From NCBI RefSeq assembly GCF_023630255.1, contig NZ_JALPRS010000001.1:744001-808000 (forward strand): a stretch of DNA of 64,000 nt. The letters are read 5' to 3'. Shown here piece by piece: positions 1 through 64,000 of this stretch (the first letter of the stretch is position 1; each line of letters opens with the position of its first letter). Made by a program: the position numbers and the translations under genes. Source of the stretch: Pontibacter deserti. GTDB lineage: Bacteria > Bacteroidota > Bacteroidia > Cytophagales > Hymenobacteraceae. The notes under the pieces are model-generated. The model had not been told where the DNA came from, searched no databases, and worked only from the letters and a program-made list of their open reading frames with translations.

Positions 1-668
1 ATTGCTGGAACAAAAGGGAAGGTATTACCAACTTTATACTTACCAGGCAAGGATCTAAAACCATATATCAAAGTATAGCTCCAGTGTGTGCTTACAGCTA
101 GCCCTGTTACTTGTTCAGGAAGTATAACTACGTAGAAAAGGTATAAGCTGCAAATTTGCTGGCAAGGGATTATTATTCGGCGCAGAACACCCGGATCGAC
201 TCTCAGGATGAGTATAAGCACTTGCTGTTTCAGGTTATACTAGCTTAAACGTGCCTGAGCTATACTTTATAAATTAACAAAGACTTAACACTTTGAGGTG
301 TTTATTTCTTACTAATCAGGATCATTCTTTACAAAATTTTTACCAGTTACCCGGAAGCACCTGCCAGTTACAAGCAGCAGTTAGCCATTTATTGTGCGGC
401 CAGGGGCAACAGGTACCAGATTCAGCAAACAGTCTGTTAGAATCAGCGTTAAAAAGTATAAGAAATAAAATAGATAACTGGTACACCCAAGCTTGTAGTT
501 GAAAAGCTGGCAGGCTGGGTTATTTATGTTTTTGAAGCACATCTACGTTGCGCCTGCATAAGTGCAACTTGCTCTTGTTGCTAAGCACAGGCGAGATCTG
601 TAAAGGCAAATCACCCCGGTTTGTCGCAGAAGGACTTGATGAAATATTCTGATAGGTTCTGAGAGCTA
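1..668. other. Non-coding start of window with decayed repeat
   Basis: I see no convincing gene here. The only open frame (293-502, TTG start, 69 codons) resembles nothing I know and has no visible ribosome binding site. The stretch contains a decayed REP pair (79-170, listed separately) and an unusual density of the AGTATA/ACTATA-type motif, for example at 71-78, 121-127 and 453-460. The promoter of the first Cache-repeat gene should lie in the last 150 bases, but I could not pick a clear -33/-7 pair. Confidence 0.5.
79..170. repeat. Decayed REP pair (BIME-like), RAYT-associated family
   Basis: This stretch aligns by eye along its whole length with the better preserved units at 15981-16078 and 19611-19706: a degenerate left palindrome, a spacer with GTTACTT, then AGTATA, then TACGTAGAAAAGG, then a right arm ending in GCTGCAAATTTGCTGGCAAGGG. 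Both palindromic arms have lost pairing, so it is probably an old immobile copy. Confidence 0.55.
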
Positions 669-701
669 ATGTACCACTACTTCTTTTTTCGCACTAGTAT
701 C

Positions 702-2522
702 ATGAAAGCAACTTCCTGTTTGTTTTTAGCAGTCTGTGCAGTTTATATTTTACATAATGCGCATGGGCAACATGTAAACGGCAATAGCCTGGCTGGTACC
801 TTTTCAGAGCGTAAGGCTCCTGTTGCTGTTCAATCCGATGTACAGGTATCAACACGCCAGCTTGCCGCTTTAGTAAAGGATGCGTCCATGTTGGTCAGTA
901 AAGATGGGGAAAAAGCCTTTGCTGAGCTTCGTACGCCCGGTAGCCGCTGGCGGCAGGGAGAAACTTATATTTTCGTGCTGGATACCAAAGGCAACATGCT
1001 GGTGCACGCTGATCCTGGAATGGAAAATAAGAACCAACTGGACCTGAAGGACGTCAACGGAAAACCTATTATCCGGGGCCTCATTAAAGCTGCCACGGCT
1101 ATACCTGAAAAACCCGAGGGATGGTACCATTACGAGTGGCCGGTGCCCGGTGGCCTGCTGCCTCGCTGGAAGAGCAGCTTCGTACAACTGGTAAAGGCGC
1201 CTGGCGGCAAAAGCTACATAGTGGGCAGCGGCATGTACAACGACCGTATGGAGAAAGAATTTGTGGTAGATTTGGTGAAAAGTGCACAGGCCGAAATTGA
1301 AAAGCATGGCAAAGCAGCTTTTAAAACCTTTCACGATCCGGCAGGGCCTTATCTTGCAAAAGACGCCTACATTTTTGTCTTCACCATGGAGGGCGTCGAG
1401 GTCGTCAACCCGGCTTTTCCGACAGTGGAAGGGAACAACAACTTCGACATGAAGGACGCGCAGGGCAAGTACCTCGTGCGTGAGATTATCAAAACGGTGC
1501 AGACCAGTGACTCCGGATGGGTAGACTATATGTGGCCCAAGCCGGGCGAGAGCGTACCTACCCAGAAATCTGCATATGTGCGCAAAGCAACATTCGAAGG
1601 GGAGACCTTTGGTGTGGGATGTGGTGTATACCTGGCCGATGCGCCTAAAGCAGTAGAAAAAACTAAGAAACTGACAGCCCCCGAATTGATGACACTTGTG
1701 CGCGATGCTGCCTCCGAACTTGAAAAGCGCGGTGTGAAAGCCTTCCCTGATTTCCGGAAGAAGGGATCCCGGTGGTTTAGTAACGATACTTATCTCTTTG
1801 TATGGTCTTTGGATGGAACCCGTGCTTTTCATGGAGCAGATGCATCACTGGAAGGAAAAAAGATTGATGGTACTACGGATGTACATGGAAGACCTTATGG
1901 AAAATTGTTCATAGAAGCGGCTAAAAGCACGAAAGGGGAAGGCTGGGTGCATTATATGTTCCCGGAGCCTGGTGACATTTTCCCTACCTGGAAATCGAGC
2001 TTTGTAAAGCGGGTGAAACTCCCGGATGGCAAGCAATACCTGGTTGGCAGCGGTATCTATAATATGCAGATGGACAAAGCCTTTATTATAGACCTGGTAA
2101 ACCATGCTGCCTCGCTGGTGCAGGAGAAGGGCGAAGCATCCTTTGATGAATTGCGTGATAAGAAGGGCTCATTTTACTTTATGGATACCTACGTTTTTGT
2201 AGAAGACAGCAAAGGTATGATACTGGTACACCCGGCCCAGCCTAGTTTGGAAGGTAAGAATATGTATAATGAGAAAGATGTGAAAGGCAAGTCCTTTGTG
2301 CGGGAATATACAGAAGCCGCACTAAAGAAAGGCAGCGCCTGGACAGACTACTACTGGTACAAACCCGGAGATAACACACCTACACAAAAGTATACTTATG
2401 TTCGCAAAGTGCAGCATGGCAGCAAGACCTATATTGTCGGGGCAGGATACTACCAGCCTGACAATGTAAAGAAAACAAGCCAGGCGCAAAAGACTTCGTC
2501 ACGTTCCTTAGAGAAGAAATAA
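702..2522 (+). CDS. Exported protein with four tandem Cache-like domains
   Basis: I start this at the ATG at 702 rather than 669, because it opens directly with a signal peptide (MKATSCLFLAVCAVYILHNA) and gives 606 residues. The mature part is four repeats of about 134 residues beginning near residues 50, 183, 323 and 456. Each has an amphipathic helix (LVKDA...GEKAF), an aromatic strand (YIFV.D..G), a WYHYEWP-like segment and a closing YIVGSGMYND-like motif. This is the pattern of single Cache (sCache_2) ligand-binding domains, normally the sensory part of chemoreceptors and kinases. No transmitter domain follows, so it is probably a periplasmic binding protein. The next gene is a close paralogue. 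The ligand is unknown. Confidence 0.8.
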   Translation: MKATSCLFLAVCAVYILHNAHGQHVNGNSLAGTFSERKAPVAVQSDVQVSTRQLAALVKDASMLVSKDGEKAFAELRTPGSRWRQGETYIFVLDTKGNMLVHADPGMENKNQLDLKDVNGKPIIRGLIKAATAIPEKPEGWYHYEWPVPGGLLPRWKSSFVQLVKAPGGKSYIVGSGMYNDRMEKEFVVDLVKSAQAEIEKHGKAAFKTFHDPAGPYLAKDAYIFVFTMEGVEVVNPAFPTVEGNNNFDMKDAQGKYLVREIIKTVQTSDSGWVDYMWPKPGESVPTQKSAYVRKATFEGETFGVGCGVYLADAPKAVEKTKKLTAPELMTLVRDAASELEKRGVKAFPDFRKKGSRWFSNDTYLFVWSLDGTRAFHGADASLEGKKIDGTTDVHGRPYGKLFIEAAKSTKGEGWVHYMFPEPGDIFPTWKSSFVKRVKLPDGKQYLVGSGIYNMQMDKAFIIDLVNHAASLVQEKGEASFDELRDKKGSFYFMDTYVFVEDSKGMILVHPAQPSLEGKNMYNEKDVKGKSFVREYTEAALKKGSAWTDYYWYKPGDNTPTQKYTYVRKVQHGSKTYIVGAGYYQPDNVKKTSQAQKTSSRSLEKK

Positions 2523-2583
2523 TGTTTTCTCCCAGGCATTCCTATAGAGAGTTTAATACAGCAAACCTAAGCATCTGAAAGCT

Positions 2584-4650
2584 ATGAAAAAGAACGGAAT
2601 TGTCGCAGTTCCTGCGACGCACAAAACAGAACAGTACCAATACCTGGAAACACGCGAGCTTGTTCAGCTGGTGAAAGAGGCAGCGGACCTGATTCACACC
2701 AAAGGCGAAGCCGCATTCGACGATTTTAGGTCGGCGGGCAGCCGCTGGAGACAGGACGAGTCTTATATCTTCGCGCTGGACCTGGATGGTAACATGCTGC
2801 TGCATCACGATCCGGAACTGGAAGGTAAAAACCAGCTGGAACTGAAAGATATTAATGGAAAGCCGATCATACGCGGATTACTAAATGCTGCCACCGCACA
2901 ACCTGAGAAACCTGAGGGCTGGTACCATTACCAATGGCCTGTTCCGGACGGCCTGCTGCCCCGCTGGAAGAGCAGCTATGTGCAGCTGGTAAAAGCCCCG
3001 TCAGGTAAGAGCTACGTGGTGGGCAGCGGTGTGTACAACGACCGCATGGAACGCGAGTTTGTGGCAGACCTGGTAAACAAGGCTGTTGCAGAAATTGAAC
3101 ATAGGGGCGAGGCTGCCTTTGAGCTGCTCCGTGATCCTAAAAGCCCTTATATTGCCAAAGACGCCTACGTGTTCGTGATGGACATGGAAGGTGTTGAACT
3201 GTTTAACCCTGCCTTTCCGACCCTGGTGGGCCGTAACCTGATCAATATGAAAGATGCCAGTGGAAAGTTGCTGAATCAGGAGATCATTAAGGTAGCGCAG
3301 GAACAGGGAGCAGGCTGGCTGGACTATATGTGGCCAAAGCCTGGCGAAAGCGTTCCTACTCAGAAGACTGCTTATATCAGAAAAGCTAGGCTGGGCGATA
3401 AAAATGTAATAGTAGGCTGCGGCGCGTACATGGCCGATGCACCAAAGGAAGCTAAGTATACTTCCAGCATGACTGCCCCTGAGCTGGTTGAACTTGTACG
3501 GGAGGCAGCAGCACTACTTGAAAAAGAAGGGGAAAAAGCCTTTCCGGAGTTTAAGAAACAAGGTACCAAGTGGCTCCACGATGATATCTATTTTTTTATC
3601 TGGACAATGGATGGTGTCAGGGCATTACATCCGGAGATACATCCGGAAAAACCGGAAGTCGAAGGAAAAGATGCGAGAGATGCGAAAGACGCTATCGGAA
3701 AGCCTTACGGAAAGCTGTTCCTGGAGGCTGCCAGCACACCGGAAGGAGAAGGCTGGATCCATTGTATGTGGCCGAAGCCTTTTGATATTTTCCCGACCTG
3801 GAAGTCCTGCTTCGTGAAACGGGTTACATTTCCTTCGGGCAAGGAGTACCTGGTAGGCAGTGGCATTTATAACATGCAGGTCGATAAAACGATAATTGAG
3901 GATGTTGTAGATCGTGCAGCCGCCCTGGTACAGGAGCGGGGTAAAGCCGCCTTCGATCTGCTCCGTGATAAGAAAGGCCCTTTCTATTTTATGGATACAT
4001 ATGTGTTTGTGGAGAGTCCGGAAGGGGTAGAACTGGTAAACCCTGCACAACCGAGCCTGGAAGGCAGAAACCTCCTGAACCTGAAAGACCTGAAAGGAAA
4101 AACAATTGTACGTGACGAAATTGCTGCTGCTATAACAGAGGGCAGCGCCTGGCTGGAGTGCTACTGGTACCAACCCGGCACAAATGCCCCTGCACTGAAA
4201 GAGACCTTTGTGCGTATGGTACAACACAACGGAGAGACATATATCGTGGGCTCAGGAATATACAGGGCAGAAAGTCATGACGGCTCACCTAAAAGGCGGG
4301 AGATCATCAAAACCTCCTGGAAAAACATAAAAGAGGAGAAGCTTACGGATAAGCTTTCGCGCCAGGTTATATTCGGTGAGAAAGGAACATTAGCCCGGTT
4401 ATTTACCAGGAAAGGAGCCCGCATAGCACGCCATTACCACGAAAATGAGGAGTACTCCATGATCGTGTCAGGCGCACTAAAATTTAATTTCGATGATCGG
4501 GAAGAAACAGTGCGAGCAGGAGAGTTTATCATAATTCCTTCAAACGTGCCCCATTCTATTGACGCACTCGAGGATAGCGAATTTGTTGACTTCTTCGCAC
4601 CGGCGCGCGAAGACTGGCTTCGGGGTGAGGACCAGTACCTGCGAAAGTAG
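2584..4650 (+). CDS. Four Cache-like domains fused to a C-terminal cupin
   Basis: This 688-residue protein is a tandem paralogue of the gene before it (61 bp gap), with the same four Cache repeats starting near residues 22, 155, 296 and 435. It lacks a signal peptide: the N-terminus (MKKNGIVAVPATHKTEQ) is polar, so it should be cytosolic. A cupin follows at about residues 610-675, with both canonical motifs visible (GARIARHYHENEEYSMIVSG and GEFIIIPSNVPHS), giving a full His/His/Glu/His metal site. Cache domains in the cytosol joined to a cupin are unusual. It could be a ligand-controlled metal enzyme or a sensor. A strong hairpin terminator follows at 4697-4730, so the two genes may be one transcript. 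Confidence 0.8.
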   Translation: MKKNGIVAVPATHKTEQYQYLETRELVQLVKEAADLIHTKGEAAFDDFRSAGSRWRQDESYIFALDLDGNMLLHHDPELEGKNQLELKDINGKPIIRGLLNAATAQPEKPEGWYHYQWPVPDGLLPRWKSSYVQLVKAPSGKSYVVGSGVYNDRMEREFVADLVNKAVAEIEHRGEAAFELLRDPKSPYIAKDAYVFVMDMEGVELFNPAFPTLVGRNLINMKDASGKLLNQEIIKVAQEQGAGWLDYMWPKPGESVPTQKTAYIRKARLGDKNVIVGCGAYMADAPKEAKYTSSMTAPELVELVREAAALLEKEGEKAFPEFKKQGTKWLHDDIYFFIWTMDGVRALHPEIHPEKPEVEGKDARDAKDAIGKPYGKLFLEAASTPEGEGWIHCMWPKPFDIFPTWKSCFVKRVTFPSGKEYLVGSGIYNMQVDKTIIEDVVDRAAALVQERGKAAFDLLRDKKGPFYFMDTYVFVESPEGVELVNPAQPSLEGRNLLNLKDLKGKTIVRDEIAAAITEGSAWLECYWYQPGTNAPALKETFVRMVQHNGETYIVGSGIYRAESHDGSPKRREIIKTSWKNIKEEKLTDKLSRQVIFGEKGTLARLFTRKGARIARHYHENEEYSMIVSGALKFNFDDREETVRAGEFIIIPSNVPHSIDALEDSEFVDFFAPAREDWLRGEDQYLRK

Positions 4651-4696
4651 AGTGATGCGAAAATTAAGTAAAAATCTGAATTGGTAAGATGTTGAA

Positions 4697-4730
4697 AGCC
4701 GCAGACGGGAAACCGGTCTGCGGCTTTTAT
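4697..4730 (+). terminator. Rho-independent terminator of the Cache gene pair
   Basis: A 10-bp perfect stem, AGCCGCAGAC pairing with GTCTGCGGCT, has a nine-base loop and is followed by TTTATTTTAT. It lies 47 bp after the cupin-fusion stop codon. Confidence 0.85.
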
Positions 4731-4836
4731 TTTATAACGAGCTGCACTGCCTCAGCTACTTCTTAAAATAAGTATAGATACTCTTTTCGCGTTATCCTTC
4801 GTTTTTACAAAAGTAAACTTTAACTACCTTATACTT

Positions 4837-5190
4837 ATGATGTTACTTGCTAAAATACTCGTAATCCTGGTCTTTCCGCTGTTTTTGTCCTTAGCTGTTT
4901 TACATCACGGTTGGGCAAATTACGATCAAACCAAAACACTTGATTATACCGGCTTGGTAAAAGAACTGACGTTTGAGAACCCACATGGCATGTTAACATT
5001 GCAGCACGAGAAAAAGATCTGGACAGTCGTACTGGCCCCGCCCAGCAGAATGAGTGCCCGTGGCCTTACAAAGGAGATGATACAGCCTGGTGATTCGGTA
5101 CGTGTTATAGGGTATCCGCACAAAGAGGTAAAGGATGAGATGCGTGCAGAGCGGATATACGTGGGAGATAAAAAAATAGAGTTACGCTAA
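4837..5190 (+). CDS. DUF6152 family secreted protein
   Basis: The 117-residue product starts with an N-terminal signal sequence (KILVILVFPLFLSLAVL) followed by HHGWANYD, then a small beta-rich domain with a TGLVKELTFENPHG segment and a C-terminal VRVIGYPHKEV..E.RAERI strand. This is the typical layout of DUF6152, a small periplasmic family with an OB-like appearance. The next gene starts two bases after the stop, so the two are almost certainly co-translated. Function is unknown; families of this kind often accompany cytochrome or copper-related membrane proteins, but nothing here proves that. Confidence 0.7.
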   Translation: MMLLAKILVILVFPLFLSLAVLHHGWANYDQTKTLDYTGLVKELTFENPHGMLTLQHEKKIWTVVLAPPSRMSARGLTKEMIQPGDSVRVIGYPHKEVKDEMRAERIYVGDKKIELR

Positions 5191-5192
5191 CG

Positions 5193-5678
5193 GTGGCCGT
5201 CACTCTGCCCGAGCTTCTGCAAGGACTGGAAAACTCGGGACCCGCCATCACAATCCGGCAGTCTTACTGGTTATACCCATTTCTGGAAATTGTGCATATA
5301 ATCGGCATTGTGCTGCTGGTAGGGGCTGCTTTCCTGTTTGATCTGCGCCTGCTGGGGTTTTCCCGAAACCTGCCTGTTCCGGATCTGGCACAGCACTTAC
5401 TGACCTGGTCCAGAAGGGGTTTATACTTAATCGTTCCTTCAGGTTTTTTGCTATTCAGTACCAATGCGGTGTCGCTGGCCAGCGATCCTGTTTTTCATAT
5501 CAAGATGCTCATGCTGGTAATTGGAGGTATAAATGCAGGTTTGTTTCATCGGTATATTTTTCCTTCGGCAACAGGATGGCTGCATGGCAATGTACCCGGT
5601 ACTGCCAAAGCTGCAGCTGTGTGCTCTATGGTAGTGTGGGTAGTGGTCATTACCTGCGGACGCTTGCTGGCTTATTAG
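5193..5678 (+). CDS. DUF6644-like integral membrane protein
   Basis: The GTG start at 5193 lies two bases after the preceding stop codon. The 161-residue product has about four transmembrane segments, including FLEIVHIIGIVLLVGAAFLF, LYLIVPSGFLLFSTNAV, IKMLMLVIGGINAGLFH and a C-terminal VVWVVVITCGRLLAY. His residues sit in the first and third helices (EIVHIIG, GLFHRYIF), compatible with haem binding as in small cytochrome-b-like proteins, although that is inference. Pairing with the DUF6152 gene suggests a two-component membrane unit of unknown function. Confidence 0.65.
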   Translation: MAVTLPELLQGLENSGPAITIRQSYWLYPFLEIVHIIGIVLLVGAAFLFDLRLLGFSRNLPVPDLAQHLLTWSRRGLYLIVPSGFLLFSTNAVSLASDPVFHIKMLMLVIGGINAGLFHRYIFPSATGWLHGNVPGTAKAAAVCSMVVWVVVITCGRLLAY

Positions 5679-5799
5679 TATCGTATCAGGTAAGTAACGC
5701 GGTAACTTAACGTGTTTGCTCTACCAACACATACTGCGTTGTTAAACCGTTGTGGCTGAAGGTCGTTTATATAGGGATGTAAATTAAACCTAAAAAGCT

Positions 5800-6477
5800 A
5801 TGAACAGACAAGACAGAGATCGCTATGATTATGGCCGTTACGAAGGCTACAGCAACGACGAACAGTATCACAGTGCCCGAAACCTAACAAATGAATTCGA
5901 ACAGCGATACCGTGGCGAAAGAGACCAGGATAGTTACCGCGACCGTCCGGTGCGCAGCTATCACGAAGGAAGCGACATAGAAGATGATTATAACAGACAA
6001 AGAAGAACCTCCAATAACTATAGAAACCGCTCGGAATTTAAGCGCCAAGACCGGGACGAAAAAGTAAATTACTTTGGGCACTATAACGATAACCAGGATA
6101 ACTACCGCGGAGACGAAGATTTTTACAGAGAGGAACATGACAGTTACCAGGGGCATGGCGACAGAAGCATACGATCGGGTTTCCCTGGTGAATACGGTTC
6201 CTATAACCGCGGTAACTATTCCGGATCCCGCGGACAGCAGGATTATCGTTCGTGGAATGAATACGTTAGCTCTCACTCCAACCCTGACAGAGACCACAAT
6301 TATGGCACCCGTGACGATTACAGAAGCTCCGGCTACAGCAGAGGCAGGGATTACAGCGACGGCTCCAGCTACTCAGGCCAGTATGGGGCGGATGAAGACT
6401 CAAATTATAACCGAGACCGTAACCAGATGAGACACAACCGCTGGTACGACTCAAACGAAAGAACCAGATATTACTAA
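5800..6477 (+). CDS. Intrinsically disordered Arg/Tyr/Asp/Ser-rich protein
   Basis: The 225-residue product is almost entirely R, Y, D, S, N, G, E and Q, with practically no hydrophobic core. It is organised in loose repeats such as RDxYxxR, DNYRG, GYSRGRDY and SSYSGQYG. There is no signal peptide or membrane segment. The composition resembles prion-like or RGG/YG-type phase-separating proteins and some stress-induced or desiccation-related hydrophilic proteins. The frame is clearly coding, with consistent codon use, its own ATG and a strong terminator 23 bp downstream. I do not recognise a family. Confidence 0.7.
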   Translation: MNRQDRDRYDYGRYEGYSNDEQYHSARNLTNEFEQRYRGERDQDSYRDRPVRSYHEGSDIEDDYNRQRRTSNNYRNRSEFKRQDRDEKVNYFGHYNDNQDNYRGDEDFYREEHDSYQGHGDRSIRSGFPGEYGSYNRGNYSGSRGQQDYRSWNEYVSSHSNPDRDHNYGTRDDYRSSGYSRGRDYSDGSSYSGQYGADEDSNYNRDRNQMRHNRWYDSNERTRYY

Positions 6478-6500
6478 AATGTATAGTTTCTGGATCAAAA

Positions 6501-6540
6501 ATTAAAACAGCCGCTGACTATGGTCAGCGGCTGTTTTAAT
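6501..6540. terminator. Bidirectional terminator
   Basis: This is a perfect 18-bp inverted repeat (ATTAAAACAGCCGCTGAC and its complement) around the four-base loop TATG, with A and T tracts on both sides. It separates the convergent disordered-protein and DUF4239-like genes. The last codons of the minus-strand gene fall inside the right arm. Confidence 0.9.
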
Positions 6541-7336
6541 TTTTTTCGTAATCATCTCCCCGCAGGTGCAGCATACTATCCTGGTTTACTTTAATAATAC
6601 CCCGTTTAGGCCTGTCCAAGTCAATTATTATAAAGACTACAAGGCAGATCAGGAAAGTCATCATAATAGAAGGGAGAGTCGTGCGCTTCTTTCCTAATCC
6701 GGCGGCATAACCCATCAGTGCCCCGGACATGATAAAAACAATAAACAGCAAAAACAGGATAACTTCAGGCACATGCAGTGCGAGTAGGGCATTACGCTTA
6801 CCATAAGCATCTATCATGTCATTAAGCGCACTAATGAAATAACCTGTAGTTACAGATCTTGGGTCTATGCGGGCGGCTTTTACAGCATTCATCCAGATCT
6901 CTGTCTGCAAAACTTTAGTAGCTTTATTCAGGTTCTCCAGTTCAGTTACCATAGCGTACTTGGTGTTGCCAACCTGCAGCCGAAGCAAAATGTATTGCTG
7001 CAACTGGTCGTAGGTAAGCGAATCATAAGGCTCTGGAAGAAGGTTGGTGCGTAGCATGGCAGTGCCAATGGTGTTTGCCTCTATAACAACGGCCTCGCTG
7101 CGATTGTTAAAACGCTGCACAGCCATGTTAAATGTAAAACCAAGTATAAGTGCCAGTAAACCCAGTGTACCAGTTTGTATAGTATTGGTCTGCGTTTTTA
7201 CGTCCGTATCGGTTCTGGACTGGTAGTAGTGGCCCAACCGATAGCCTACCTCACTAGCCAGCAGAATCAGAACAAACAAAACAGCAACTATCAGAATACT
7301 GTTCTGGTCATAAATGATTTCCTGTGAAAAGTCCAT
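6536..7336 (-). CDS. DUF4239-like (bestrophin-like) membrane protein
   Basis: This 266-residue protein has hydrophobic segments near residues 12-32 (ILIVAVLFVLILLASEVGY), 52-70 (TGTLGLLALILGFTFNMAV), 185-210 (VILFLLFIVFIMSGALMGYA) and 220-240 (IMMTFLICLVVFIIIDLDRP). A helical soluble stretch lies between the second and third segments. The RLGHYYQ motif after helix one and the FNNRSEAVVIEANTIGTA segment after helix two match the DUF4239 pattern, which has been likened to bestrophin channels. It is a single gene, convergent with its left neighbour. Transport function is inference. Confidence 0.65.
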   Translation of the reverse strand: MDFSQEIIYDQNSILIVAVLFVLILLASEVGYRLGHYYQSRTDTDVKTQTNTIQTGTLGLLALILGFTFNMAVQRFNNRSEAVVIEANTIGTAMLRTNLLPEPYDSLTYDQLQQYILLRLQVGNTKYAMVTELENLNKATKVLQTEIWMNAVKAARIDPRSVTTGYFISALNDMIDAYGKRNALLALHVPEVILFLLFIVFIMSGALMGYAAGLGKKRTTLPSIMMTFLICLVVFIIIDLDRPKRGIIKVNQDSMLHLRGDDYEKN

Positions 7337-7508
7337 TTACACTTTGCTATAAACTATGTAACATGCTACTACCCACTGTTTAGATAATGCTGTATACGCA
7401 GGCGCGTTTTTATTTAAGTAACTATGGGGCAATTTGTTACCAGAAGCTATGTATTGTTTGTTAACTCTTGCCTTCTGTTTAAAGTATAAAAATAGATAAA
7501 CCGAAGCT

Positions 7509-7982
7509 ATGAATCAGGACAAACAACTGCGGGAACAACTGGTAAAAATGATGCGTGGAGGGCAGGCTTTCCGGACGCGGGAAGAACTGCTGGAAGGAAT
7601 TACGCTACAGGATGCAGGCAGGAAAGTAGACGGTGTACCCTATACCATATGGCAGTTACTGGACCACCTGCTTTTTGCACAGCACGACATTCTTGACTTC
7701 TGCCGCAATTCTAACTACCATGAGCCTGCCTGGCCTGACGACTATTGGCCCAAAGAAACCGCACCAGAAGATGAAGCCCAGTTAGAGCAAACGCTTAAAG
7801 CCCTTGACGCTGACCTGGAAGAAATGATTGAGTTGGTGCAGGATCAAAAGAATGATCTTTTTAAACCTATACCACATGGTACCGGCCAAAACTTACTGCG
7901 CGAAGCCATGTTAGTTGCCGAGCACAACGCCTACCATCTCGGCCAGGTAGTGCTGCTCCGGAGATTAATAGGCGGACTATAG
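7509..7982 (+). CDS. DinB-like family protein
   Basis: The 157-residue protein shows the features of the DinB four-helix bundle: an early TIWQLLDHLLFAQHDILDF helix providing a His, and a late AEHNAYHLGQVVLLRRL helix providing the His pair. Together these form the usual three-histidine metal site. The family includes thiol-dependent transferases (bacillithiol/mycothiol S-transferases) and many proteins of unknown function. The start at 7509 follows an A-rich leader. It stands alone between a minus-strand gene and the first DUF559 repeat element. Confidence 0.8.
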   Translation: MNQDKQLREQLVKMMRGGQAFRTREELLEGITLQDAGRKVDGVPYTIWQLLDHLLFAQHDILDFCRNSNYHEPAWPDDYWPKETAPEDEAQLEQTLKALDADLEEMIELVQDQKNDLFKPIPHGTGQNLLREAMLVAEHNAYHLGQVVLLRRLIGGL

Positions 7983-8040
7983 TTCTAGAGTTGAAAGTAT
8001 AGGCTTACTGATTCCAGGAAGTCGTGTTTTATAGAAACTG

Positions 8041-8092
8041 TAGCCCAACCACCCCCGGCCCCTCCTTGTCTAAGGCGGGGAGCTTTTCTTTT
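8041..8092 (+). repeat. Hairpin repeat family A, left copy of DUF559 element 1
   Basis: The sequence starts CCCAACCACCCCCGGCCCC and ends AAGGCGGGGAGC. The central part (CCCCTCCTT, four-base loop, AAGGCGGGG) folds into a hairpin with one mismatch. The same sequence recurs inverted at 8521-8570. Read on the other strand, the hairpin is followed by the GGGGTGGTTGG box seen in all family A copies. Confidence 0.85.
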
Positions 8093-8168
8093 TCTTACTT
8101 CTTGAACTTTCTGGTTTATAGTAGGCTTTCTTCATTGCGGATGTATAGATTAAAATACGGTTAACGTG

Positions 8169-8522
8169 ATGTTGCACAACAGGAAGTACCTCAAAGAAAA
8201 TAGAAAAATGCTGAGGAGTAATCTAACTCCTGCAGAAGCGGAATTGTGGAAGCACCTGAAATCTTCTCAACTATACGGTCGCAAATTCAGACGGCAACAC
8301 AGCATCGGCAACTTTATACTAGATTTTTACTGCCCTTCTGAAAAACTTGCCATAGAGCTTGACGGGCAAATACATGTCCATTCCGCAGCATAACAAAGTG
8401 ATATAGAACGTGATCAGGCTCTTAAAGAATTAGGCATCGAAGTACTCCATTTCGAAAATAAAGATGTATTTGATAACCTGGAGGCAGTACTACAAGAGAT
8501 CAGCAACCACTTCAGTAAGTAA
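8169..8522 (+). pseudogene. DUF559 (Vsr-like nuclease) gene broken by an in-frame stop
   Basis: I start this at the ATG at 8169, which matches the intact relative at 24633-24986; a GTG lies three bases earlier. The frame encodes the DUF559 fold with its LTPAEAELWKHLK, FRRQHSIGNFILDFYC and AIELDGQIHVH segments. A TAA at 8391-8393 stops it right after HSAA. The same frame then continues without a shift (SDIERDQALKELGIEVLHFENKDVFDN...) to a TAA at 8520-8522, matching the rest of the intact protein. So one nonsense change disables an otherwise complete gene. The PD-(D/E)XK-type acidic residues (VDFYC-like D and ELDG) lie before the stop. It sits between inverted family A repeats. Confidence 0.85.
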
Positions 8523-8570
8523 GAAAAGCTCCCCGCCTTAGACAAGGAGGGGCTGGGGGTGGTTGGACCA
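8521..8570 (-). repeat. Hairpin repeat family A, right copy of DUF559 element 1
   Basis: This is a nearly exact inverted copy of 8041-8092: AAGCTCCCCGCCTTAGAC, then AAGGAGGGGCTGGGGGTGG, then TTGGACCA. It begins at the stop codon of the broken DUF559 gene. Together the two copies bound a unit of about 530 bp. Confidence 0.85.
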
Positions 8571-8633
8571 TCGCAACTATAAAACAACTAAGTAAAAAAA
8601 GTAAACTACAAGCCCACAACAGCAACTATAATC

Positions 8634-9710
8634 TTACTTCAAAATGATGCCTGTTGTATCTGCGTCCTTAAAGCTGGAATCACTCAAGTAACGGACATTT
8701 CTAAGGTCAGCGCCCCGTAGCCTGGCTTTACTGAACCTTACACCTCTTAAGTTGGCGCCTCTCAGATCGGCACTATCTAAATTGGCTTCTTCTAAATAAG
8801 CTTCCATTAAAAAAGCGTTCTGTAAGTCTGCACCTTTCAGTATAGCTCTGGTAAGGTCTGCGCCTTCTAAAATGGCATGCGTTAATTTTGCACCCCTTAA
8901 GTCGGCATCGTATAGTTTAACACCGCGCATATCCGTCAGCGACAGATCGGCGCCTCTTAGCTTAGCCGCATTCATATCAGCGCTATCCAGCTTCGCGAAT
9001 TGCAGGAAAGCAGCACTCAGGTCAGCTAACTGGAAATAAGCCTGGCTTAACCTGGCCTCACTCAGGTTAGCTTTAACAAGGCTGGCCCCCGTAAAAAATA
9101 CACCTTTGGCATTTATAAATGATAGATCGGCGTTGTCGAGTTTAGCACCCTGCAGCCTGGCATGTCTTATAAACGAACCACTTAATTTGGCTCCACTCAG
9201 ATTTGCACTATCTAAAACCGCATTGTTCAGCTCAGAGTTTAAAAGGTTGGTATTGCTCAGGTTTGCCTTCACCAGTTTAGCATTCGACAGATCGGCTCCG
9301 TACAGGTTAGCACCTTTCAGATCAATTCCTTCGAAAAAGCCATATTCCCCGTTCAATCCCCGAAGATCAACACCTTCCTGGTGCAGAAATTTAAGAGCCT
9401 CCATGCGTCCGCCCCCTTTTTCAAGCAGTATGGTCCAGTTCTCGCGTATAATAGCCCGCCTACGGCTTGGCGCCTCAGTAAACCAGATAATGATAGCGAG
9501 AAGTACGGCCAGTCTTCCGACATACTTCAGCATCACAAAAAAAGCGAGGTGGCTTATCCAGTAAGCGATCCATCCAAATGCCCACTCCAGCCATTGAATC
9601 GGAGCTACCCAAAAAGAACCGTTCCGGGGTTTAACAGGCTTTGTAACTTCTCTCTTACTCATTTCAGGATCAGGTGCTTGTACTTTAGCTATACTTGGTT
9701 GCATGGCCAC
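8634..9710 (-). CDS. Membrane-anchored pentapeptide-repeat protein
   Basis: The 358-residue protein has a polar N-terminus, then hydrophobic segments at about 33-85 (WLEWAFGWIAYWISHLAFFVML and GRLAVLLAIIIWF), a short linker, and from about residue 112 onward some 45 tandem pentapeptides of the A(D/N)LxG type (GADLSNAKLVKANLSNTNLL and so on). Such repeats form a right-handed quadrilateral beta-helix. Family roles range from DNA mimicry (Qnr, MfpA) to scaffolding. The helix here would be held at the inner membrane, so a scaffold role is more likely than gyrase protection. A family A repeat ends 63 bp beyond its 3' end. Confidence 0.85.
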   Translation of the reverse strand: MAMQPSIAKVQAPDPEMSKREVTKPVKPRNGSFWVAPIQWLEWAFGWIAYWISHLAFFVMLKYVGRLAVLLAIIIWFTEAPSRRRAIIRENWTILLEKGGGRMEALKFLHQEGVDLRGLNGEYGFFEGIDLKGANLYGADLSNAKLVKANLSNTNLLNSELNNAVLDSANLSGAKLSGSFIRHARLQGAKLDNADLSFINAKGVFFTGASLVKANLSEARLSQAYFQLADLSAAFLQFAKLDSADMNAAKLRGADLSLTDMRGVKLYDADLRGAKLTHAILEGADLTRAILKGADLQNAFLMEAYLEEANLDSADLRGANLRGVRFSKARLRGADLRNVRYLSDSSFKDADTTGIILK

Positions 9711-9885
9711 AGTTGCATTCAGAATTTAAGAAAAACACCCGGTTTTGATTTGCCCTGCCACCCATCTCTGCTTACCTTTAGGCAACGTACAATGCTAATG
9801 CCAGAGACTTTTGGACTGGCAACAGCCTTGTTTTGAAACTAAAAAGGCTCCGGATGCGTGCTATCTTCCTTCTAAACACTACCCT

Positions 9886-10515
9886 ATGGATAAACCTGTA
9901 CAGTTAAATATTCCTATTACAGTTTCTTATTCTGCCCTGGAAAGTGTGCTGCAACAGCAGCTGGTGGGGATGTATATCCCCAGGCCTGAAGATGGCATAA
10001 CAGAAAACCCATATGCGCAGGTACTGGAGGTAGGTATAACAGGAAGCAGGGCAGGGGCCTATAACGTGCAGCTACGGGTGCAGCTCAGAATTTTGCGTAC
10101 CGTGCTGAAGCGCGATAAGGTCGATATTTATACTTCGGTGGCACTGGCCTATGATAATACCACACAGCAGGTATATGTGCAGCAGTTTTCGATGGAGTCT
10201 GCTACAACAAGTGGTTTTTACAACACAGCCCTTGAGGTGTTGGTAAATAAGGTAGCCTATAACCAGATCATTGAAAAGGCCCGGATTGACCTGAAATCCA
10301 TTATTACACCGGAACTGGAAAAAGTGAACAACCAGCTAGCGGAGGGCCTGGAACTGAAAGGACTGAAACTGAAAGGTGCTGTTGAGGCGGTAACGGTGCA
10401 GGACATTGTTCCGAAGCCCGACGGGCTTTCTCTTCGGGTGCTGGCACAAGGTAACCTGGAGGTAGTGGTACAGGATCTTACCAGTTTCTTGCCACTGTTA
10501 GCAGGGAAAGTATAA
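9886..10515 (+). CDS. DUF4403-like protein
   Basis: I start this at the ATG at 9886 (MDKPVQLNIPITVSYSALES); the upstream frame to 9811 is open but looks non-coding. The 209-residue product has the DUF4403 opening (LNIPITVSYSALESVLQQQL), a beta-rich middle (VQLRVQLRILRT..., VDIYTSVALAYDNTTQQVYV), a helix of charged repeats (ITPELEKVNNQLAEGLELKG) and a final strand-rich part. No signal peptide is visible, although DUF4403 proteins are often envelope lipoproteins with a tubular lipid-binding look. Function is unknown. Confidence 0.55.
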   Translation: MDKPVQLNIPITVSYSALESVLQQQLVGMYIPRPEDGITENPYAQVLEVGITGSRAGAYNVQLRVQLRILRTVLKRDKVDIYTSVALAYDNTTQQVYVQQFSMESATTSGFYNTALEVLVNKVAYNQIIEKARIDLKSIITPELEKVNNQLAEGLELKGLKLKGAVEAVTVQDIVPKPDGLSLRVLAQGNLEVVVQDLTSFLPLLAGKV

Positions 10516-10768
10516 AGCAACAGTAACGCATTTAATAGCGACGGCGGGAGAGGAAGGTAGGTGGTATTATAGTGGGGCCACAGTAGCTATAAAATTATAG
10601 TTAATTTTGCTCAGAAGCTGCCCCCATTAACCTTAAATACATCCGGAAAAACTACAGGCATACGTATATATTTCTGTAAGCTACTGTTTTACAAAAGACA
10701 GAGAAGCTGCTTAACTTTAGTTACCTGGGCTGCTATAGCACAGAGCCGATACCTGGATTCTATTCAAG

Positions 10769-11602
10769 ATGAAACCTATGGATGTTTTTGTTCTGGTGAT
10801 AAAATATAGCCACCAGGGGCAGGACGAGGTGCTGTACCCTGTTTTGCTCCGTAGCGACAGCGAGCTTGTGTTGGTCGACTGCGGCTATGCCGGTTCTTTG
10901 CCCTTGCTGCAGGAAGCCGCCAACAAATACGGACTCTCATCTGATAACCTTACAGGTATTATCATCACCCATCACGACATCGACCACATGGGCGGCCTGA
11001 AGGAGCTGAAAGCGGCATATCCTAAAGTAAAAGTATACGCATCCGAAACAGAAGCACCTTATATCAGTGGCAGAAAGAAATCGCTCCGGCTGCAGCAGGC
11101 AGAGGCGCTGTATAACACCTTGCCCGGGGAGCAGAAGGCGTGGGCCTGGCAATTTCAGGAGTCGCTCAAAGCGGTGCAGCCTGTTAACGTAGATGTGGTG
11201 CTGACGGAAAAGGAAGTGCCTGCTTCCTGGGGTAATATCCAAATTATACCTACGCCGGGCCATATGCCGGGGCACTTTTCCATATACATCCCGCAAAGTA
11301 AAACGCTTGTTGCTGCCGATGCCGTAGTGGCAGAACAAGACGAGCTGGAACTGGCAAATCCTACCTATACCCTGAACCTGGAACAGGCAGTAGCCTCTGT
11401 TAGAAAGCTACAGCAACTGGATGTGGATCGCATCATCTGTTACCATGGCGGAGTTGTAGAAAATGATATCGGGGAGAAGCTGCAAAAACTGGTGGCAAGG
11501 TATACACCGTCACAGCCAGCACCTTTTGTTGCGGAAGAACCACAGGAAGTTAGCAGCCCCGTCTGCTACGCGCACCTGAAAGAGTTTCGGGAAGGTTTCT
11601 GA
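10769..11602 (+). CDS. Metallo-beta-lactamase-fold hydrolase
   Basis: The 277-residue protein begins with an N-terminal strand pair ending LVLVDCGYAGS, then ITHHDIDHMGG near residue 70, the TPGHMPGHFS motif, AADAVVAEQD and a final CYHGG. This is the zinc-binding set of the MBL superfamily. The usual HxHxDH is HHDIDH, a variant seen in lactonase-like and AttM-like branches. There is no signal peptide, so it acts in the cytosol. Substrates could be lactones or other esters. It is not a beta-lactamase by context: no regulator or export signal is present. Confidence 0.8.
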   Translation: MKPMDVFVLVIKYSHQGQDEVLYPVLLRSDSELVLVDCGYAGSLPLLQEAANKYGLSSDNLTGIIITHHDIDHMGGLKELKAAYPKVKVYASETEAPYISGRKKSLRLQQAEALYNTLPGEQKAWAWQFQESLKAVQPVNVDVVLTEKEVPASWGNIQIIPTPGHMPGHFSIYIPQSKTLVAADAVVAEQDELELANPTYTLNLEQAVASVRKLQQLDVDRIICYHGGVVENDIGEKLQKLVARYTPSQPAPFVAEEPQEVSSPVCYAHLKEFREGF

Positions 11603-11724
11603 GTAATAGGATGGATGTGGAGTAGGAAAGAAGTTAAGGTCGTAAATAGCTTATACTTGTAACACATCTCAGCTCCATAATTGATGTAGTCCAACTGCTT
11701 ACCTTAAATATTCCTGTGATAGTA

Positions 11725-11768
11725 GTAAGAAAAAAGGGTCCCCTTCAGGGGGCCAATAGGGGTGTTAC
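11725..11768 (-). repeat. Hairpin repeat family B, left copy of DUF559 element 2
   Basis: AAGAAAAAAGGGTCCCCTTC is followed by AGGGGGCCAATAGGGGTGTTAC. It is an inverted counterpart of 12258-12300, with a GTCCCC/GGGGAC-type stem and the GGGGTGTTAC tail. A few bases of the hairpin have diverged. Confidence 0.8.
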
Positions 11769-11818
11769 ACTCGCGTTCCCGGTAATCTACCGTGGGTAGC
11801 TTCTCATACTTACTGAAG

Positions 11819-12211
11819 TTACTGCTGATCAGCTGTTACAATAGTTTTCAAGTTCAGTATAAAAGCCTGTAATGTTCGTAAAACATTTGGCATGTCCTTT
11901 TTCACTTCCAGGTCATCAAAGCGCAGGAACCTTATGCCATACTTCTCCAGCTCAGCTTGCCTTAGAGTGTCATAATCGTAGCTATAGTTGTGACTGTCCC
12001 CATCTATTTCAACGGCTAACTTCAGTTCGTGACAATAAAAGTCAACTATAAAATCGAGTAATGGCACCTGGCGGTGGAATTGGTAGTTCAGCAGCTTCCG
12101 CTCCTTTATTACCTGCCAGAGCAGGATTTCAGAAAGGGTGCTGTTTTTTCGTAGCTCTCTGGCTTTAGCTTTCAGGTCTTCTCTGTAGGGGATGATGTCG
12201 TTCTTACTCAA
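11819..12211 (-). CDS. DUF559 (Vsr-like PD-(D/E)XK) protein, copy 2
   Basis: This intact 130-residue protein has the DUF559 layout: an N-terminal basic helix (EDLKAKARELRKNSTLSEILLWQ), YQFHRQVPLLDFIVDFYC, then LAVEIDGDSH and a C-terminal RFLRFDDLEVKKDMPNVLR. The VDFYC aspartate and the EIDG acidic pair are the expected metal ligands of this restriction-endonuclease-like fold, which is related to the very-short-patch repair nuclease Vsr. The gene lies between inverted family B hairpins. It is a recent duplicate of 14201-14608: the proteins are almost identical up to the last dozen residues, and about 90 bp of upstream DNA is also shared. Possible roles are mobilising its flanking repeats, DNA repair or restriction; none is shown. 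Confidence 0.85.
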   Translation of the reverse strand: MSKNDIIPYREDLKAKARELRKNSTLSEILLWQVIKERKLLNYQFHRQVPLLDFIVDFYCHELKLAVEIDGDSHNYSYDYDTLRQAELEKYGIRFLRFDDLEVKKDMPNVLRTLQAFILNLKTIVTADQQ

Positions 12212-12257
12212 AGTGCAGTTGCTTTAGAGTTAAAGTCATTTGCGCTTCTCAACAAAA

Positions 12258-12300
12258 GTAACACCCCTATAGTCCCCTCAAGGGGACAGTTTTTTTCTTA
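12258..12300 (+). repeat. Hairpin repeat family B, right copy of DUF559 element 2
   Basis: GTAACACCCCTATAGTCCCC is followed by TCAAGGGGACAG and a T-run. The stem is GTCCCC/GGGGAC. Read on the minus strand, the hairpin is followed by the box AGGGGTGTTAC. Almost the same sequence occurs at 14655-14697 upstream of the duplicate gene. Confidence 0.85.
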
Positions 12301-12380
12301 CTATTATCATAGAAATCTCTTGTAGCAACATCTACTAATTATTAGCTACGAAGTAACTCATTCCACTATGACCAAAAGCC

Positions 12381-12475
12381 GGACTGTCCCCTTGAGGGGA
12401 CTAGAGGGGTGTTGAAGCGGCAACTATAGAACTATACTTCCAACTAAAGCAATAGCCGGATTGTCCCCTTGAGGA
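12381..12475 (-). repeat. Two extra family B hairpins without a gene
   Basis: GGACTGTCCCCTTGAGGGGA followed by CTAGAGGGGTGTTGAAG (12381-12416) is a full inverted family B unit. A second, truncated one (GGATTGTCCCCTTGAGGAC, 12457-12475) lacks the GGGGTG tail. Between them is ACTATAGAACTATACTTCC. These show that family B exists apart from a nuclease gene. Confidence 0.75.
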
Positions 12476-12678
12476 CAAGTGAGAACGGGAGTTCGAAACT
12501 TGCGACCGCAGGTCATTGCGTATAATCGTGCACGAGAAAAAGCTCCCTTTCCTGTTTTAGGGTTAAATACCCACGATAAGAGGTAGAGGCAGGGAAGTTA
12601 AACCAGGCAACTATAGAACGGTAACCGGTAACGAAACGAAGGCTGAAGAACTCCTTGCCTTGCTGATAAAAAGAAACC

Positions 12679-13857
12679 TTATACTTCCGCCGGAAAGTAT
12701 AGCCTGAACTCTGTACCTTTATCTTCTTCGCTTTCAACTTCTATTTTACCTCCGGCATTCTCCAGTATGCGTTTTACCATGTACAGCCCAATGCCAGTGC
12801 CTTCCGCGTGGTTATGAAATCGCTTGAACATGGTGTATAGCTCCTTTTGCTGGCGACCATTTATACCCATGCCGTTGTCTCTTATACTTAGCACCACATA
12901 AGGCTCCTCCAGGCGCGAGGATAAAGTAATAATACATTCTCGGTCCGGAGACTGAAATTTGATGGCATTGCTGAGCAGGTTATACAAAATACTGCGGAAG
13001 TTTTTGCGGGAGAATTTCAGTATGTTCACCTGGAAATCAGTGTGTATAAAGCAGTCTTTCAGGTTGGCAGGTTTGTGCAGGTCCGCCATAATCTCTTCGT
13101 ACACTTCCTTGATCGTGATCACTTCATCCGAAACACTTTCGCTGAGGCCTTTATGCATGCTGTTGATCTCGGTCAGGTCTACTATGGTACGTTTAAAACG
13201 GTTCACAGAGTCCACCACCCGATGCAGGATCTCTTCCGTTGCACTGTTCAGGGCGTTAGCCGCTTCCAGTTCATTTTTCAGAATATGCATCAACCCTTCT
13301 ATGTTCAGGATAGGGGAATGGAGGTCGTGGGAGGCTGTGTAAATAAATGTATCCAGGTCGAGGTTGATCCGTTCAAGTTCGGTGTTCTTGAGCTCGAGCA
13401 CACTTTGTTGCCGCTCGGCCAGTTTATCCTGCAGCTCTTTCTGCTCGGTTATGTCGCCGGTTATTTTTGTAAAACCAATGTGCTTTTCATTTTCATAAAT
13501 AGGGGTGAGCTTGATGGTGGCCCAGAACAGGGAGCCGTCCTTCCGCTTGCGCCAGTCTTTGGTTTCATAAAGGCCATCTTCTAAAGCAGATTTCAATTCT
13601 ACTTTTGGCATATCTGCCTGCTGGTACTCGTCCGGGAAAAGCATCCCAAAGAACTTCCCTACAAATTCATTCTCCTTGTACCCTTTCAGCTGCTCTACTC
13701 CTTTGTTCCAGGTTGTAATAATACCCTCGGTATCCATCGCGAAAATGGCATAATCTTTTATCTGTTCAATAAAGTAAGAATTGATCTTATCTGGGTTATG
13801 CAGTGAGTCCATTTGTAACAGGTGTTGGTTATCTGTTTTACTCTGTAACCATAACAC
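12679..13857 (-). CDS. PAS-domain sensor histidine kinase
   Basis: The 392-residue protein has one PAS/PAC domain at about 22-138 (DYAIFAMDTEGIITTWNKGVEQLKGY ... ITGDITEQ), a short coiled coil (140-165), the histidine phosphoacceptor region with ASHDLHSPI (His177) and a C-terminal HATPase with N box (LLSNAIKF), DNGMGI and GTGIGLYMVKRI. There are no transmembrane helices, so it senses a cytosolic signal. A second start at Met16 (MDSLHNPDKINSYF) is possible and gives a cleaner PAS boundary. No response regulator is adjacent, which is common for such orphan Bacteroidota kinases. Its kinase core closely resembles that of 16186-18906. Confidence 0.9.
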   Translation of the reverse strand: MLWLQSKTDNQHLLQMDSLHNPDKINSYFIEQIKDYAIFAMDTEGIITTWNKGVEQLKGYKENEFVGKFFGMLFPDEYQQADMPKVELKSALEDGLYETKDWRKRKDGSLFWATIKLTPIYENEKHIGFTKITGDITEQKELQDKLAERQQSVLELKNTELERINLDLDTFIYTASHDLHSPILNIEGLMHILKNELEAANALNSATEEILHRVVDSVNRFKRTIVDLTEINSMHKGLSESVSDEVITIKEVYEEIMADLHKPANLKDCFIHTDFQVNILKFSRKNFRSILYNLLSNAIKFQSPDRECIITLSSRLEEPYVVLSIRDNGMGINGRQQKELYTMFKRFHNHAEGTGIGLYMVKRILENAGGKIEVESEEDKGTEFRLYFPAEV

Positions 13858-13931
13858 AGGTTATGGTACTATAATCTGAAGTTTGTACTGAGGAGAGGGC
13901 TCACCGGTTACGGCCCATCACAAGAGCGTTA

Positions 13932-14023
13932 GGGAGAGCTTGTAGCTTGCACTGCTACTCTTGCTGAAAGTATAGCTGCGCGGAATTGGGAAGGTATGAG
14001 CTAAAATCCCGCTGGAGCGGGGG
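13932..14023. repeat. Decayed REP pair (RAYT-associated family)
   Basis: GAGCTTGTAGCTTGCACTGC, then a TGCTGAAAGTATAGCTGCG spacer, then a damaged right arm ending in CCCGCTGGAGCGGGGG. It follows the same order as the intact unit at 15981-16078, but neither palindrome is complete. Confidence 0.65.
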
Positions 14024-14097
14024 AGAGTGTAGAAAAAATATACCGGTTACAAACTTGCAGCATGTGCGAGGGGAGGCAAGTCGCTTCGTAGCTACTG

Positions 14098-14181
14098 TAG
14101 TCCAACCACCCCCGGCCCCTCAGAGCTACGCTCGCTACCTTTGAATTCGCGTTCTCGGTAGTCTAAGGCGGGGAGCTTTTT
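14098..14181 (+). repeat. Hairpin repeat family A (long form), left copy of element 3
   Basis: CCAACCACCCCCGGCCCCTC is followed by an insert carrying AGAGCTACGCTCGCTACC and GAATTCGCGTTCTCGGTAG, then CTAAGGCGGGGAGCTTTT. The inverted counterpart at 14811-14894 has the same insert. It is about 30 bp longer than the copies at 8041 and 8521. Confidence 0.85.
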
Positions 14182-14223
14182 ACCTCACCCCGGCCCTCTC
14201 CTAAAAACAGGAGAGGGAGCTTT
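14181..14223 (+). repeat. Hairpin repeat family C, overlapping the DUF559 3' end
   Basis: TACCTCACCCCGG is followed by a perfect 9-bp stem (CCCTCTCCT, loop AAAAAC, AGGAGAGGG). An inverted partner with GGGCTGGGGTGAGGTA lies at 14977-15013. The unit runs into the last codons of the minus-strand DUF559 gene and supplies its new C-terminus and stop. Confidence 0.8.
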
Positions 14224-14608
14224 GATTTATTGTTATCGTAGCTTTGAAGTTCAGTATAAATTCCTGTAGTGTTCGTATTACATTCGGCATTTGCTTTTTC
14301 ACTTCCAGATCATCAAAGCGCAGGATCCTTACGCCATACTTCTCCAGCTCAGCTTGTCTGTTGCAGTCGTAATCATAGCTATAGTTGTGACTATCTCCAT
14401 CTATTTCAAATGCCAATTTCAGCTCATGACAATAAAAGTCAACTATAAAATCGAGTAATGGCACCTGGCGGTGGAATTGGTAGTTCAGCAGCTTCCGCTC
14501 CTTTATTACCTGCCAGAGCAGGATTTCAGAAAGGGTGCTGTTTTTTCGTAGCTCTCTGGCTTTAGCTTTCAGGTCTTCTCTGTAGGGGATAATGTGGTTC
14601 TTGCTCAA
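14201..14608 (-). CDS. DUF559 (Vsr-like PD-(D/E)XK) protein, copy 3
   Basis: This 135-residue protein is nearly identical to the product of 11819-12211 through about residue 120, including YQFHRQVPLLDFIVDFYC and LAFEIDGDSH. The tail differs: the other copy ends TADQQ, while this one continues as NQSSLSCF. The codons for that tail and its stop are made of the family C hairpin, so a repeat appears to have landed in or beside the 3' end. The acidic residues of the nuclease fold are kept, so the protein may be active. Families A and C on the left, and B, A, D and C on the right, surround it. Confidence 0.85.
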   Translation of the reverse strand: MSKNHIIPYREDLKAKARELRKNSTLSEILLWQVIKERKLLNYQFHRQVPLLDFIVDFYCHELKLAFEIDGDSHNYSYDYDCNRQAELEKYGVRILRFDDLEVKKQMPNVIRTLQEFILNFKATITINQSSLSCF

Positions 14609-14654
14609 AGTATAGTTGCTTTAGAGTTGAAGTCATTTGCGCTTCTCAACAAAA

Positions 14655-14697
14655 GTAACACCCCTATGGTCCCCTCAAGGGGACAGTTTTTTTTTAC
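14655..14697 (+). repeat. Hairpin repeat family B upstream of DUF559 copy 3
   Basis: GTAACACCCCTATGGTCCCC is followed by TCAAGGGGACAG and a T-run. It is one base different from 12258-12300 in the box region, and the sequence between it and the gene start is also duplicated. Confidence 0.85.
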
Positions 14698-14767
14698 TAA
14701 TATGAAAGTAATTCCAAAGAATAACCAGCTACTATACCACTACTAGCCAAGAGTAGCAACAGCAGAA

Positions 14768-14799
14768 AGTGTCCCCTTGAGGGGACTATAGGGGTGTAA
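14768..14799 (-). repeat. Hairpin repeat family B, inverted partner
   Basis: GTGTCCCCTTGAGGGGACTA is followed by TAGGGGTGTAAT. With 14655-14697 it forms an inverted pair around about 70 bp of plain DNA that contains no gene. This is what an element emptied of its gene would look like. Confidence 0.75.
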
Positions 14800-14810
14800 T
14801 CGTGCACGAA

Positions 14811-14894
14811 AAAAGCTCCCCGCCTTAGACTACCGAGAACGCGAATTCAAAGGTAGCGAGCGTAGCTCTGAGGGGCTGGGGGTGGTTGGACCAC
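14811..14894 (-). repeat. Hairpin repeat family A (long form), right copy of element 3
   Basis: This is an inverted counterpart of 14098-14181 including the TACCGAGAACGCGAATTC and GGTAGCGAGCGTAGCTCTG insert, ending GGGGCTGGGGGTGGTTGG. The near identity of the inserts argues that this pair arose or was corrected recently. Confidence 0.85.
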
Positions 14895-14937
14895 AGCAGC
14901 TATAAAACTATACTTCCAACAATACCTATATCAGAAA

Positions 14938-15013
14938 TTCCCCTCTTGAGAGGGGTAGGGGTGTGTGACTTGAGAGTAGGAGCCTTCAATAAAAGAGGGC
15001 TGGGGTGAGGTAA
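14938..15013 (-). repeat. Hairpin repeats families D and C (inverted)
   Basis: Family D is CCCCTCTTGAGAGGGG followed by TAGGGGTGTGT (14938-14968), a perfect palindrome with the same GGGGTG box. The family C partner (AGAGGGCTGGGGTGAGGTA) ends at 15013, three bases from the stop of the DUF5694 gene. Confidence 0.75.
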
Positions 15014-15015
15014 AC

Positions 15016-15885
15016 CTACCGCAACACCTTATTAGCCGGCACCAACTCATGATAAGGCGAGCTCTCCACGGCTTGCTGCAACGGCCCTATGTGGGCGGCA
15101 CCGTAGATTACCAAGATGCGGTCGTCGGGGCTTTCGGTGATGCGCTGAATGTTGCGGAAGATGCGCAGGTTGCGGTTAAACCAGGAGGCGCTGTACCAGT
15201 CCACGCCGGTATAATCGTAAGGCTGTGCCTCATACTGAAAAGCCTCCCGGAAATAGTTTTCGTGTCTTTTGCGGATGGCTTCCGGCTGGTTCATTTCCTT
15301 TATTTTCTGGTAGAGGGTTTGGGGGTGTTTGCCGGCCAGCTTTTGTTCGGCTTCGTGGCGGGTCTTTACGGTTGCCTGCATGTACTCCCAGAACTTCTCC
15401 ATCTCAGCTGCTTTGTCTTCACGAACCTCAAACTCTTTGCTGCCGGGCTTTTGGTAGGCGTCCAGGTTGCCCCAGGTATCGATGGCGTACACGCGCAGGT
15501 GCCCCAGCTGTTTGGCTAGCCTGAAACCCAACTGGTACTCTTCGCCAACGCCCAGCTCGTAGCGGCCCTCCAGGTAGGCCTGGTACAGCGAGTCCAGGCG
15601 GGCCTGCTTCTCCGGCCTTACCTCTACGGCAATTTTGGTGGGTTTGAAGGTAGCCATCTGGCTGGTGATGCGCGCTATGTCGCGCTGGCTCTGGGGGGAG
15701 GTAACATCCAGTTGGTCGGCTTTGTCTGTGGTGATAATGTCGGCATTGGGATAGGCAAAATGGAAGGTACCCAGCAATAGGACCTGCGCCCGGCCCTCCC
15801 GGCCACCTAGCTTTTTAAACTGTGCCAGTGCAGGCATAAGGCAGCTGCTTGCCAGCAGCGCTACAGCGAGTAATAGCTTTTTCAT
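15016..15885 (-). CDS. DUF5694 family exported protein (TraB/Tiki-like fold)
   Basis: The 289-residue protein has a signal peptide (MKKLLLAVALLASSCLMPALA). VLLLGTFHFAYPNAD near residue 37 and VIYGAAHIGPLQQ near residue 262 match the GTFH and GxxH motifs of DUF5694. These are reminiscent of TraB/Tiki-type metal-dependent proteins, in which such motifs supply metal ligands. The middle is helical with many Glu and Lys residues. Base composition is higher in GC than its neighbours. Protease activity is known only for related folds and is not shown for this family. Confidence 0.75.
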   Translation of the reverse strand: MKKLLLAVALLASSCLMPALAQFKKLGGREGRAQVLLLGTFHFAYPNADIITTDKADQLDVTSPQSQRDIARITSQMATFKPTKIAVEVRPEKQARLDSLYQAYLEGRYELGVGEEYQLGFRLAKQLGHLRVYAIDTWGNLDAYQKPGSKEFEVREDKAAEMEKFWEYMQATVKTRHEAEQKLAGKHPQTLYQKIKEMNQPEAIRKRHENYFREAFQYEAQPYDYTGVDWYSASWFNRNLRIFRNIQRITESPDDRILVIYGAAHIGPLQQAVESSPYHELVPANKVLR

Positions 15886-15980
15886 AGTTTGGTAGGGGTT
15901 GTTTCTGCAATAGATGGAAGCGAGGGGAGCGAGGTTGCCTGGGAGGTAAGAATTTATGGAGGCTGGGTTATTACTCCTTG

Positions 15981-16078
15981 GGCTGGTGCGAGCTTGTAGC
16001 TCGTACTGTTACTTTAGCTGAAGGTATAGCTGCGTGGAAAAGAAAGGCACGAGCTGCAAGCTCACGCCAGCGGGGGGA
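15981..16078. repeat. REP pair (BIME) of the RAYT-associated family
   Basis: The left palindrome is GTGCGAGCTTGTAGCTCGTAC (15986-16006). A 39-bp spacer containing AAGGTATAGCTGCGTGGAAA follows. The right palindrome is GGCACGAGCTGCAAGCTC followed by ACGCCAGCGGGG. The two arms are inverted relative to each other, as in enterobacterial BIMEs. It lies between the divergent DUF5694 and kinase genes. Confidence 0.85.
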
Positions 16079-16185
16079 CGAACGTAGGGGTATAAAGTTT
16101 CGGACTATAAACCGACAATGTCGAGGGGCGGAATTAATCTTGCTGTGGAATTGTGTATCTTGGAACATTAATTATCATCTACAGC

Positions 16186-18906
16186 ATGCAGCAAGCTAAT
16201 TCTGTCGGGGGGCAAATCCCGGCATCGGACTTTCAGGTAGTATTTAACAATTTGTTAGGCAATTACTTGTTGCTGCAACCCAACCCGCCCCTGTTTACCA
16301 TACTGGCCGTGAGTGACGAACAGCTGCGCATTACGGGCCATGAAAGGCACGAGGTAGTGGGCAAAAGTGTTTTTGAGGCATATCCTGTGAACCCGGAAAC
16401 TGACTCACCATCGGATCCTTCCAGCCTACGGGTTTCTCTTGAGAACGCGTTAAGCGACAAAGTGACCGATCAGTTGCCGGTGTTTCGTTATGATCTGGTA
16501 AATGAAACCGGCGAATTCGAAAAACGGTATTGGAAGGCAAGCAACAAGCCTGTTCTGGACGCGGAGGGCAATGTGCTGTATATTTTACATTCTCCAACTG
16601 AGATCACGGAGCAAGTAGTGGCAGAAAGAAAGGCCACTGCCATGCGGGAGATTGAAAAAAAGTACAGTCTGTTTATGCAGGCTCCGGTGGCGGTTTGCAT
16701 TGTAACCGGCCCTGAGCATATTGTAGAACTCGCAAATGAGGAAATACTCAGCATATTAGGCAGAACATCAGAGATCATCGGCAAACCTTTGTTTGAGTCC
16801 CTTCCTGAAACCGCATCGCAAGGCCTCCCGGAATTGATGGATCAGGTGCGTAACACAGGCCAGTCCTTTTATGCAACTGAGTATCCTGTTACACTCATAA
16901 AAGATGGGGAAGAAGTTCTTTGCTACTACAACTTGGTATTACAGCCTTATTATGCAAACGCAGGCGACACGGTAGCTGCCGGTGTGTTCAGCGTGACGCA
17001 TGACGTAACGGAGCAGGTGCTGGCACGCCGAAAGGTTGAGGAAAGCGAGCAGCAGTTGCGGTCTTTTATAGAAAGCTCGCACCACCCCATTGGCGTATAC
17101 TTTGGCAGCGAAATGCGGATACAGTTTGCCAACCAGGCGCTCAAAGATGGCCTGGGCAAAGGCAACGACATTGTGGGCAAGCTGTACAAAGACGTGCTGC
17201 CTGAGTTGGAGAACCAGCAGGTGTTCGAGCAGCTCGCAACAGTTTATAAAACAGGTGTACCTTTCCAGGCCAAAAATCATAAACTTGATTTGGTAGTCGG
17301 TGGAGAGCTGCGGGCACATTATTTCGATTTTAGCTTTACGCCCCTTTTTAATACAGCAGGAGAGGTGTACGGTGTCATTAACACAGGAGCCGATGTTACA
17401 GAGCTGAACCTGGCGCAAAAGCGCTTAGAGGAAAGTGAGGCGCACTTCCGGAACATGATAAAACAGGCACCTGTCGCGATAGCCTTTACGTGGGGCAGCG
17501 AGATGGTAGTTGAGAACGTGAATGCGCCCATGCTGCACATCATGGGCAGAGAATCCGCAGACGAAGTGAACGGCAAAAAGCTGGTAGATGCGTTGCCAGA
17601 GGTGAAAGACCAACCCGTGCTGGAGGTGGTACGCCAGGTGCTGCATACCGGAAAAGCGATCTCGGCAAACGAACAGCTGGTGCATCTGCTGAAAAACGGC
17701 AAAGTGGAACCGCATTATTTAAACCTGTCTTATACCCCGCTCATGGAGGAAGGTGAAGTAAGCGGTGTGATTCATGTGGCGCAGGATGTAACAGAGCAGG
17801 TGCAGGCTAGAAAGAAAATCGAACAGAGTGCCCGCGACCTGATGAACCTGGCCGACGCCATGCCACAGATTGTATGGATGGCCAAACCGGATGGAACTGT
17901 TACTTACTACAACAAACGTGTATCTGAGTTTTCGGGGGCCAGACAGCAGCCTGACGGCAGTTGGCATTGGGAAAGCATGTTAATTGAAGAAGACGAGCAA
18001 CGGACAATAGACGCCTGGAATGAGGCGGTGCAGACGGTTACACCCTATGAAATTGAGCATAGGCTGCGGATGTCTGATGGCAGCTACCGCTGGCACCTGA
18101 GTCGTGCACTACCGCAGTTCGACAGCAACGGCTGGGTGACCGGCTGGTTCGGAACGGCTACCGATGTGCATGAACGGAAAGAGCAGCAGGAGGCATTGGA
18201 AGAGAAGAACAGGCACCTGGTGAGCATCAACAACGATCTGGACAATTTCATCTATACTGCCTCCCACGACCTGAAAGCGCCTATCCTCAACATTGAGGGC
18301 CTCCTGGCCTTCTTATTTGACGAACACACTGCTGTAGATCTCAGGAGCACTGAAACACAGGATATCCTGCAAAGGATGAAGAGCTCCGTAGAGCGCTTCA
18401 AGAAAACCATCGACAGTCTGACTGAAGTGGCCAAGCTGCAGCAGGAAAACGTGTTCAATGCCGAGCAGGTACATGTAGCGGAGGTAATCGAAGAGGTGAT
18501 GCTGGACCTGGCGCACTTGTTAAAATCTTCTGAGGCTGTGGTGGACGTTCATGTGGCGCCTGAAACGGCTCTCCGCTTCTCGAGCAAGAATATGCGGAGT
18601 ATAGTTTACAACCTGCTCTCTAACGCCATCAAATACCGCGCTTCCAACCGGACTCCGCACGTTCAGATCAGTTGCCAGCTGGTGGGTAAATACCATGTCC
18701 TGACCTTCGCCGATAACGGACTTGGCATGACACCAAGCCAGCGGGAAGGCCTTTTTACCATGTTTAAGCGTTTTCATGACCATGTGGAAGGCACTGGCAT
18801 CGGGCTTTATATGGTGAAGAAGGTAGTGGAGAACGCAGACGGGAAGATAGAAGTGGAAAGTAAGGTAAATGTGGGCACGACCTTCCGGATTTACTTACCA
18901 GTATAG
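16186..18906 (+). CDS. Large multi-PAS sensor histidine kinase
   Basis: I start this at the ATG at 16186 (MQQANSVGGQIPASDF) rather than the GTG at 16153, giving 906 residues. It has no transmembrane helix. The order is a PAS-like domain (about 15-140, LFTILAVSDEQLRITGHERHEVVGKSVF), three more PAS domains (about 160-285, 295-415, 425-545), a PAS/PAC domain with WHWESMLIEEDE and RLRMSDGSYRWHLSR (550-665), then a coiled coil, ASHDLKAPILNIEG (His694) and the HATPase ending GTGIGLYMVKKVVENADG. The first PAS is the same subtype as the second PAS of the sensor at the window end. No partner regulator is adjacent. It is probably a cytosolic redox or small-molecule sensor. Confidence 0.9.
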   Translation: MQQANSVGGQIPASDFQVVFNNLLGNYLLLQPNPPLFTILAVSDEQLRITGHERHEVVGKSVFEAYPVNPETDSPSDPSSLRVSLENALSDKVTDQLPVFRYDLVNETGEFEKRYWKASNKPVLDAEGNVLYILHSPTEITEQVVAERKATAMREIEKKYSLFMQAPVAVCIVTGPEHIVELANEEILSILGRTSEIIGKPLFESLPETASQGLPELMDQVRNTGQSFYATEYPVTLIKDGEEVLCYYNLVLQPYYANAGDTVAAGVFSVTHDVTEQVLARRKVEESEQQLRSFIESSHHPIGVYFGSEMRIQFANQALKDGLGKGNDIVGKLYKDVLPELENQQVFEQLATVYKTGVPFQAKNHKLDLVVGGELRAHYFDFSFTPLFNTAGEVYGVINTGADVTELNLAQKRLEESEAHFRNMIKQAPVAIAFTWGSEMVVENVNAPMLHIMGRESADEVNGKKLVDALPEVKDQPVLEVVRQVLHTGKAISANEQLVHLLKNGKVEPHYLNLSYTPLMEEGEVSGVIHVAQDVTEQVQARKKIEQSARDLMNLADAMPQIVWMAKPDGTVTYYNKRVSEFSGARQQPDGSWHWESMLIEEDEQRTIDAWNEAVQTVTPYEIEHRLRMSDGSYRWHLSRALPQFDSNGWVTGWFGTATDVHERKEQQEALEEKNRHLVSINNDLDNFIYTASHDLKAPILNIEGLLAFLFDEHTAVDLRSTETQDILQRMKSSVERFKKTIDSLTEVAKLQQENVFNAEQVHVAEVIEEVMLDLAHLLKSSEAVVDVHVAPETALRFSSKNMRSIVYNLLSNAIKYRASNRTPHVQISCQLVGKYHVLTFADNGLGMTPSQREGLFTMFKRFHDHVEGTGIGLYMVKKVVENADGKIEVESKVNVGTTFRIYLPV

Positions 18907-18961
18907 GCTGATGTGGTCCTGAACGGCATCGTTGCTTACTACCGCTATTTCGACGCCTTAT

Positions 18962-18992
18962 CCCCGCTGGCGCGAGCTTGCAGCTCGTGCCT
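18962..18992 (-). repeat. REP at the 3' end of the RAYT pseudogene
   Basis: CCCCGCTGGCGCGAGCTTGC is followed by AGCTCGTGCC. The core CGAGCTTGCAGCTCG is a near-perfect palindrome. It is inverted relative to the right arm of 19611-19706, so the transposase remnant is bracketed by inverted REPs. Confidence 0.85.
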
Positions 18993-18999
18993 CCACTAG

Positions 19000-19538
19000 T
19001 CAGGCAATATCGATCTCCAGCAAACCCTTTCCGCCACTAAAATCTACCGCGCTGCTATACTTCCAATGCTCCGGCTCCGACACAAAGCCTGCTTCCACGG
19101 GGTTATTGTGGATGTATTCGATTTTCTGGTCTATCACAGCAGCGCTCCACAGCTCGATAGGTTTGTTGTGCTGCTGCCAGAACTGACGGTGTTTCACGTT
19201 GCTGTTTTTCAGGCCGGCCCGATCCATTAGCCAGAGCATCCATTCTTTCCGGCTTTCCTGGTTGTGCTCGGCAATGGCTTTTTATAGTTGTTTGGAAGTA
19301 TACGTTTTCAGCTCCTTCAGCAGCATGCTGGGGTGGTTGTCTCGGAAGAAGAGATGCACGTGGCTGGGCATGATGCACCAGGCATAGATCTCCATACCTT
19401 TGTTTTTGCGGCTTAGTCCAGGCTTTCGGTAAGCAGGGCAAAGTACTCCTCCCGCGTAAACACGTCTATCCAGTACACCACCGCAAAGCTTACAAAGTAT
19501 AGCCCCTCCTTGTGATGAAATTTATACTTCCGGCTCAT
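19000..19538 (-). pseudogene. REP-associated tyrosine transposase (RAYT), broken
   Basis: Reading leftward from an ATG at 19538, the frame gives MSRKYKFHHKEGLYFVSFAV... up to a stop at 19413-19415. Losing one base there (TAC to TA before AGCCGC) explains the break, because the next frame continues as SRKNKGMEIYAWCIMPSHVHLFF. A second lesion, a TAA at 19282-19284, follows TYTSKQL. The frame then resumes to the TGA at 19000. The His-Val-His pair of the HUH nuclease and the catalytic tyrosine in EYIHNNPVEAGFV are both present, as is the C-terminal HWKYSSA. It was a full-length Y1-type RAYT and is now inactive because of two lesions. Confidence 0.88.
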
Positions 19539-19610
19539 GTTCCTGCTTATACTTATAACAGATACGTCCGGGTTATGGGTTAGGAAAGTATGACGCTAGT
19601 GAGAACTAAT

Positions 19611-19706
19611 GCTAGTGCGAGCTTGTAGCTCGTACTGCTAATTGTGTTGAAGGTATAGCTTTGTGGAAAAGAAAAGGCACGAGCTGCAAGCTCGCGCCAG
19701 CGGGGG
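19611..19706. repeat. REP pair (BIME) upstream of the RAYT pseudogene
   Basis: The left palindrome is GTGCGAGCTTGTAGCTCGTAC, the spacer contains AAGGTATAGCTTTGTGGAAA, and the right palindrome is GGCACGAGCTGCAAGCTCGC followed by GCCAGCGGGGG. It is the best preserved member of its family in the window and marks the left edge of the AT-rich island. Confidence 0.88.
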
Positions 19707-19845
19707 TATAGATAGCTTATTATCTATTCTTGTAGAAGATGTATCTGTGTGAAAATGAAAAGGCGCGAGAAACTATCTCGCGCCAATAATAATATGTATG
19801 CTTGGACTAAAATCTGCAATAAAAGCTATACTTAAAGTTTAAGGA

Positions 19846-20133
19846 CTATGCTTCTTCTAGAGCATTTTGAATACCAATTTTTATAATAGTTTTAACATCA
19901 TTAGTAGCATTTTTCAGCATAACTCTATGGAAAAAGTCGGATGATCCAAGATCAATATATAATTTACCAAATATCTGTTTTGCGCAGAATGTAGCCATTG
20001 ATTTTATCCCATCTAAATCTACTGAAACTTCTTTGTTTTTAATAAGTTCATGTTTGATTATAGAGTAGATCTCATCCCCTGTCTCTCTATCACTTATAAT
20101 AGGTCTGTACCTATCAAGTTTTACAGTTTTCAT
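19846..20133 (-). CDS. DUF4325 (STAS-like) protein
   Basis: I start this at the ATG at 20133, whose ATGA overlaps the stop codon of the ATPase gene; a TTG two codons earlier is less likely. The 95-residue product (MKTVKLDRYRPIISDRETGD...) has the DUF4325 pattern: a short strand, a helix (EIYSIIKHELIKN), the VSVDLDGIKSMATFCAKQIFGKLY core and a final helix. This family resembles STAS domains, which bind GHKL-type kinases or anti-sigma factors in partner-switching. Overlap with the ATPase gene implies fixed stoichiometry. The low GC fits an imported operon. The target of the switch, if there is one, is unknown. Confidence 0.8.
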   Translation of the reverse strand: MKTVKLDRYRPIISDRETGDEIYSIIKHELIKNKEVSVDLDGIKSMATFCAKQIFGKLYIDLGSSDFFHRVMLKNATNDVKTIIKIGIQNALEEA

Positions 20134-21131
20134 ACCCAATTGATCTTTAAATTATAATTATCTTCCTTTGCTAAAATATCTGTAAGTCCAACAGGATTGT
20201 GAAGTGGCAAAGAAATATATACGATACTTCCTTGCCAATATCCGCATTTACCTGCATTAATTTTTCCTGCATCATTGAAATAATAACCCCCTTGCGAATA
20301 AATATGCATACGCCCACCACTTTCAGTAACTATTTGATCTAAAATCCATAGCCCAAATCCCATGTGATTTGTTCTTTTTTTAGATGTTACTCCTTTTTTA
20401 ACAGCTTCTTTTAATATTGCCTCAGGTTTAGAAATGGTATCATTTAAGACTGTTTTTAATGTGTCAATTATCCCATTCCCAGAATCAGCACAAGCAATTT
20501 CTATATGTTGTTTATTACCATTTGCAACAATTATTGAATGGGAATCTTCAACAGCGTGTTCCCAAAAGTTCAAAAGTACTTCTGAAAATACTAATAGAAC
20601 CATATCTATAATCTTTTCATCATACTCATAATACTTTTGTAACTCAGGTAGATACTCTTTATTTAATTTGTCTTTACTGTACTTATCATTCCTTAACAAG
20701 GCTTGCGGTGCAATAATAAAATTTTCACCAATGTATATTTTAAGTTTTTTGTATTCTTTTACCTTTTCACTTATTCCTTCTTCATTACTTTTTATCTCCT
20801 TTTCATCTTCATCTCTTCCTTTAATAAATGCTTTGATAAGATTAGCAAATCCAAACTTTTCAAATTCTTTATCCATAGTTTCATTTATGGAAATTCTTGG
20901 ATTCATAAAGCAAGATGATTTAGAAGTATACTCTATGAATTTATAGATAATCAGTACTCCTAACATCGATGCAGACTTAATGTTAGCCAAATTAAGTCTA
21001 AACCCCTTAGCGTTTTTGCCTGAAAGTGTAAAAACTTTATCTATATCATCTATAAATGTTTTAACAGAACTTACAGTAAAATATTTTGGTGGTGTTATTT
21101 TTTTATTGAATGAATATGTGGATGTAGTCAT
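20130..21131 (-). CDS. STAS-like domain fused to GHKL ATPase
   Basis: The 333-residue protein has a STAS-like N-terminal part (about 20-110: KVFTLSGKNAKGFRLNLANI, ASMLGVLIIYKFIE, FEKFGFANLIKAF), a charged linker and a C-terminal GHKL ATPase domain. The N box reads EVLLNFWEHAV, the G1 box ACADSGNGI and the G2 box HMGFGLWILDQIVTESGG. No phosphoacceptor histidine domain is present, so it is more like an RsbW/RsbT-type serine kinase, or a GHKL switch ATPase, than a two-component kinase. It overlaps the upstream membrane gene by 29 bases and the downstream DUF4325 gene by four. AT-rich codon use contrasts sharply with both flanks. Confidence 0.8.
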   Translation of the reverse strand: MTTSTYSFNKKITPPKYFTVSSVKTFIDDIDKVFTLSGKNAKGFRLNLANIKSASMLGVLIIYKFIEYTSKSSCFMNPRISINETMDKEFEKFGFANLIKAFIKGRDEDEKEIKSNEEGISEKVKEYKKLKIYIGENFIIAPQALLRNDKYSKDKLNKEYLPELQKYYEYDEKIIDMVLLVFSEVLLNFWEHAVEDSHSIIVANGNKQHIEIACADSGNGIIDTLKTVLNDTISKPEAILKEAVKKGVTSKKRTNHMGFGLWILDQIVTESGGRMHIYSQGGYYFNDAGKINAGKCGYWQGSIVYISLPLHNPVGLTDILAKEDNYNLKINWV

Positions 21132-21567
21132 CTAATAATTTAGCTTCCGTTTCATATTTTTTATTTTTAGGTGAAGATACAATTGATTTGTAGTAATCTA
21201 GAAGTTCATGTGTGATTCTTAATATTGGTTTTTCAATGAATATTTTATGAGATCTACTATAAGTGTCTACTTCTTGTATTTTTTCAAGTAAAAGGTCTTT
21301 ATCATGGATATCTATAAGTGATAATCCATCTAAACTTTTAAATAAGGCCTCTTGAGTTTCAATTCGTCTAGAATTTATTGTGTTAACTTTATTTATTCTA
21401 ATATCTTTTGTTTCTTTTAAGTCAGCTTTTAAATTTTCTAATTGCTTTTGATACTCATTTTTAACAGTTTCTATCTGGTTATCGAACCAAATTTTCAAAA
21501 CTACTCCAAGTAAAGCTAAAGAACTTGTTATAGCTCCTGTCATAAGAGCAAAAAGGAATTTATCCAT
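21103..21567 (-). CDS. Membrane-anchored coiled-coil protein of AT-rich operon
   Basis: The 154-residue protein has one N-terminal transmembrane segment (FALMTGAITSSLALLGVVLKIWF) followed by a long helical, Lys/Glu-rich region (NEYQKQLENLKADLKETK) likely to form a coiled coil, and a helical tail. I recognise no family. As first gene of the operon it may tether or sense at the membrane for the STAS/GHKL pair. Many defence operons pair a single-helix membrane protein with a regulatory ATPase, but that is only an analogy here. Confidence 0.7.
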   Translation of the reverse strand: MDKFLFALMTGAITSSLALLGVVLKIWFDNQIETVKNEYQKQLENLKADLKETKDIRINKVNTINSRRIETQEALFKSLDGLSLIDIHDKDLLLEKIQEVDTYSRSHKIFIEKPILRITHELLDYYKSIVSSPKNKKYETEAKLLDDYIHIFIQ

Positions 21568-21927
21568 TATATTTTACGGTTTCAATTATAAGGGAACTAA
21601 ATATTAAAACGAATATATGTAAATACTTAAAATAAATTGAAAAGTGTTTTGAACATAATGGCATTCTAATGAATGCTAGATAAAATATATGGCCTCTAAT
21701 CTTAATTAAGTTATTACAACTCATACCAAAGACATTAATTTAAAAACCATTAAATACTCTAGATTAAATAATTAGTAACAACTCTATTTAGAGAAATACA
21801 TTAATTTAAAATCTCCTAAATAAATAGTTGTAGAATTTATCATTAATTGGTTTTAGTTCTATTCCTATAGCTATAAGCAAGTACAGAAATATAACTTACT
21901 TGCATTGTTTTTTAAAGATAACTTCCC
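21568..21927. other. AT-rich intergenic right edge of island
   Basis: About 360 bp of very AT-rich DNA holds no open frame. A block ACATTAATTTAAAA occurs twice (near 21730 and 21799), a minor direct repeat. The promoter of the three-gene operon should lie in its first 150 bases. GC content rises abruptly at the HrpB start, consistent with an insertion boundary here. Confidence 0.55.
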
Positions 21928-24375
21928 TTGCCCTTCAACCCATTTACCATAGACTTACCCGTTCGGGAAATTATACCTGCTGTTAGGGAGCACCTGGCGG
22001 CGCAGAACACGCTGATCGTAAACGCACCTCCCGGAGCCGGTAAAAGCACCTTGCTGCCGCTGGCTTTGCTGGACGAGGCCTGGCTTGAGGGCCGGAAGAT
22101 CGTAATGCTGGAGCCCCGGCGCCTGGCGGCCAAAACCATTGCCGAGCGCCTGGCGCAGCTGCTGGGCGAGGAGGTAGGCCAGACCGTCGGTTACCGCATC
22201 CGTTTCGAGAACCGCACCTCAGCTGCTACCCGCATCGAGGTCGTAACCGAAGGCATCCTCACCCGCATGATCCACAGCGACCGCTCGCTGACGGGTATCG
22301 GCATCGTGATCTTCGATGAGTTTCATGAGCGCAGCATTCATGCCGATGTAGCCATGGCCCTGAGCCGGGAAGCGCAGCACACGCTTCGGCCGGACCTGCG
22401 CATCATGGTGATGTCGGCCACCCTGGACATGCCCCAGCTCACGAGCCTGCTCAAGGCCCCGGTGGCGCAAAGCATGGGGCGGCAATACCCCATCAACACC
22501 ATTTATACCGGCGACGCCGACGACCGCATGCTGCCCGAAATGACGGCCAAAGTCGTGCAGCAGGCCGCTAAGGAGCAGGAAGGCGATATCCTTGTGTTCC
22601 TGCCCGGTGAAAACGACATCCGGAAAGTAGAGATTATACTTCGCAAACAGCTGCGCGATGTGCAGATACACCCGCTGTTTGGTATGCTGCCCTTCGGCAA
22701 GCAGTACGCCGCCATCATGCCCGACCGCCAGGGCAGGCGCAAAGTCGTGCTGGCCACCAGTATAGCCGAGACCAGCTTAACCATAGAAGGCATTTCGGTG
22801 GTGGTGGATACGGGCTTCGGCAAAACCTCCCGCTTCGATCCGAAGTCTGGTTTGTCGCGCCTCGAAACGGTTCGCATCTCCAAAGACGCCGCCGACCAGC
22901 GTGCCGGTCGCGCCGGTCGCCTGGGCCCCGGCACTGCCTACCGCATGTGGAGCAAAACCACGCAAGAGCGCATGGCCCCGCACCGCACCCCTGAGATCAT
23001 GGAAGCCGACCTGTCGAACCTGGTGCTGGACATGGCGCAATGGGGCGTTACCGATATCCGGGGTCTTACCTGGCTGAACCCGCCGCCACGCGCTGCCCTG
23101 GCTTCGGCCACCGACATGCTGCACCAGCTGCAGGCGCTGGAGCATGGCCGCATTACCGAGCACGGCAAGCGCATGCACACGCTGCCCTGCCACCCGCGCA
23201 TTGCGCACATGCTGCTCAAAGCCGAAGAAACAGACCAGGTACCGCTGGCCTCCGATATTGCCGCCGTACTGGAAGAGCGCGACCCGCTGGACCGCAACGC
23301 CGGCATCGACATTAATTTAAGAGTGGAAGCTCTTCGCAGGTATAGAAAAGAGCAGGGGCAAGGCAAGCGTTTTGGCAAGATCGAGAAGATAGCCCGCTCG
23401 TACCGCCAGCTGTTTGAGGTGGAGCCAGATAACGGCACCTTCGACGAGTACGAAACCGGTGTGCTACTGGCGCATTGCTACCCCGAGCGCATTGCCTACG
23501 CCCGCCCCGGCAACAACGCACAGTTCCAGCTGGCCAGTGGGCAGTATGCCTCTGCCGGTCACCGCGACGACCTGGCGCACGAGCCCTGGCTATCTGTAGC
23601 GCACATGCACGCCGGCACCGGCGACAACCCGGGCCGTATTTTCCTGGCATCGCCGCTTAACCCGAAAGATCTTGCTCCGCTCGTAAAGCAGCAGGAAGTA
23701 TACCACTGGGACGTGAACGACGGCGAATTCACCGCTTCACTGGATACCCGCATTGGAAGTATAGTTCTGCAAAGCAAGCCGCTGCCACCTCCCGACGAGA
23801 AGCACCGTGTACCGGCTATGTTGGAGGCTATCAAAGCAGAAGGTGAGCACCTGCTGGACTTCAACCACGAACTCACCCAATGGCAAAACCGCGTGATGAG
23901 CCTCCGCAAATGGCGCCCCTCCGAGTTCTGGCCCGACGTGAGCACCAGCACCCTGCTCATGACCAACTGGGACTGGCTAAAGCCCTACCTCTACGACATT
24001 GAGCACCCCGACGAGCTGATGGAACTGGAGCTGTTGCCGATACTGGAGAAGTTTTTAGATGATGAACAGAGGGCAAGGCTGGACGTGCTGGCCCCACCAA
24101 CTATAGCTTTGCCGGATGGCTCAACTATAGAACTGGAGTATAAACCGGATGGCGCACAGCCGAAGCTGGAGATCAGATTGGAGGACGTGCTGGGCTGGGA
24201 GGAGAGCCCGAAAGTAGACGAAGGCGAGATGACGGTAGAGCTGGCATTGCTGACACCTGATCTGAAAGCTATTACTACTGTTTCTGATCTGGGTAGTTTC
24301 TGGAAGGGGAATTATAGAGTAATCAAACGGCAGCTGGAGGTGGTATTTCCGGAGGTGAGGTGGGAGAGAGATTAG
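21928..24375 (+). CDS. hrpB: ATP-dependent helicase HrpB
   Basis: The 815-residue protein uses a TTG start (MPFNPFTIDLPVREIIPAV), as there is no closer ATG and HrpB proteins begin this way. DEAH-type helicase motifs are present in order: APPGAGKST (33-41), DEFHER near 130, MSATLD near 170, TSIAETSLTIEG and QRAGRAGR near 330. The long C-terminal region typical of HrpB (EFWPDVSTSTLLMTNWDWLKPYL) follows. It is a DExH RNA/DNA helicase family member of poorly known role. It is GC-rich compared with the island to its left and carries several AACTATAG/AAGTATAG motifs in frame. Confidence 0.92.
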   Translation: MPFNPFTIDLPVREIIPAVREHLAAQNTLIVNAPPGAGKSTLLPLALLDEAWLEGRKIVMLEPRRLAAKTIAERLAQLLGEEVGQTVGYRIRFENRTSAATRIEVVTEGILTRMIHSDRSLTGIGIVIFDEFHERSIHADVAMALSREAQHTLRPDLRIMVMSATLDMPQLTSLLKAPVAQSMGRQYPINTIYTGDADDRMLPEMTAKVVQQAAKEQEGDILVFLPGENDIRKVEIILRKQLRDVQIHPLFGMLPFGKQYAAIMPDRQGRRKVVLATSIAETSLTIEGISVVVDTGFGKTSRFDPKSGLSRLETVRISKDAADQRAGRAGRLGPGTAYRMWSKTTQERMAPHRTPEIMEADLSNLVLDMAQWGVTDIRGLTWLNPPPRAALASATDMLHQLQALEHGRITEHGKRMHTLPCHPRIAHMLLKAEETDQVPLASDIAAVLEERDPLDRNAGIDINLRVEALRRYRKEQGQGKRFGKIEKIARSYRQLFEVEPDNGTFDEYETGVLLAHCYPERIAYARPGNNAQFQLASGQYASAGHRDDLAHEPWLSVAHMHAGTGDNPGRIFLASPLNPKDLAPLVKQQEVYHWDVNDGEFTASLDTRIGSIVLQSKPLPPPDEKHRVPAMLEAIKAEGEHLLDFNHELTQWQNRVMSLRKWRPSEFWPDVSTSTLLMTNWDWLKPYLYDIEHPDELMELELLPILEKFLDDEQRARLDVLAPPTIALPDGSTIELEYKPDGAQPKLEIRLEDVLGWEESPKVDEGEMTVELALLTPDLKAITTVSDLGSFWKGNYRVIKRQLEVVFPEVRWERD

Positions 24376-24450
24376 TTTAGGAGTTTGTGAGTTAGAGAGT
24401 TTAGGAAGTTATTTCAGACCCTTAATGTCTGGCTGATTGTTTTATAGTTG

Positions 24451-24500
24451 CTGTGGTCCAACCACCCCTGCCCCTCCTTATCCAAGGAGGGGAGCACTTT
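24451..24500 (+). repeat. Hairpin repeat family A, left copy of DUF559 element 4
   Basis: GGTCCAACCACCCCTGCCCC is followed by TCCTTATCCAAGGAGGGGAG. The hairpin CCCCTCCTT/AAGGAGGGG is perfect here, which supports the folding proposed for the whole family. An inverted partner lies at 25061-25140. Confidence 0.85.
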
Positions 24501-24632
24501 CCTTGCTAGTTCAAAAGTAGTGACAATGTAGCTGCTGTATTATTATTTATTTGTTACTACAGGCTTCTATTGTTGAAGGTATATTCTGCACAACCAGATT
24601 TATTTATTCAGCTTTGTAGCTTTGACATATAC

Positions 24633-24986
24633 TTACCTGTTGAAGCAATTGCTTATTTCCCGAAGTATGGCGTTTAGGTTTTCGAATACTTCTTTGTTTT
24701 CGAAGCGTAGCACCCGGATATTAAGATTTCTCAGGTATTGGTCACGTTCTTGGTCGGCTTGTTCAGCTGCGGCATGGTTATGTACTTGTCCGTCAAGTTC
24801 GATAGCTAATTGCTCAGAAGGGCAGTAGAAGTCAAGTATATAGTTTCCAACACTGTGCTGACGCCTGAACTTTTTTTCCATGAGATTACCACCCTTCAAA
24901 TGTTTCCACAATTCTGCTTCAGCAGGAGTTAAGCTGCCACGTAATGCTTGTTGGTTAGCTTTTAAGTATCTGCGGTTATGTAGCAT
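24633..24986 (-). CDS. DUF559 (Vsr-like PD-(D/E)XK) protein, copy 4
   Basis: This intact 117-residue relative of the broken gene at 8169-8522 reads LTPAEAELWKHLKGGNLMEK, FRRQHSVGNYILDFYC, LAIELDGQVHNH, then NIRVLRFENKEVFENLNAIL. The aspartate in LDFYC and the ELDG pair are the expected metal-binding residues, and the HNH-like HNHAAA stretch is conserved between the two copies. It belongs to a different subfamily from copies 2 and 3, yet it is also enclosed by inverted family A hairpins. The upstream repeat ends 75 bp before the start codon, close to the distance seen for copy 1. Confidence 0.85.
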   Translation of the reverse strand: MLHNRRYLKANQQALRGSLTPAEAELWKHLKGGNLMEKKFRRQHSVGNYILDFYCPSEQLAIELDGQVHNHAAAEQADQERDQYLRNLNIRVLRFENKEVFENLNAILREISNCFNR

Positions 24987-25060
24987 TACATAATTACCTA
25001 GAATGGGTATAAGTGTAAAAAGTCTATTAAACGAGAGAAATTAAAGGAAGTAATGGCAGT

Positions 25061-25140
25061 AGCTCCCCTCCTTGGACTACCGAGAAGAGATTTCGAAGGT
25101 AGCGAGCGTAGCTCTGAGGGGCAGGGGTGGTTGGACCACA
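25061..25140 (-). repeat. Hairpin repeat family A (long form), right copy of element 4
   Basis: AGCTCCCCTCCTTGGACTAC is followed by CGAGAAGAGATTTCGAAGG, then TAGCGAGCGTAGCTCTGAGG and GGCAGGGGTGGTTGGACCA. It has the same type of insert as 14811-14894 but partly diverged. The left partner at 24451 is the short form, so the two ends of this element come from different subtypes. Confidence 0.85.
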
Positions 25141-25249
25141 GTACCTATGAAATTATAGGCTAGTCAAAAGCTGGAGCTGTGCGGTCCGCGAAGTATATTT
25201 TTACACCTTCTAACTTTCTAACTTATACTTTTCTAACTTTCTAAACTGC

Positions 25250-26221
25250 CTACACCCACCAAATCCTCTCAGCATCAATCACCACACCCACTTCATCACC
25301 AACAACAGCATCACAAACCGCTGAGGTTACTTTTATACTTACCCCGCTAAGTTGTACTTCAATCTCATAATGGCTGCCGAAGTATTTTATACTTGTAATC
25401 TTGCCAACCACACCTCTGCCTGTAGTTAGTTTTATACTTTCCGGGCGGAGGAGCAGGTGACCTTTTGCCTTATTATATAAACCAAAAAGACTTTTGGCTA
25501 TAGTTGCAGGTACAAGGTTATATTTGCCGAAAAGAGCGGCAGTGTATTCGTTTACAGGCTGGGTATAAATGTGCTGTGGCGTGCCTTGCTGTATTAGCTG
25601 GCCCTGTTGCATTACCAGTATTTCATCGGCCCAGGAGAGGGTGTCGTGCGGGTCGTGGGAGATGAGGATGAGGGAAATGCCCAGTTCTTCGCTGAGGTCG
25701 TGAATCACCGACTTCAGCACACTTTTATGGCCCATGTCCAGGTTCGAGAAAGGCTCGTCGAGGAGCAGAAGGCTGGGCCATGAGCTTAATAAGCGGGCAA
25801 GAGCAATACGCTGTCTTTCGCCACCCGAAAGCTGGTTGGTTTTCCGCTTCGTTAAGTGGCTTATCCGGCATACTTCGTATAGTGTTTGGGCTTCTTCTTC
25901 AGATAATGTGTTGCTATACTTCAGGACTTGTTCTACCCTTAAAAACTGCGGCAACTCAAACTGCTGCGACAGGTAAGCAATCTCCGGGTGGCCGGGTACC
26001 AGTTTATCATGTGGTCCTTCTACTTTTATGTTGTCGTACAATACTTCCCCGGTACTTGGCTGCACCAGGCCGGCTATAGTTTGCAGCAGCGTACTTTTAC
26101 CGGAACCGGTTTCGCCGGCAATTACCAGTTTCTGTCCTTGCTGCTGGGTAAAGCTGATGTCGTATAAAATAGGTACTCCTTCTTCCGCTACGCTAATTCC
26201 GGATACAGTTAATAAAGTCAT
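25250..26221 (-). CDS. ABC transporter ATP-binding protein (importer type)
   Basis: The 323-residue protein has Walker A GETGSGKST near 37-45, a Q-loop (AYLSQQFELPQFL), signature LSGGERQRIALARLL, Walker B LLLLDEPFSN and a switch His in LILISHDPHD. A C-terminal extension (about 235-320) resembles a TOBE-like regulatory domain (LLLRPESIKLTTG, GKITSIKYFGSHYEIEVQL). That layout is typical of molybdate, iron, spermidine or sugar importers. No permease or binding protein is adjacent, so the substrate is unknown and it may serve a distant transporter. The 5' gap contains no recognisable site. Confidence 0.85.
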   Translation of the reverse strand: MTLLTVSGISVAEEGVPILYDISFTQQQGQKLVIAGETGSGKSTLLQTIAGLVQPSTGEVLYDNIKVEGPHDKLVPGHPEIAYLSQQFELPQFLRVEQVLKYSNTLSEEEAQTLYEVCRISHLTKRKTNQLSGGERQRIALARLLSSWPSLLLLDEPFSNLDMGHKSVLKSVIHDLSEELGISLILISHDPHDTLSWADEILVMQQGQLIQQGTPQHIYTQPVNEYTAALFGKYNLVPATIAKSLFGLYNKAKGHLLLRPESIKLTTGRGVVGKITSIKYFGSHYEIEVQLSGVSIKVTSAVCDAVVGDEVGVVIDAERIWWV

Positions 26222-26589
26222 AAGAGGTGAGAAGGAGGGGTTAGAGAATGCTTGTAAATACTTTTAAAGTCTTGTGGCCTTACTCAGCCAGGAAGTATAA
26301 GCTACAAAAGTACTCTAAAATAGGAAGTATAGCTAGCAGTGTAAGTAGGTGCCAAACCAGTTGCTTGAAGTAGGGGGCATAATAAAAGCTGCCCTGTCAG
26401 GAGCAGCCACCCACTATAGTTATTCTATGCAGAGGAAGGAGAAAAATGCACCAGCCTAAATCAGAAGAAGCAGAATCAAGCATTAAAAAAAGGTATTGAT
26501 AAACGAGTTGCCTGATCGTTTACCAGTACCTTTATTGGTCGTATTATTATACCTGCAAGGATTATTACCCTTATACCTGTAGTAACTAC
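26222..26589. other. Intergenic, nothing recognised
   Basis: About 370 bp between the ABC ATPase start and the cold-shock-domain stop. It has a few AGTATA-type motifs and no frame or hairpin I can support. Confidence 0.4.
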
Positions 26590-27048
26590 CTAGCTTGCCA
26601 GTTTTACCTTTACAGCAACAAGCCCCTTCTGACCTTTTTCTACTTCAAAAGTAACTTTATCGTTCTCTTTTATAGTGCTTGCAAGGCCGTTCTGGTGCAC
26701 AAAAATGCTTTCCTGGGTAACGTGGTCTTTTATGAAACCATAGCCTTTAGACGTATTAAAGAAAGTAACAGTACCTTTCCTGATCAGATCTTCCGGATCA
26801 GCTTCTGCCTGGCGCGATACACCGATCTGGATATCTTCCTGCTTTATTACTTTCTTCTTTTTAGTAGGATCTGGTGGCGTATCGGTAATGTTGCCAAACT
26901 CATCTACATAAGCCATCATTTCGTCAATGCCTTTTCCTTTGCTGGAGTGGGCTTTACGATCTTCTTTTTTGGCTTCTTTGTCCTGCCTTTTTCTTAATTT
27001 CTTTTTTTCTTTTTCTTTTTTGCTGAAGGTTTCCTGTGATCTACCCAT
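26590..27048 (-). CDS. Cold-shock-domain protein with basic N-terminal extension
   Basis: In this 152-residue protein the last 65 residues are a cold-shock domain (GTVTFFNTSKGYGFIKD with RNP1, ESIFVHQNGL with RNP2, VTFEVEKGQKGLVAVKVKL). The first 85 residues are extremely Lys/Glu-rich (KKEKEKKKLRKRQDKEAKKE), with a short DEMMAYVDEFGNITDTPPDP segment in between. Such extensions occur in Bacteroidota CSD proteins and may add RNA contacts or ribosome binding. It is close to, and in the same orientation as, the short cold-shock gene at 27462-27653. Confidence 0.85.
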   Translation of the reverse strand: MGRSQETFSKKEKEKKKLRKRQDKEAKKEDRKAHSSKGKGIDEMMAYVDEFGNITDTPPDPTKKKKVIKQEDIQIGVSRQAEADPEDLIRKGTVTFFNTSKGYGFIKDHVTQESIFVHQNGLASTIKENDKVTFEVEKGQKGLVAVKVKLAS

Positions 27049-27107
27049 TGATGATTTTTATGTTGTTCTTTTGTTTTATGCTACGGTTCAGGCAGTGCGA
27101 AAGCGGT

Positions 27108-27332
27108 TTACTTTGCCAGGTAATTTGTACCATTGCGTATCCACTTCTCAAAGAAGTTATTGTCGCTGAATTCGCCCGTAAGTAGTTCAAATTCATCAAC
27201 ATTTTTGTTTGTACGGGAATCCATAAAACTTGGTAATGAATCCTGGTTATTAGGTATCCATTCCTGCCCTTTTTTAAGAGCTACACAGATGTATTCCCGG
27301 GTGGTGGTATCAACTAAATATTTTCTGTTCAT
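27108..27332 (-). CDS. Small hypothetical protein between cold-shock genes
   Basis: This 74-residue frame reads MNRKYLVDTTTREYICVALKKGQEW..., without signal or membrane segments. Its ATG, even composition and place between two cold-shock genes on the same strand support a real gene. I recognise no family. Confidence 0.5.
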   Translation of the reverse strand: MNRKYLVDTTTREYICVALKKGQEWIPNNQDSLPSFMDSRTNKNVDEFELLTGEFSDNNFFEKWIRNGTNYLAK

Positions 27333-27410
27333 GGTATTGTTTGTAATGCATGTATAACGTGAAAGTGCTCCAAGAGCCGTACGCGTATTGGTTTTAAAGG
27401 CAGAATAAAT

Positions 27411-27441
27411 AAAAAAGCCTTACTGAACGTAAGGCTTTTTT
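27411..27441 (-). terminator. Terminator of the short cold-shock gene
   Basis: AAAAAAGCCTTAC, loop TGAAC, GTAAGGCTTTTTT gives a 13-bp perfect stem with A and T tracts. It lies 21 bp beyond the stop codon of the minus-strand gene. Confidence 0.88.
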
Positions 27442-27461
27442 AAATGAGCTATTAAGCCAGA

Positions 27462-27653
27462 CTAAGCTAACTTTACATTGACTGCGTTCAGTCCTCTCTT
27501 ACCTTCTTTAAGCTCAAAAGTAACTCTGTCGTTTTCTCTGATCTCGTTTACTAAACCAGTTACGTGTACAAAGTACTCCTGATTTGAATCATCTTCTTTG
27601 ATAAAGCCAAAACCTTTAGTGTCATTGAAGAATTTTACTGTTCCGTTATTCAT
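27462..27653 (-). CDS. Cold-shock protein (CspA family)
   Basis: I start this at the ATG at 27653 (MNNGTVKFFNDTKGFGFIKE); the longer frame to 27686 adds no conserved residues. The resulting 63-residue protein is a single OB-fold cold-shock domain with RNP1 (KGFGFI) and RNP2 (YFVHV), and a KRGLNAVNVKL ending. It binds single-stranded RNA/DNA and acts as an RNA chaperone. Its 5' leader is AT-rich, as expected for a cold-regulated transcript. Confidence 0.92.
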   Translation of the reverse strand: MNNGTVKFFNDTKGFGFIKEDDSNQEYFVHVTGLVNEIRENDRVTFELKEGKRGLNAVNVKLA

Positions 27654-27811
27654 GTTGATTTGATTAATTATACACCTACTACACATTCGCAGGCATATAC
27701 GTTCATTATTTCTTACAAAGTACGATAAAAAATTTACAATATCCTTCTCTTTTATCTAAAAAGGTGAAAATTCATACTAAAAATATGAATACTATATTTT
27801 GATACTGTTTA

Positions 27812-27819
27812 TACTTTTG
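27812..27819 (+). promoter_or_regulatory. Possible -7 element (TAnnTTTG) for the YceI gene
   Basis: TACTTTTG fits the Bacteroidota -7 consensus and lies 65 bp before the YceI start. I could not find a well placed -33 TTG, so this is tentative. Confidence 0.4.
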
Positions 27820-27884
27820 ATTCTGCTGATATTTGAGTAAACTTATCTGCTCTAAACCAAAGTAAAACTATAAAGCTCCGCACC

Positions 27885-28562
27885 ATGAAGAAGCCACTAT
27901 TACTTTTAAGCGCATTTGCGTTCTCTACATTATTATCCATTGCAGCTACTGCCCCCGGGCATACGCCTGGTAACAGTACATCTGTTGCTGCAGTTGCTGC
28001 TACTACTTTGCAGGTTAATACTACCCAAAGCACCATGAAGTGGAACGCCAAAAAAGTAGGAGGTGAGCACTATGGTACTATAAAGCTGGCCGCAGGCTCG
28101 CTAGAGGTGAAAGGCAATAAACTAACAGGCGGTACATTTACCATTGATATGGCTACCATTGTTGTGGAAGACATTACCCGCCCGGAGTCAAACAAAAAGC
28201 TGACAGATCATCTTAAATCGGATGATTTCTTTTCAGTTGATAAACATCCGTCTTCAATATTTAAGATTACTAAAGCCACCCCAATTGCCAAAGCAAAACC
28301 AGGCGAAGCAAACTATACTATAACCGGTAACCTGACTATAAAAGGCATAACCAACGCCATTACTTTCCCGGCTACTGTTGCCATTTCGGGCAAAGAAGCG
28401 CAGGCAGAAGCAGTAATAGAAGTGGACCGCACCAAGTATGATATTAAGTACCGCTCAGGCCTGGTAGGTACTGCAGCCGACAAAATCATATATGATACCT
28501 TTACTATAAACCTGAAACTGGTAGCCGGAGCAGAAGGACAGGCTGTTGGAAGCACTAAATAG
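27885..28562 (+). CDS. YceI family periplasmic lipid-binding protein
   Basis: The 225-residue protein begins with a signal peptide (MKKPLLLLSAFAFSTLLSIA), then the YceI lipocalin-like beta-barrel from about residue 40. The typical segments are TMKWNAKKVGGEHYGTIKL, GGTFTIDMATIVVEDI, HLKSDDFFSVDKHPSSIFKI, GNLTIKGITNAITFPA and KYRSG. The family binds isoprenoid quinone-like lipids in the periplasm. It stands alone, divergent from the cold-shock gene, and ends at a hairpin terminator 18 bp after the stop. Confidence 0.9.
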   Translation: MKKPLLLLSAFAFSTLLSIAATAPGHTPGNSTSVAAVAATTLQVNTTQSTMKWNAKKVGGEHYGTIKLAAGSLEVKGNKLTGGTFTIDMATIVVEDITRPESNKKLTDHLKSDDFFSVDKHPSSIFKITKATPIAKAKPGEANYTITGNLTIKGITNAITFPATVAISGKEAQAEAVIEVDRTKYDIKYRSGLVGTAADKIIYDTFTINLKLVAGAEGQAVGSTK

Positions 28563-28580
28563 AATTATTTAAGTTCAGGG

Positions 28581-28611
28581 AAAGCCTCTCTTATAAAAGG
28601 GAGGCTTTTTT
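28581..28611 (+). terminator. Terminator of the YceI gene
   Basis: AAAGCCTCTCTT and AAGGGAGGCTTTTTT pair with one G-T mismatch around a four-base loop and end in a T-run. Confidence 0.85.
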
Positions 28612-28676
28612 GTTTAAATGGGTTAGATTTCCAAGATAAGGGTGTTGCTATAGTTGTAAGTTATAGTTTTATAGTT

Positions 28677-28756
28677 GCTGTTGTCCAACCACCCCTTTTA
28701 TCCCCCTCTCTCGAAACAAGTTCGGGATCTTCGACTTGTCTAAGGCGGGGAGTTTT
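28677..28756 (+). repeat. Solitary family A hairpin repeat
   Basis: GTCCAACCACCCC, a divergent centre containing CTCGAAACAAGTTCGGGATC, then CTTGTCTAAGGCGGGGAG. The ends match family A, while the centre is unrelated to the other long-form inserts. Confidence 0.75.
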
Positions 28757-28799
28757 AAGTCTTTGCTATAGTTAGAATTATAGCTTCATAGCTACTGTT

Positions 28800-28835
28800 T
28801 TAACACCCCTGTAGTCCCCTCAAGGGGACAGTTTT
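28800..28835 (+). repeat. Solitary family B hairpin repeat
   Basis: TTAACACCCCTGTAGTCCCC is followed by TCAAGGGGACAGTTTT. It matches 12258-12300 in stem and box. No inverted partner or nuclease gene is nearby. Confidence 0.8.
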
Positions 28836-29321
28836 GCTATTGCTATAGTTAACATTACAATTCTATAGTTACAGAGAAGGATAGGTCTCGACCTGTCCCT
28901 ACGGAAATACATTGCTGAAAAAGCCAAGAATCTACACTTCTCCATCCAACTATAAATTAACTATCGAAATGATCACAGTCTTTGGGTTGAGCGCCTTGTA
29001 AATATCTGGTGCCGTAAGGTATTGCGAGGTACGAGCAAAAGAGATTTGCACAGCGCGATACCCGAAGACGAAGCCTCGCGGCCGTGAGCGCACCAAAGCC
29101 AACTATAAAACTATAGGTTAGTAGAGTTCCCAGGAATGAAAGTAGATTGAAAGTATAGCTTGGTTCAGGTAAGTAAAGACTGCAACTCATAATCTGAAAT
29201 AGATTTCTCGTTATACTCGAAATGACAAGTAGAAAGCAAAACTATACTAAGCAGTAAAAAACGAAAAGCAATCCATAGTTCGAAAACTATAGATTGCTTA
29301 CTCATTTAAAACAATAATCCT

Positions 29322-30605
29322 TTACTGCTTTGGAGCTATTTTCCAGAGCTCACCGTTTTCCTGGTCTGTTACAATATAAAGAGCTCCGTCCGGTCCCTGA
29401 CGTACATCACGTACGCGCTGGTCTTTGTCTTGCAGCAGATGTTCTTCGCCGGTAACTTTCCCATCTTCGATCTGCAGGCGCACCAGCACGTGGTCTTTCA
29501 TGCCACCTACAAACAAGTTATTGCGCCACCCCGGAAAAGCATCACCGGTATAAAATTGTGCACCAGACGGGGCAATTACAGGGTCCCAGTAGTACACGGG
29601 GTCTTCAAATCCTTCTTTGGTTGTTACGGCATTTGGTACAGGGCTGCCGGAATACTCTTCGCCGAAGGTTACCAGTGGCCAGCCATAGTTCTTGCCTTTT
29701 TCTATCAGGTTAAGTTCATCGCCACCCTGCGGTCCCATCTCCACAATCCATAGTTTGCCATCTGCATCAAAAGCTGCAGACTGTACATTGCGGTGTCCAA
29801 CCGTCCAGATTTCAGGTAAGGCGTTGTTCTGGCCGGTAAAAGGATTACCGGGTGCAGGTTTGCCATCTGGTGTAATGCGCAGTATTTTGCCCATGTGGCT
29901 ATCCATGTGTTGTGCCTGCGGACGTATCTGTTTATCTGATCTTTCTCCCAGTGTTACATATAACATGCCATCCGGTCCGAAAGCCAGGCGCGAACCATAG
30001 TGCATAGTACCCTCAAACGGAGGCATTGCCTGAAAAATAACACGTACCTGTTCCAGTCTTTTCCGGTCGCTGGATAATTTTCCGCGGGCTACACTTGTTG
30101 CGTTGCCTTTCAGGCGTGGCTCTGAAAAGCTCCAGTAGATCGTGTTATCTGTTGCGAAATTTGGGCTCAATGCCACATCCAATAAACCTCCCTGGCCACG
30201 GGCATCCACTTTAGGTAAACCAGTAATTGGCTGGCCAACCTGGCCTGTAGCAGACACAATACGTAGTCGGCCTGGCTTTTCTGTTACCAGCAGATCACCA
30301 TTGGGTAGCGGCTCAACGGCCCATGGTTTCTCCAGGTTCTTAGCCAATACCGTCACATCAAATGCAACATCAGAGGTAATAGCACACGCTCTTGTCTGTT
30401 CTTTAAAAGTTGGTTTCTGGTCTGGTGAATTTGCTTCCCTGGTTTCCAGTGGTGTGCATGCTGTTTGAGCTGGGGCTGTTTGTGCTGGTTGTTCCTGCCC
30501 CTGGTCCTGACCGCTTTCCTGCTGCGTAGTTGCCTGCTGATTACAGCCGGTAAGTATGGAGGCGGCAAGTATAGTTGTAAATAAAAGTAGTCGAGCTTTT
30601 TTCAT
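29322..30605 (-). CDS. PQQ-type aldose sugar dehydrogenase, lipoprotein
   Basis: The 427-residue protein has a lipobox LTGC (Cys21) after a short signal sequence, then a Gln/Glu/Pro/Thr-rich linker to about residue 80. A soluble glucose/sorbosone dehydrogenase beta-propeller follows. Typical segments are KPWAVEPLPNGDLLVTEKPG, GQGGLLDVALSPNF, YGSRLAFGPDGMLYVTLGER, VGHRNVQSAAFD, GPQGGDELNLIEKGKNYGWP and RDVRQGPDGALYIVTD. These contain the conserved His and Arg of the PQQ and calcium site. It should oxidise aldoses at the outer side of a membrane, passing electrons to the chain. No PQQ biosynthesis genes are in the window. Confidence 0.9.
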   Translation of the reverse strand: MKKARLLLFTTILAASILTGCNQQATTQQESGQDQGQEQPAQTAPAQTACTPLETREANSPDQKPTFKEQTRACAITSDVAFDVTVLAKNLEKPWAVEPLPNGDLLVTEKPGRLRIVSATGQVGQPITGLPKVDARGQGGLLDVALSPNFATDNTIYWSFSEPRLKGNATSVARGKLSSDRKRLEQVRVIFQAMPPFEGTMHYGSRLAFGPDGMLYVTLGERSDKQIRPQAQHMDSHMGKILRITPDGKPAPGNPFTGQNNALPEIWTVGHRNVQSAAFDADGKLWIVEMGPQGGDELNLIEKGKNYGWPLVTFGEEYSGSPVPNAVTTKEGFEDPVYYWDPVIAPSGAQFYTGDAFPGWRNNLFVGGMKDHVLVRLQIEDGKVTGEEHLLQDKDQRVRDVRQGPDGALYIVTDQENGELWKIAPKQ

Positions 30606-30885
30606 AGGTCAATTTGTTGTGGAAGGTATTCTTTTTATCAATGCTTTAGTGAAGATATTTTTACTGCATTAAGCCAATAAAGTTGAAAAAATAGAATATA
30701 TTATTCTGACTATCAGTGCTGTGTGCTAAGGAGGGGATGTAGGAATAGTCTTTTATGATTTAGCATAGAACTATATTTGCCACACTTCAGACCAAAGCTG
30801 AGAATGCGCTTACAAATAATAAATAGAGATTTAACTATAAAAGAAGTGTATCTTTAATCGTATTCTAAATCTTTGTAGTGGTTTT

Positions 30886-31305
30886 ATGATCCTGTTCCAG
30901 AATAGCCTGTTTAAATTAGATTATAATCCTGCCACTGATATCGTAGAAATAGATTACCCTGACCTGCATACTTTTCTGCTGCCAGAGATCAAGCATACAA
31001 TTGAACTTATAGTTGATGTTATCAAAAGTTATGACGTAAGAAAGCTTTTGCTGGACTCTTCTAAAACAGTTTTATCTGTTGAAGCGCATGCCAGCAGAGA
31101 AATATCTACTTACCTGGCATCTGGTATCACGAGCACGCGGGTACAGAAGGTAGCACGCCTGCAAGCAAACCTGCAAAGCGTTGAAAGTACCGCCCGAAAT
31201 AATATCTCCCATATACAGGAATCGCAGAAGCTGCCTTTCGAACTACGGTCTTTTACAGATAAACAGGAGGCCATAAGCTGGTTAGAAGGTAAACCGGTTA
31301 AATAG
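30886..31305 (+). CDS. Small conserved protein, possible SpoIIAA/STAS-like fold
   Basis: The 139-residue cytosolic protein reads FQNSLFKLDYNPATDIVEIDYPDL, a helix (EIKHTIELIVDVIKSYDVRKLLLDSS), then a helical middle and SFTDKQEAISWLEG at the end. The alternating strands with a KLLLDSSKT-like edge and the final DKQEAISWL helix resemble SpoIIAA-like proteins often found in Bacteroidota, but I cannot assign it firmly. A terminator follows 11 bp after the stop. Confidence 0.6.
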   Translation: MILFQNSLFKLDYNPATDIVEIDYPDLHTFLLPEIKHTIELIVDVIKSYDVRKLLLDSSKTVLSVEAHASREISTYLASGITSTRVQKVARLQANLQSVESTARNNISHIQESQKLPFELRSFTDKQEAISWLEGKPVK

Positions 31306-31316
31306 CCGGAAAAACA

Positions 31317-31350
31317 AAAAGGAAAAGCAACCTCAGTTACTTTTCCTTTT
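31317..31350 (+). terminator. Terminator after the SpoIIAA-like gene
   Basis: AAAAGGAAAAG and CTTTTCCTTTT form an 11-bp perfect stem with a 12-base loop, followed by an AT-rich stretch. It may serve both strands, since the acyltransferase gene converges on it. Confidence 0.8.
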
Positions 31351-31389
31351 ATAAGATGCGTTTAAACCTGAAACTTACGCTGGTAATTA

Positions 31390-31953
31390 CTAATTAAGTG
31401 CAACTGAGTTTACCAGATCGTTGCTTGGCAGTTCCTTCTCCATTGTTTGCTGCTCCGGATGGAAGGTTTTAATTACCTTAGCCGGGTTACCGACAGCTAC
31501 TGAGTTATCAGGTATATCTTTCACAACAACAGAGCCGGCACCAATCTTTACATTATTCCCAATCTTAACAGGGCCAATAATACATACATTGCACCCAACT
31601 TCTACATTGTTTCCTAATACTGGCGAATCAGAATAAGAACCATCCGGGTAGCGTACGTTACCCAAGGTTGTGGAATGCCTTAAAAAACAATTCTCGCCGA
31701 TAACAGAACAACCGTTTACCACCAGTGCGTGGCCGTGGCCCAGATAAAAGTTTTTGCCAACTTTGGTCCAGTGCGGGAGTTCTATGCCCATAAACCACTC
31801 TACCAGCAGCTTGTAAAAGATAAGGTAAGGGAGCCAGATTACTCGGAAAAGTTTGTTTTTGGAAGCAGGGTGAGCCAGGCGGAACAACACCATAACCAGT
31901 CTGCCTTTCAGGTTACCCTTATTAACAGCCCAGTCCTGAAATACATATGACAT
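31390..31953 (-). CDS. Serine acetyltransferase-like hexapeptide acyltransferase
   Basis: The 187-residue protein has an N-terminal hydrophobic helix region (FRVIWLPYLIFYKLLVEWFMG), then a left-handed beta-helix of hexapeptide repeats (VNGCSVIGENCFLRHSTTLGN, VLGNNVEVGCNVCIIG, GNNVKIGAGSVVVKDIPDNSVAVGNPAKVI). The catalytic-type His is in YLGHGHALVV. The layout resembles CysE-like and capsule or colanic-acid O-acetyltransferases. The lack of the long CysE N-terminal domain and the absence of cysteine synthesis neighbours favour an envelope sugar acyltransferase. Confidence 0.8.
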   Translation of the reverse strand: MSYVFQDWAVNKGNLKGRLVMVLFRLAHPASKNKLFRVIWLPYLIFYKLLVEWFMGIELPHWTKVGKNFYLGHGHALVVNGCSVIGENCFLRHSTTLGNVRYPDGSYSDSPVLGNNVEVGCNVCIIGPVKIGNNVKIGAGSVVVKDIPDNSVAVGNPAKVIKTFHPEQQTMEKELPSNDLVNSVALN

Positions 31954-32149
31954 ATCGGATTTAAGCTTAATATGTGTGGCAATACGAGATACAGGTAACC
32001 GCCGTTGCGCCAGTTCAGGTATAAATTGTTAACCTTTTTAAAAGTATGCCAGGCAGTAAAGTATAACCTCTGTTTACTGGTAACACAGGAAGTAAATTTC
32101 AGGTGTATACATGCTGCCTGTGAACCTGAAGCTGATGTACAGATTAGTG

Positions 32150-34387
32150 TTAAATCGGTTCATTTACGGCTTCAAGCTCCCTGATCCGCCACGGGCTGCC
32201 TACAATCCAGATGAGATCGTTTAGCTGGAACACGTAATTGGACTCTGGATTGAGAATGCGTTGCCCTTTGCTTTCGATACCAACTATAAGGCCTTTAGTG
32301 CGTTCCCTGATGCCGGATTCACGGATAGAAGTATGCAGCAACGGCGATGTTTCTGACACTACAAGCTGCTGTAGCTTTACATCTTCTGCCTTGTCCATAT
32401 TCTTTTTGTTGTCTGATTCTGCCTGAATGAAATTCCTGAACTTTTCTATTTGCTCATCTGATCCGAAGACATAGACCTTATCTCTCGGGAAAACCATTTC
32501 CTGGTGGGTAGGAGCCATAATGGTACGGTTTCCTCGTTCAATAACTGCTATGTTCACGCCATACTTTTCACGTATCTGCAGGTCCATCAGGCTTTTGCCT
32601 ACCACCGCCGATTCAGGAGAAATGTCAAAGCTGGTAAGGTGTACATCCCAGGGCGTAATAGAGTAGTGCATTTTGCTGGCTTCTCTTATTTCCCGCGCAT
32701 TCAGGTTCGACATAAACCGATGCTCGATCCGGATGTAGAATTGCTGTATCTTTTTTGAGAATGCGATCAGAATAGCGATAATCACTAACCCAACCACCAA
32801 AGACACCTGTACCGGGAAGAACTGGTTTAACAGGAACCCAATAAAAAGCAAAGAGAACCCAATCCGGACAAAATCTATTACGATAAGCAGGCTGCGGTAA
32901 TTCCGGTTGGCCCATAATCTGCCCAGTGCTTCTTTCTGCGGATGATATACAGCGAAAGCCCATAAGAAAGGCGCCATAAATAACAGGGTAATAGCAGTTG
33001 TAATAATATCTCCTACTGGGCCTTTTATTACATTTTCTGTAATAACCGGATTGAGGAAACGGGCAGACAGTAAAACAATAGCAATAATAATAACCGAATA
33101 AAGCAGCAAGTTAACTACATATGATCTTAGTACCAGTTTCCAATCGCTGGTAGTATGGATAACCTGCGCACCGGAGCTATACTTGTTCAGGGATTTTTTC
33201 CACCTTTCGGGAAGTACAGAATCCAAAAACCTATAGACCGGCGTGGACACCTTGATCATATACGGTGTGGTGAAGGTGGTAATGGCAGAAACCGCCACAG
33301 CAACCGGGTACAGAAAATCGCTGGTAACATTCAGGGTCAGGCCAAGTGTGGCAATGATAAACGAGAACTCGCCGATCTGCGAAACGCTCATACCAGACTG
33401 CACCGATGTTTTCAGGCCCTGACCAGCTATAAGTCCGCCCCCTGTTATACTTAAGGCTTTACCTACCAGCGTAACCACTGTAATAATGGCAATAGGCCCG
33501 GCATAGGTAAGTATAGTTTCAGGATTTATCAGGATGCCAACCGATACAAAAAATATAGCTCCGAAGAGGTCTTTAACAGAGGCAATAAGGTGTTCAATTT
33601 TTTCTGCTTTGGTAGTTTCGGCAAGTATAGAACCCATGATAAATGCACCCAGTGCCGGGGAGAAACCAACCTGTGCTGCCAGGATAACCATAAGCAGGCA
33701 CAGTGCCAACGACACGATCAGCAATGTTTCATCATTCATCAGCTTACTTGCTTTCCGCAGGAAAGTAGGGATAAGGAAGATGCCTGCCAGAAACCACACT
33801 ACCAGGAAAAAGCCTAGTTTTAGTACGGCAGCTATCATTTCTGAACCGGCAAACTGCTGACTGACAGCCAGGGTAGAGAGTAATACCAGCAACAAAATGG
33901 CTACCAAGTCTTCTACTATCAGTATGCCAAATACAAGGCCGGCAAAGCGCTTCGACTTAACTCCCAATTCATCAAACGCCCGGATAATGATTGTGGTGGA
34001 AGAAATTGAAAGTATACCACCCAGAAAGACACTGTCCATGGTGGACCAGCCAAGGAGTTTACCGGTAAGATAACCAAGCAGCAGCATTACCACTACCTCT
34101 ACCAGCGCCATAATAGAAGAGGCACCGCCAACTTTTACCAGTTTCTTAAAACTGAATTCGAGGCCAAGGCTGAACAGCAGAAATATTACGCCTATCTCGG
34201 CCCAGATCTTTATGTTTTCAGTATCGATTATAGTTGGAAATATGGCGACATGCGGCCCGACCAACAAGCCGGCAATGATGTAGCCTAATACCAATGGCTG
34301 CTTTAATTTTTTAAAAAGAAGGGTGGTAATACCTGCAGCGCAAAGTATAAGCCCTAAGTCTGTTATTAGATGTGGAATGTGTGTCAT
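32150..34387 (-). CDS. CPA2 cation:proton antiporter with two TrkA-C domains
   Basis: The 745-residue protein has a 12-13 helix Kef-type transporter core (about 1-390: ITDLGLILCAAGITTLLF..., FGILIVEDLVAILLLVLLS, SPALGAFIMGSILAETT), a further group of four helices (about 410-560: VVNLLLYSVIIIAIVLL, LFMAPFLWAFAVY, IGFSLLFIGFLLNQ, VVGLVIIAILIAF) and two C-terminal TrkA-C domains (about 590-660 and 685-745). It exchanges K+ or Na+ for protons at the inner membrane. The extra helices and the paired TrkA-C modules without an NAD-binding TrkA-N domain are typical of one Bacteroidota branch. No partner gene is adjacent. Confidence 0.9.
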   Translation of the reverse strand: MTHIPHLITDLGLILCAAGITTLLFKKLKQPLVLGYIIAGLLVGPHVAIFPTIIDTENIKIWAEIGVIFLLFSLGLEFSFKKLVKVGGASSIMALVEVVVMLLLGYLTGKLLGWSTMDSVFLGGILSISSTTIIIRAFDELGVKSKRFAGLVFGILIVEDLVAILLLVLLSTLAVSQQFAGSEMIAAVLKLGFFLVVWFLAGIFLIPTFLRKASKLMNDETLLIVSLALCLLMVILAAQVGFSPALGAFIMGSILAETTKAEKIEHLIASVKDLFGAIFFVSVGILINPETILTYAGPIAIITVVTLVGKALSITGGGLIAGQGLKTSVQSGMSVSQIGEFSFIIATLGLTLNVTSDFLYPVAVAVSAITTFTTPYMIKVSTPVYRFLDSVLPERWKKSLNKYSSGAQVIHTTSDWKLVLRSYVVNLLLYSVIIIAIVLLSARFLNPVITENVIKGPVGDIITTAITLLFMAPFLWAFAVYHPQKEALGRLWANRNYRSLLIVIDFVRIGFSLLFIGFLLNQFFPVQVSLVVGLVIIAILIAFSKKIQQFYIRIEHRFMSNLNAREIREASKMHYSITPWDVHLTSFDISPESAVVGKSLMDLQIREKYGVNIAVIERGNRTIMAPTHQEMVFPRDKVYVFGSDEQIEKFRNFIQAESDNKKNMDKAEDVKLQQLVVSETSPLLHTSIRESGIRERTKGLIVGIESKGQRILNPESNYVFQLNDLIWIVGSPWRIRELEAVNEPI

Positions 34388-34559
34388 AGTGTTGTTACAG
34401 CCCGATAGCTATAAATACTTTGGAATAAGTAAAAAAGATAAAATGCATGATGGAAATGTGCAGACACAGATCTATAGCTAAGTCAGCACAGATCTGAAGC
34501 AATAGCTAACAGGGGATGTTAACTACAGTTAAATGCTTTTAAAGTAATCCAATGTAAAG

Positions 34560-34961
34560 CTAAGGGGCATTAGGACATACAGCTACCAGTAACAGTTTCT
34601 GTACACAGGTATACCAGTAAGTATAACCGGAATAGGGGAGGTAGGCTATAGGTTGAGCTGAAAAAGAGGGCAGCTCTCTTGCTGCAAACGATAATGGCTG
34701 CGGGTGAAACTTTGCAGCATAGGATGCAGGTGCAGCATCCAGGAATACATGGCTTGTTTTACCCTGCTCCTCAGAACGGCTGATCTCTTCCCGCGCATGA
34801 GCCAGCGCTGCTGCGTGTTTACCTGTAACTACATTCAGCAGAAAATCATAAACAATCACCTCATGGCCCGGCAATGTAAGTGCCCATAGCAGCATTACCC
34901 ACATCAGCGGGTATTTAAGGTAAATGCTTATACTTTTCTTATAACTTATCATCCTTGTCAT
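34560..34961 (-). CDS. Small hypothetical protein with one membrane helix
   Basis: The 133-residue frame begins with a basic start then a hydrophobic helix (YPLMWVMLLWALTLPGHEVIVY), HAREEISRSEEQ, and a tail rich in Pro, Tyr and Ala (FLDAAPASYAAKFHPQPLSFA). The tail looks exposed in the periplasm. I recognise no family, and homologues would decide whether it is real. Confidence 0.45.
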   Translation of the reverse strand: MTRMISYKKSISIYLKYPLMWVMLLWALTLPGHEVIVYDFLLNVVTGKHAAALAHAREEISRSEEQGKTSHVFLDAAPASYAAKFHPQPLSFAARELPSFSAQPIAYLPYSGYTYWYTCVQKLLLVAVCPNAP

Positions 34962-35080
34962 TCCAAAAATAATAAGAATCAGGCGTTTTTGTTTTAGCTA
35001 TTTTGAAAAACAAGCATGAAAGCAGCGGAAATTTTAACCGGAGAAGCTTATATGTACTGCGTGTGAGTTGTATAAAAATT

Positions 35081-35121
35081 AAAGACCACTACTTCACCTG
35101 CTGATTGAAATAGTGGTCTTG
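35081..35121 (-). terminator. Terminator of the DedA gene
   Basis: AAGACCACTACTTCA and TGAAATAGTGGTCTT form an imperfect 14-bp stem with a 10-base loop. It lies 53 bp past the stop of the minus-strand gene, with an A-run on the left (T-run on the minus strand). Confidence 0.75.
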
Positions 35122-35173
35122 AATCAGAATTAAACCTGCTTAGTTCTTCATTACATTAGCAGGAAAAATACTT

Positions 35174-35830
35174 TTAAGCAGCTTTTTTTCTGTTGCCGAT
35201 CCAGTTCTTTATAACTCCAATAATTGGCGGTGTAAGTGATAGTGCGATAATACCAAGTATAAGCAGCGTAAAGTTTCTTTTCACAGCTGGGATGTTGCCG
35301 AAAATATAGCCTACCACCATAAAGAACGAGATCCAGATGATGGCTCCAATTACGTTATAAGAAAGGAATTTGCGATAATTCATTTTACCTATACCTGCTA
35401 CAAAAGGGGCAAAAGTTCTTACTATAGGCATAAAACGGGCATAAATAATGGTGCGGCCGCCATACTTCTCATAAAACTTATGTGTTTCGTCGATATGCTT
35501 TCTGCGCAGGAACCAGAAGTCGCGGAGGTAAACCCTATCACCAATTTTAGTACCGGTATAGTAGTTGAATGAGTCGCCAAGTATAGCTGCCACGCACAGC
35601 AGTACCATCAGCAAAGTAAAGTTTAACCCATACTCCGGTACAGCTGCCAAAGCACCTAAGGCAAACAGGAGAGAGTCGCCCGGCAGAAAAGGCGTAACTA
35701 CTAACCCGGTCTCACAAAAGATGATCAGAAACAGAATTAGGTAGATCCAGTTTTTGTATTCTTTAACCAACTCAACAAGGTGTTGGTCTATATTTAATAT
35801 AAAATCAATCAGGTAGTGAATAAACTCCAT
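35174..35830 (-). CDS. DedA family membrane protein
   Basis: The 218-residue protein begins IYLILFLIIFCETGLVVTPFLPGDSLLFALGAL, the DedA signature with the ExGLxxxPFLPGD motif. It is followed by ILGDSFNYYTGTKIGDRVY and the second signature FYEKYGGRTIIYARFMPIVRTFAPFVAG, and ends with hydrophobic helices. DedA proteins are flippase-like membrane proteins for undecaprenyl phosphate and other lipids. The conserved acidic and Arg residues are all present. It is a single gene with its own terminator. Confidence 0.92.
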   Translation of the reverse strand: MEFIHYLIDFILNIDQHLVELVKEYKNWIYLILFLIIFCETGLVVTPFLPGDSLLFALGALAAVPEYGLNFTLLMVLLCVAAILGDSFNYYTGTKIGDRVYLRDFWFLRRKHIDETHKFYEKYGGRTIIYARFMPIVRTFAPFVAGIGKMNYRKFLSYNVIGAIIWISFFMVVGYIFGNIPAVKRNFTLLILGIIALSLTPPIIGVIKNWIGNRKKAA

Positions 35831-36501
35831 TCGGGATTGTAAGGGTTAACAGTAAGGTAATAAGTTTAAAGCAAGCGCATCATGTATGTCAGCCGGGCTA
35901 GACATGCCAATTTAGCGCAAGTTAAAGCATAAAACTTAAAAGCTTAAATTAAAGATGGAGTTTTGGAGTGGGTCAACTTAAGTAAAGCAGACTTAATTAA
36001 GGAAAATGGCCTTAAGGCAAATTTAAAAAGATAAAATTTATTTAAAGTTGAAATACCTGTCTTAATCCTGGTGTTGGAGTTTATACCCTGGGTTATGGTG
36101 CACCTGGTTCTACGTAATCTTGAGTAGCTATTTGATTCGGGTCTGTAGCATCATTATTTTCTTAAGTAGCATCAACCGCTACAAATGATACCAATACTAC
36201 CAATAGTTTCCAGCTCTTCATTGCAATTGTTTTCATAGTTGTTTTAGGTTAGATCGCATTTACTGAATAATGAAAGTAAAGCACTGTAATTATAAGTTTC
36301 TGCCTTTTACTTTCTAATTCACTTCTTTAATTACGACGGCTTTACGTCAATATTGTCTTAGCCTCTATACGCCTGGTAATGTCAGAAGGTCAATATTAAT
36401 GGTTAAATACGTATTTATCGCGGCATACTTCGGCAGTTAATACTATTAGACTTACTAACAACACTGTTATTTCGTAAGCGTGTAAAACCCATAACTAAAA
36501 C
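35831..36501. other. AT-rich intergenic region
   Basis: About 670 bp between the divergent DedA and M28 peptidase genes. Apart from the possible small peptide at 36093-36236, I see no gene. Confidence 0.4.
36093..36236 (-). pseudogene. Short secreted peptide frame with in-frame stop
   Basis: From an ATG at 36236 the frame reads a basic start and a hydrophobic stretch (MKTIAMKSWKLLVVLVSFVA), then reaches a TAA at 36162-36164. It resumes in the same frame as ENNDATDPNQIATQDYVEP to a stop at 36093. It is the size and shape of small exported Bacteroidota peptides. It could be one nonsense change away from intact, or the 24-residue product may be the real one. Confidence 0.35.
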
Positions 36502-37365
36502 ATGAAAGCGAACACCAGACGATTATATGCAGATGTAGAATTCCTGACATCCCAGACACCACCAAGAAACTACCGCAACTTGGGTACATTAGAAGAGGCG
36601 GCGCGGTACATAGGGGAGGAGTTTAGTAAAGCAGGAGCTGCACCTGAGGTACAAAAATGGGTGGCAGATGGGAATGAGTATAAAAACATTATAGCTTCTT
36701 ATAACCCTCAAAAAAACAGAAGGCTTATAGTTGGAGCCCATTATGATGTGTGCGGAGATCAACCCGGCGCAGATGATAATGCAAGCGCTGTAGCCGGCTT
36801 ACTAGAACTGGCCAGACTTACCTTCGCACAGCAACCCGAACTGGACTATCGCATCGACTTTTTAGCGTATTGCCTGGAAGAACCACCATACTATGCAACA
36901 GGGTTAATGGGGAGCTACATCCATGCCAGGTCCTTGCACGACGATAAAGTAGATGTTATCGGGATGATTTGCCTGGAGATGATCGGGTATTTTTCTGATG
37001 AGCCCGAATCGCAACCCTTTCCTTCGCCGGAACTGGCAAAGCTTTACCCGCATGTGGCCAACTTTATTATAGTTGTAGGAATCGAAAAGTATGCTGCATT
37101 TAACAACAAAGTACATCAGCTGATGTCAGAAGATTCGGGTATAGATGTACAGGTAATTCATTTTCCTGTGGGCGAAGGTCTGGCAGGTATGTCTGATCAG
37201 CGCAACTACTGGAAGTTCGGGTATAAGGCGCTTATGATCAACGATTCATCTTTTATCAGGAATCCGAATTACCACATGCCTACAGACACGATAGAAACAC
37301 TTGATTTTGCTAAAATGACGGAAGTGGTAAACAGCACCTACAAAGCAATTACCAATATACTTTAG
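36502..37365 (+). CDS. M28 family zinc aminopeptidase
   Basis: The 287-residue protein shows the metal ligands of M28 peptidases: LIVGAHYDVCGDQPGADDNASAVAG (His and Asp, with the bridging Asp in GADDN), CLEEPPY (catalytic Glu pair), EMIGYFSDEPES, and FPVGEGLAGMSDQRNYWKFG with a final NYHMPTDT providing the last His. There is no signal peptide, so it is probably cytosolic or exported by other means. It should release N-terminal residues from peptides. Confidence 0.88.
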   Translation: MKANTRRLYADVEFLTSQTPPRNYRNLGTLEEAARYIGEEFSKAGAAPEVQKWVADGNEYKNIIASYNPQKNRRLIVGAHYDVCGDQPGADDNASAVAGLLELARLTFAQQPELDYRIDFLAYCLEEPPYYATGLMGSYIHARSLHDDKVDVIGMICLEMIGYFSDEPESQPFPSPELAKLYPHVANFIIVVGIEKYAAFNNKVHQLMSEDSGIDVQVIHFPVGEGLAGMSDQRNYWKFGYKALMINDSSFIRNPNYHMPTDTIETLDFAKMTEVVNSTYKAITNIL

Positions 37366-37409
37366 AGCTTTAGGTATTTTATACTTTGCACAACCTGGTT
37401 AGCTACATC

Positions 37410-38111
37410 TTAAAAATCCTGGCCCAGCGATATCTGCCCTACATGTTTAAGCTCGTTCAGGTCTTTGTAAAACTGTTTTACGTGCAGGTTTTCCGGAACA
37501 AATACGTATAGTTTTATCGTAGAGTGCTGTTTGCCTTTTGCCTGAACAACATTAATATTCTTTGTAATGATATCATGCTTTTCCAGTACAGATAAGATCT
37601 TGCTGGTTTCAATTTTAGCAGATTGGAAGTTTACCTTCAGTGTTTTAAGAGAGCCTCCGTTAAAGAACTTCTTCCCGACTTTATCAAGTATAGCCAGCAC
37701 AAAAAGCAGGAGCAATGTCACAACTATAGCGGCTTCGTACATACCCACGCCAACAGATAAGCCCACAGCTGCTACCGCCCAGATAGTGGCTGCCGTAGTT
37801 AAACCATGCGTACTTCCTCCTAGCCTGAAGATAGCGCCTGCACCCAGAAAACCTATACCTGATACCACCTGGGCAGCAATCCGGCCGGGATCAACATTGC
37901 GGTAATCTGTAAATGTTTGGGGGATATAAACAGAGATGAGCATCAACAGACAAGATCCGGCAGAAATGATCATATGCGTTCTTAAGCCGGCGTTCTGCCG
38001 CCTGCTTTCGCGTTCCCATCCTAATAAGCCACCAAGTAACGTGCTTAAAAGTAATCTAATAACTATAGTATAAGAGTTGATCTCTGTCGATTCTAGTAAG
38101 GCCCAATCCAT
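37410..38111 (-). CDS. MgtC/SapB family membrane protein
   Basis: The 233-residue protein has an N-terminal MgtC domain with four helices: VIRLLLSTLLGGLLGWERESRRQNAGLRTHMIISAGS, a typical GWERE...GLRTH motif, then IAAQVVSGIGFLGAGAIFR and GLTTAATIWAVAAVGLSVG. A soluble ACT-like C-terminal domain (about 150-233) follows. MgtC proteins modulate Mg2+ stress, often by interacting with transporters or ATP synthase. No Mg2+ leader could be identified. It converges on the M28 gene. Confidence 0.9.
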   Translation of the reverse strand: MDWALLESTEINSYTIVIRLLLSTLLGGLLGWERESRRQNAGLRTHMIISAGSCLLMLISVYIPQTFTDYRNVDPGRIAAQVVSGIGFLGAGAIFRLGGSTHGLTTAATIWAVAAVGLSVGVGMYEAAIVVTLLLLFVLAILDKVGKKFFNGGSLKTLKVNFQSAKIETSKILSVLEKHDIITKNINVVQAKGKQHSTIKLYVFVPENLHVKQFYKDLNELKHVGQISLGQDF

Positions 38112-38240
38112 ATAAAGCTCCAGGTATAAATAGCTATATAGAGTTTACTGCAGACTTTACTGAAAGTTTTGCTTTTATGCTGTTAATTACCCGTAATGCT
38201 TCTTTTATCGATTATGATATTGAGTGCGAGTGAATTAGCA

Positions 38241-39683
38241 TTAATCTACTTCTACATACTTTTTATCTTCGTTCATGCGCACAATTTTAGGCTGAAAGGT
38301 GCCAATTACTTCAACCAGATCCCGCTGGTAATCCATTACCTTATAAATATCTTTATAGGCCATTGGAGCTTCGTCCAAACCGGCACCGACCAGATCTACG
38401 CCGGCTTTCTGAAGGTGCTTTCGCATCTCCTGAGGGGAAAATGTTTTAATAGCCTGTGTTCTGGACATAACACGGCCAGCACCGTGTGAGGCAGAGTTGA
38501 TAGCCGCAGTTTCGCCTTTACCACGCACAATAAACCCGGGTGTAGCCATAGTTCCCGGAATAATACCCAGCACATCTTTACCTGCCGGCGTAGCTCCCTT
38601 ACGATGCACAATTACTTCCTTGCCGAACTCATTTTTCTCTTTCCATGCAAAATTATGATGATTCTCTATTCTGAGGATGGGTGCTTCTCCAAGCTGTGCC
38701 GCCAGGCGCTCATGTATCTGGTGATGGCAGGCCGATGCATAGTCACCAGCCAGGTTCATAGCAAGCCAGTATTCTTGTCCGGCTTCGGTATCAAGATCCA
38801 GCCACGCCAGGTGTTTAGCTTCCTGTGGAAGAGGGCAGGCATCCATGGCTACTTTCGTGTAGTAACCTGCAATGTTAGCTCCCAGTCTTCGGGAACCGGA
38901 GTGTGAAAGTATAGCCAGGTATTTGCCAGCAGGCAGCTCAAATTCGTTTGCACTGTCATGGATCTCTACGGTACCAAATTCCACAAAATGGTTTCCGCCA
39001 CCAGATGTGCCCAGTTGCAGGTAAGCACGCTCTTTTAGTTCACGTACAACTGGTATCTCATTAAATTCAGGGCGACTCATTATTTCATGATCCATCGGTC
39101 TTTTAAAAGAAGTATTTCCAAAGCGGGTGCTGTCAGTAAGCATTTTAATGAGCTTTTCCCGGTTCTTATCTATAAACCCTGTGTGTATATCAAAAATACT
39201 CATGCTCATGCGGCAGCCAATGTCGACACCAACACCATAAGGTATAACTGCATTGTGCGTTGCCAGCACACCACCTACAGGTAAGCCATATCCCTGGTGT
39301 GCATCGGGCATCAAAGCACCCCCTTGTGTTACAGGCAGGCGCATGGCAATGTTCATCTGATCGAGAGCTCCCTGTTCTATACCTTCTGCCCCATATATGG
39401 CATACTTCTGCTTTTCTGTTTTAAGGGCAATAGGTTCTGACTCTTTGCGTGAAAGTATAGCCTGGGCAAGAGGAGCCAGCGTTGTATGCATCTGGTATTG
39501 CTCAGGGGCAGCCAATACATCCTGCAGCAATTCTATCTGGTGAAGTTTAGGTAACTCGGTAAAGTAGGTATGGATAATGTTTAACGCAGTGCCTGTTGGC
39601 TTGCCGGTTGGAAACCCCAGGGCCATTAAATCTTTAGATGCCAGTTTATCTGATTTCTGCTTGCTCTTCTTTGTCTTCTTCAT
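38241..39683 (-). CDS. rtcB: RtcB family RNA ligase
   Basis: This 480-residue RtcB-type protein carries GGALMPDAHQGYGLPVGGVLATH, VGVDIGCRMSMSIFD (Cys and metal ligands), LGTSGGGNHFVEFG, LSHSGSRRLGANI, HHNFAWKE and SHGAGRVMSRTQA, the last containing the guanylylated His. These cover the Mn2+ and GTP sites of the 3'-phosphate RNA ligase. The N-terminal part (about 1-110) is longer than in E. coli RtcB and begins with a Lys-rich stretch. No archease or RtcA gene is adjacent. It is probably used in RNA repair. Confidence 0.92.
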   Translation of the reverse strand: MKKTKKSKQKSDKLASKDLMALGFPTGKPTGTALNIIHTYFTELPKLHQIELLQDVLAAPEQYQMHTTLAPLAQAILSRKESEPIALKTEKQKYAIYGAEGIEQGALDQMNIAMRLPVTQGGALMPDAHQGYGLPVGGVLATHNAVIPYGVGVDIGCRMSMSIFDIHTGFIDKNREKLIKMLTDSTRFGNTSFKRPMDHEIMSRPEFNEIPVVRELKERAYLQLGTSGGGNHFVEFGTVEIHDSANEFELPAGKYLAILSHSGSRRLGANIAGYYTKVAMDACPLPQEAKHLAWLDLDTEAGQEYWLAMNLAGDYASACHHQIHERLAAQLGEAPILRIENHHNFAWKEKNEFGKEVIVHRKGATPAGKDVLGIIPGTMATPGFIVRGKGETAAINSASHGAGRVMSRTQAIKTFSPQEMRKHLQKAGVDLVGAGLDEAPMAYKDIYKVMDYQRDLVEVIGTFQPKIVRMNEDKKYVEVD

Positions 39684-40149
39684 AATTATCCTTTGACACG
39701 ATAACTATGATGTACGAGTGGTTAATATAATGGATGACCACTTCCTTAACAGAAGGACCCCTTGGAGGTTTACTTTATATTGACATAAAATATAAAAGAA
39801 GGGGTGCTAAAACAGGAGAGCTGTGGGGTATATAGCTGGGGTGAAGCAAAAGGTTGTTTATGAAATTGCTGTAAATAAGAAAAGGCTCCCCGTCTGGGAG
39901 CCTTTTTTATATGATAAGTTTATAAAAACTTTTCAACTTTTAGCCATTCTCTTTTACGGGGCTGTTTTAGGTAAGGTTACAAAGAGTTAAAAAATATTTT
40001 AATTTTTTTTCCGACAGCCTAATAGACAAAGGCTTTAGGGTTATGATAGATCGTGCTGCCAATAATTTCGTAAAGTGTTGATAGATTGGTTCTTTTCAGG
40101 TATGTATACTTATCCCTTCCGAAATAGCTTCAACTCAAATAGTTCTGGA
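39684..40149. other. Intergenic with an orphan terminator hairpin
   Basis: The stretch between the divergent RtcB and UPF0114 genes has no coding frame. A canonical terminator at 39880-39909 has no gene before it on either strand, so a short untranslated RNA may end here. Confidence 0.45.
39880..39909 (+). terminator. Orphan terminator hairpin
   Basis: AAAAGGCTCCC, loop CGTCT, GGGAGCCTTTTTT gives an 11-bp perfect stem with a T-run. The nearest genes are divergent (RtcB to the left, UPF0114 to the right), so no known transcript should end here. Confidence 0.75.
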
Positions 40150-40632
40150 ATGAAAAATTTACTCAAAATTCGTTACCTCTTTTTGATTGCGGTTATTTTC
40201 ACGCTCCTGAATTCAACTTTCTTCCTTATTTCCGGCGTCATTGAATCCATTCATGGCTTTGAGATCTTCTTTAGGAAACTGGTATCCGGCGAAAAAATTC
40301 TCATCGGTATTTATTTCATGGAGGCGCTGGACAGGTTTCTGATTGCCTTTGTATTTATGATCTTCGGCTTAGGGATATGGAAACTCTTTTTTGTTAAAAA
40401 TGTAGATGCTAAAAACCTGCCGGATTGGCTTCAGATAGAATCTTTTAAAGACCTGAAGGTGCTGCTTTGGGAAACCATTATGGTAACGTTGGTGGTATTT
40501 ACAATTTCGCTAATAGTAAATACTACCGCAATGAAAGGCTCTGTAACAGATAGTTTAAACTGGAACGCATTAGTACTTCCGTGCGTCATCCTTATCTTAT
40601 CAGTAAGTCTGTACTTTATGCGGAAGCATTGA
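40150..40632 (+). CDS. UPF0114 (YqhA-like) membrane protein
   Basis: I start this at the ATG at 40150 (MKNLLKIRYLFLIAVIFTLL); the frame can be extended to a GTG at 40075, but that would add a non-hydrophobic tail. The 160-residue protein has the UPF0114 pattern: three or four helices with an EALDRFLIAFVFMIFGLGIWKLF segment and a final LNWNALVLPCVILILSVSLYF. Function is unknown. It converges on the TlpA gene, separated by a strong bidirectional terminator. Confidence 0.85.
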   Translation: MKNLLKIRYLFLIAVIFTLLNSTFFLISGVIESIHGFEIFFRKLVSGEKILIGIYFMEALDRFLIAFVFMIFGLGIWKLFFVKNVDAKNLPDWLQIESFKDLKVLLWETIMVTLVVFTISLIVNTTAMKGSVTDSLNWNALVLPCVILILSVSLYFMRKH

Positions 40633-40680
40633 TGTTATCTGGTTTTCAGCTTTGGCAGAATTAAGTTAACATCTGGAATT

Positions 40681-40725
40681 AAACATAAGCTGGCTGACAC
40701 AGTACGTCAGCCAGCTTATGTTTTT
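40681..40725. terminator. Bidirectional terminator
   Basis: This is an 18-bp perfect inverted repeat (AAACATAAGCTGGCTGAC and its complement) with a seven-base loop, flanked by A and T tracts. It lies between the convergent UPF0114 and TlpA genes. Confidence 0.92.
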
Positions 40726-41344
40726 ATTTATTCACTATACTTTGCAGGAAGTCCTGTACTTCCTTTGTGTCATAATCGGCCATACCTTCCTGTTTGGCTA
40801 CGATCTTGCCTTCCGGTGAGATGATGAACGTAGTAGGAATGGAATTGGAGTAAAACTCCTTCGGAAACTGGCTGGCCGGCATGTATACCGGGAACGTATA
40901 GCCTTTCTTGTTAATAAACTTCTTCACTTTTTCCATGACAGCTTCATCTACCGAGAGCATCACGAAGGCAATTTTGTCTGATCCCACTTTTTCGTAGAGG
41001 CTCTGGATGTTCGGCATCTCGGCCACGCATGGAGGGCACCAGGTAGCCCAGATGTTCATAAACACTACTTTGCCTCTAAGGCTTTCGAAGCTAACGGTTT
41101 TGCCATCCAGACCCACCATCTGAAAACCGGCGCCAACCATTTCACCGGATGCCATATCTGAGGATTCATCAGGGGCAGTCAATTGCTCCGGAACATCGGC
41201 ATTTTTAATACCGGCTGCCAGCAATAAACGCTGCACCTGCCCAATGCCTTCGGTGTGCAGACCAGTTAAGTATAAAACGCCAAAAACTGCCAGCATCACT
41301 ACCCAGCCCGGTATATTTTTTATTGAAAATTTATCCTTGTTCAT
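40724..41344 (-). CDS. TlpA-like membrane-anchored thioredoxin
   Basis: The 206-residue protein has an N-terminal membrane anchor (IPGWVVMLAVFGVLYLTGL), then a thioredoxin domain with the redox-active motif WATWCPPC (Cys104 and Cys107 approximately), VMLSVDEAVMEKVKKFI and a cis-Pro loop IPTTFIISPEG. It faces the periplasm and would reduce disulfides or sulfenates there. It closes the minus-strand sulfur/thiol block, about 220 bp after the MFS gene, so it may have its own promoter. Oxidative damage or cytochrome maturation are possible substrates. Confidence 0.85.
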   Translation of the reverse strand: MNKDKFSIKNIPGWVVMLAVFGVLYLTGLHTEGIGQVQRLLLAAGIKNADVPEQLTAPDESSDMASGEMVGAGFQMVGLDGKTVSFESLRGKVVFMNIWATWCPPCVAEMPNIQSLYEKVGSDKIAFVMLSVDEAVMEKVKKFINKKGYTFPVYMPASQFPKEFYSNSIPTTFIISPEGKIVAKQEGMADYDTKEVQDFLQSIVNK

Positions 41345-41566
41345 CTTTTATAAAATTAACACATTTCAAGCATTTATTCTGGAAGTGAAGCAGGGTAAAA
41401 CGAGGTGTACTTTGTTATGAGGTCAGTCCCTTTGTGCACCAACAGCAAGTATAGTTTTAAGTTAAAACTGTCGGGGAGGAGTTTGCTCTTTTCCAATGTG
41501 GGGGAAGTATGTTGATTTATACCTGTAAGTATACTTGTATCCATAATTAGTTTTGAAAGTAGGCAA

Positions 41567-42832
41567 TCAGGTAGCCTGAAGCAAACGAGTACTGCATTCC
41601 TTGCTGTGCCACAACAGCTTTTTGGTGCAACACATGCGCATTTCAGAGAGAACTCCAGCCCCAATCGTAAGTATAGCCGTTCCGATAATAACCGCTGGAA
41701 GCCCGAATAGGTCGCTGAACACGCCGGCAGCCACTGCTCCGGCCACATAGCCAAAGTCACGCCAGAATCTGAAAATGCCCAGGCTCTGCGGACGCTGCAC
41801 CGGGTGCGTATTTTCGGCCACCACTGCCAGAAAGTTTGGGTAAACCATAGCGGTACCGGCCCCAAGTATAACCAGTGCTGCTACAAGTATAGGGTAATAA
41901 TCTGCAAACAACAGCATACCAATGGCCAAGCCCTGTATCATCATGCCCAAGCTAAGCAGCTGCTTTTTACAAAGTATATCGCCCAGCCTGCCGGTTACCA
42001 GTTGCCCCAATCCCCATACAGCCGGGTAAATACCAGCCAGTAAGCCGGTTTCGGTTAATGTGTATCCTTTGGTTGTCAACAGTACTGGCAGCAGTCCCCA
42101 AAGTATACCGTCATTCATGTTGTTTACAAAACCATTAAGGGTAACAGAGCCCAGGTTGGGGTGGCGGAAGGTGGTGTCTTTCCAGATGTTTTTTAGCAGG
42201 GGAATAGAAGTTTGGGCAGCTTCTGTTTGCACGTGGGCATGGGTATCGCGGACAAAAAACAATGTTAGCAGCAAACCAACTATAGAGAAGCCAATGCCCG
42301 GAACAAATGCATATGTTACATTACCTGAAGTAGAAGCAATATACCCTGCTAGGAACGCAATCAGCCCAACCGCCAGGTAACCAGCGAACTCGTTAATGCC
42401 CATGGCCAGGCCGCGATTCTTTTCGCCTACCAGGTCAATTTTCATTACCACAGTAGCCGACCATGACAGCCCCTGGTTAATCCCCAGCAACAGGTTTGCA
42501 ACTATTACCCACCACCAGTTAGCAGCATACAGCAAGAGCCATGGCACCGGCAGAGCAAACAGCCAACCGATCAGGAGCAACTGCTTGCGGGTAAACTGCA
42601 GCGTAAGCCGTCCCATCAGCATATTAGCCATTGACTTAGCGAGGCCAAAGGCAACTATAAACGAAAGAAGCGCCGTGTGCCCGTTTATGCCAAAAACTAT
42701 TTCAGCAAACTCCGGAATTACAGAGCGCTCCAATCCTACCATAGCACCAACAAAACCGTTTACCAGCACAAGCAGCCAGAACTGGCCTGCGTTTTCTCTT
42801 AATCCGAGTCTGGTAGCTGCAGCGTTTTCCAT
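41567..42832 (-). CDS. MFS transporter in the sulfur block
   Basis: This 421-residue, 12-helix major facilitator has the loop motif GRLTLQFTRKQLLLIGW between helices 2 and 3 and GRLGDILCKKQLLSLG in the second half. It has a long central loop containing VRDTHAHVQTEAAQ. The family is drug or metabolite efflux-like, but the position in a block with YeeE/YedE and rhodanese genes suggests a sulfur-linked or heavy-metal-linked substrate. Twelve helices and a complete C-terminus argue that it is functional. Confidence 0.8.
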   Translation of the reverse strand: MENAAATRLGLRENAGQFWLLVLVNGFVGAMVGLERSVIPEFAEIVFGINGHTALLSFIVAFGLAKSMANMLMGRLTLQFTRKQLLLIGWLFALPVPWLLLYAANWWWVIVANLLLGINQGLSWSATVVMKIDLVGEKNRGLAMGINEFAGYLAVGLIAFLAGYIASTSGNVTYAFVPGIGFSIVGLLLTLFFVRDTHAHVQTEAAQTSIPLLKNIWKDTTFRHPNLGSVTLNGFVNNMNDGILWGLLPVLLTTKGYTLTETGLLAGIYPAVWGLGQLVTGRLGDILCKKQLLSLGMMIQGLAIGMLLFADYYPILVAALVILGAGTAMVYPNFLAVVAENTHPVQRPQSLGIFRFWRDFGYVAGAVAAGVFSDLFGLPAVIIGTAILTIGAGVLSEMRMCCTKKLLWHSKECSTRLLQAT

Positions 42833-42931
42833 AGTTTAGGTTGTCAGTTGATCGTTGTTGTGATATGCCTGAAAGCCACCGCCTGTAGCAAATGGCATTC
42901 AGACCATACTTCACTTTTGCCAACGTATAGT

Positions 42932-43345
42932 TTAGTGCGGTAGCTTGTCTTTGATAACACCGTAAGTATATGTACCAGCAATTGCACCACCTATAGCCAG
43001 TAAAATTGCCCAGTAACCATGGCCAATATTTACAAATAAGGGTCCGGGGCAGGCGCCTGTCAGTGCCCAGCCTAACCCGAAGATGATACCACCTATCAGG
43101 TAACGCGGAACAGATTTCTCTTTAGGAGTGAAAACAATCGGGTTTCCCTGGTAGTCGCGTAGTTTGTATCTCTTAATCAGGTACGTGATGATCACACCAA
43201 GTATAACTGCTGTACCAATAATGCCATACATATGAAACGACTGGAAGCGGAACATCTCCTGGATACGGAACCACGAAATAGCTTCCGATTTGCTCATCAC
43301 GATGCCGAACAGAATGCCGGCAAGTATAAATTTTAATCCTTTCAC
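42932..43345 (-). CDS. YeeE/YedE family membrane protein, short half
   Basis: The 137-residue protein has four helices, including FILAGILFGIVMSKSEAI, MYGIIGTAVILGVIITYLI, IIFGLGWALTGACPGPLFVNIG and YWAILLAIGGAIAGTY. The GACPGP cysteine is the sulfur-relay residue of the TsuA/YeeE thiosulfate transporter family. Like many relatives it is encoded as a half-length protein beside a second half (43459-44016). Together the two would import thiosulfate or another sulfane sulfur compound. Confidence 0.85.
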   Translation of the reverse strand: MKGLKFILAGILFGIVMSKSEAISWFRIQEMFRFQSFHMYGIIGTAVILGVIITYLIKRYKLRDYQGNPIVFTPKEKSVPRYLIGGIIFGLGWALTGACPGPLFVNIGHGYWAILLAIGGAIAGTYTYGVIKDKLPH

Positions 43346-43458
43346 GGGACAGATAATTAAGAATTAGGAATTAAGAATTATGAATGCAGTTGGCTGCTTT
43401 AGCTTATGCATTAGTAGTTCTAATTAACTGATAACTGTTTATGGTTAACTGCACCCTA

Positions 43459-44016
43459 TTAAAAAATCAGCGGCAAAAAAAGCCAGGTAGTTATCAAACC
43501 ACCGATAAAGAAACCGATCACGGCAATCAGGGAGGGTAGCTGCAGGTTTGATAAGCCGCTGATCGCGTGCCCTGAAGTACAGCCGCCAGCATAGCGGGAC
43601 CCAAAACCTATAGCAAAACCACCCAGCAGTAATACTAGGAAACCCTTAACCGTCAACAGCGCCTCTAAGCTAAAAAGCTCTTCGGGTTGCATACCATTAG
43701 GTGCTGAAATACCTATTTGGCGCAGGTCCTGAATAGTTGCCTGTGAAATCTGAACTGCTTCTCCATTGGATAGGAACTGTGAAGAAATCACTCCACCAAG
43801 TATAGCCCCTACTAAGAATAACAAATTCCAGGTCTGCGAGCGCCAGTCAAAATCAAAGAACTTATGTTTTTTACCTGCACCGCAGGCAGCACAGATTACA
43901 CGAAGATTGGACGAAAATCCAAATGATTTCCCGAAGAACAATAGCAGTAACATCACGAAGGCGATCACAGCTCCCGATGTGTACCATGGCCATGGTTGCC
44001 TTAATAGCTCTAACAT
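43459..44016 (-). CDS. YeeE/YedE family membrane protein, long half
   Basis: The 185-residue protein has membrane helices near the N-terminus (SGAVIAFVMLLLLFFGKSFG), two in the middle and a final pair. It has the conserved GGCTSGHAISGLSNLQ motif, with the Cys that relays sulfur, and AGGCTSG before it. CAACGAGKKH in the first loop adds a cysteine pair that may bind metal or relay sulfur. The next genes on either side are a YedE half and a rhodanese, forming a classical sulfur-import trio. Confidence 0.87.
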   Translation of the reverse strand: MLELLRQPWPWYTSGAVIAFVMLLLLFFGKSFGFSSNLRVICAACGAGKKHKFFDFDWRSQTWNLLFLVGAILGGVISSQFLSNGEAVQISQATIQDLRQIGISAPNGMQPEELFSLEALLTVKGFLVLLLGGFAIGFGSRYAGGCTSGHAISGLSNLQLPSLIAVIGFFIGGLITTWLFLPLIF

Positions 44017-44105
44017 ATTTATAGTTTAAGTTAATAGTATAGTTTACAAAAGCAGGGAAGGAGCTCGTTCACAGACTCCTTCCTTTAGCTGCTTTAGAAT
44101 TTACG

Positions 44106-44432
44106 TTAATGAGGCCAGGCACTTATCCCACCTGACAGGTTATAAGCTTTAAAGCCATGCGCTGTCATCAGGTCGCAGGCGGAGCCGCTTCGGTTACCGC
44201 TACGACAGAACACAAAATACTCTTTTCCTTTATCAAGTTGCTGCAGTGCCTGCTGAAATTGTGGTGAAGTTACATCCAGGTTACTTGCTCCCGGAATGGT
44301 GCCCGACGCAAATTCCCCGGCTGTACGCACATCCAGCAACTCAGCGTTTAATGCATTTTTATTCTTTGTTTTAAAGGTGCTTCCGTCCAGGTCTTCGTAG
44401 TTTTTTGGAGCGGATTTAAATATATTAAACAT
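44106..44432 (-). CDS. Rhodanese-domain sulfurtransferase
   Basis: This 108-residue single rhodanese domain has the active-site loop FVFCRSGNRSGSACDLM (Cys about residue 76) and the opening AELLDVRTAGEFASGTIPGA. It transfers sulfane sulfur from thiosulfate or persulfide to an acceptor. It is the first gene downstream of promoter 44469-44512 and lies ahead of the two YeeE/YedE halves in the same direction, so they are probably co-transcribed. Confidence 0.9.
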   Translation of the reverse strand: MFNIFKSAPKNYEDLDGSTFKTKNKNALNAELLDVRTAGEFASGTIPGASNLDVTSPQFQQALQQLDKGKEYFVFCRSGNRSGSACDLMTAHGFKAYNLSGGISAWPH

Positions 44433-44468
44433 GCTGATTTAGTTTAAGTTTTAAAGTTGATTTCACTA

Positions 44469-44512
44469 CAAATGTCGGAAGATGGGCAGCGTAGTTCAGT
44501 GACTTTGGTCAC
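44469..44512 (-). promoter_or_regulatory. Crp/Fnr-type operator and -7 element before the rhodanese gene
   Basis: The palindrome GTGAC-TTTG-GTCAC is at 44499-44512. On the minus strand, GACATTTG at 44476-44469 matches the -7 consensus at seven of eight positions. The centre of the palindrome is 29.5 bp from the first base of the -7 element, exactly as at the two other sites in this block. Confidence 0.75.
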
Positions 44513-44520
44513 GTATGGGT

Positions 44521-45384
44521 TTAAGAGAAAAATACCTCCTTAGCAATGATGTACATACCCATCACGAGCACGAACCAGCCAAAAGAAGTTTTTAGTTTAT
44601 CTGCATGTATCTTAGTAGAAAGGAATGAGCCGATAAAAATACCAGCAATAGAAATGGTAGAAAAAGTAGCCAAGAACACCCAGTTAATTTCGTAGTTGTA
44701 GATATCACCTATAAAGCCGAACAACGATTTAGCAGCAATAATAAGCAGCGAAGTACCCACGGCCATCTTCATATCTAATTTACTGAACAGCACAAGCGCC
44801 GGGATGATGAGAAAGCCGCCACCTGCACCTACCAAACCGGTAAGTGTACCTACCACCAAGCCTTCGGCCAGGATGCCTCCATAGTTGAACTTTGGCTTTG
44901 GGTGCGTTTCTGTTTTATCGGTATGCTCCACATCTAGTGCAGTATCAATGTTTTCGTCTACTGCATCAACAGGTTCTGCCGGCACTTCTTTTTTCTTTCT
45001 GATCATCGAGATAGAAGCAAATACCATCAGGGCCGCGAAGAGCAACATCAGCAATACGCCTTTGGTAACTATAAAATCCCCTACCGAAAAGATGTTTTCA
45101 GGGATGGCTGGTACAATGTAACGTCGAGTGGCATACACTGCAACTATAGAAGGCAGACCAAACACAAGCGCTGTTTTTAAACTCACCAGCCCTTTTTTGT
45201 AGAACTTATAAGAGCCAACCAGGCTGGTAAGTCCAACTATAAACAGCGAATAAGCGGTTGAGATAACAGGGTTAAGGCCGATTAAATAAACCAGTACCGG
45301 CACCGTAAGTATAGAACCGCCGCCACCTATCAGCCCAAGAGACAGACCAATAAGCATTGCTGCGATGTATCCAAGTATTTCCAT
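44521..45384 (-). CDS. TauE/SafE family sulfite exporter
   Basis: The 287-residue protein has eight predicted helices. The first half has AAMLIGLSLGLIGGGGSILTVPVL and the second half has LVVGTLTGLVGAGGGFLIIPALVLF, the two repeats of the TauE/SafE family with their GGGG-like turns. A charged loop of about 40 residues (EVPAEPVDAVDENIDTALD) separates the halves. It should export sulfite, sulfoacetate or similar anions. It lies next to the rhodanese and has its own Crp/Fnr-type promoter at 45411-45454. Confidence 0.88.
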   Translation of the reverse strand: MEILGYIAAMLIGLSLGLIGGGGSILTVPVLVYLIGLNPVISTAYSLFIVGLTSLVGSYKFYKKGLVSLKTALVFGLPSIVAVYATRRYIVPAIPENIFSVGDFIVTKGVLLMLLFAALMVFASISMIRKKKEVPAEPVDAVDENIDTALDVEHTDKTETHPKPKFNYGGILAEGLVVGTLTGLVGAGGGFLIIPALVLFSKLDMKMAVGTSLLIIAAKSLFGFIGDIYNYEINWVFLATFSTISIAGIFIGSFLSTKIHADKLKTSFGWFVLVMGMYIIAKEVFFS

Positions 45385-45410
45385 TTTGTTCAGTTTGTAA
45401 GTTAACAGTG

Positions 45411-45454
45411 CAAAAGTACACTTAGCAGCAACTATGCGCAGTGACTCTTGTCAC
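45411..45454 (-). promoter_or_regulatory. Crp/Fnr-type operator and -7 element before the TauE gene
   Basis: The palindrome GTGAC-TCTT-GTCAC is at 45441-45454. On the minus strand, TACTTTTG at 45418-45411 is a perfect TAnnTTTG -7 element. The operator centre is 29.5 bp from the first base of the -7 element. Confidence 0.82.
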
Positions 45455-45628
45455 AGAGGGAGGCTTTTAGTTAAAGAGGGAAGAGTTAGAGAAGTATGAA
45501 TTTTTGAGTGAAGCAGTAGATTAAAGTTTTCTTAATTACGCTTTCTCAAAAGTATAAATCCTAATAAAAAAGAGCTAGAAAATTGCTGCATCTCAACTCT
45601 CTAACTCTTCCTTCTCAAACTCTTACTT

Positions 45629-46285
45629 CTAAACTATGTCCAGGTCTTGTACTTCGATGTAGTTGCGGTGCAGTGTAATGGCACCTTTCTGTTCCAGCTT
45701 TTTAAGGAGGCGGGAAATCACTTCGCGGGAGCTGTTGAGTTCGTCGGCAATTTGCTGGTGTGATAGTTTTACTTGGTTGCCGCTTACTTTTATGTGGCGT
45801 TTCAGGTAAAAAATAAGGCGTTCGTCTAAACCTTTAAAAGCGATACTATCTAAGGTTTGCAACAGCTCTTCAAAGCGCTGGCGATAAGACGCGATCACAA
45901 AGTTGTGCCAGCTTTTATACTTGCCCAGCCACAGTTCTGATAGGTGTGACGGTACCAACAGTACTTCCGCGTCAGTTACTGCCTTCACCCTGATCTGGCT
46001 TTTCTCGGTACGGGCGGTACACATCATAGAGAGGGCGCAGGCATTGCCCGGCTCCAGGTAATACATCAGGAACTCATTGCCTTCAACGTCTTCGCGGTAT
46101 ACTTTTAAAAGACCACGGAGTAACAGCAGGGTAGAAGTAATGTATTGCCCGCTGCGCATCACTTCTTCACCTTCTTCCGCTTCTTTCAGAGTGCTTTGTG
46201 CCAGCAGTTCGTCCAGCAGTTGGTCTTCCAGTTCTGGGAATTTCTTTTGAATGAGTTCTTTGGGCAGTGTCTGCATGTGCAACAC
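45629..46285 (-). CDS. Crp/Fnr family transcriptional regulator
   Basis: The 218-residue protein has a cyclic-nucleotide-like N-terminal beta-barrel (EEGEEVMRSGQYITSTLLLLRG ... YYLEPGNACALSMMCTA) and a C-terminal winged helix-turn-helix with VKLSHQQIADELNSSREVISRLLKKLEQKG. The recognition helix SSREVISRLL is typical of the family. The cAMP pocket residues are not conserved in an obvious way, but C and M residues near MMCTA may sense redox or ligands. It lies inside the sulfur block and is the best candidate to bind the three GTGAC-N4-GTCAC palindromes. No such palindrome precedes its own gene. Confidence 0.85.
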   Translation of the reverse strand: MLHMQTLPKELIQKKFPELEDQLLDELLAQSTLKEAEEGEEVMRSGQYITSTLLLLRGLLKVYREDVEGNEFLMYYLEPGNACALSMMCTARTEKSQIRVKAVTDAEVLLVPSHLSELWLGKYKSWHNFVIASYRQRFEELLQTLDSIAFKGLDERLIFYLKRHIKVSGNQVKLSHQQIADELNSSREVISRLLKKLEQKGAITLHRNYIEVQDLDIV

Positions 46286-46338
46286 GTTATGTGGGGCAAA
46301 TTTGATTTGTGAAGCTGTAAAAGTATAAAAGCTGCGGA

Positions 46339-46794
46339 TCAGGACCTCACCACATTTAAAACGCCTTCTGCGGTAGTTGCCCCTAAAATTTTGTTGTAGT
46401 CGCCACGAAGAGCTTTCAGTGCCTGGCGTTCCTCGTCTATTTCTTTCCGCGTTCTGAAACCCAGCTTACGAAGTACAGGCAGTGGCGGACACCAGCCCTG
46501 CAAACCATGTTGCAGTAGAAATGAAGCAACTATACCTGGCAAAATAAACCAGCGTTTATTTTGGGTAGCTCCTAATACCAAACCTGTTAAGGCGAGGGTA
46601 GAGGCATTTACTTCCAGGGCGCGTTCCAGGTCCCATTCTTTGTTTAATTTCTTCAGGCGCTTTTCAATTTTTTTAGGAGAATCGTAGCCATAGCGGTTTA
46701 TGTTGTCTAAGGTCTTTTCATCTATCTCCCGGTTGGCTGCATCTGTAGAGCTGCGTCTTACACGGTCTTCCTGATGCTTTCTGTTTGTTTCCAT
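46339..46794 (-). CDS. DUF2892 (YgaP-like) membrane protein
   Basis: The 151-residue protein has a charged N-terminal part (residues 1-60, including NINRYGYDSPKKIEKRLKKL), two helices (VNASTLALTGLVLGATQNKRWFILPGIVASFLLQHGLQGWCPP) and a polar C-terminus. The two-helix hairpin with QGWCPPLPVLRKLGFRT matches the YgaP/DUF2892 family, often fused to or near rhodanese domains. The conserved Cys in GWCPP may take part in sulfur transfer. It lies just 54 bp before the Crp/Fnr gene. Confidence 0.8.
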   Translation of the reverse strand: METNRKHQEDRVRRSSTDAANREIDEKTLDNINRYGYDSPKKIEKRLKKLNKEWDLERALEVNASTLALTGLVLGATQNKRWFILPGIVASFLLQHGLQGWCPPLPVLRKLGFRTRKEIDEERQALKALRGDYNKILGATTAEGVLNVVRS

Positions 46795-46907
46795 AGTTCT
46801 CGTTTTTTATTGCTATACGGTCAGCAACTTGCAGCAGGTTAAATGGCATGGAAACAAATAAATAGCCGGTGCATGAAAAGTATACACCGGCTATTTATTT
46901 AAAGCTA

Positions 46908-48257
46908 TTATTTCGGACCGTCCTTAAACTGGTTTACAGCTTCGCTCAGGTCCAGCACGTTGGCTTGTGGTAAGGCTGCTTCTACGATGCTGCTACCGGC
47001 TGCCGAGCGGTAACCACCGGCACAATGCACCACCACTGGCTTATCTGCCGGTATTTCTTTAGCACGTTCGCGCAGCTCCGGTAACGGAATGTTAATGGCC
47101 TTCCCGAAGAGCTTGCCTGCTTTTACTTCCGAAGTGTTGCGGATGTCTACAATGGTATAATCGTCCTGGTGCTCGCGGAAAGCCGGTACATCCATTTCAG
47201 GAGTTTGAACTTCTTGAGCAGTATCCAGTACAAACGCACCTTTGATCAGCAGTTCATAGCCTATTTTGGCTGCTTTGGCTATCAACTCTTTTAATTGTGC
47301 TTCGCTCTCGGCTGCCAGGTAATACTGTTCTTCCGGCCCAACTATACTTCCCAGCCAGGTCTCGAACTTACCCCCGTTCTGGATGTTGATGGCACCTTTG
47401 TAATGTCCTTTCTTGAAAACCTTTTCGTTTCGGGCATCCACTATCAGAGAACCATCTTCCGGTTTATAGTTCTTCTCCAGCAGTTTCACGCCTTCTATAC
47501 TTGGTTGATAGGCTGGTGCACCTTGCTTGTTCAGGCTCACGTCATAGCCAAAGTACTTGGGTATAAAAGGCTGGTCTTCGGGCAGGATCTTTACAAATTC
47601 ATCCTCGCTCATTTGCTGCAGGGCATAATTGCCTGTTTTCTCGGCACCGATGGTGCTTGAGTTGGCATCGCTTAGGGCTTTGCCACAAAGTGAACCGGAA
47701 CCGTGGGCAGGGTAAACCGTGACGCTGTCGTCTAGCTTCATTAGTTTTTCGCGGGTGCTGTGGTACATCTGGCGGGCCAGTTCTTCGCGTTTGGCTGTAA
47801 TGTTACCGGCACTCTCCCGCAGGTCCGGGCGACCCACATCGCCTATAAACAGGGTGTCGCCGGTGAACACAGCTTTGTCTTTGCCTTCGTGCTCGAGCAC
47901 AATACTGATGCTATCGGGCGAATGGCCTGGTGTGTGCAGCGACCGGAGTTTTATTTCTCCCAGTTGCAGCTCAGCGCCTTCATCAAAAGCGGTATGCTTA
48001 TAATCGGCACCTACCAGGCTGTGGGTATAAATAGTGGCACCAGTTTTCTGGGAGATCTCCAGGTGCGAGCTTACAAAATCGGCGTGCGGGTGCGTCTCGA
48101 TCACACCAACTATAGTAGCATTGTTTTCGGTGGCGTAATTATAGTAGGGCTGCGGATCGCGGGCCGGGTCAACAAGTACTACCTGGTTTGCCTCCTCGCT
48201 TAGAATGGCATATGCGTAATGCGCTAATCCTTTGTCTTCGAACTGTTTAATTTTCAT
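46908..48257 (-). CDS. MBL-fold persulfide dioxygenase-like protein fused to two rhodaneses
   Basis: The 449-residue protein begins with an MBL-fold domain (about 1-235: IETHPHADFVSSH, TPGHSPDSIS, FTGDTLFIGDVGRPDLRESAG and VYPAHGSGSLCGK) with the metal ligands of the ETHE1/persulfide dioxygenase type. Two rhodanese domains follow. The first (about 255-345) has no active-site Cys, the second (about 360-445) has VVVHCAGGYRSAAGSS with an active one. This fusion is the known BlhA/PRF-like form that oxidises glutathione or other persulfide to sulfite. Its promoter has the third Crp/Fnr-type site (48321-48364). Confidence 0.9.
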   Translation of the reverse strand: MKIKQFEDKGLAHYAYAILSEEANQVVLVDPARDPQPYYNYATENNATIVGVIETHPHADFVSSHLEISQKTGATIYTHSLVGADYKHTAFDEGAELQLGEIKLRSLHTPGHSPDSISIVLEHEGKDKAVFTGDTLFIGDVGRPDLRESAGNITAKREELARQMYHSTREKLMKLDDSVTVYPAHGSGSLCGKALSDANSSTIGAEKTGNYALQQMSEDEFVKILPEDQPFIPKYFGYDVSLNKQGAPAYQPSIEGVKLLEKNYKPEDGSLIVDARNEKVFKKGHYKGAINIQNGGKFETWLGSIVGPEEQYYLAAESEAQLKELIAKAAKIGYELLIKGAFVLDTAQEVQTPEMDVPAFREHQDDYTIVDIRNTSEVKAGKLFGKAINIPLPELRERAKEIPADKPVVVHCAGGYRSAAGSSIVEAALPQANVLDLSEAVNQFKDGPK

Positions 48258-48320
48258 TAGTTTTCAGTTGTTATAGTTTGTTAATGCCGGGAGTTTATAC
48301 TTGCTCCCCATTATGTACTA

Positions 48321-48364
48321 CAAAGGTAGAGGGTGTAATGCCGCAACACAGTGACGTTTGTCAC
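48321..48364 (-). promoter_or_regulatory. Crp/Fnr-type operator and -7 element before the MBL-rhodanese gene
   Basis: The palindrome GTGAC-GTTT-GTCAC is at 48351-48364. On the minus strand, TACCTTTG at 48328-48321 is a perfect TAnnTTTG. The operator centre is again 29.5 bp from the first base of the -7 element, and the start codon is 64 bp further on. Confidence 0.82.
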
Positions 48365-48629
48365 ACAGCACGGCCCGCTAATAGTTTATACTCATCAGCA
48401 TTTGGTGCATCCGCTTATACTTATACTTTACAGGTCCTGTAAACCAGTGATTAACAGAATTGACTAGTACTTATCTATACTTGAACCCAGTTAGTGCAAT
48501 ACTGACTGAGTAAGAAATTGAAAGTCATCGTAGAACCTGATTATTTTTACAGGAGGTATTTTGAAATAGTTGAGTTTCGAAACCGAAAATGGATCCACGC
48601 TTGGTGTGCATCAGCATTCGGCAATAAAA

Positions 48630-48663
48630 AAACCGGACCTGTTTTATAGTTCAGGCCCGGTTC
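48630..48663 (-). terminator. Terminator of the GT61 gene
   Basis: AACCGGACCTG and CAGGCCCGGTT pair with one mismatch around a nine-base AT-rich loop. On the minus strand the hairpin is followed by a T-run. Confidence 0.8.
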
Positions 48664-48692
48664 AGATCAGGTATCTAGCTTATATTATAAAA

Positions 48693-49940
48693 TTATACCA
48701 GTGCTTGAGATAAGGTTTTCTCAGGTTCTACTATCTGTTCAAGCAACTGTTCAACTTTCTCAGTTTCAACTACAAGATGATCATGTTGGCCTTGCTTGGC
48801 GTTAGTGGCTTTACGCCCCTGTGATTTGCAGATGATATACTTGTAATCCAGTTCAAGTTTGGTCGCAATATCAAAGAAGGGTTCTATCACAAAGCCCTCG
48901 TTAAAAATCTCAACCAGCTTGGTGCCCGGCTGACAGAAGAGCATGCTGATAAGACCTGCGCCCGTAGGAGAAAGTATAACTTTCGCTTTCGAAAACAGCT
49001 TTATTTTATCTGTAATAGAGAGCTTACTAGAGAGAATGGTGTTAAATCCATAATGTCCCAGTACTTGCTGCAACTCATCTTCGTTTAAGATATTTCGCAC
49101 ACTGGAGTCGCGTCTGCTGATGAACAGGAAAGGACCCTCTGATTGAACAGGTTGCTGTTCTTCTGTCGGGACTGCCGGTAAGAACGCTTCGCGCATATAG
49201 GTTATCAACCACTTAGGAACCAAAGTATGGTTACCTCTAGGTGCAGTAGAAGCTATTATTTTATCAGCAACTATATGAGTATGGGTTTCACCTGATATTA
49301 TTTTCTCCTTCGAGATACCTAAAAGTTCCAGAGTTTCCGTCTGATAGCTGTAACGTGTACTTGGCACCAGGAACCAATCTATTTGGTCGAACAAGCCGCT
49401 TTGCTGCAGCAGGTGCAGACGAGGAAGTACATCTAAAAACCAGTGGCCGATGTTATTGATACCTGCCCCACCTGAAAGCATAGTAAATACATTTCCCTGT
49501 AGTCTTACAGGTTCAGAGAACATCTGCTGGCTGAAAATATTATTGTTTTCCGGTTTTGTTACTTTGCCATCCTTTAAGCTTAGGGATACATTATCCACCA
49601 GTTTGTTATCTTTCGTAATGATGGCGATACTGCTTTCATTGTCAGTATGCAAACGTCCGTTTAAAACCTCCACAACTACATAATCTGTTATAACACTGCG
49701 TTGTGGCTTCCAGTATTCTGAGCAGGCCTGGTATAGGTCTTCTGTTATATCAAGGGTTGTTAGATGTTGCGGATAAATACTATGTACGACTATATTATTG
49801 TAAGATATCGGGGTAGATAGTTCAGAAAGTTCTATAGTCTGTACACTAACAGGCCTGTATCGTTTATTTTTAGGAATAACACGTTTTGCAATTTTTTTTA
49901 GTGCTTTGGTAGCTTTGGTGAGAAGTATTTCGAATTGCAT
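48693..49940 (-). CDS. GT61-type glycosyltransferase (DUF563)
   Basis: The 415-residue protein has an N-terminal basic stretch, then the DUF563/GT61 domain in its second half: GAGINNIGHWFLDVLPRLHLLQQ, GPFLFISRRDSSVRNILNEDEL, ILSSKLSITDKIKLFSKAKVILSPTGAGLISMLFCQPGTKLVEIF. Related enzymes add xylose or GlcNAc to glycans, and bacterial members build capsule or LPS. It stands alone, not in a polysaccharide cluster. The moderate GC and the gaps on either side suggest it may have been acquired. Confidence 0.87.
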   Translation of the reverse strand: MQFEILLTKATKALKKIAKRVIPKNKRYRPVSVQTIELSELSTPISYNNIVVHSIYPQHLTTLDITEDLYQACSEYWKPQRSVITDYVVVEVLNGRLHTDNESSIAIITKDNKLVDNVSLSLKDGKVTKPENNNIFSQQMFSEPVRLQGNVFTMLSGGAGINNIGHWFLDVLPRLHLLQQSGLFDQIDWFLVPSTRYSYQTETLELLGISKEKIISGETHTHIVADKIIASTAPRGNHTLVPKWLITYMREAFLPAVPTEEQQPVQSEGPFLFISRRDSSVRNILNEDELQQVLGHYGFNTILSSKLSITDKIKLFSKAKVILSPTGAGLISMLFCQPGTKLVEIFNEGFVIEPFFDIATKLELDYKYIICKSQGRKATNAKQGQHDHLVVETEKVEQLLEQIVEPEKTLSQALV

Positions 49941-50571
49941 ATAGGTAGAGGGTTCAATTCATGATAATAGCATTTAAACTATGAACTTGAACGCTGTTTG
50001 CACTTAAAAGTTGATCCTTTTATATAGTAATTTTTTTATTGAGGCAGATATTTTTTACGTTGCTGATTCAGAGAGTCTTATACCTTTATAAAGTATAATT
50101 TCACATTATTTATGTATTGTTAATAGGAAGAGGTTTTGGTAGCTAAAATTGGATCGATTAAAGTTATTTTACTTGATACTTTTTGTGTTAAAATCGTAAA
50201 GTCGTTATAAGTCAGGAGATTAAGTCAGATAGCAGTTCTGGTAGCAACGGTACAATGCACTATTAAAAGGGCACACCAAGGGATTCTTAAGTTAAACTGA
50301 AGAGACAGCTTATTTTAGTATGTAAATCTAGGCATACCGCCTAATATTTAAAGGGTCGTTTCTATAGTATACTAGGAGCAGGTTTTGTGCACCTGTAGCT
50401 GACATTTATAGTCGTATACCCGATGTTTGTTTATACTAATTATACAAAGGCAACAAACATGCATAGAAAATCTGCTACTGGGACTACTAAGGATATATCT
50501 GGAAGTATAAATGACCAGACAAGGCTATACTTCCGGATGGCAAACCAAAGAAACTGTGCTCATATTAACGT
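49941..50571. other. AT-rich intergenic region
   Basis: About 630 bp with no coding frame and no hairpin that I trust. It contains many TATA-type motifs. Confidence 0.4.
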
Positions 50572-50796
50572 TTAAGCTGTTTTTCTTTTACGCGTATAGT
50601 ATTTGCTGAATTTCTTGGTATTCTTATGTTTATGATGCAGGCCATTGGCGCTATGTGGTATATGACATACAGGACACATGGTTATATCCATCTCATTTTG
50701 TAGTTCTGCTAACCCGTCTTCTAATTGTCTTAAGTATGCTATGATGGTAAGTGTTCCGAAAGCCCCTATTAATGCGAAAATGTATGTGATAACCAT
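50572..50796 (-). CDS. Small membrane protein with a CPVC cysteine pair
   Basis: The 74-residue frame begins with a membrane helix (MVITYIFALIGAFGTLTIIAYL), then a short coiled coil and MCPVCHIPHSANGLHHKHKN with a Cys pair and five His residues, and a very basic tail (KKFSKYYTRKRKTA). The cysteine/histidine cluster may bind metal. I recognise no family. Confidence 0.5.
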   Translation of the reverse strand: MVITYIFALIGAFGTLTIIAYLRQLEDGLAELQNEMDITMCPVCHIPHSANGLHHKHKNTKKFSKYYTRKRKTA

Positions 50797-51223
50797 AGTA
50801 CTCTAATATTAAATAAAAATTCATCCCTGCAACTTGCTCCGACAAGCTTAACTGTATGGTACAGTTATTTGATAAAACCTATATGTTGGTTTTATTATTG
50901 TCTTAAAGGAAACTTTTTTTACTTATAGTCGTAGGGGCGACGCAGAAGAGTAACTTTATTCAGAAAATCTTCAGTCAAATTAAATATTATTGTTTAAACA
51001 TCAGTACTTCAGGTCTTTATTGCTGCTTTTTATAACGGTAATAAAGTCGGGGCTATAGGTATGGATAAGTGCCTACTACAGTGTTAAGGTACAAAGAGGC
51101 ATATGATTAGCCAAGTTTATAGAAAATATAATATAATTATTCCTGCAAGCAGCCATTTTGGGGAAGGGCTGCTTTTATGTAGATAAAAGAATAATTAAAA
51201 AATAATGGTGGGGTGAAAAGGAT
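50797..51223. other. AT-rich intergenic region with one hairpin
   Basis: No coding frame. A hairpin near 51148-51174 (AAGCAGCC and GGGCTGCTT) ends in TTTTATG on the plus strand but has no plus-strand gene before it. Confidence 0.35.
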
Positions 51224-51874
51224 TTAACCACTATACTTCTCGATTACTTTTTCCAGCTCCCTCAGAAACAAATGAATGTGATATCCATCAGCCAGCGCAT
51301 GGTGTAACCCAATACTTATAGGTAAGATTATTTTACCAGAATGTTTTTCAAGCTTTCCAAAAGCAATTTTCGGCACGCCCGGGTCCTGAGGATTTACCGA
51401 AAAAGCATGCTCCATGCCTTTAAACTTAAACCAGGGTAGCGTGGTCATGTGCAGCAAATCTACTCCCTGATAACCATTAAACAAATTTCTGCTCTTCTTT
51501 ACTTCAGCAATAATAGCCGCACCCTCCCGGCAAAAATCAACCAAGCTTTCATGAAAAGGGAAATGAGTGAAAGCGATGTTATGATCAACCTTTAAGACAG
51601 TACTCGATAGGTCTAGACCACTATATTTGTATACCTGCCCGTCTTCTATCCGAAAAAGGAAGTTATCTGTAGCCCGGGCAGCTTCCACTGTTGCATGCAT
51701 GTAAGCCAGCGAAACCGGCAATTGCTGTGATTTGCAGTAAGCGTATAGCGGTGTTAAATCAACTTCAGTATGTACATTAAAGAAAGGTTGTGAAAAGGAG
51801 CTGAAAAAGCGATAGGTTTCTTCTCTTTCCCAACCTTCTACAGGTATAAGTTGTCTACTGTAACGGGTGTTCAT
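51224..51874 (-). CDS. Chloramphenicol acetyltransferase (CAT) family protein
   Basis: The 216-residue protein matches class A CAT in size and motifs: YRFFSSFSQPFFNVHTEVDLTPLYAYC, SLAYMHATVEAARATDNFLFRI, and a final GLHHALADGYHIHLFLRELE. The His in HHxxxDG is the catalytic base. The Asp and the trimer-type core are also kept. It acetylates chloramphenicol in known enzymes, but many chromosomal CAT relatives have other acceptors. It is not in a mobile context here, apart from AT-rich gaps on both sides. Confidence 0.85.
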   Translation of the reverse strand: MNTRYSRQLIPVEGWEREETYRFFSSFSQPFFNVHTEVDLTPLYAYCKSQQLPVSLAYMHATVEAARATDNFLFRIEDGQVYKYSGLDLSSTVLKVDHNIAFTHFPFHESLVDFCREGAAIIAEVKKSRNLFNGYQGVDLLHMTTLPWFKFKGMEHAFSVNPQDPGVPKIAFGKLEKHSGKIILPISIGLHHALADGYHIHLFLRELEKVIEKYSG

Positions 51875-52060
51875 AAATTAACTCGGGCTGCTATAGTTCC
51901 TCTTAAACCTGAAGAACCATATTGTGGGGCAAAAATAGCTGAGTTAATCTTAATTCAATAGCAGATCCGAAAATAGAAGCGCTGAGAGGGGTGTTACTGA
52001 TAATGGTTAAGTATAAAATGGAATTCAGCTTTGGTTATGCTTCAGCCAGAACTTTTAAAT

Positions 52061-53608
52061 TTACTTCTTAATCTCGATATCCCGTATTTCTGTTTTGCTG
52101 CTCCTTTTATTTGTTCCGGATACATTCTTTAAACTATCCTGACCATCGTCGCCTTCAAATGAAATCTTTATACCCTTAAGCACCTGCTCCTGTAAGTTGA
52201 ATACATCGTTTCCTGCACGTCCTTTTAGACTTACTTCATCTGTAACAAAAGAATTAAAAATACGACGGTAGGTAACTTTACCGTCTGATCTTCTGCGTAC
52301 GATAACTTTTATCTCTTTATTATTCAGGCGCTCAACTTCAAATATATCATCTTTATCAGTACCCCTGATGGTTACTTCTTCTGCCAAGGCTTCATAAAAT
52401 TCTCTGGCTGCTTTATCAAGGGTGTTTCTTCTGCTCTTTAACATTTCAGCCAGTTCTTTGCCTTCTAACTGGTATACACTGGCAGGTAACTGATGTACAG
52501 CTTTTTCTATTACTTCGTCGGTAATTTCATGTTGTAATACTTTAGCCAGCGAGTCGTATTGCAGGGCGGTTACCTGGTTCAGAGCACGGGCATCAATGTA
52601 AGCTGACTTAATCATGAGTGCTTTTACATCCCGGAAGTCACCGTAGAAGGTAACGAACTTGCGCTGCGCCCATTTGCGGCTAAGGATCCAGGAAAACAGC
52701 CCGTCATCAAAACGGAAAAACGCATTATCTCTGTCTTTGGGGATAGGACGGTAAATGTAGTTCTGGTTTTCTTTATACACTGCCCATTCCCATTGTTCCT
52801 CATGCCTGTCCCGGTCTCCGATCAGCAGATCCAGGAGCCTTGCCTTAGCGAAAGCGACCTGATCAATAAGGTGTTTATCTGAGTCAGCACAGTTTTCCAG
52901 CATTCTCTTTGTACTGACAATGTTTTCTGCGCTTTTTAAACTGCCAACCAATGCACGCCTATCATTAAATTTTTCCTCCAGCATATAAAGGTTGTCGCTA
53001 AGCAAGGTTTTGTGCTCACCTAGGGCCTCTTCATTTGGCCTGACATAAACCAGTTGTGGGTTAGGATGGGGGATACCTGCAGCCTCAGAAAGCGGTGCTA
53101 CCACCAAAGCCGCATAAGGGTTTAACGCCGAAGTCTGGTCCCGTACCAGGTCTGAAACAAATAAATTCTGAAACGGGAAAGGCATTTTTACCTCAGGCCG
53201 CTTATCAACAGAACGCAACGAGTAAGTTCTGCCATTGCCACCTACAAGCGATGCACTTATAGTTTGCATCCCGCCCCCAATCTTCTCTACTTTCAGTCCG
53301 CCTTTTTCTTTATTTACCTCAAGCACCTTTACTTCTACAGGTGCAGCCCAGATATCCCGGTATCGCTTTCCCCAAAGTGCATTGTAAATAAAACCCCGCT
53401 CATAATGTCTTCCCGCCTGCACGGTTACACTGTCTACTTTACCTGGAGATTGTTGTAGTAACTGGTATGTAGTTGAATCAACTACCGGAGTATCAGCATA
53501 AAAGTTTTTACGGGCACAACCATAAGAATGCAGCAGGATAAGGAGCAGCAACAGTTTCTGTGGAATGGAGATATTGAATATAGTAAAGCGGTTGTACATG
53601 ATGCACAT
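52061..53608 (-). CDS. Envelope lipoprotein with kinase-like GDRDRH motif
   Basis: The 515-residue protein has a lipobox-like signal end (KLLLLLILLHSYGC, Cys about 31). The central part has FARARLLDLLIGDRDRHEEQWEW-type sequence near residue 260 and YRPIPKDRDNAFFRFDDG near 290, which resemble the catalytic Asp-Arg-His loop and metal-binding Asp of Fam20/HipA/PI3K-like atypical kinases. Near the C-terminus, KGRAGNDVFNLQ and TDKDDIFEV look like calcium-binding RTX-like turns. The family is common in Bacteroidota, often in larger phosphoesterase/beta-barrel proteins. Kinase activity is inferred from the motifs only. Confidence 0.65.
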   Translation of the reverse strand: MCIMYNRFTIFNISIPQKLLLLLILLHSYGCARKNFYADTPVVDSTTYQLLQQSPGKVDSVTVQAGRHYERGFIYNALWGKRYRDIWAAPVEVKVLEVNKEKGGLKVEKIGGGMQTISASLVGGNGRTYSLRSVDKRPEVKMPFPFQNLFVSDLVRDQTSALNPYAALVVAPLSEAAGIPHPNPQLVYVRPNEEALGEHKTLLSDNLYMLEEKFNDRRALVGSLKSAENIVSTKRMLENCADSDKHLIDQVAFAKARLLDLLIGDRDRHEEQWEWAVYKENQNYIYRPIPKDRDNAFFRFDDGLFSWILSRKWAQRKFVTFYGDFRDVKALMIKSAYIDARALNQVTALQYDSLAKVLQHEITDEVIEKAVHQLPASVYQLEGKELAEMLKSRRNTLDKAAREFYEALAEEVTIRGTDKDDIFEVERLNNKEIKVIVRRRSDGKVTYRRIFNSFVTDEVSLKGRAGNDVFNLQEQVLKGIKISFEGDDGQDSLKNVSGTNKRSSKTEIRDIEIKK

Positions 53609-53844
53609 AAACGCTTTTCTTTTAAAATGTTTTCAATTCGCAGGTACAACTGTTTGTAAACGCAAAAGAATCATATCATTTAAAGTATAGAATGATAGAA
53701 ATAACCTGTATGCAGGTATAGTTATGCTTGGTCTCAGAGAAGGCATTTCTTTAGAATTAAAGCACCCTTTACCTGTAATGCTGTTGTTTAGCTAAATGAT
53801 TTTGCGTAACCTGTACCATTAATCCGGGATAAACCAGAAAGCCT

Positions 53845-55575
53845 ATGCATCAAAATCTTACGAAAGCAGCTTTATGTAAACTATGGCTGCTGTTTACTAT
53901 CTGTCTCTTCCTTTTTAGCAATTGTGCTACCCATTCAGTTACAGATACCACTGCTCATGCACGAGGTTATATTGCAGACAAAGCCATGGTGGTATCAGCT
54001 CATCCGGAGGCCTCCCGCATAGGTATGGAAGTTATGAAAAGAGGAGGCAATGCTTATGATGCCACCGTTGCGACTCAGTTTGCGCTGGCTGTTGCTTTTC
54101 CGGTAGCAGGCAACATAGGTGGCGGCGGATTTACGATTTACCGAAGTGCAACAGGTGAGACAGGGGCATTGGATTACCGCGAAACTGCACCGTTGGCAGC
54201 ATCAGAAACCATGTACCAGGATAGTGCAGGCAATGTAGTAACAGGTTTGAGTACAGATGGACACCTGGCGGCTGGTGTACCCGGAACTGTAGACGGCATG
54301 GTGAAGCTGCATCAGAAGCTAGGCTCACTGCCTTGGAACGAGCTCGTTCAGCCAGCCATTGACCTGGCGCGTAACGGAGTGGTGTTAACACCAAAAGAGG
54401 CCGACGGATTAAACAGAACACAGGAAGCTATACTTAAAAATAACAGGCATAAACCTTACCTGGTACGGCCACAAGCATGGAAAGCCGGCGATACACTACG
54501 CCATGAGGACCTTGCCCGTACATTAGAGCGTATCCGTGATAAAGGCCGAGATGGATTTTATGCGGGCGAAACTGCAGCATTGCTGGTAAAGGAAATGAAA
54601 CGTGGAGGGGGCATCATTTCAAAACAGGACCTGGAAAACTATACTTCGGTTTGGCGGGAAGCGGTAGAAGGAAACTATAAAGATTACAAAGTGATCTCTA
54701 TGCCGCCCCCATCCAGCGGGGGTATAGCTTTGTTGCAATTACTGACCATGGGAGAGCCTTATGATCTGCGAAAGAGTGGGTGGCAAAGCGCTGAAGAAGT
54801 ACAGGTGATAACAGAAGCAGAACGCCGTGTTTATGCAGACCGTGCCACATACCTGGGTGATCCTGATTTTGTAGCTGTTCCGAAGAGGGAGTTACTGGAT
54901 AAGAGTTACCTGACGATGCGCATGAGTACCATGCAACTGGATAAAGCTACGCCTTCATCTGAAGTAAAAGCTGGCCAGTTACCTGTTTACGAGTCTGAGC
55001 AGACTACCCACTTTAGTATCGTAGATCCTGCAGGTAATGCCGTTTCTACTACCACCACGCTTAACGGGGCTTATGGCTCAAAAGTAGTTGTGGAGGGTGC
55101 AGGCTTTATATTAAATAATGAGATGGATGACTTTAGTGTGAAGCCGGGCGTACCGAATATGTTTGGATTAGTAGGAGGCAAAGCCAACGCCATTGCACCA
55201 ACTAAACGCATGTTAAGCTCTATGACACCAACTATACTTGAGAAGGATGGTAAACTGTTTATGGTAGTGGGTACGCCGGGTGGCTCTACTATTATTACCT
55301 CTGTTTTTCAGGCTATAGTTAATGTGCTGGAACATAACATGACCATGCAGCAGGCTGTATCTGCGCCGCGATTCCATCACCAGTGGTTACCCGATGTGAT
55401 ACAACATGAACCTGACGCTATTTCTACTGAGGTACGGGCTATACTTACAAACAAAGGATACAAGCTTGAACAACGTAGTCCTTATGGCAGAGTGGATGCC
55501 ATATTGGTGCTGCCTAACGGGAAACTGGAAGCAGGTGCAGATCCACGGGGAGACGATGCCGCTTCAGGATTCTAA
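53845..55575 (+). CDS. ggt: Gamma-glutamyltransferase lipoprotein
   Basis: The 576-residue protein has a signal sequence ending in LFSNCATHS (lipobox), then the Ntn-hydrolase GGT fold: HPEASRIGMEVMKRGGNAYDATVATQFAL, GNIGGGGFTIYR, YRETAPLAA and GVPGTVDGMVK in the large subunit. Self-cleavage occurs before TTHFSIVDPAGNAVSTTTT (Thr387, equivalent to E. coli Thr391). The lid and binding segment NNEMDDFSVKPG and SSMTPTI are present. It hydrolyses glutathione or transfers its glutamyl group in the periplasm. It lies 147 bp before an acylase of the same hydrolase fold class. Confidence 0.93.
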   Translation: MHQNLTKAALCKLWLLFTICLFLFSNCATHSVTDTTAHARGYIADKAMVVSAHPEASRIGMEVMKRGGNAYDATVATQFALAVAFPVAGNIGGGGFTIYRSATGETGALDYRETAPLAASETMYQDSAGNVVTGLSTDGHLAAGVPGTVDGMVKLHQKLGSLPWNELVQPAIDLARNGVVLTPKEADGLNRTQEAILKNNRHKPYLVRPQAWKAGDTLRHEDLARTLERIRDKGRDGFYAGETAALLVKEMKRGGGIISKQDLENYTSVWREAVEGNYKDYKVISMPPPSSGGIALLQLLTMGEPYDLRKSGWQSAEEVQVITEAERRVYADRATYLGDPDFVAVPKRELLDKSYLTMRMSTMQLDKATPSSEVKAGQLPVYESEQTTHFSIVDPAGNAVSTTTTLNGAYGSKVVVEGAGFILNNEMDDFSVKPGVPNMFGLVGGKANAIAPTKRMLSSMTPTILEKDGKLFMVVGTPGGSTIITSVFQAIVNVLEHNMTMQQAVSAPRFHHQWLPDVIQHEPDAISTEVRAILTNKGYKLEQRSPYGRVDAILVLPNGKLEAGADPRGDDAASGF

Positions 55576-55721
55576 GATAACTCAAAACATGTATTTTTAA
55601 TCCTGCTTTTACTTGAAGCTAAGTACTAACACGGATTGCTTTAATCAGTAACTATGATTTATGCATATTTTGGTTATTCTAATTAAATTGGAAGTTCATT
55701 TAATTCTTCTTTAATCAACCT

Positions 55722-57932
55722 ATGAAATATTTTATAAAGAGTACGTTACCGGTGCTCCTTTTTATCACCTTCCTGTTCTCCTGCTCGGTAAACGAACAAA
55801 CTGTTTCGAACACCGAGGTAAAGAAATGGGAAGAGCAGGCGGCGCGTGTTACCATTATCCGCGATGATTTTGGCGTGCCGCACGTGTACGGAAAATCTGA
55901 TGCCGACGCTGTTTTCGGATTATTGTACGCCCAGTGCGAAGATGATTTTAACCGCGTAGAGCGCAATTACCTGTGGGCAATTGGTCGGCTGGCAGAGGTA
56001 GAAGGGGAGGAAATGCTGTACAGCGACCTGCGTGCAAAACTGTACATGAGCAAAGAGGAAGCTATCCAGAACTATGAAAAGAGCCCGGAATGGTTGAAGA
56101 AACTTTGCCAGGCTTATGCCGATGGTATTAACTATTACCTGCACACGCACCCCGAAGTAAAACCGAAGCTGCTGACGCGCTTCGAGCCCTGGATGCCGAT
56201 GTACTTTACCGAAGGCTCTATTGGTGGCGATATCGAAAGTATATCCACTGAGAGGATAAAAGCATTTTATGAAAGTCAGAAGTCATTAGGCTACAACAGC
56301 TACGGAACCGGCCTGGTGCACCCGGCTATACTTGACGAGCCAAAGGGCTCTAACGGATTCTCTATCTCCGGAAAACACACGGCTTCGGGCAATGCCATGC
56401 TGCTCATAAATCCCCATACTTCCTTTTTCTTCCGTGGAGAAGTACATGCAGTAAGCGAAGAAGGATTAAATGCTTATGGCGCCGTTACCTGGGGGCAGTT
56501 CTTCGTGTACCAGGGCTTTAACGAAAAGCTTGGCTGGATGCATACTTCCGCTTACTCTGATGTGATCGATGAGTTCGAAGAAACTATAGTGAAGAAAGAT
56601 GGGAAGCTGTTTTACAAGTATGACGATGAGCTTCGCCCGGTTACCACTTCTGAAGTAACCCTTTCTTACAAGACCGGAAACGAAGTAAAGCAGAAAACTT
56701 TTACAACCTACCGCACGCATCACGGACCGATCACGCACCAGAACGGCAACAAATGGGTAGCCACTGCCCTGATGTGGAAGCCAGTAGAAGCCCTGACGCA
56801 GTCTTACATCCGCACCAAACAGACCAACCTGCAGGAGTTTAACGAGATGATGAAAATGCGCACCAACTCCTCTAACGCCACTGTTTACGCTGATGCTGAT
56901 GGTAACATTGCCTACTACCACGGCAACTTCTTCCCGCGTCGCGACACTTCTTTTGACTACTCAAAACCCGTAGATGGCAGTAACCCTAAAACCGACTGGA
57001 ACGGTCTGCATACGTTGGAAGAAACTATACGCGTGATCAACCCGCCAAACGGCTGGATACAAAACTGTAATTCCACTCCGTTTACCAGTGCCGGAGAGTA
57101 TAGCCCTAAGAAAGAAGATTACCCGGTTTACATGGCGCCGGCACCAGAGAATTTCCGTGGTGTGCACGCTATTCGCCTGCTCAAAAAAGCAGACAACCTG
57201 ACGCTAGACAAACTGATTGAACTGGCCTACGACCCATACCTGCCGGGCTTTGAAGTGCTGATACCGGGACTTGTGAAAGCGTATGATAAGCAGAAGCCAA
57301 ACGACCCGAAGCTGAAGGAAGCAATTGAGGTAATGCGAAAGTGGGATTATGCAGTGTCAAAAGAATCGGTGGCGATGTCGCTGGCTCATTTTTATGCGAC
57401 CAATTTAACCAAAAATGGCAGTGCGCCTAAAAACATGGGCCTGATGGAGCGTTTCGATTACTACACAAACAAAGCACCAGAGCAGGAAAGTCTGGAAATT
57501 TTCAGCCAAACGATAGCGCAACTGGAAAAGGACTTTGGCAAGTGGAACACACCGTGGGGCGAGATAAACCGTTACCAGCGCCTTAACGGTGACATCAAGC
57601 AGGTGTTTGATGATAGCAAGCCAAGCCTGCCGATAGGTATGGCATCCGGAAACTGGGGTGCGTTGGCCTCTTATGGTTCTAACTCTTACAACACCAAGCG
57701 CCTTTACGGTACATCGGGCAACAGCTTTGTGGCCGTTGTAGAATTCGGCGATAAAGTAAAGGCAAAAAGCATGCTGGCTGGCGGTCAGAGCGGCGACCCG
57801 AACTCACCGCACTTCGACGACCAGGCTCAACGTTATGCCGACGTGAAGTTTAAAGATGTGGCTTTTTACCGCGAAGATGTTGAAAAGCGTGCAAAAGCAA
57901 CGTACCACCCAGGCGAGGAAGTGAAAAAGTAA
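55722..57932 (+). CDS. Penicillin-amidase-family acylase, lipoprotein
   Basis: The 736-residue protein has a lipobox LFSCS and then the S45 hydrolase fold: ARVTIIRDDFGVPHVYGKSDADAVFGLLYAQCEDDF in the alpha chain. The beta chain begins at Ser210 in EPKGSNGFSISGKHTASGNAML, with NPHTSFFFRG and the final GNSFVAVVEFGDKVKAKSMLAGGQSGDPNSPHFDDQ. The nucleophile Ser, the oxyanion Asn and the long spacer before it match aculeacin and acyl-homoserine-lactone acylases. Substrate could be acyl-lactones, cyclic lipopeptides or beta-lactams. A strong terminator follows. Confidence 0.9.
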   Translation: MKYFIKSTLPVLLFITFLFSCSVNEQTVSNTEVKKWEEQAARVTIIRDDFGVPHVYGKSDADAVFGLLYAQCEDDFNRVERNYLWAIGRLAEVEGEEMLYSDLRAKLYMSKEEAIQNYEKSPEWLKKLCQAYADGINYYLHTHPEVKPKLLTRFEPWMPMYFTEGSIGGDIESISTERIKAFYESQKSLGYNSYGTGLVHPAILDEPKGSNGFSISGKHTASGNAMLLINPHTSFFFRGEVHAVSEEGLNAYGAVTWGQFFVYQGFNEKLGWMHTSAYSDVIDEFEETIVKKDGKLFYKYDDELRPVTTSEVTLSYKTGNEVKQKTFTTYRTHHGPITHQNGNKWVATALMWKPVEALTQSYIRTKQTNLQEFNEMMKMRTNSSNATVYADADGNIAYYHGNFFPRRDTSFDYSKPVDGSNPKTDWNGLHTLEETIRVINPPNGWIQNCNSTPFTSAGEYSPKKEDYPVYMAPAPENFRGVHAIRLLKKADNLTLDKLIELAYDPYLPGFEVLIPGLVKAYDKQKPNDPKLKEAIEVMRKWDYAVSKESVAMSLAHFYATNLTKNGSAPKNMGLMERFDYYTNKAPEQESLEIFSQTIAQLEKDFGKWNTPWGEINRYQRLNGDIKQVFDDSKPSLPIGMASGNWGALASYGSNSYNTKRLYGTSGNSFVAVVEFGDKVKAKSMLAGGQSGDPNSPHFDDQAQRYADVKFKDVAFYREDVEKRAKATYHPGEEVKK

Positions 57933-57947
57933 AGCATAGCCTGCTCT

Positions 57948-57993
57948 AAAAACAAAAGCCGCTCTGATACCCCTCAGGGCGGCTTTTGTTTTT
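57948..57993 (+). terminator. Terminator of the acylase gene
   Basis: AAACAAAAGCCGCTCTGA and CTCAGGGCGGCTTTTGTTTT give a long stem with a few-base loop and a T-rich tail, 16 bp after the stop codon. Confidence 0.9.
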
Positions 57994-58553
57994 AGATAGA
58001 TGAGAATGTTAACTGACTTTTACCAGATAACTGACTAACACACATATTTATACTTGGAATAACCTTAGATAATTAGCTGCCGTTGAAAATTAATACTTTA
58101 GATTCTTTTATTGCCCATCAAATAACCTGTTCCTAATATCATGAAAAAGCATGTTATACTTTTATGCTTGCTTTTTTTTCTGGTGCTTTTCAGAAGCACA
58201 GGAACTGAAAACTGAAAATGTTATTTTGATCACTTTTGAAGTATCAATCAGGAGATTGATAGCTATTGAAACCTTACAAGTATAAAACAGCTACAAACAG
58301 CTTTCCAGGTCAAAAATAACCTACTGATCATCTGCACTATTTACTCTGATCTTTAGGCATATAAAAAGAACCTTCTAGTAATAGACTGAGAGTTTTGATA
58401 TGACATACTTTTACTAGGATTTTATATAGATAAAAATAAACTTTTCTTGTTTATTTACTTATAAGGAAGAAGTAATCAACTTGTTGATTTGCTGGGTTTT
58501 GCCCGTCTAATATTTCTGATTTGATAAAAAGGTAATCATTTAATTCTTCCTGC
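57994..58553. other. Gap with remnant gene only
   Basis: Other than the phosphatase-like remnant at 58141-58290, I see no gene or repeat. The sequence is AT-rich. Confidence 0.4.
58141..58290 (+). pseudogene. Remnant 5' end of a secreted phosphatase/sulfatase-like gene
   Basis: An ATG at 58141 gives a signal peptide (MKKHVILLCLLFF). Allowing for a one-base change in the T-run near 58170-58178 the frame continues as WCFSEAQELKTENVILITFE and then loses meaning. NVILITFD-type sequence is the start of alkaline-phosphatase/sulfatase domains (NVILITFDG..W), so this seems to be the beginning of such a gene cut off after about 40 codons. Without the shift the frame is only 24 codons. Confidence 0.4.
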
Positions 58554-60689
58554 ATGAAAACCTACGACGAAAAACACATCAAAAACGTGGTGCTGATTGG
58601 CTCTGCGAAAAGCGGCAAGACTACCCTTGCCGAAACAATGCTCTATGAGGCAGGCATCATCCATCGGCGTGGCGCAGTAGAGGAGAACAGCACCATATCA
58701 GATTACCATGAGGTAGAGCACGAGCGCGGAAGCTCCGTTTATGCCACCTCGTTGCACACTGAGTGGCGCGATTACAAAATCAATATTATAGACACCCCGG
58801 GTCTGGACGATTTTATAGGCGAAGTTATTACTTCTATCAGGGTTTGTGATACTGCTGTACTTCTGCTAAATGCACAACAAGGCGTGGAGGTGGGTACCGA
58901 ACTTCTCTGGAATTATGTAGACAAGTATAACAAGCCAACTATACTTGCCATTAATCAACTTGACTCAGATAAAGCACACTTTAACCAGACACTGGAAGCA
59001 GCTAAATCGTTTTTCGGGCATGCTGTTACCGTTATGCAATATCCGTTGCGTACGGGTTCAGGCCTTGACAGTATCATTGACCTGCTTAAAATGGTAATGT
59101 ATAAGTTTCCTGCGGATGGTGGCAAACCAGAGAAACTGCCTATACCCGACAGCGAGACAGAACGAGCCAATTTGCTGCACAACGAATTAGTTGAAAAAGC
59201 GGCAGAGAATGACGAAAACCTGATGGAGCAGTATTTTGAAAAAGGCACGCTGGATGAAGATGAGATGCGTCAGGGGCTGAAAATAGGCATGATGAAACAT
59301 CAGGTGTTTCCGGTCTTCTGCTTATCAGCAAAAAAAGATATGGGCTCTGGTCGCCTGATGGGCTTTATAGATAATGTAGCGCCTTCAGCTATCGAAGCGC
59401 CTCCGGAAGTAACTGAGGACGGGCAGGAGGTGCCTTGCGATCCTGCGGCTCCTACACGGCTCTTCTTTTTTAAGACACTGGTAGAGCCACGGCTGGGACG
59501 GTTGTCATTCTTTAAAGTAATGGCTGGTGAAGTGGCAGTAGGCATGGAGTTATTCAATGAAAAAACGAATACTATGGAGCGGATAGGCCAGTTATTTATT
59601 GCCGACGGAAAGAACCGTAATCCTGTTGAAAAATTGAAGGCTGGGGATATAGGGTGTACCTTAAAACTTAAAAATACGCTCACCAACCATACATTAAACA
59701 GCAAGGGTGCTACGGGTAGTATCCGGCCTGTTGTGTTCCCTGAGCCTAAAATGCGGGTGGCTGTTGCTGTAACCAACAAGCAGGACGAGGAAAAGCTCGG
59801 CGAGATATTAAATGAGGTTCATGTAGAAGATCCTACTATAGAAGTTACTTATGACAAAGAACTAAGACAACTTATACTTGCTACACAAGGTGAACTGCAT
59901 TTAGCTATTACCAGATGGCGGCTTGAGAACCTGTATAAAATGTCAGTCGAGTTCCAGAAAGTAAAAATACCATATCGCGAAACTATACAGCGGGCTGCCA
60001 CTTCTACTTATCGTCATAAAAAGCAGTCCGGTGGAGCAGGTCAGTTCGGGGAGGTATCGATGAAGGTGGAAGCTTATTACGAAGGAATGCCGCCACTGAA
60101 AGAATACCCTGTACGAGAAACTGAAACTATTGAATTACCCTGGGGCGGTAAACTAGTATTCAATAACTGCATTGTAGGAGGGGTTATAGATGCCCGTTTT
60201 CTGCCGTCTATACTTAAAGGCGTGATGGAAAAGATGGAACAGGGCCCCCTGACCGGATCTTATGTGCGAGATGTGCGGGTTAGTGTGTATGATGGTAAAA
60301 TGCATCCTGTGGACAGTAACGATATCTCTTTTAAAATTGCGGGAATGATGGCTTTCAGGGATGCATTTATGCATGCGGAGCCACAACTGCTGGAGCCGGT
60401 ATTTGAAGTGGAGGTGCTGGTGCCTGCTATTCTGATGGGAGATGTGATGACTGAGTTACAGATCAAAAGAGGGATGATCTTAAATATGGAGACAGAAAAC
60501 GATAATCAGGTGATAAAGGCGCGTGTGCCACAGGCTGAACTGGATAAACTACAGGCTTCGCTGCGTAACCTGAGCCAGGGCAGAGCCATTATACGCAGCC
60601 ATTTTGCAGACTATGCTCCGGTTTCTTCTGATTTGCAGAAACGTGTTAGCGAAGAATACAGCAAATCAGAGTTAGCTGCGGTGCATTAG
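58554..60689 (+). CDS. EF-G2-like translation factor with altered GTPase site
   Basis: The 711-residue, full-length EF-G paralogue has a G domain, domain II (RLFFFKTLVEPRLGRLSFFKVMAGEVAVG), domain III-V (YRETIQRAATSTYRHKKQSGGAGQFGEV, LMGDVMTELQIKRGMI). G1 is normal in type (GSAKSGKTT, 16-24). The switch I motif is ERGSSV instead of ERGITI. The G3 DTPGH is DTPGLDDF, so the catalytic His is Leu84. G4 is NQLD instead of NKxD. EF-G2 of Bacteroides is known to work without GTPase activity, and this protein should belong to that class. It probably supports elongation under starvation. Confidence 0.88.
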   Translation: MKTYDEKHIKNVVLIGSAKSGKTTLAETMLYEAGIIHRRGAVEENSTISDYHEVEHERGSSVYATSLHTEWRDYKINIIDTPGLDDFIGEVITSIRVCDTAVLLLNAQQGVEVGTELLWNYVDKYNKPTILAINQLDSDKAHFNQTLEAAKSFFGHAVTVMQYPLRTGSGLDSIIDLLKMVMYKFPADGGKPEKLPIPDSETERANLLHNELVEKAAENDENLMEQYFEKGTLDEDEMRQGLKIGMMKHQVFPVFCLSAKKDMGSGRLMGFIDNVAPSAIEAPPEVTEDGQEVPCDPAAPTRLFFFKTLVEPRLGRLSFFKVMAGEVAVGMELFNEKTNTMERIGQLFIADGKNRNPVEKLKAGDIGCTLKLKNTLTNHTLNSKGATGSIRPVVFPEPKMRVAVAVTNKQDEEKLGEILNEVHVEDPTIEVTYDKELRQLILATQGELHLAITRWRLENLYKMSVEFQKVKIPYRETIQRAATSTYRHKKQSGGAGQFGEVSMKVEAYYEGMPPLKEYPVRETETIELPWGGKLVFNNCIVGGVIDARFLPSILKGVMEKMEQGPLTGSYVRDVRVSVYDGKMHPVDSNDISFKIAGMMAFRDAFMHAEPQLLEPVFEVEVLVPAILMGDVMTELQIKRGMILNMETENDNQVIKARVPQAELDKLQASLRNLSQGRAIIRSHFADYAPVSSDLQKRVSEEYSKSELAAVH

Positions 60690-61020
60690 GTAAGGTGTGT
60701 TCTTATTAATCTATCCTGTAAGGGTAATTAAGTAAACAAAGCCTGCTGTAATAGCAGGCTTTGTTTTATGTTTCCAGTAATCAGAAGTATGGAGTTACAG
60801 AACTTTTAACAAGGAATTTAAAGTAATTCATTACCCAACCTGTAAAGTATAAAATTCAAATTCCCACATCGTTTAGGTTATCTGCCCACTAACAAAACCT
60901 GTTACAAATCGTGTGCAGCTGTCTATAATTACCAGGTGTTGCTACAACTCAAACCTCTGTAGCGACAGGTAGTATAAGGTATATTGCTGACAAGCAGCAC
61001 CCTAAACCACAGCAGGAAGT
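60690..61020. other. Intergenic with terminator
   Basis: Holds the EF-G2 terminator (60734-60768). The rest has no frame; the leader of the cyanophycinase gene lies on its right side. Confidence 0.45.
60734..60768 (+). terminator. Terminator of the EF-G2 gene
   Basis: AAACAAAGCCTGCT, loop GTAAT, AGCAGGCTTTGTTTT makes a 14-bp perfect stem with a T-rich tail. Confidence 0.9.
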
Positions 61021-61932
61021 ATGGCAACACAACATAAATCTCCGAAAAAGAAGACAAATAGTCTGGGCTTACCCATACCCCAGGGCATATTGCTGGCTAT
61101 AGGCGGAAAAGAAAGCAAGAGTGAAGAAAAGCGTCCTGAGTCACAGGAGGAAAACTCCAGCTTTATCAGCGAGCAGATACTAAAGCGCTTTGTAGAAGAA
61201 CTCAAAGGAAGTAATCCGCTGGTGGTGGTGGTGCCGGCCGCCTCCAGCGATCCTGTACCGGCAGCACAGGACTATGTAAAGTTATTCCAAAGCCTGGGAG
61301 TCAGTAACGTGAAAGTAGTGGATATAGAAACCCGCCAGGATGCCAAAGACCCGGAGAACATAAAACTGGTCGATAAAGCTGCCGGCATTATGTTTACCGG
61401 CGGAGACCAGCTACGGCTTACTTCTATACTGGGCGGAAGCCCTTTCCTGGAGCGCATCAAACAACGCTACACCAAAGAACGGATAGTGGTAGCCGGTACC
61501 AGTGCGGGAGCTTCGGCCATGTCTACCAACATGATCTACAAAGGAGAAGCACAAGGAGGCATGTTGAAAGACGAGGTAAGCTCCACCGCCGGGCTGGAAC
61601 TGCTCAAGAACGTAGCCATTGATACCCACTTCATCGACCGGGGCCGCATCATCCGTATGGCGCAGGTGGTGGCGCAGAACCCGGCCTGCATCGGCATTGG
61701 CCTGGAAGAAGACACGGCTATACTGGTAAAAAACGGAAGAGAAATAGAAGTGGTAGGCAGCGGACTGGTCACTATTCTCGATGGCATGGACATCAGCAAG
61801 ACCGATATCTACGACATAAAACCAGGCGATCCGTTTTCCATTTTTGACCTGAAGATGCACCTGCTGGGCAATGGTAAAACTTACACTATTCCTGCCTTTA
61901 ACGAGGATAAAAGCGACGGAAAAGACCTGTAA
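61021..61932 (+). CDS. Cyanophycinase-like peptidase (S51)
   Basis: The 303-residue protein has GILLAIGGKES (motif I), VVVVPAASSDPV, AAGIMFTGGDQLRLTS, and VVAGTSAGASAMS with the nucleophile Ser161, THFIDRGRIIRM (catalytic His), and GIGLEEDTAILVKNG. These are the main motifs of cyanophycinase, which cleaves the Asp-Arg polymer cyanophycin. There is an extra charged insert at about 35-50 (SEEKRPESQEEN). An N-terminal Lys-rich start (TQHKSPKKKTN) is unusual. No cyanophycin synthetase lies in the window, so it may act on imported or cellular Asp-Arg peptides. Confidence 0.88.
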   Translation: MATQHKSPKKKTNSLGLPIPQGILLAIGGKESKSEEKRPESQEENSSFISEQILKRFVEELKGSNPLVVVVPAASSDPVPAAQDYVKLFQSLGVSNVKVVDIETRQDAKDPENIKLVDKAAGIMFTGGDQLRLTSILGGSPFLERIKQRYTKERIVVAGTSAGASAMSTNMIYKGEAQGGMLKDEVSSTAGLELLKNVAIDTHFIDRGRIIRMAQVVAQNPACIGIGLEEDTAILVKNGREIEVVGSGLVTILDGMDISKTDIYDIKPGDPFSIFDLKMHLLGNGKTYTIPAFNEDKSDGKDL

Positions 61933-62210
61933 TAATGTCGCAGATAATAGCATGTGGTAGCAGAAAAGCTCCAAAGTGTCTGATGCTTTTCTGCCTGCTG
62001 CTTATACTTTTAAGAGCAACCCTGTAGTTATTGCTGGCTTTAAGTATTTGTTGGTAAATAGCTGAATTTGTTACTAAAAATAGTGCTGCGTTGTCACAGA
62101 TTGCACAGCATCAAAGTATAAAAGTTTGTACATACACCGGTTGTTAGCGGCAAGAACCTGGGTTTGGAGGTTCCGGTACTACAGTCTTATTACTATATCT
62201 ACTACATAAA

Positions 62211-62558
62211 TTGAATAACATTAATCTTAAAACTGGATACCTGGTAGCTGCTTTCCCAAATTTTGAGTCAGCGTATGCAGCAACGGGAAAGTATTCAGAG
62301 GATGGATACCGGATTGTGTATCTTAATGAAGTTGCCTGTATTCGAGATCGGGAAGTGGAGAGTTTTGTTTTAAAGCATCCTACACAGCAAGTATGCCTTT
62401 ATCATAATTATCGTTTAGCGAAGCCCAGAAAACAAAAGCAAAGTGCTACAGAGAGTCTCCGATCTGCTTTAAAAGTTTTGGAGAAGAAAAATAAACAGCG
62501 GGCTAAATTTGTTATGATTGTTTCCCAAAAATCGACCACGGCAAAAGCAGCGCTGTAA
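62211..62558 (+). CDS. Small hypothetical basic protein
   Basis: The 115-residue frame from a TTG start reads NLKTGYLVAAFPNFESAYAATGKYSEDGYRIVYLNEV, then EVESFVLKHPTQQVCLYHNYRLAKP and a Lys/Arg/Ser-rich C-terminus. No nearer ATG exists in the frame. The C-terminus (KKNKQRAKFVMIVSQKSTTAK) suggests nucleic-acid contact. I recognise no family. Confidence 0.5.
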   Translation: MNNINLKTGYLVAAFPNFESAYAATGKYSEDGYRIVYLNEVACIRDREVESFVLKHPTQQVCLYHNYRLAKPRKQKQSATESLRSALKVLEKKNKQRAKFVMIVSQKSTTAKAAL

Positions 62559-63124
62559 TCACTAAGTAATTCAGAATTACCCAAGACTGTAAAAAATGGT
62601 CTTTAATTTTAACTAAGTATGTTTTCTCTTAATGTGTACAAAGCTTCCTAATAGGAGGGGGCTGTTCCTGGCAGCTTTTTGTTTCTTATACTTCAAGAGT
62701 TAAAACTGCTTATACTTTGTTCAGCTGTCATCAGGATTTATCAGGTCACTATCTATTAATAGACTTTTACTGGTTGGTTAATAAACTGGATCACACAACT
62801 GCTAATGCATAAGTAATTGTAGGGAATAAAAGTATAACTGAAATTTAGCACTACCTCAAATAGGATACTTTTATACTTTGTTAGAGAAGTATGCAACTAA
62901 CAAACTATACTACTTCGTAATGGCTTGCAGAAGAGCCAGTTTCTGCAGGTTCTGGTTTGATGCGTTAATCTTCTTTATAGCTTACCAGGGTATAGAACTA
63001 TAAATCATAGTGCGCTCTTACAGCGTGCTTCAATAATAGTTTTGTATCGTAGATTTTATCACACAGCCTTTTGCGTCCTATTAATTATTAGCCCGCAATT
63101 GAGATAGTTGTCATAATTGTTAAA
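62559..63124. other. Intergenic, AGTATA-rich
   Basis: About 570 bp without a credible gene. It contains several TATACTT, AGTATA and TAGAACTATA motifs. Confidence 0.4.
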
Positions 63125-64000
63125 ATGAATCATACTCCAGATATATTCCGCCTTGTAATTGAAAAGTCTCAGGACGCAATATCACAGTGGAATAGAGAGT
63201 TTAAGCTCATTTTCGCAAATCAATCCTTTACCGAAAGTATAGGGATCACGGAAGATTTGCTGTTAGGTAAAACAATACTGGAGCTCAGCCAGCCTGAAAT
63301 ACCCACCCCCTGTACGAAAAAGCTAAAAGCAGTTTTTGAAACGGCCCAACCCCTTACGTATGAATTCGACTTTGCTACAAAAGCAGGAGATCTTATTTTT
63401 CAGTCTCAGCTGCTTCCTGAGCTGGCCGCAGATGGTACAGTGCAAAGCGTTCTGGTAATTAACCGGGATATTACGCTCCAGAGAAAAAGTGAACAAGCTC
63501 TAAAAAAATGTGAGGAAAACAGTCAGAGGTTATCTGAACTGGTAGAAAACATTCCCGACCCTTATCTCATTCTATATCCTGATGATACTATCTGCCAGGT
63601 AAGTGATGCCTACCTACAAGCTACGCTTACAAAGCGAAAGAGCATTATTGGCAAGAACCTATTTGATGTATTTCCCGACAACCCCGCTGCACCTGGTGCC
63701 AATGCTGTTAGAAATCTTCGTGCTTCTTTAGACCGGGTAAGGCAGACTAATAAGCCCCACCGCATGGCTATTCAGCAATACGATGTACCCCAGTCTGCTG
63801 AACTGGGTGGTGGTTTTGTAGTAAAATACTGGCTGCCGCTGAACACGCCCGTGCTCGATGAACAGGGCCAGCTACAGTACATCATCCATAAGGTAGAAGA
63901 TGTAACAGAAAAGATTTTAACAGAAAATAAACTGGCTCGGGAGTTTCGCCACCTGAAGGATGCACAGACAATGGGGCAAATAGGCAGCTTTGAGCATTTA
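63125..64000 (+). CDS. PAS sensor protein, truncated by the window end
   Basis: The frame opens with an ATG at 63125 (MNHTPDIFRLVIEKSQDAIS) and stays open to the last base, 292 codons. It shows a first PAS at about 5-120 (WNREFKLIFANQSFTESIGI ... VINRDITLQ), a second PAS at about 130-265 (DDTICQVSDAYLQATLTKRK, IIGKNLFDVFPDNP, then RYD-like QYDVPQ and KYWLPLNTPVLDEQGQLQYI), ending DVTEKI, and the opening of a third region (AQTMGQIGSFEHL). The second PAS is the same subtype as PAS 1 of the kinase at 16186. The missing part is most likely a histidine kinase. No transmembrane helix is visible so far. Confidence 0.88.
   Translation, partial: MNHTPDIFRLVIEKSQDAISQWNREFKLIFANQSFTESIGITEDLLLGKTILELSQPEIPTPCTKKLKAVFETAQPLTYEFDFATKAGDLIFQSQLLPELAADGTVQSVLVINRDITLQRKSEQALKKCEENSQRLSELVENIPDPYLILYPDDTICQVSDAYLQATLTKRKSIIGKNLFDVFPDNPAAPGANAVRNLRASLDRVRQTNKPHRMAIQQYDVPQSAELGGGFVVKYWLPLNTPVLDEQGQLQYIIHKVEDVTEKILTENKLAREFRHLKDAQTMGQIGSFEHL

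Follow-up and report, generated by a model that had tools for sequence, protein, structure and literature searches.

REP-like hairpins are widespread in bacterial genomes, and for some of their classes a mover is not known. The action that we propose below for DUF559 proteins is comparable to the one generally ascribed to RAYTs on REPs and REPINs. CGTC repeats, as presented in PMC3733652, apparently lack a dedicated transposase. Among DUF559 proteins, VsrA of Caulobacter is described as taking part in a damage response that depends on methylation, with a link to methylated cytosine (PMC12907096), and one DUF559 gene has been classed with the EDxHD homing endonucleases (PMC9403480). Here, we report a computational analysis of DUF559 genes that starts from a 64,000-nt stretch of Pontibacter deserti DNA (the window; assembly GCF_023630255.1, contig NZ_JALPRS010000001.1, positions 744,001–808,000, forward strand), in which all positions below are counted. 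We find that an inverted hairpin pair is specific to DUF559 genes, in the window and beyond it. From one related species to the next, these hairpin–DUF559 packages are present or absent, and some lie in frame within housekeeping genes; they therefore look like little-noticed mobile DNA. In an open-licence literature search, we found no paper connecting DUF559 with hairpins.

DUF559 genes and hairpins of the window

The preliminary description had placed four DUF559 genes of the window between inverted GC-rich hairpins, and this holds: all four match PF04480, and inverted repeats surround each of them (Table 1). The three intact proteins score 102–105 bits against PF04480, their sole Pfam match above the cut-off, and Y1_Tnp is absent from their Pfam matches at E values up to 1. 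Across ten diverse DUF559 proteins, E28, D56, E67, D69, H73, D82 and other residues are invariant, and this conservation and the family profile fit a DUF559/Vsr-like PD-(D/E)XK nuclease. PDB entry 3hrl, 'Endonuclease-Like Protein', whose record states its function no further than that name, is a sequence homologue of a window protein (E = 1e-20) and is identical, over the stretch shown, to the Neisseria protein of locus L108, which has merely degenerate hairpins close by (score 36).

Table 1 Hairpins and DUF559 genes of the window
Feature	Position	Strand	Basis and remarks
Unit 1 left arm, A-family hairpin	8025..8090	+	Inverted repeat; box CCCAACCACCCCC outside, stem-loop inside
Unit 1 DUF559 gene, A subclade	8169..8522	+	PF04480 match; frame broken by a single in-frame TAA
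Unit 1 right arm, A-family hairpin	8521..8586	-	Inverted repeat
Unit 2 left arm, D-type hairpin, decayed	11730..11768	+	Inverted repeat; missed by the D pattern
Unit 2 DUF559 gene, D subclade by sequence	11819..12211	-	PF04480
Unit 2 right arm, D-family hairpin	12258..12316	-	Inverted repeat
Additional D hairpin	12383..12413	+	Inverted to 12260–12290, 92 nt apart
Unit 3 outer left arm, A-family hairpin, enlarged loop	14089..14181	+	Inverted repeat, 97% complementary
Unit 3 DUF559 gene, D subclade, nested within the A pair	14201..14608	-	PF04480
Unit 3 D-family hairpin	14655..14693	-	Inverted repeat
Unit 3 D-family hairpin, inverted partner of 14655..14693	14766..14797	+	Inverted repeat
Unit 3 outer right arm, A-family hairpin	14810..14902	-	Inverted repeat with 14089..14181
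F-family hairpin CCCCTCTTGAGAGGGG with GGGGTGTGT box	14939..14966	+	Sequence
Unit 4 left arm, A-family hairpin	24426..24495	+	Inverted repeat; single-strand fold
Unit 4 DUF559 gene, A subclade, intact	24633..24986	-	PF04480
Unit 4 right arm, A-family hairpin, enlarged loop	25061..25166	-	Inverted repeat

In the inverted-repeat search, the arms of unit 1 are 88% complementary, those of unit 2 76% (11710–11768/12258–12316) and those of unit 4 82% (24426–24476/25116–25166). A 91% match between unit 2 and the copy at 14231–14712 stops just beyond the right arm of unit 2. The other two DUF559 genes of this genome (C1:24572 and C1:19365) also lie between inverted hairpins, with scores of 73 and 63. 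When five window arms were folded as single-stranded DNA, only the left-arm stretch of unit 4 (24436–24500; −14.4 kcal/mol, z = −4.31) was clearly stabler than shuffled sequence, the other four giving z values from −1.71 to +0.33. Known RNA families were set aside as an identity for the hairpins, since Rfam gave no match at gathering score between 7500 and 26000.

Two points of the preliminary description need correction. The gene of unit 3 is of the D subclade and has D hairpins on one side, and the 93-nt A arms form an outer, nested pair. The F-family type of hairpin beside unit 3 also flanks an F-subclade DUF559 gene elsewhere (L006). The 'GGGGTG box' sums up the shared plan fairly, but its polarity varies by family: families A and B have the box outside the stem, whereas families C, D and F, and most of family E, have it inside. 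The hairpin families were defined after inspecting the arms; the boxes of the main ones, read by eye from these arms, are GGGGTGGTTGG, GGGGGAGGT, GGGGTGT and GGGGGATGA, and in the same comparison by eye neither a GTAG nor a CGTC tag was found at their hairpins.

Specificity of the pairs and their match to DUF559 subclades

In the host family, a pair at score 50 accompanies 34 of the 40 DUF559 genes versus 2 of 356 other ORFs in the same stretches, where 3 of 1,676 sliding positions score as high. A multi-phylum sample of 69 loci (80 less 11 removed for short flanks) has pairs at 29/69 DUF559 genes versus 0/155 control ORFs at score 50; the pair is absent at 40/69 genes at this score and at 33/69 at score 40. 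The host-genus census, which omits two full-length DUF559 matches (one at a contig end) and low-scoring fragments, contains 97/123 loci with a pair at score 50 in 500-bp flanks. Among named records of a plasmid collection, just 5/12 loci reach score 40. In other genomes too, DUF559 genes have inverted hairpins far above the level of other ORFs. Intergenic GC-rich hairpins are common and those of these families are repeated in genomes, so that some DUF559 genes might merely lie nearby or owe their hairpins to shared descent; this explanation is scarcely credible, as the control ORFs speak clearly against it, and so does the tree comparison that follows.

The data support the conclusion that, in the host genus, members of one DUF559 subclade at separate sites share a hairpin family proper to that subclade, as REPs follow RAYTs. 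On the DUF559 tree, in which only 5/45 inner branches are strongly supported, the hairpin family changes 8 times (minimum 7), compared with a mean of 29.0 after shuffling, and none of 200 shuffles was as low. This test covers one genus, with a single representative per site cluster and family (48 in all, drawn from 41 labelled clusters); 18/123 loci without an assignable pair were excluded, and ten loci were relabelled A, their E pattern being really an A box. The changes fall to 7 when the nested gene of unit 3 takes its own D-hairpin label. Site clusters were built by single linkage of flank similarity and may be too wide, because L001 and L002, at different places in the window, fell into one; in 5/44 clusters, the hairpin family differs from species to species.

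Variable sites, gene-less pairs and in-frame units

Orthologous sites vary between species, being empty, occupied by a hairpin pair alone or filled by units of different subclades; at one intergenic spot, some species have a unit (three subclades are represented), others a gene-less pair and others nothing at all. The variation in location anticipated by the preliminary description is thus present, gene-less pairs included, in a comparison of species rather than strains. Other units interrupt MetH and an AddA-like helicase without disturbing the frame, at points that are spanned by short linkers in relatives, and units also lie within cyanobacterial methyltransferase genes; Pfam confirmed the in-frame host genes. 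Wherever the junctions are readable, the inserted DNA terminates at the hairpin boxes. The search pattern gave no reading at 5/18 MetH loci (L191, L192, L198, L204 and L205) and 9/30 AddA-like helicase loci, which were omitted from the counts. The AddA and MetH junctions, for which the relatives are too diverged to offer a near-identical empty allele, showed no target-site duplication, and three scanned fusions, with MetH, a UvrD-like protein and RecQ respectively, gave no intein or other splicing domain at an E value of 1e-5. The 19 loci with a long frame were picked for it and give no measure of in-frame frequency.

These sites bear on a host function, in which DUF559 would be a Vsr-like repair nuclease, the hairpins terminators or structures that are protected or processed, and the linkage regulatory. 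The damage-response role described for VsrA fits this explanation, as do the hairpins directly downstream of a stop codon at one site, but the in-frame units and the 5/44 clusters with differing families make it very improbable. We reject the view of the hairpins as mere terminators on account of the in-frame insertions and the cognate match.

Hairpins greatly outnumber DUF559 genes, and their families are repeated across genomes. Among the matches listed, which are no census of pair numbers for families A and B, 42/43 close pairs have outward boxes, and B pairs fall into two spacing groups, 107–258 bp and 445–504 bp, the wider enclosing a DUF559 match in 9/10 listed cases. Gene-less inverted pairs of fixed polarity therefore exist, as for REPIN/MITE-like non-autonomous copies. 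Copy numbers, which include the hairpins beside each gene and come from non-independent genomes, track the cognate gene: the 26 genomes that have an A gene contain a median of 19.5 A hairpins versus 7 in the 24 that have none (p = 0.0019), and for B hairpins the medians are 6.5 in 14 genomes with a B gene and 1 in 36 without (p = 0.0020). Non-cognate pairings of hairpin and gene also give weakly positive differences (p = 0.084 and 0.094). One genome (G129) has 83 A hairpins and no A gene in the census, and another (G099) has 4 A and 4 B hairpins and no DUF559 gene.

The excess of hairpins over genes, and their occasional presence without a cognate gene, would suit an arrangement in which something else spreads the pairs and DUF559, a homing-type endonuclease, invades them, copied in by arm-to-arm repair. 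The EDxHD assignment of one family member (PMC9403480) points the same way, as does one methyltransferase-gene position that is occupied by a hairpin pair in Pseudanabaena and by a hairpin–DUF559–hairpin unit in Synechocystis. We nevertheless consider this unlikely: the tight match of subclade to hairpin needs long co-evolution, hairpin numbers track the cognate gene and the obvious alternative mobiliser, the Y1 transposase, lacks these hairpins in the host genus. There, 0/30 Y1 (RAYT-type) genes have DUF559-type pairs, their surroundings being otherwise, and mobilisation by Y1 transposases was rejected for this genus.

Carriage by phages or plasmids as the main habit was also rejected, since a single-protein query matched too few records: 3/50,697 among phages and 37/72,556 in the plasmid collection, where some of the matching records are as large as a chromosome. 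A scan of viral_contigs confirmed no relative. E. coli ycjD is a DUF559 gene with matches in 3365/5426 genomes and degenerate hairpins; it offers no clean empty site, because the two lacking strains inspected (L119 and L120) carry an efflux operon there instead.

Proposed mechanism and comparison with known systems

The unit is probably a hairpin-ended mobile element, whose Vsr-like PD-(D/E)XK nuclease would drive both its own spread and that of gene-less copies; we read the mobility from comparison and infer the role of the enzyme. In each unit, a hairpin plus G-rich box stands on either side of the DUF559 gene, one copy inverted relative to the other. The nuclease would recognise its cognate hairpin and box and cut DNA there, and repair of the break may then copy the hairpin-bounded segment to a new place, either with the gene or as a gene-less pair served in trans. 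Insertions that keep the frame would persist within genes and the remaining ones between genes. A PD-(D/E)XK Vsr-like nuclease is not known to join strands unaided, which leads us to favour copying by break repair over cut-and-paste. The suggestion that DUF559 proteins play the part of a RAYT for these hairpins gains support from the specific flanks, the subclade-matched families, the variable sites and the greater copy numbers alongside the cognate gene. A broader reading, to which we give an even chance, makes DUF559 the founder of a class of mobile DNA in its own right, autonomous and present in many phyla: a PD-(D/E)XK nuclease, of an origin independent of HUH enzymes, DDE enzymes and recombinases, would move hairpin-ended units and, in trans, gene-less pairs, and many dispersed GGGGTGAGG-type bacterial hairpins, including ones translated as part of proteins, would be its products.

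These results tie DUF559, a family without an assigned function, to a large class of hairpins through enzyme–hairpin matching, empty and filled sites and entry in frame (MetH, AddA-like helicase). The mover of such repeats becomes a directly testable question, DUF559 gains a candidate function that can be tested in laboratory E. coli through ycjD, and the gain of protein inserts can be viewed from a new angle.

Several described systems share parts of this arrangement. EDxHD homing endonucleases belong to the same nuclease superfamily, and break-repair copying is plausible for both; DUF559 units differ in ending in inverted hairpins, in that one subclade occupies many sites and in the lack of an intron or intein domain in the three fusions scanned. 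MITEs are likewise short inverted-repeat elements without a gene, but the cognate gene found here is DUF559 rather than an IS transposase; target-site duplications were not seen when AddA and MetH junctions were compared with diverged relatives. We know of no gene carried by Rickettsia palindromic elements, of about 150 bp, whereas DUF559 hairpin units carry one. These elements resemble the units in being palindromic DNA retained in frame inside genes, as described in PMC10969869. The closest likeness is to REPtrons (RAYT/TnpA-REP with REP or TIR palindromes), in which, as portrayed in PMC3733652, one small nuclease gene is likewise flanked by inverted palindromes. Their palindrome family also corresponds to the enzyme, pairs that lack a gene keep a fixed polarity, and a short tag lies beside the stem. 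In REPtrons, however, the enzyme is an HUH Y1 protein and not a Vsr-like DUF559 protein, and the GTAG tag is absent from the hairpins described here; Y1 genes of the host genus lack DUF559-type hairpins, and some DUF559 units lie in frame within genes. The REPtron TIR motif GGGGWSAS, as given in PMC3733652, resembles the GGGGTGAG box of DUF559 hairpins.

DUF559 genes and their flanking hairpins

All four DUF559 ORFs of the window match PF04480 in Pfam and each is enclosed by inverted GC-rich repeats, confirming the preliminary description, which had placed four such genes between inverted hairpins. Two further DUF559 genes elsewhere in the genome (4.15 Mb, 7 contigs) are likewise enclosed. These two, L003 and L006 (G000:C1:19365-24892; subclades C and F), are separated by only about 5 kb, so that all six genomic copies fall into two clusters. 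By sequence, the window protein is homologous to the endonuclease-like protein of PDB 3hrl (E 1e-20). Positions E, D, ExDG and H are invariant in an alignment of ten proteins drawn from this genome and from proteobacteria, cyanobacteria and Deinococcus, which we take to be the pattern expected of a Vsr-like PD-(D/E)XK nuclease. This reading of DUF559 is partly backed by PMC9403480 and PMC12907096.

The association with hairpins is specific to DUF559 at the family level, where we sampled 40 loci (31 from the window's genus and 9 from other genera) for inverted repeats with a score of at least 50 that lie, on both sides, no more than 400 bp from the gene. Such repeats flank 34/40 DUF559 loci versus 2/356 other ORFs and 3/1676 sliding positions of the same stretches; at score 40 the values are 35/40, 6/356 and 6/1676. 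A cross-phylum sample of 80 loci yielded 69 that were usable; going by record titles, it covered proteobacterial classes, Desulfobacterota, Chloroflexi, candidate phyla, Bacteroidota, Verrucomicrobia and others. Here, score 50 is reached by 29/69 DUF559 loci versus 0/155 ORFs and 2/1054 positions, and score 40 by 36/69, 0/155 and 4/1054, respectively; among named plasmid-collection records, only 5 of 12 DUF559 loci reach score 40. Many cross-phylum arms consist of a stem, a few bases and then GGGTGAGGG or GGGTGGGGG. The stem-and-box plan first described for four local hairpin families is therefore widespread and extends beyond the window, although 40 of the 69 cross-phylum loci have no pair at score 50.

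The Escherichia coli gene ycjD (L107, L121 and L122, between sapF and fabI), matched in 3365/5426 genomes, is also a DUF559 gene; the hairpins to its right are degenerate. It is broken by IS1 in one strain, and two inspected strains without it carry an efflux operon in its place.

Hairpin family and DUF559 subclade within one genus

A census of the genus recovered 123 DUF559 genes from 50 genomes, 46 of which carry the gene. Inverted repeats occur in the 500-bp flanks of 111/123 genes at score 40 and 97/123 at score 50. One of eight hairpin families, which we defined from arms already seen, lies on both sides in inverted order in 105/123, and the remaining 18 have no assignable pair. To control for shared descent, one gene was kept per site cluster and hairpin family; the resulting 48 genes represent 41 of the 44 clusters. 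On the protein tree of these genes the eight families need 8 changes, the minimum possible being 7, whereas shuffled labels need 29.0 on average, with 0 of 200 shuffles as low as 8. The sole misfit is the window gene 14201-14608, whose A label stems from the outer of two nested pairs; relabelled by its own D hairpins, it brings the count to 7. Details of the tree are soft, because only 5 of 45 inner branches are strongly supported. This comparison shows, within one genus, a cognate pairing of hairpin family with DUF559 subclade.

Hairpins also occur apart from the gene. The A pattern is found in 44/50 genomes (up to 141 in one genome; a single control match overall) and the B stem in 38/50 (no control matches). 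Counting the two hairpins beside each gene, and with genomes that are not independent, the median number of A hairpins is 19.5 in 26 genomes with an A-subclade gene versus 7 in 24 without (p 0.0019), and that of B hairpins 6.5 in 14 genomes with a B gene versus 1 in 36 without (p 0.0020); the non-cognate cross-comparisons give p 0.084 and 0.094. The four genomes without DUF559 have 0, 0, 4 and 0 A hairpins and 0, 0, 4 and 1 B hairpins. Hairpins can outlive the gene, as exemplified by genome G129, for which the census lists no A gene although it contains 83 A hairpins. Among the close pairs in the lists examined, boxes point outward in 42/43. The listed B positions form two spacing groups, one of 10 pairs at 107-258 bp, too short to hold the gene, and one of 10 pairs at 445-504 bp; in 9 of these wider pairs a DUF559 match lies between the hairpins. 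The polarity and spacing of close hairpin pairs resemble the REPIN pattern.

Variable sites and units within genes

At one spot, on the downstream side of a conserved gene, 8 of 30 screened genomes carry DUF559; the spot was read in 14. Comparison of species for filled and empty sites, a check that the preliminary description had proposed for closely related strains, revealed units, gene-less pairs or nothing at this one spot. More than one hairpin family, in different species, is present in 5 of 44 site clusters, including one that contains the spot after hrpB, adjoining the window's fourth unit. Species comparison shows mobility of the units on an evolutionary scale.

Loci at the spot downstream of the conserved gene, and the Y1 remnant of the window
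Feature	Locus or position	Own inverted repeats
B units	L124, L125, L128, L129	
A unit	L131	
E unit, seemingly set in B hairpin remains	L127	
Gene-less A pairs	L126, L132, L138, L141	
One long palindrome	L136	
Partial hairpin	L139	
Nothing	L140, L151	
Y1 (RAYT-type) remnant, broken	match 19246-19407	GCTGGCGCGAGCTTGCAGCTCGTGCC, 18959-18992 and 19675-19708

Units also lie in frame inside genes. In MetH of one genus, hairpin-DUF559-hairpin is in frame in 3 of 13 readable loci, the other 10 having a short linker; as all three insertions share one position, they may represent a single old insertion. An AddA-like helicase contains the unit in 4 of 21 readable loci, again at one position, and lacks it in 17; at L420, L424 and L440 the foreign DNA is bounded at boxes CCTCACCCC and GGGGTGAGG. 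In Pfam matches, the DUF559 domain falls between the B12-binding domains in MetH, within the UvrD-like helicase and ahead of the DEAD domain of a RecQ. Two units on cyanobacterial plasmids are embedded in methyltransferase genes whose relatives form a single reading frame; at one such place Pseudanabaena has only an in-frame hairpin pair and Planktothrix none.

Several further arrangements were observed. The same methyltransferase gene on the Pseudanabaena galeata plasmid (L186) holds a second in-frame pair (SPQPPSPKEGEGG...PLSLNGRGAGGEG). MetH at L219 and L220 carries an in-frame gene-less pair (PHPPAPSPPGEGG...PLPEGRGPGGG in L219), and its C terminus is followed by an in-frame DUF559 fusion. 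On Deinococcus megaplasmids of two species (L114, L115), DUF559 with GC-rich hairpins is antisense within the hpa (4-hydroxyphenylacetate) cluster, and in Sphingobium (L116) one such gene, adjoined by a small ORF, is antisense to the acyl-CoA carboxylase-type subunit genes on its two sides. In the window itself, inverted repeats I3 and I6 (12957-18634) lie inside ORFs 12679-13857 and 16153-18906, which point in opposite directions and by eye resemble sensor kinases; the repeats apparently reflect paralogy of these genes, not elements.

The candidate enzyme and known systems

Y1 (RAYT-type) genes are present in 43/50 genomes of the genus. Searching 800 bp around 30 Y1 loci gave no inverted pair of DUF559 type at any of them; the arms at 6 of the 30 belong to a different repeat, for example GCTGGCGCGAGCTTGCAGCTCGTGCC. 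The window carries both systems adjacently, as a Y1 remnant and DUF559 units; single copies related to the remnant's repeat lie near 15982 and 16045. The main rival explanation is that DUF559 is a homing passenger, its gene riding in hairpin pairs spread by something else. Because the Y1 loci of this genus are without these hairpin pairs and hairpin family matches DUF559 subclade, DUF559 itself is the best candidate for their mover. We favour a mechanism in which DUF559 would cut at the hairpin and box, and break repair would then copy the hairpin-bounded segment; we infer both this enzymatic role and the mechanism. The proposal that DUF559 plays the part of a RAYT is supported, as far as sequence goes, by the cognate match, the varying sites and the gene-less copies, and the finding is wider than first claimed, comprising a cross-phylum association and a genus-wide cognate match.

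Among the open-licence papers listed for DUF559, titles and abstract openings contain no link of the family with hairpin repeats; an earlier account in print is possible. Among the open-licence matches listed, we found no such link for RAYT with Vsr or endonuclease, CCTCACCC palindromes or CCCTCTCCC intergenic repeats, nor for in-frame palindromes or endonuclease-domain proteins with inverted repeats. According to PMC3733652, the terminal inverted repeats of some tyrosine transposases contain the motif GGGGWSAS, which resembles GGGGTGAG. In view of this likeness, both types of enzyme may act on a common target.

The gene-less and close DUF559-type pairs resemble REPINs, the gene-less REP pairs, in polarity and spacing. 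The DUF559 units would work like a REPtron, a RAYT with its REPs, but differ from one in both enzyme and tag.
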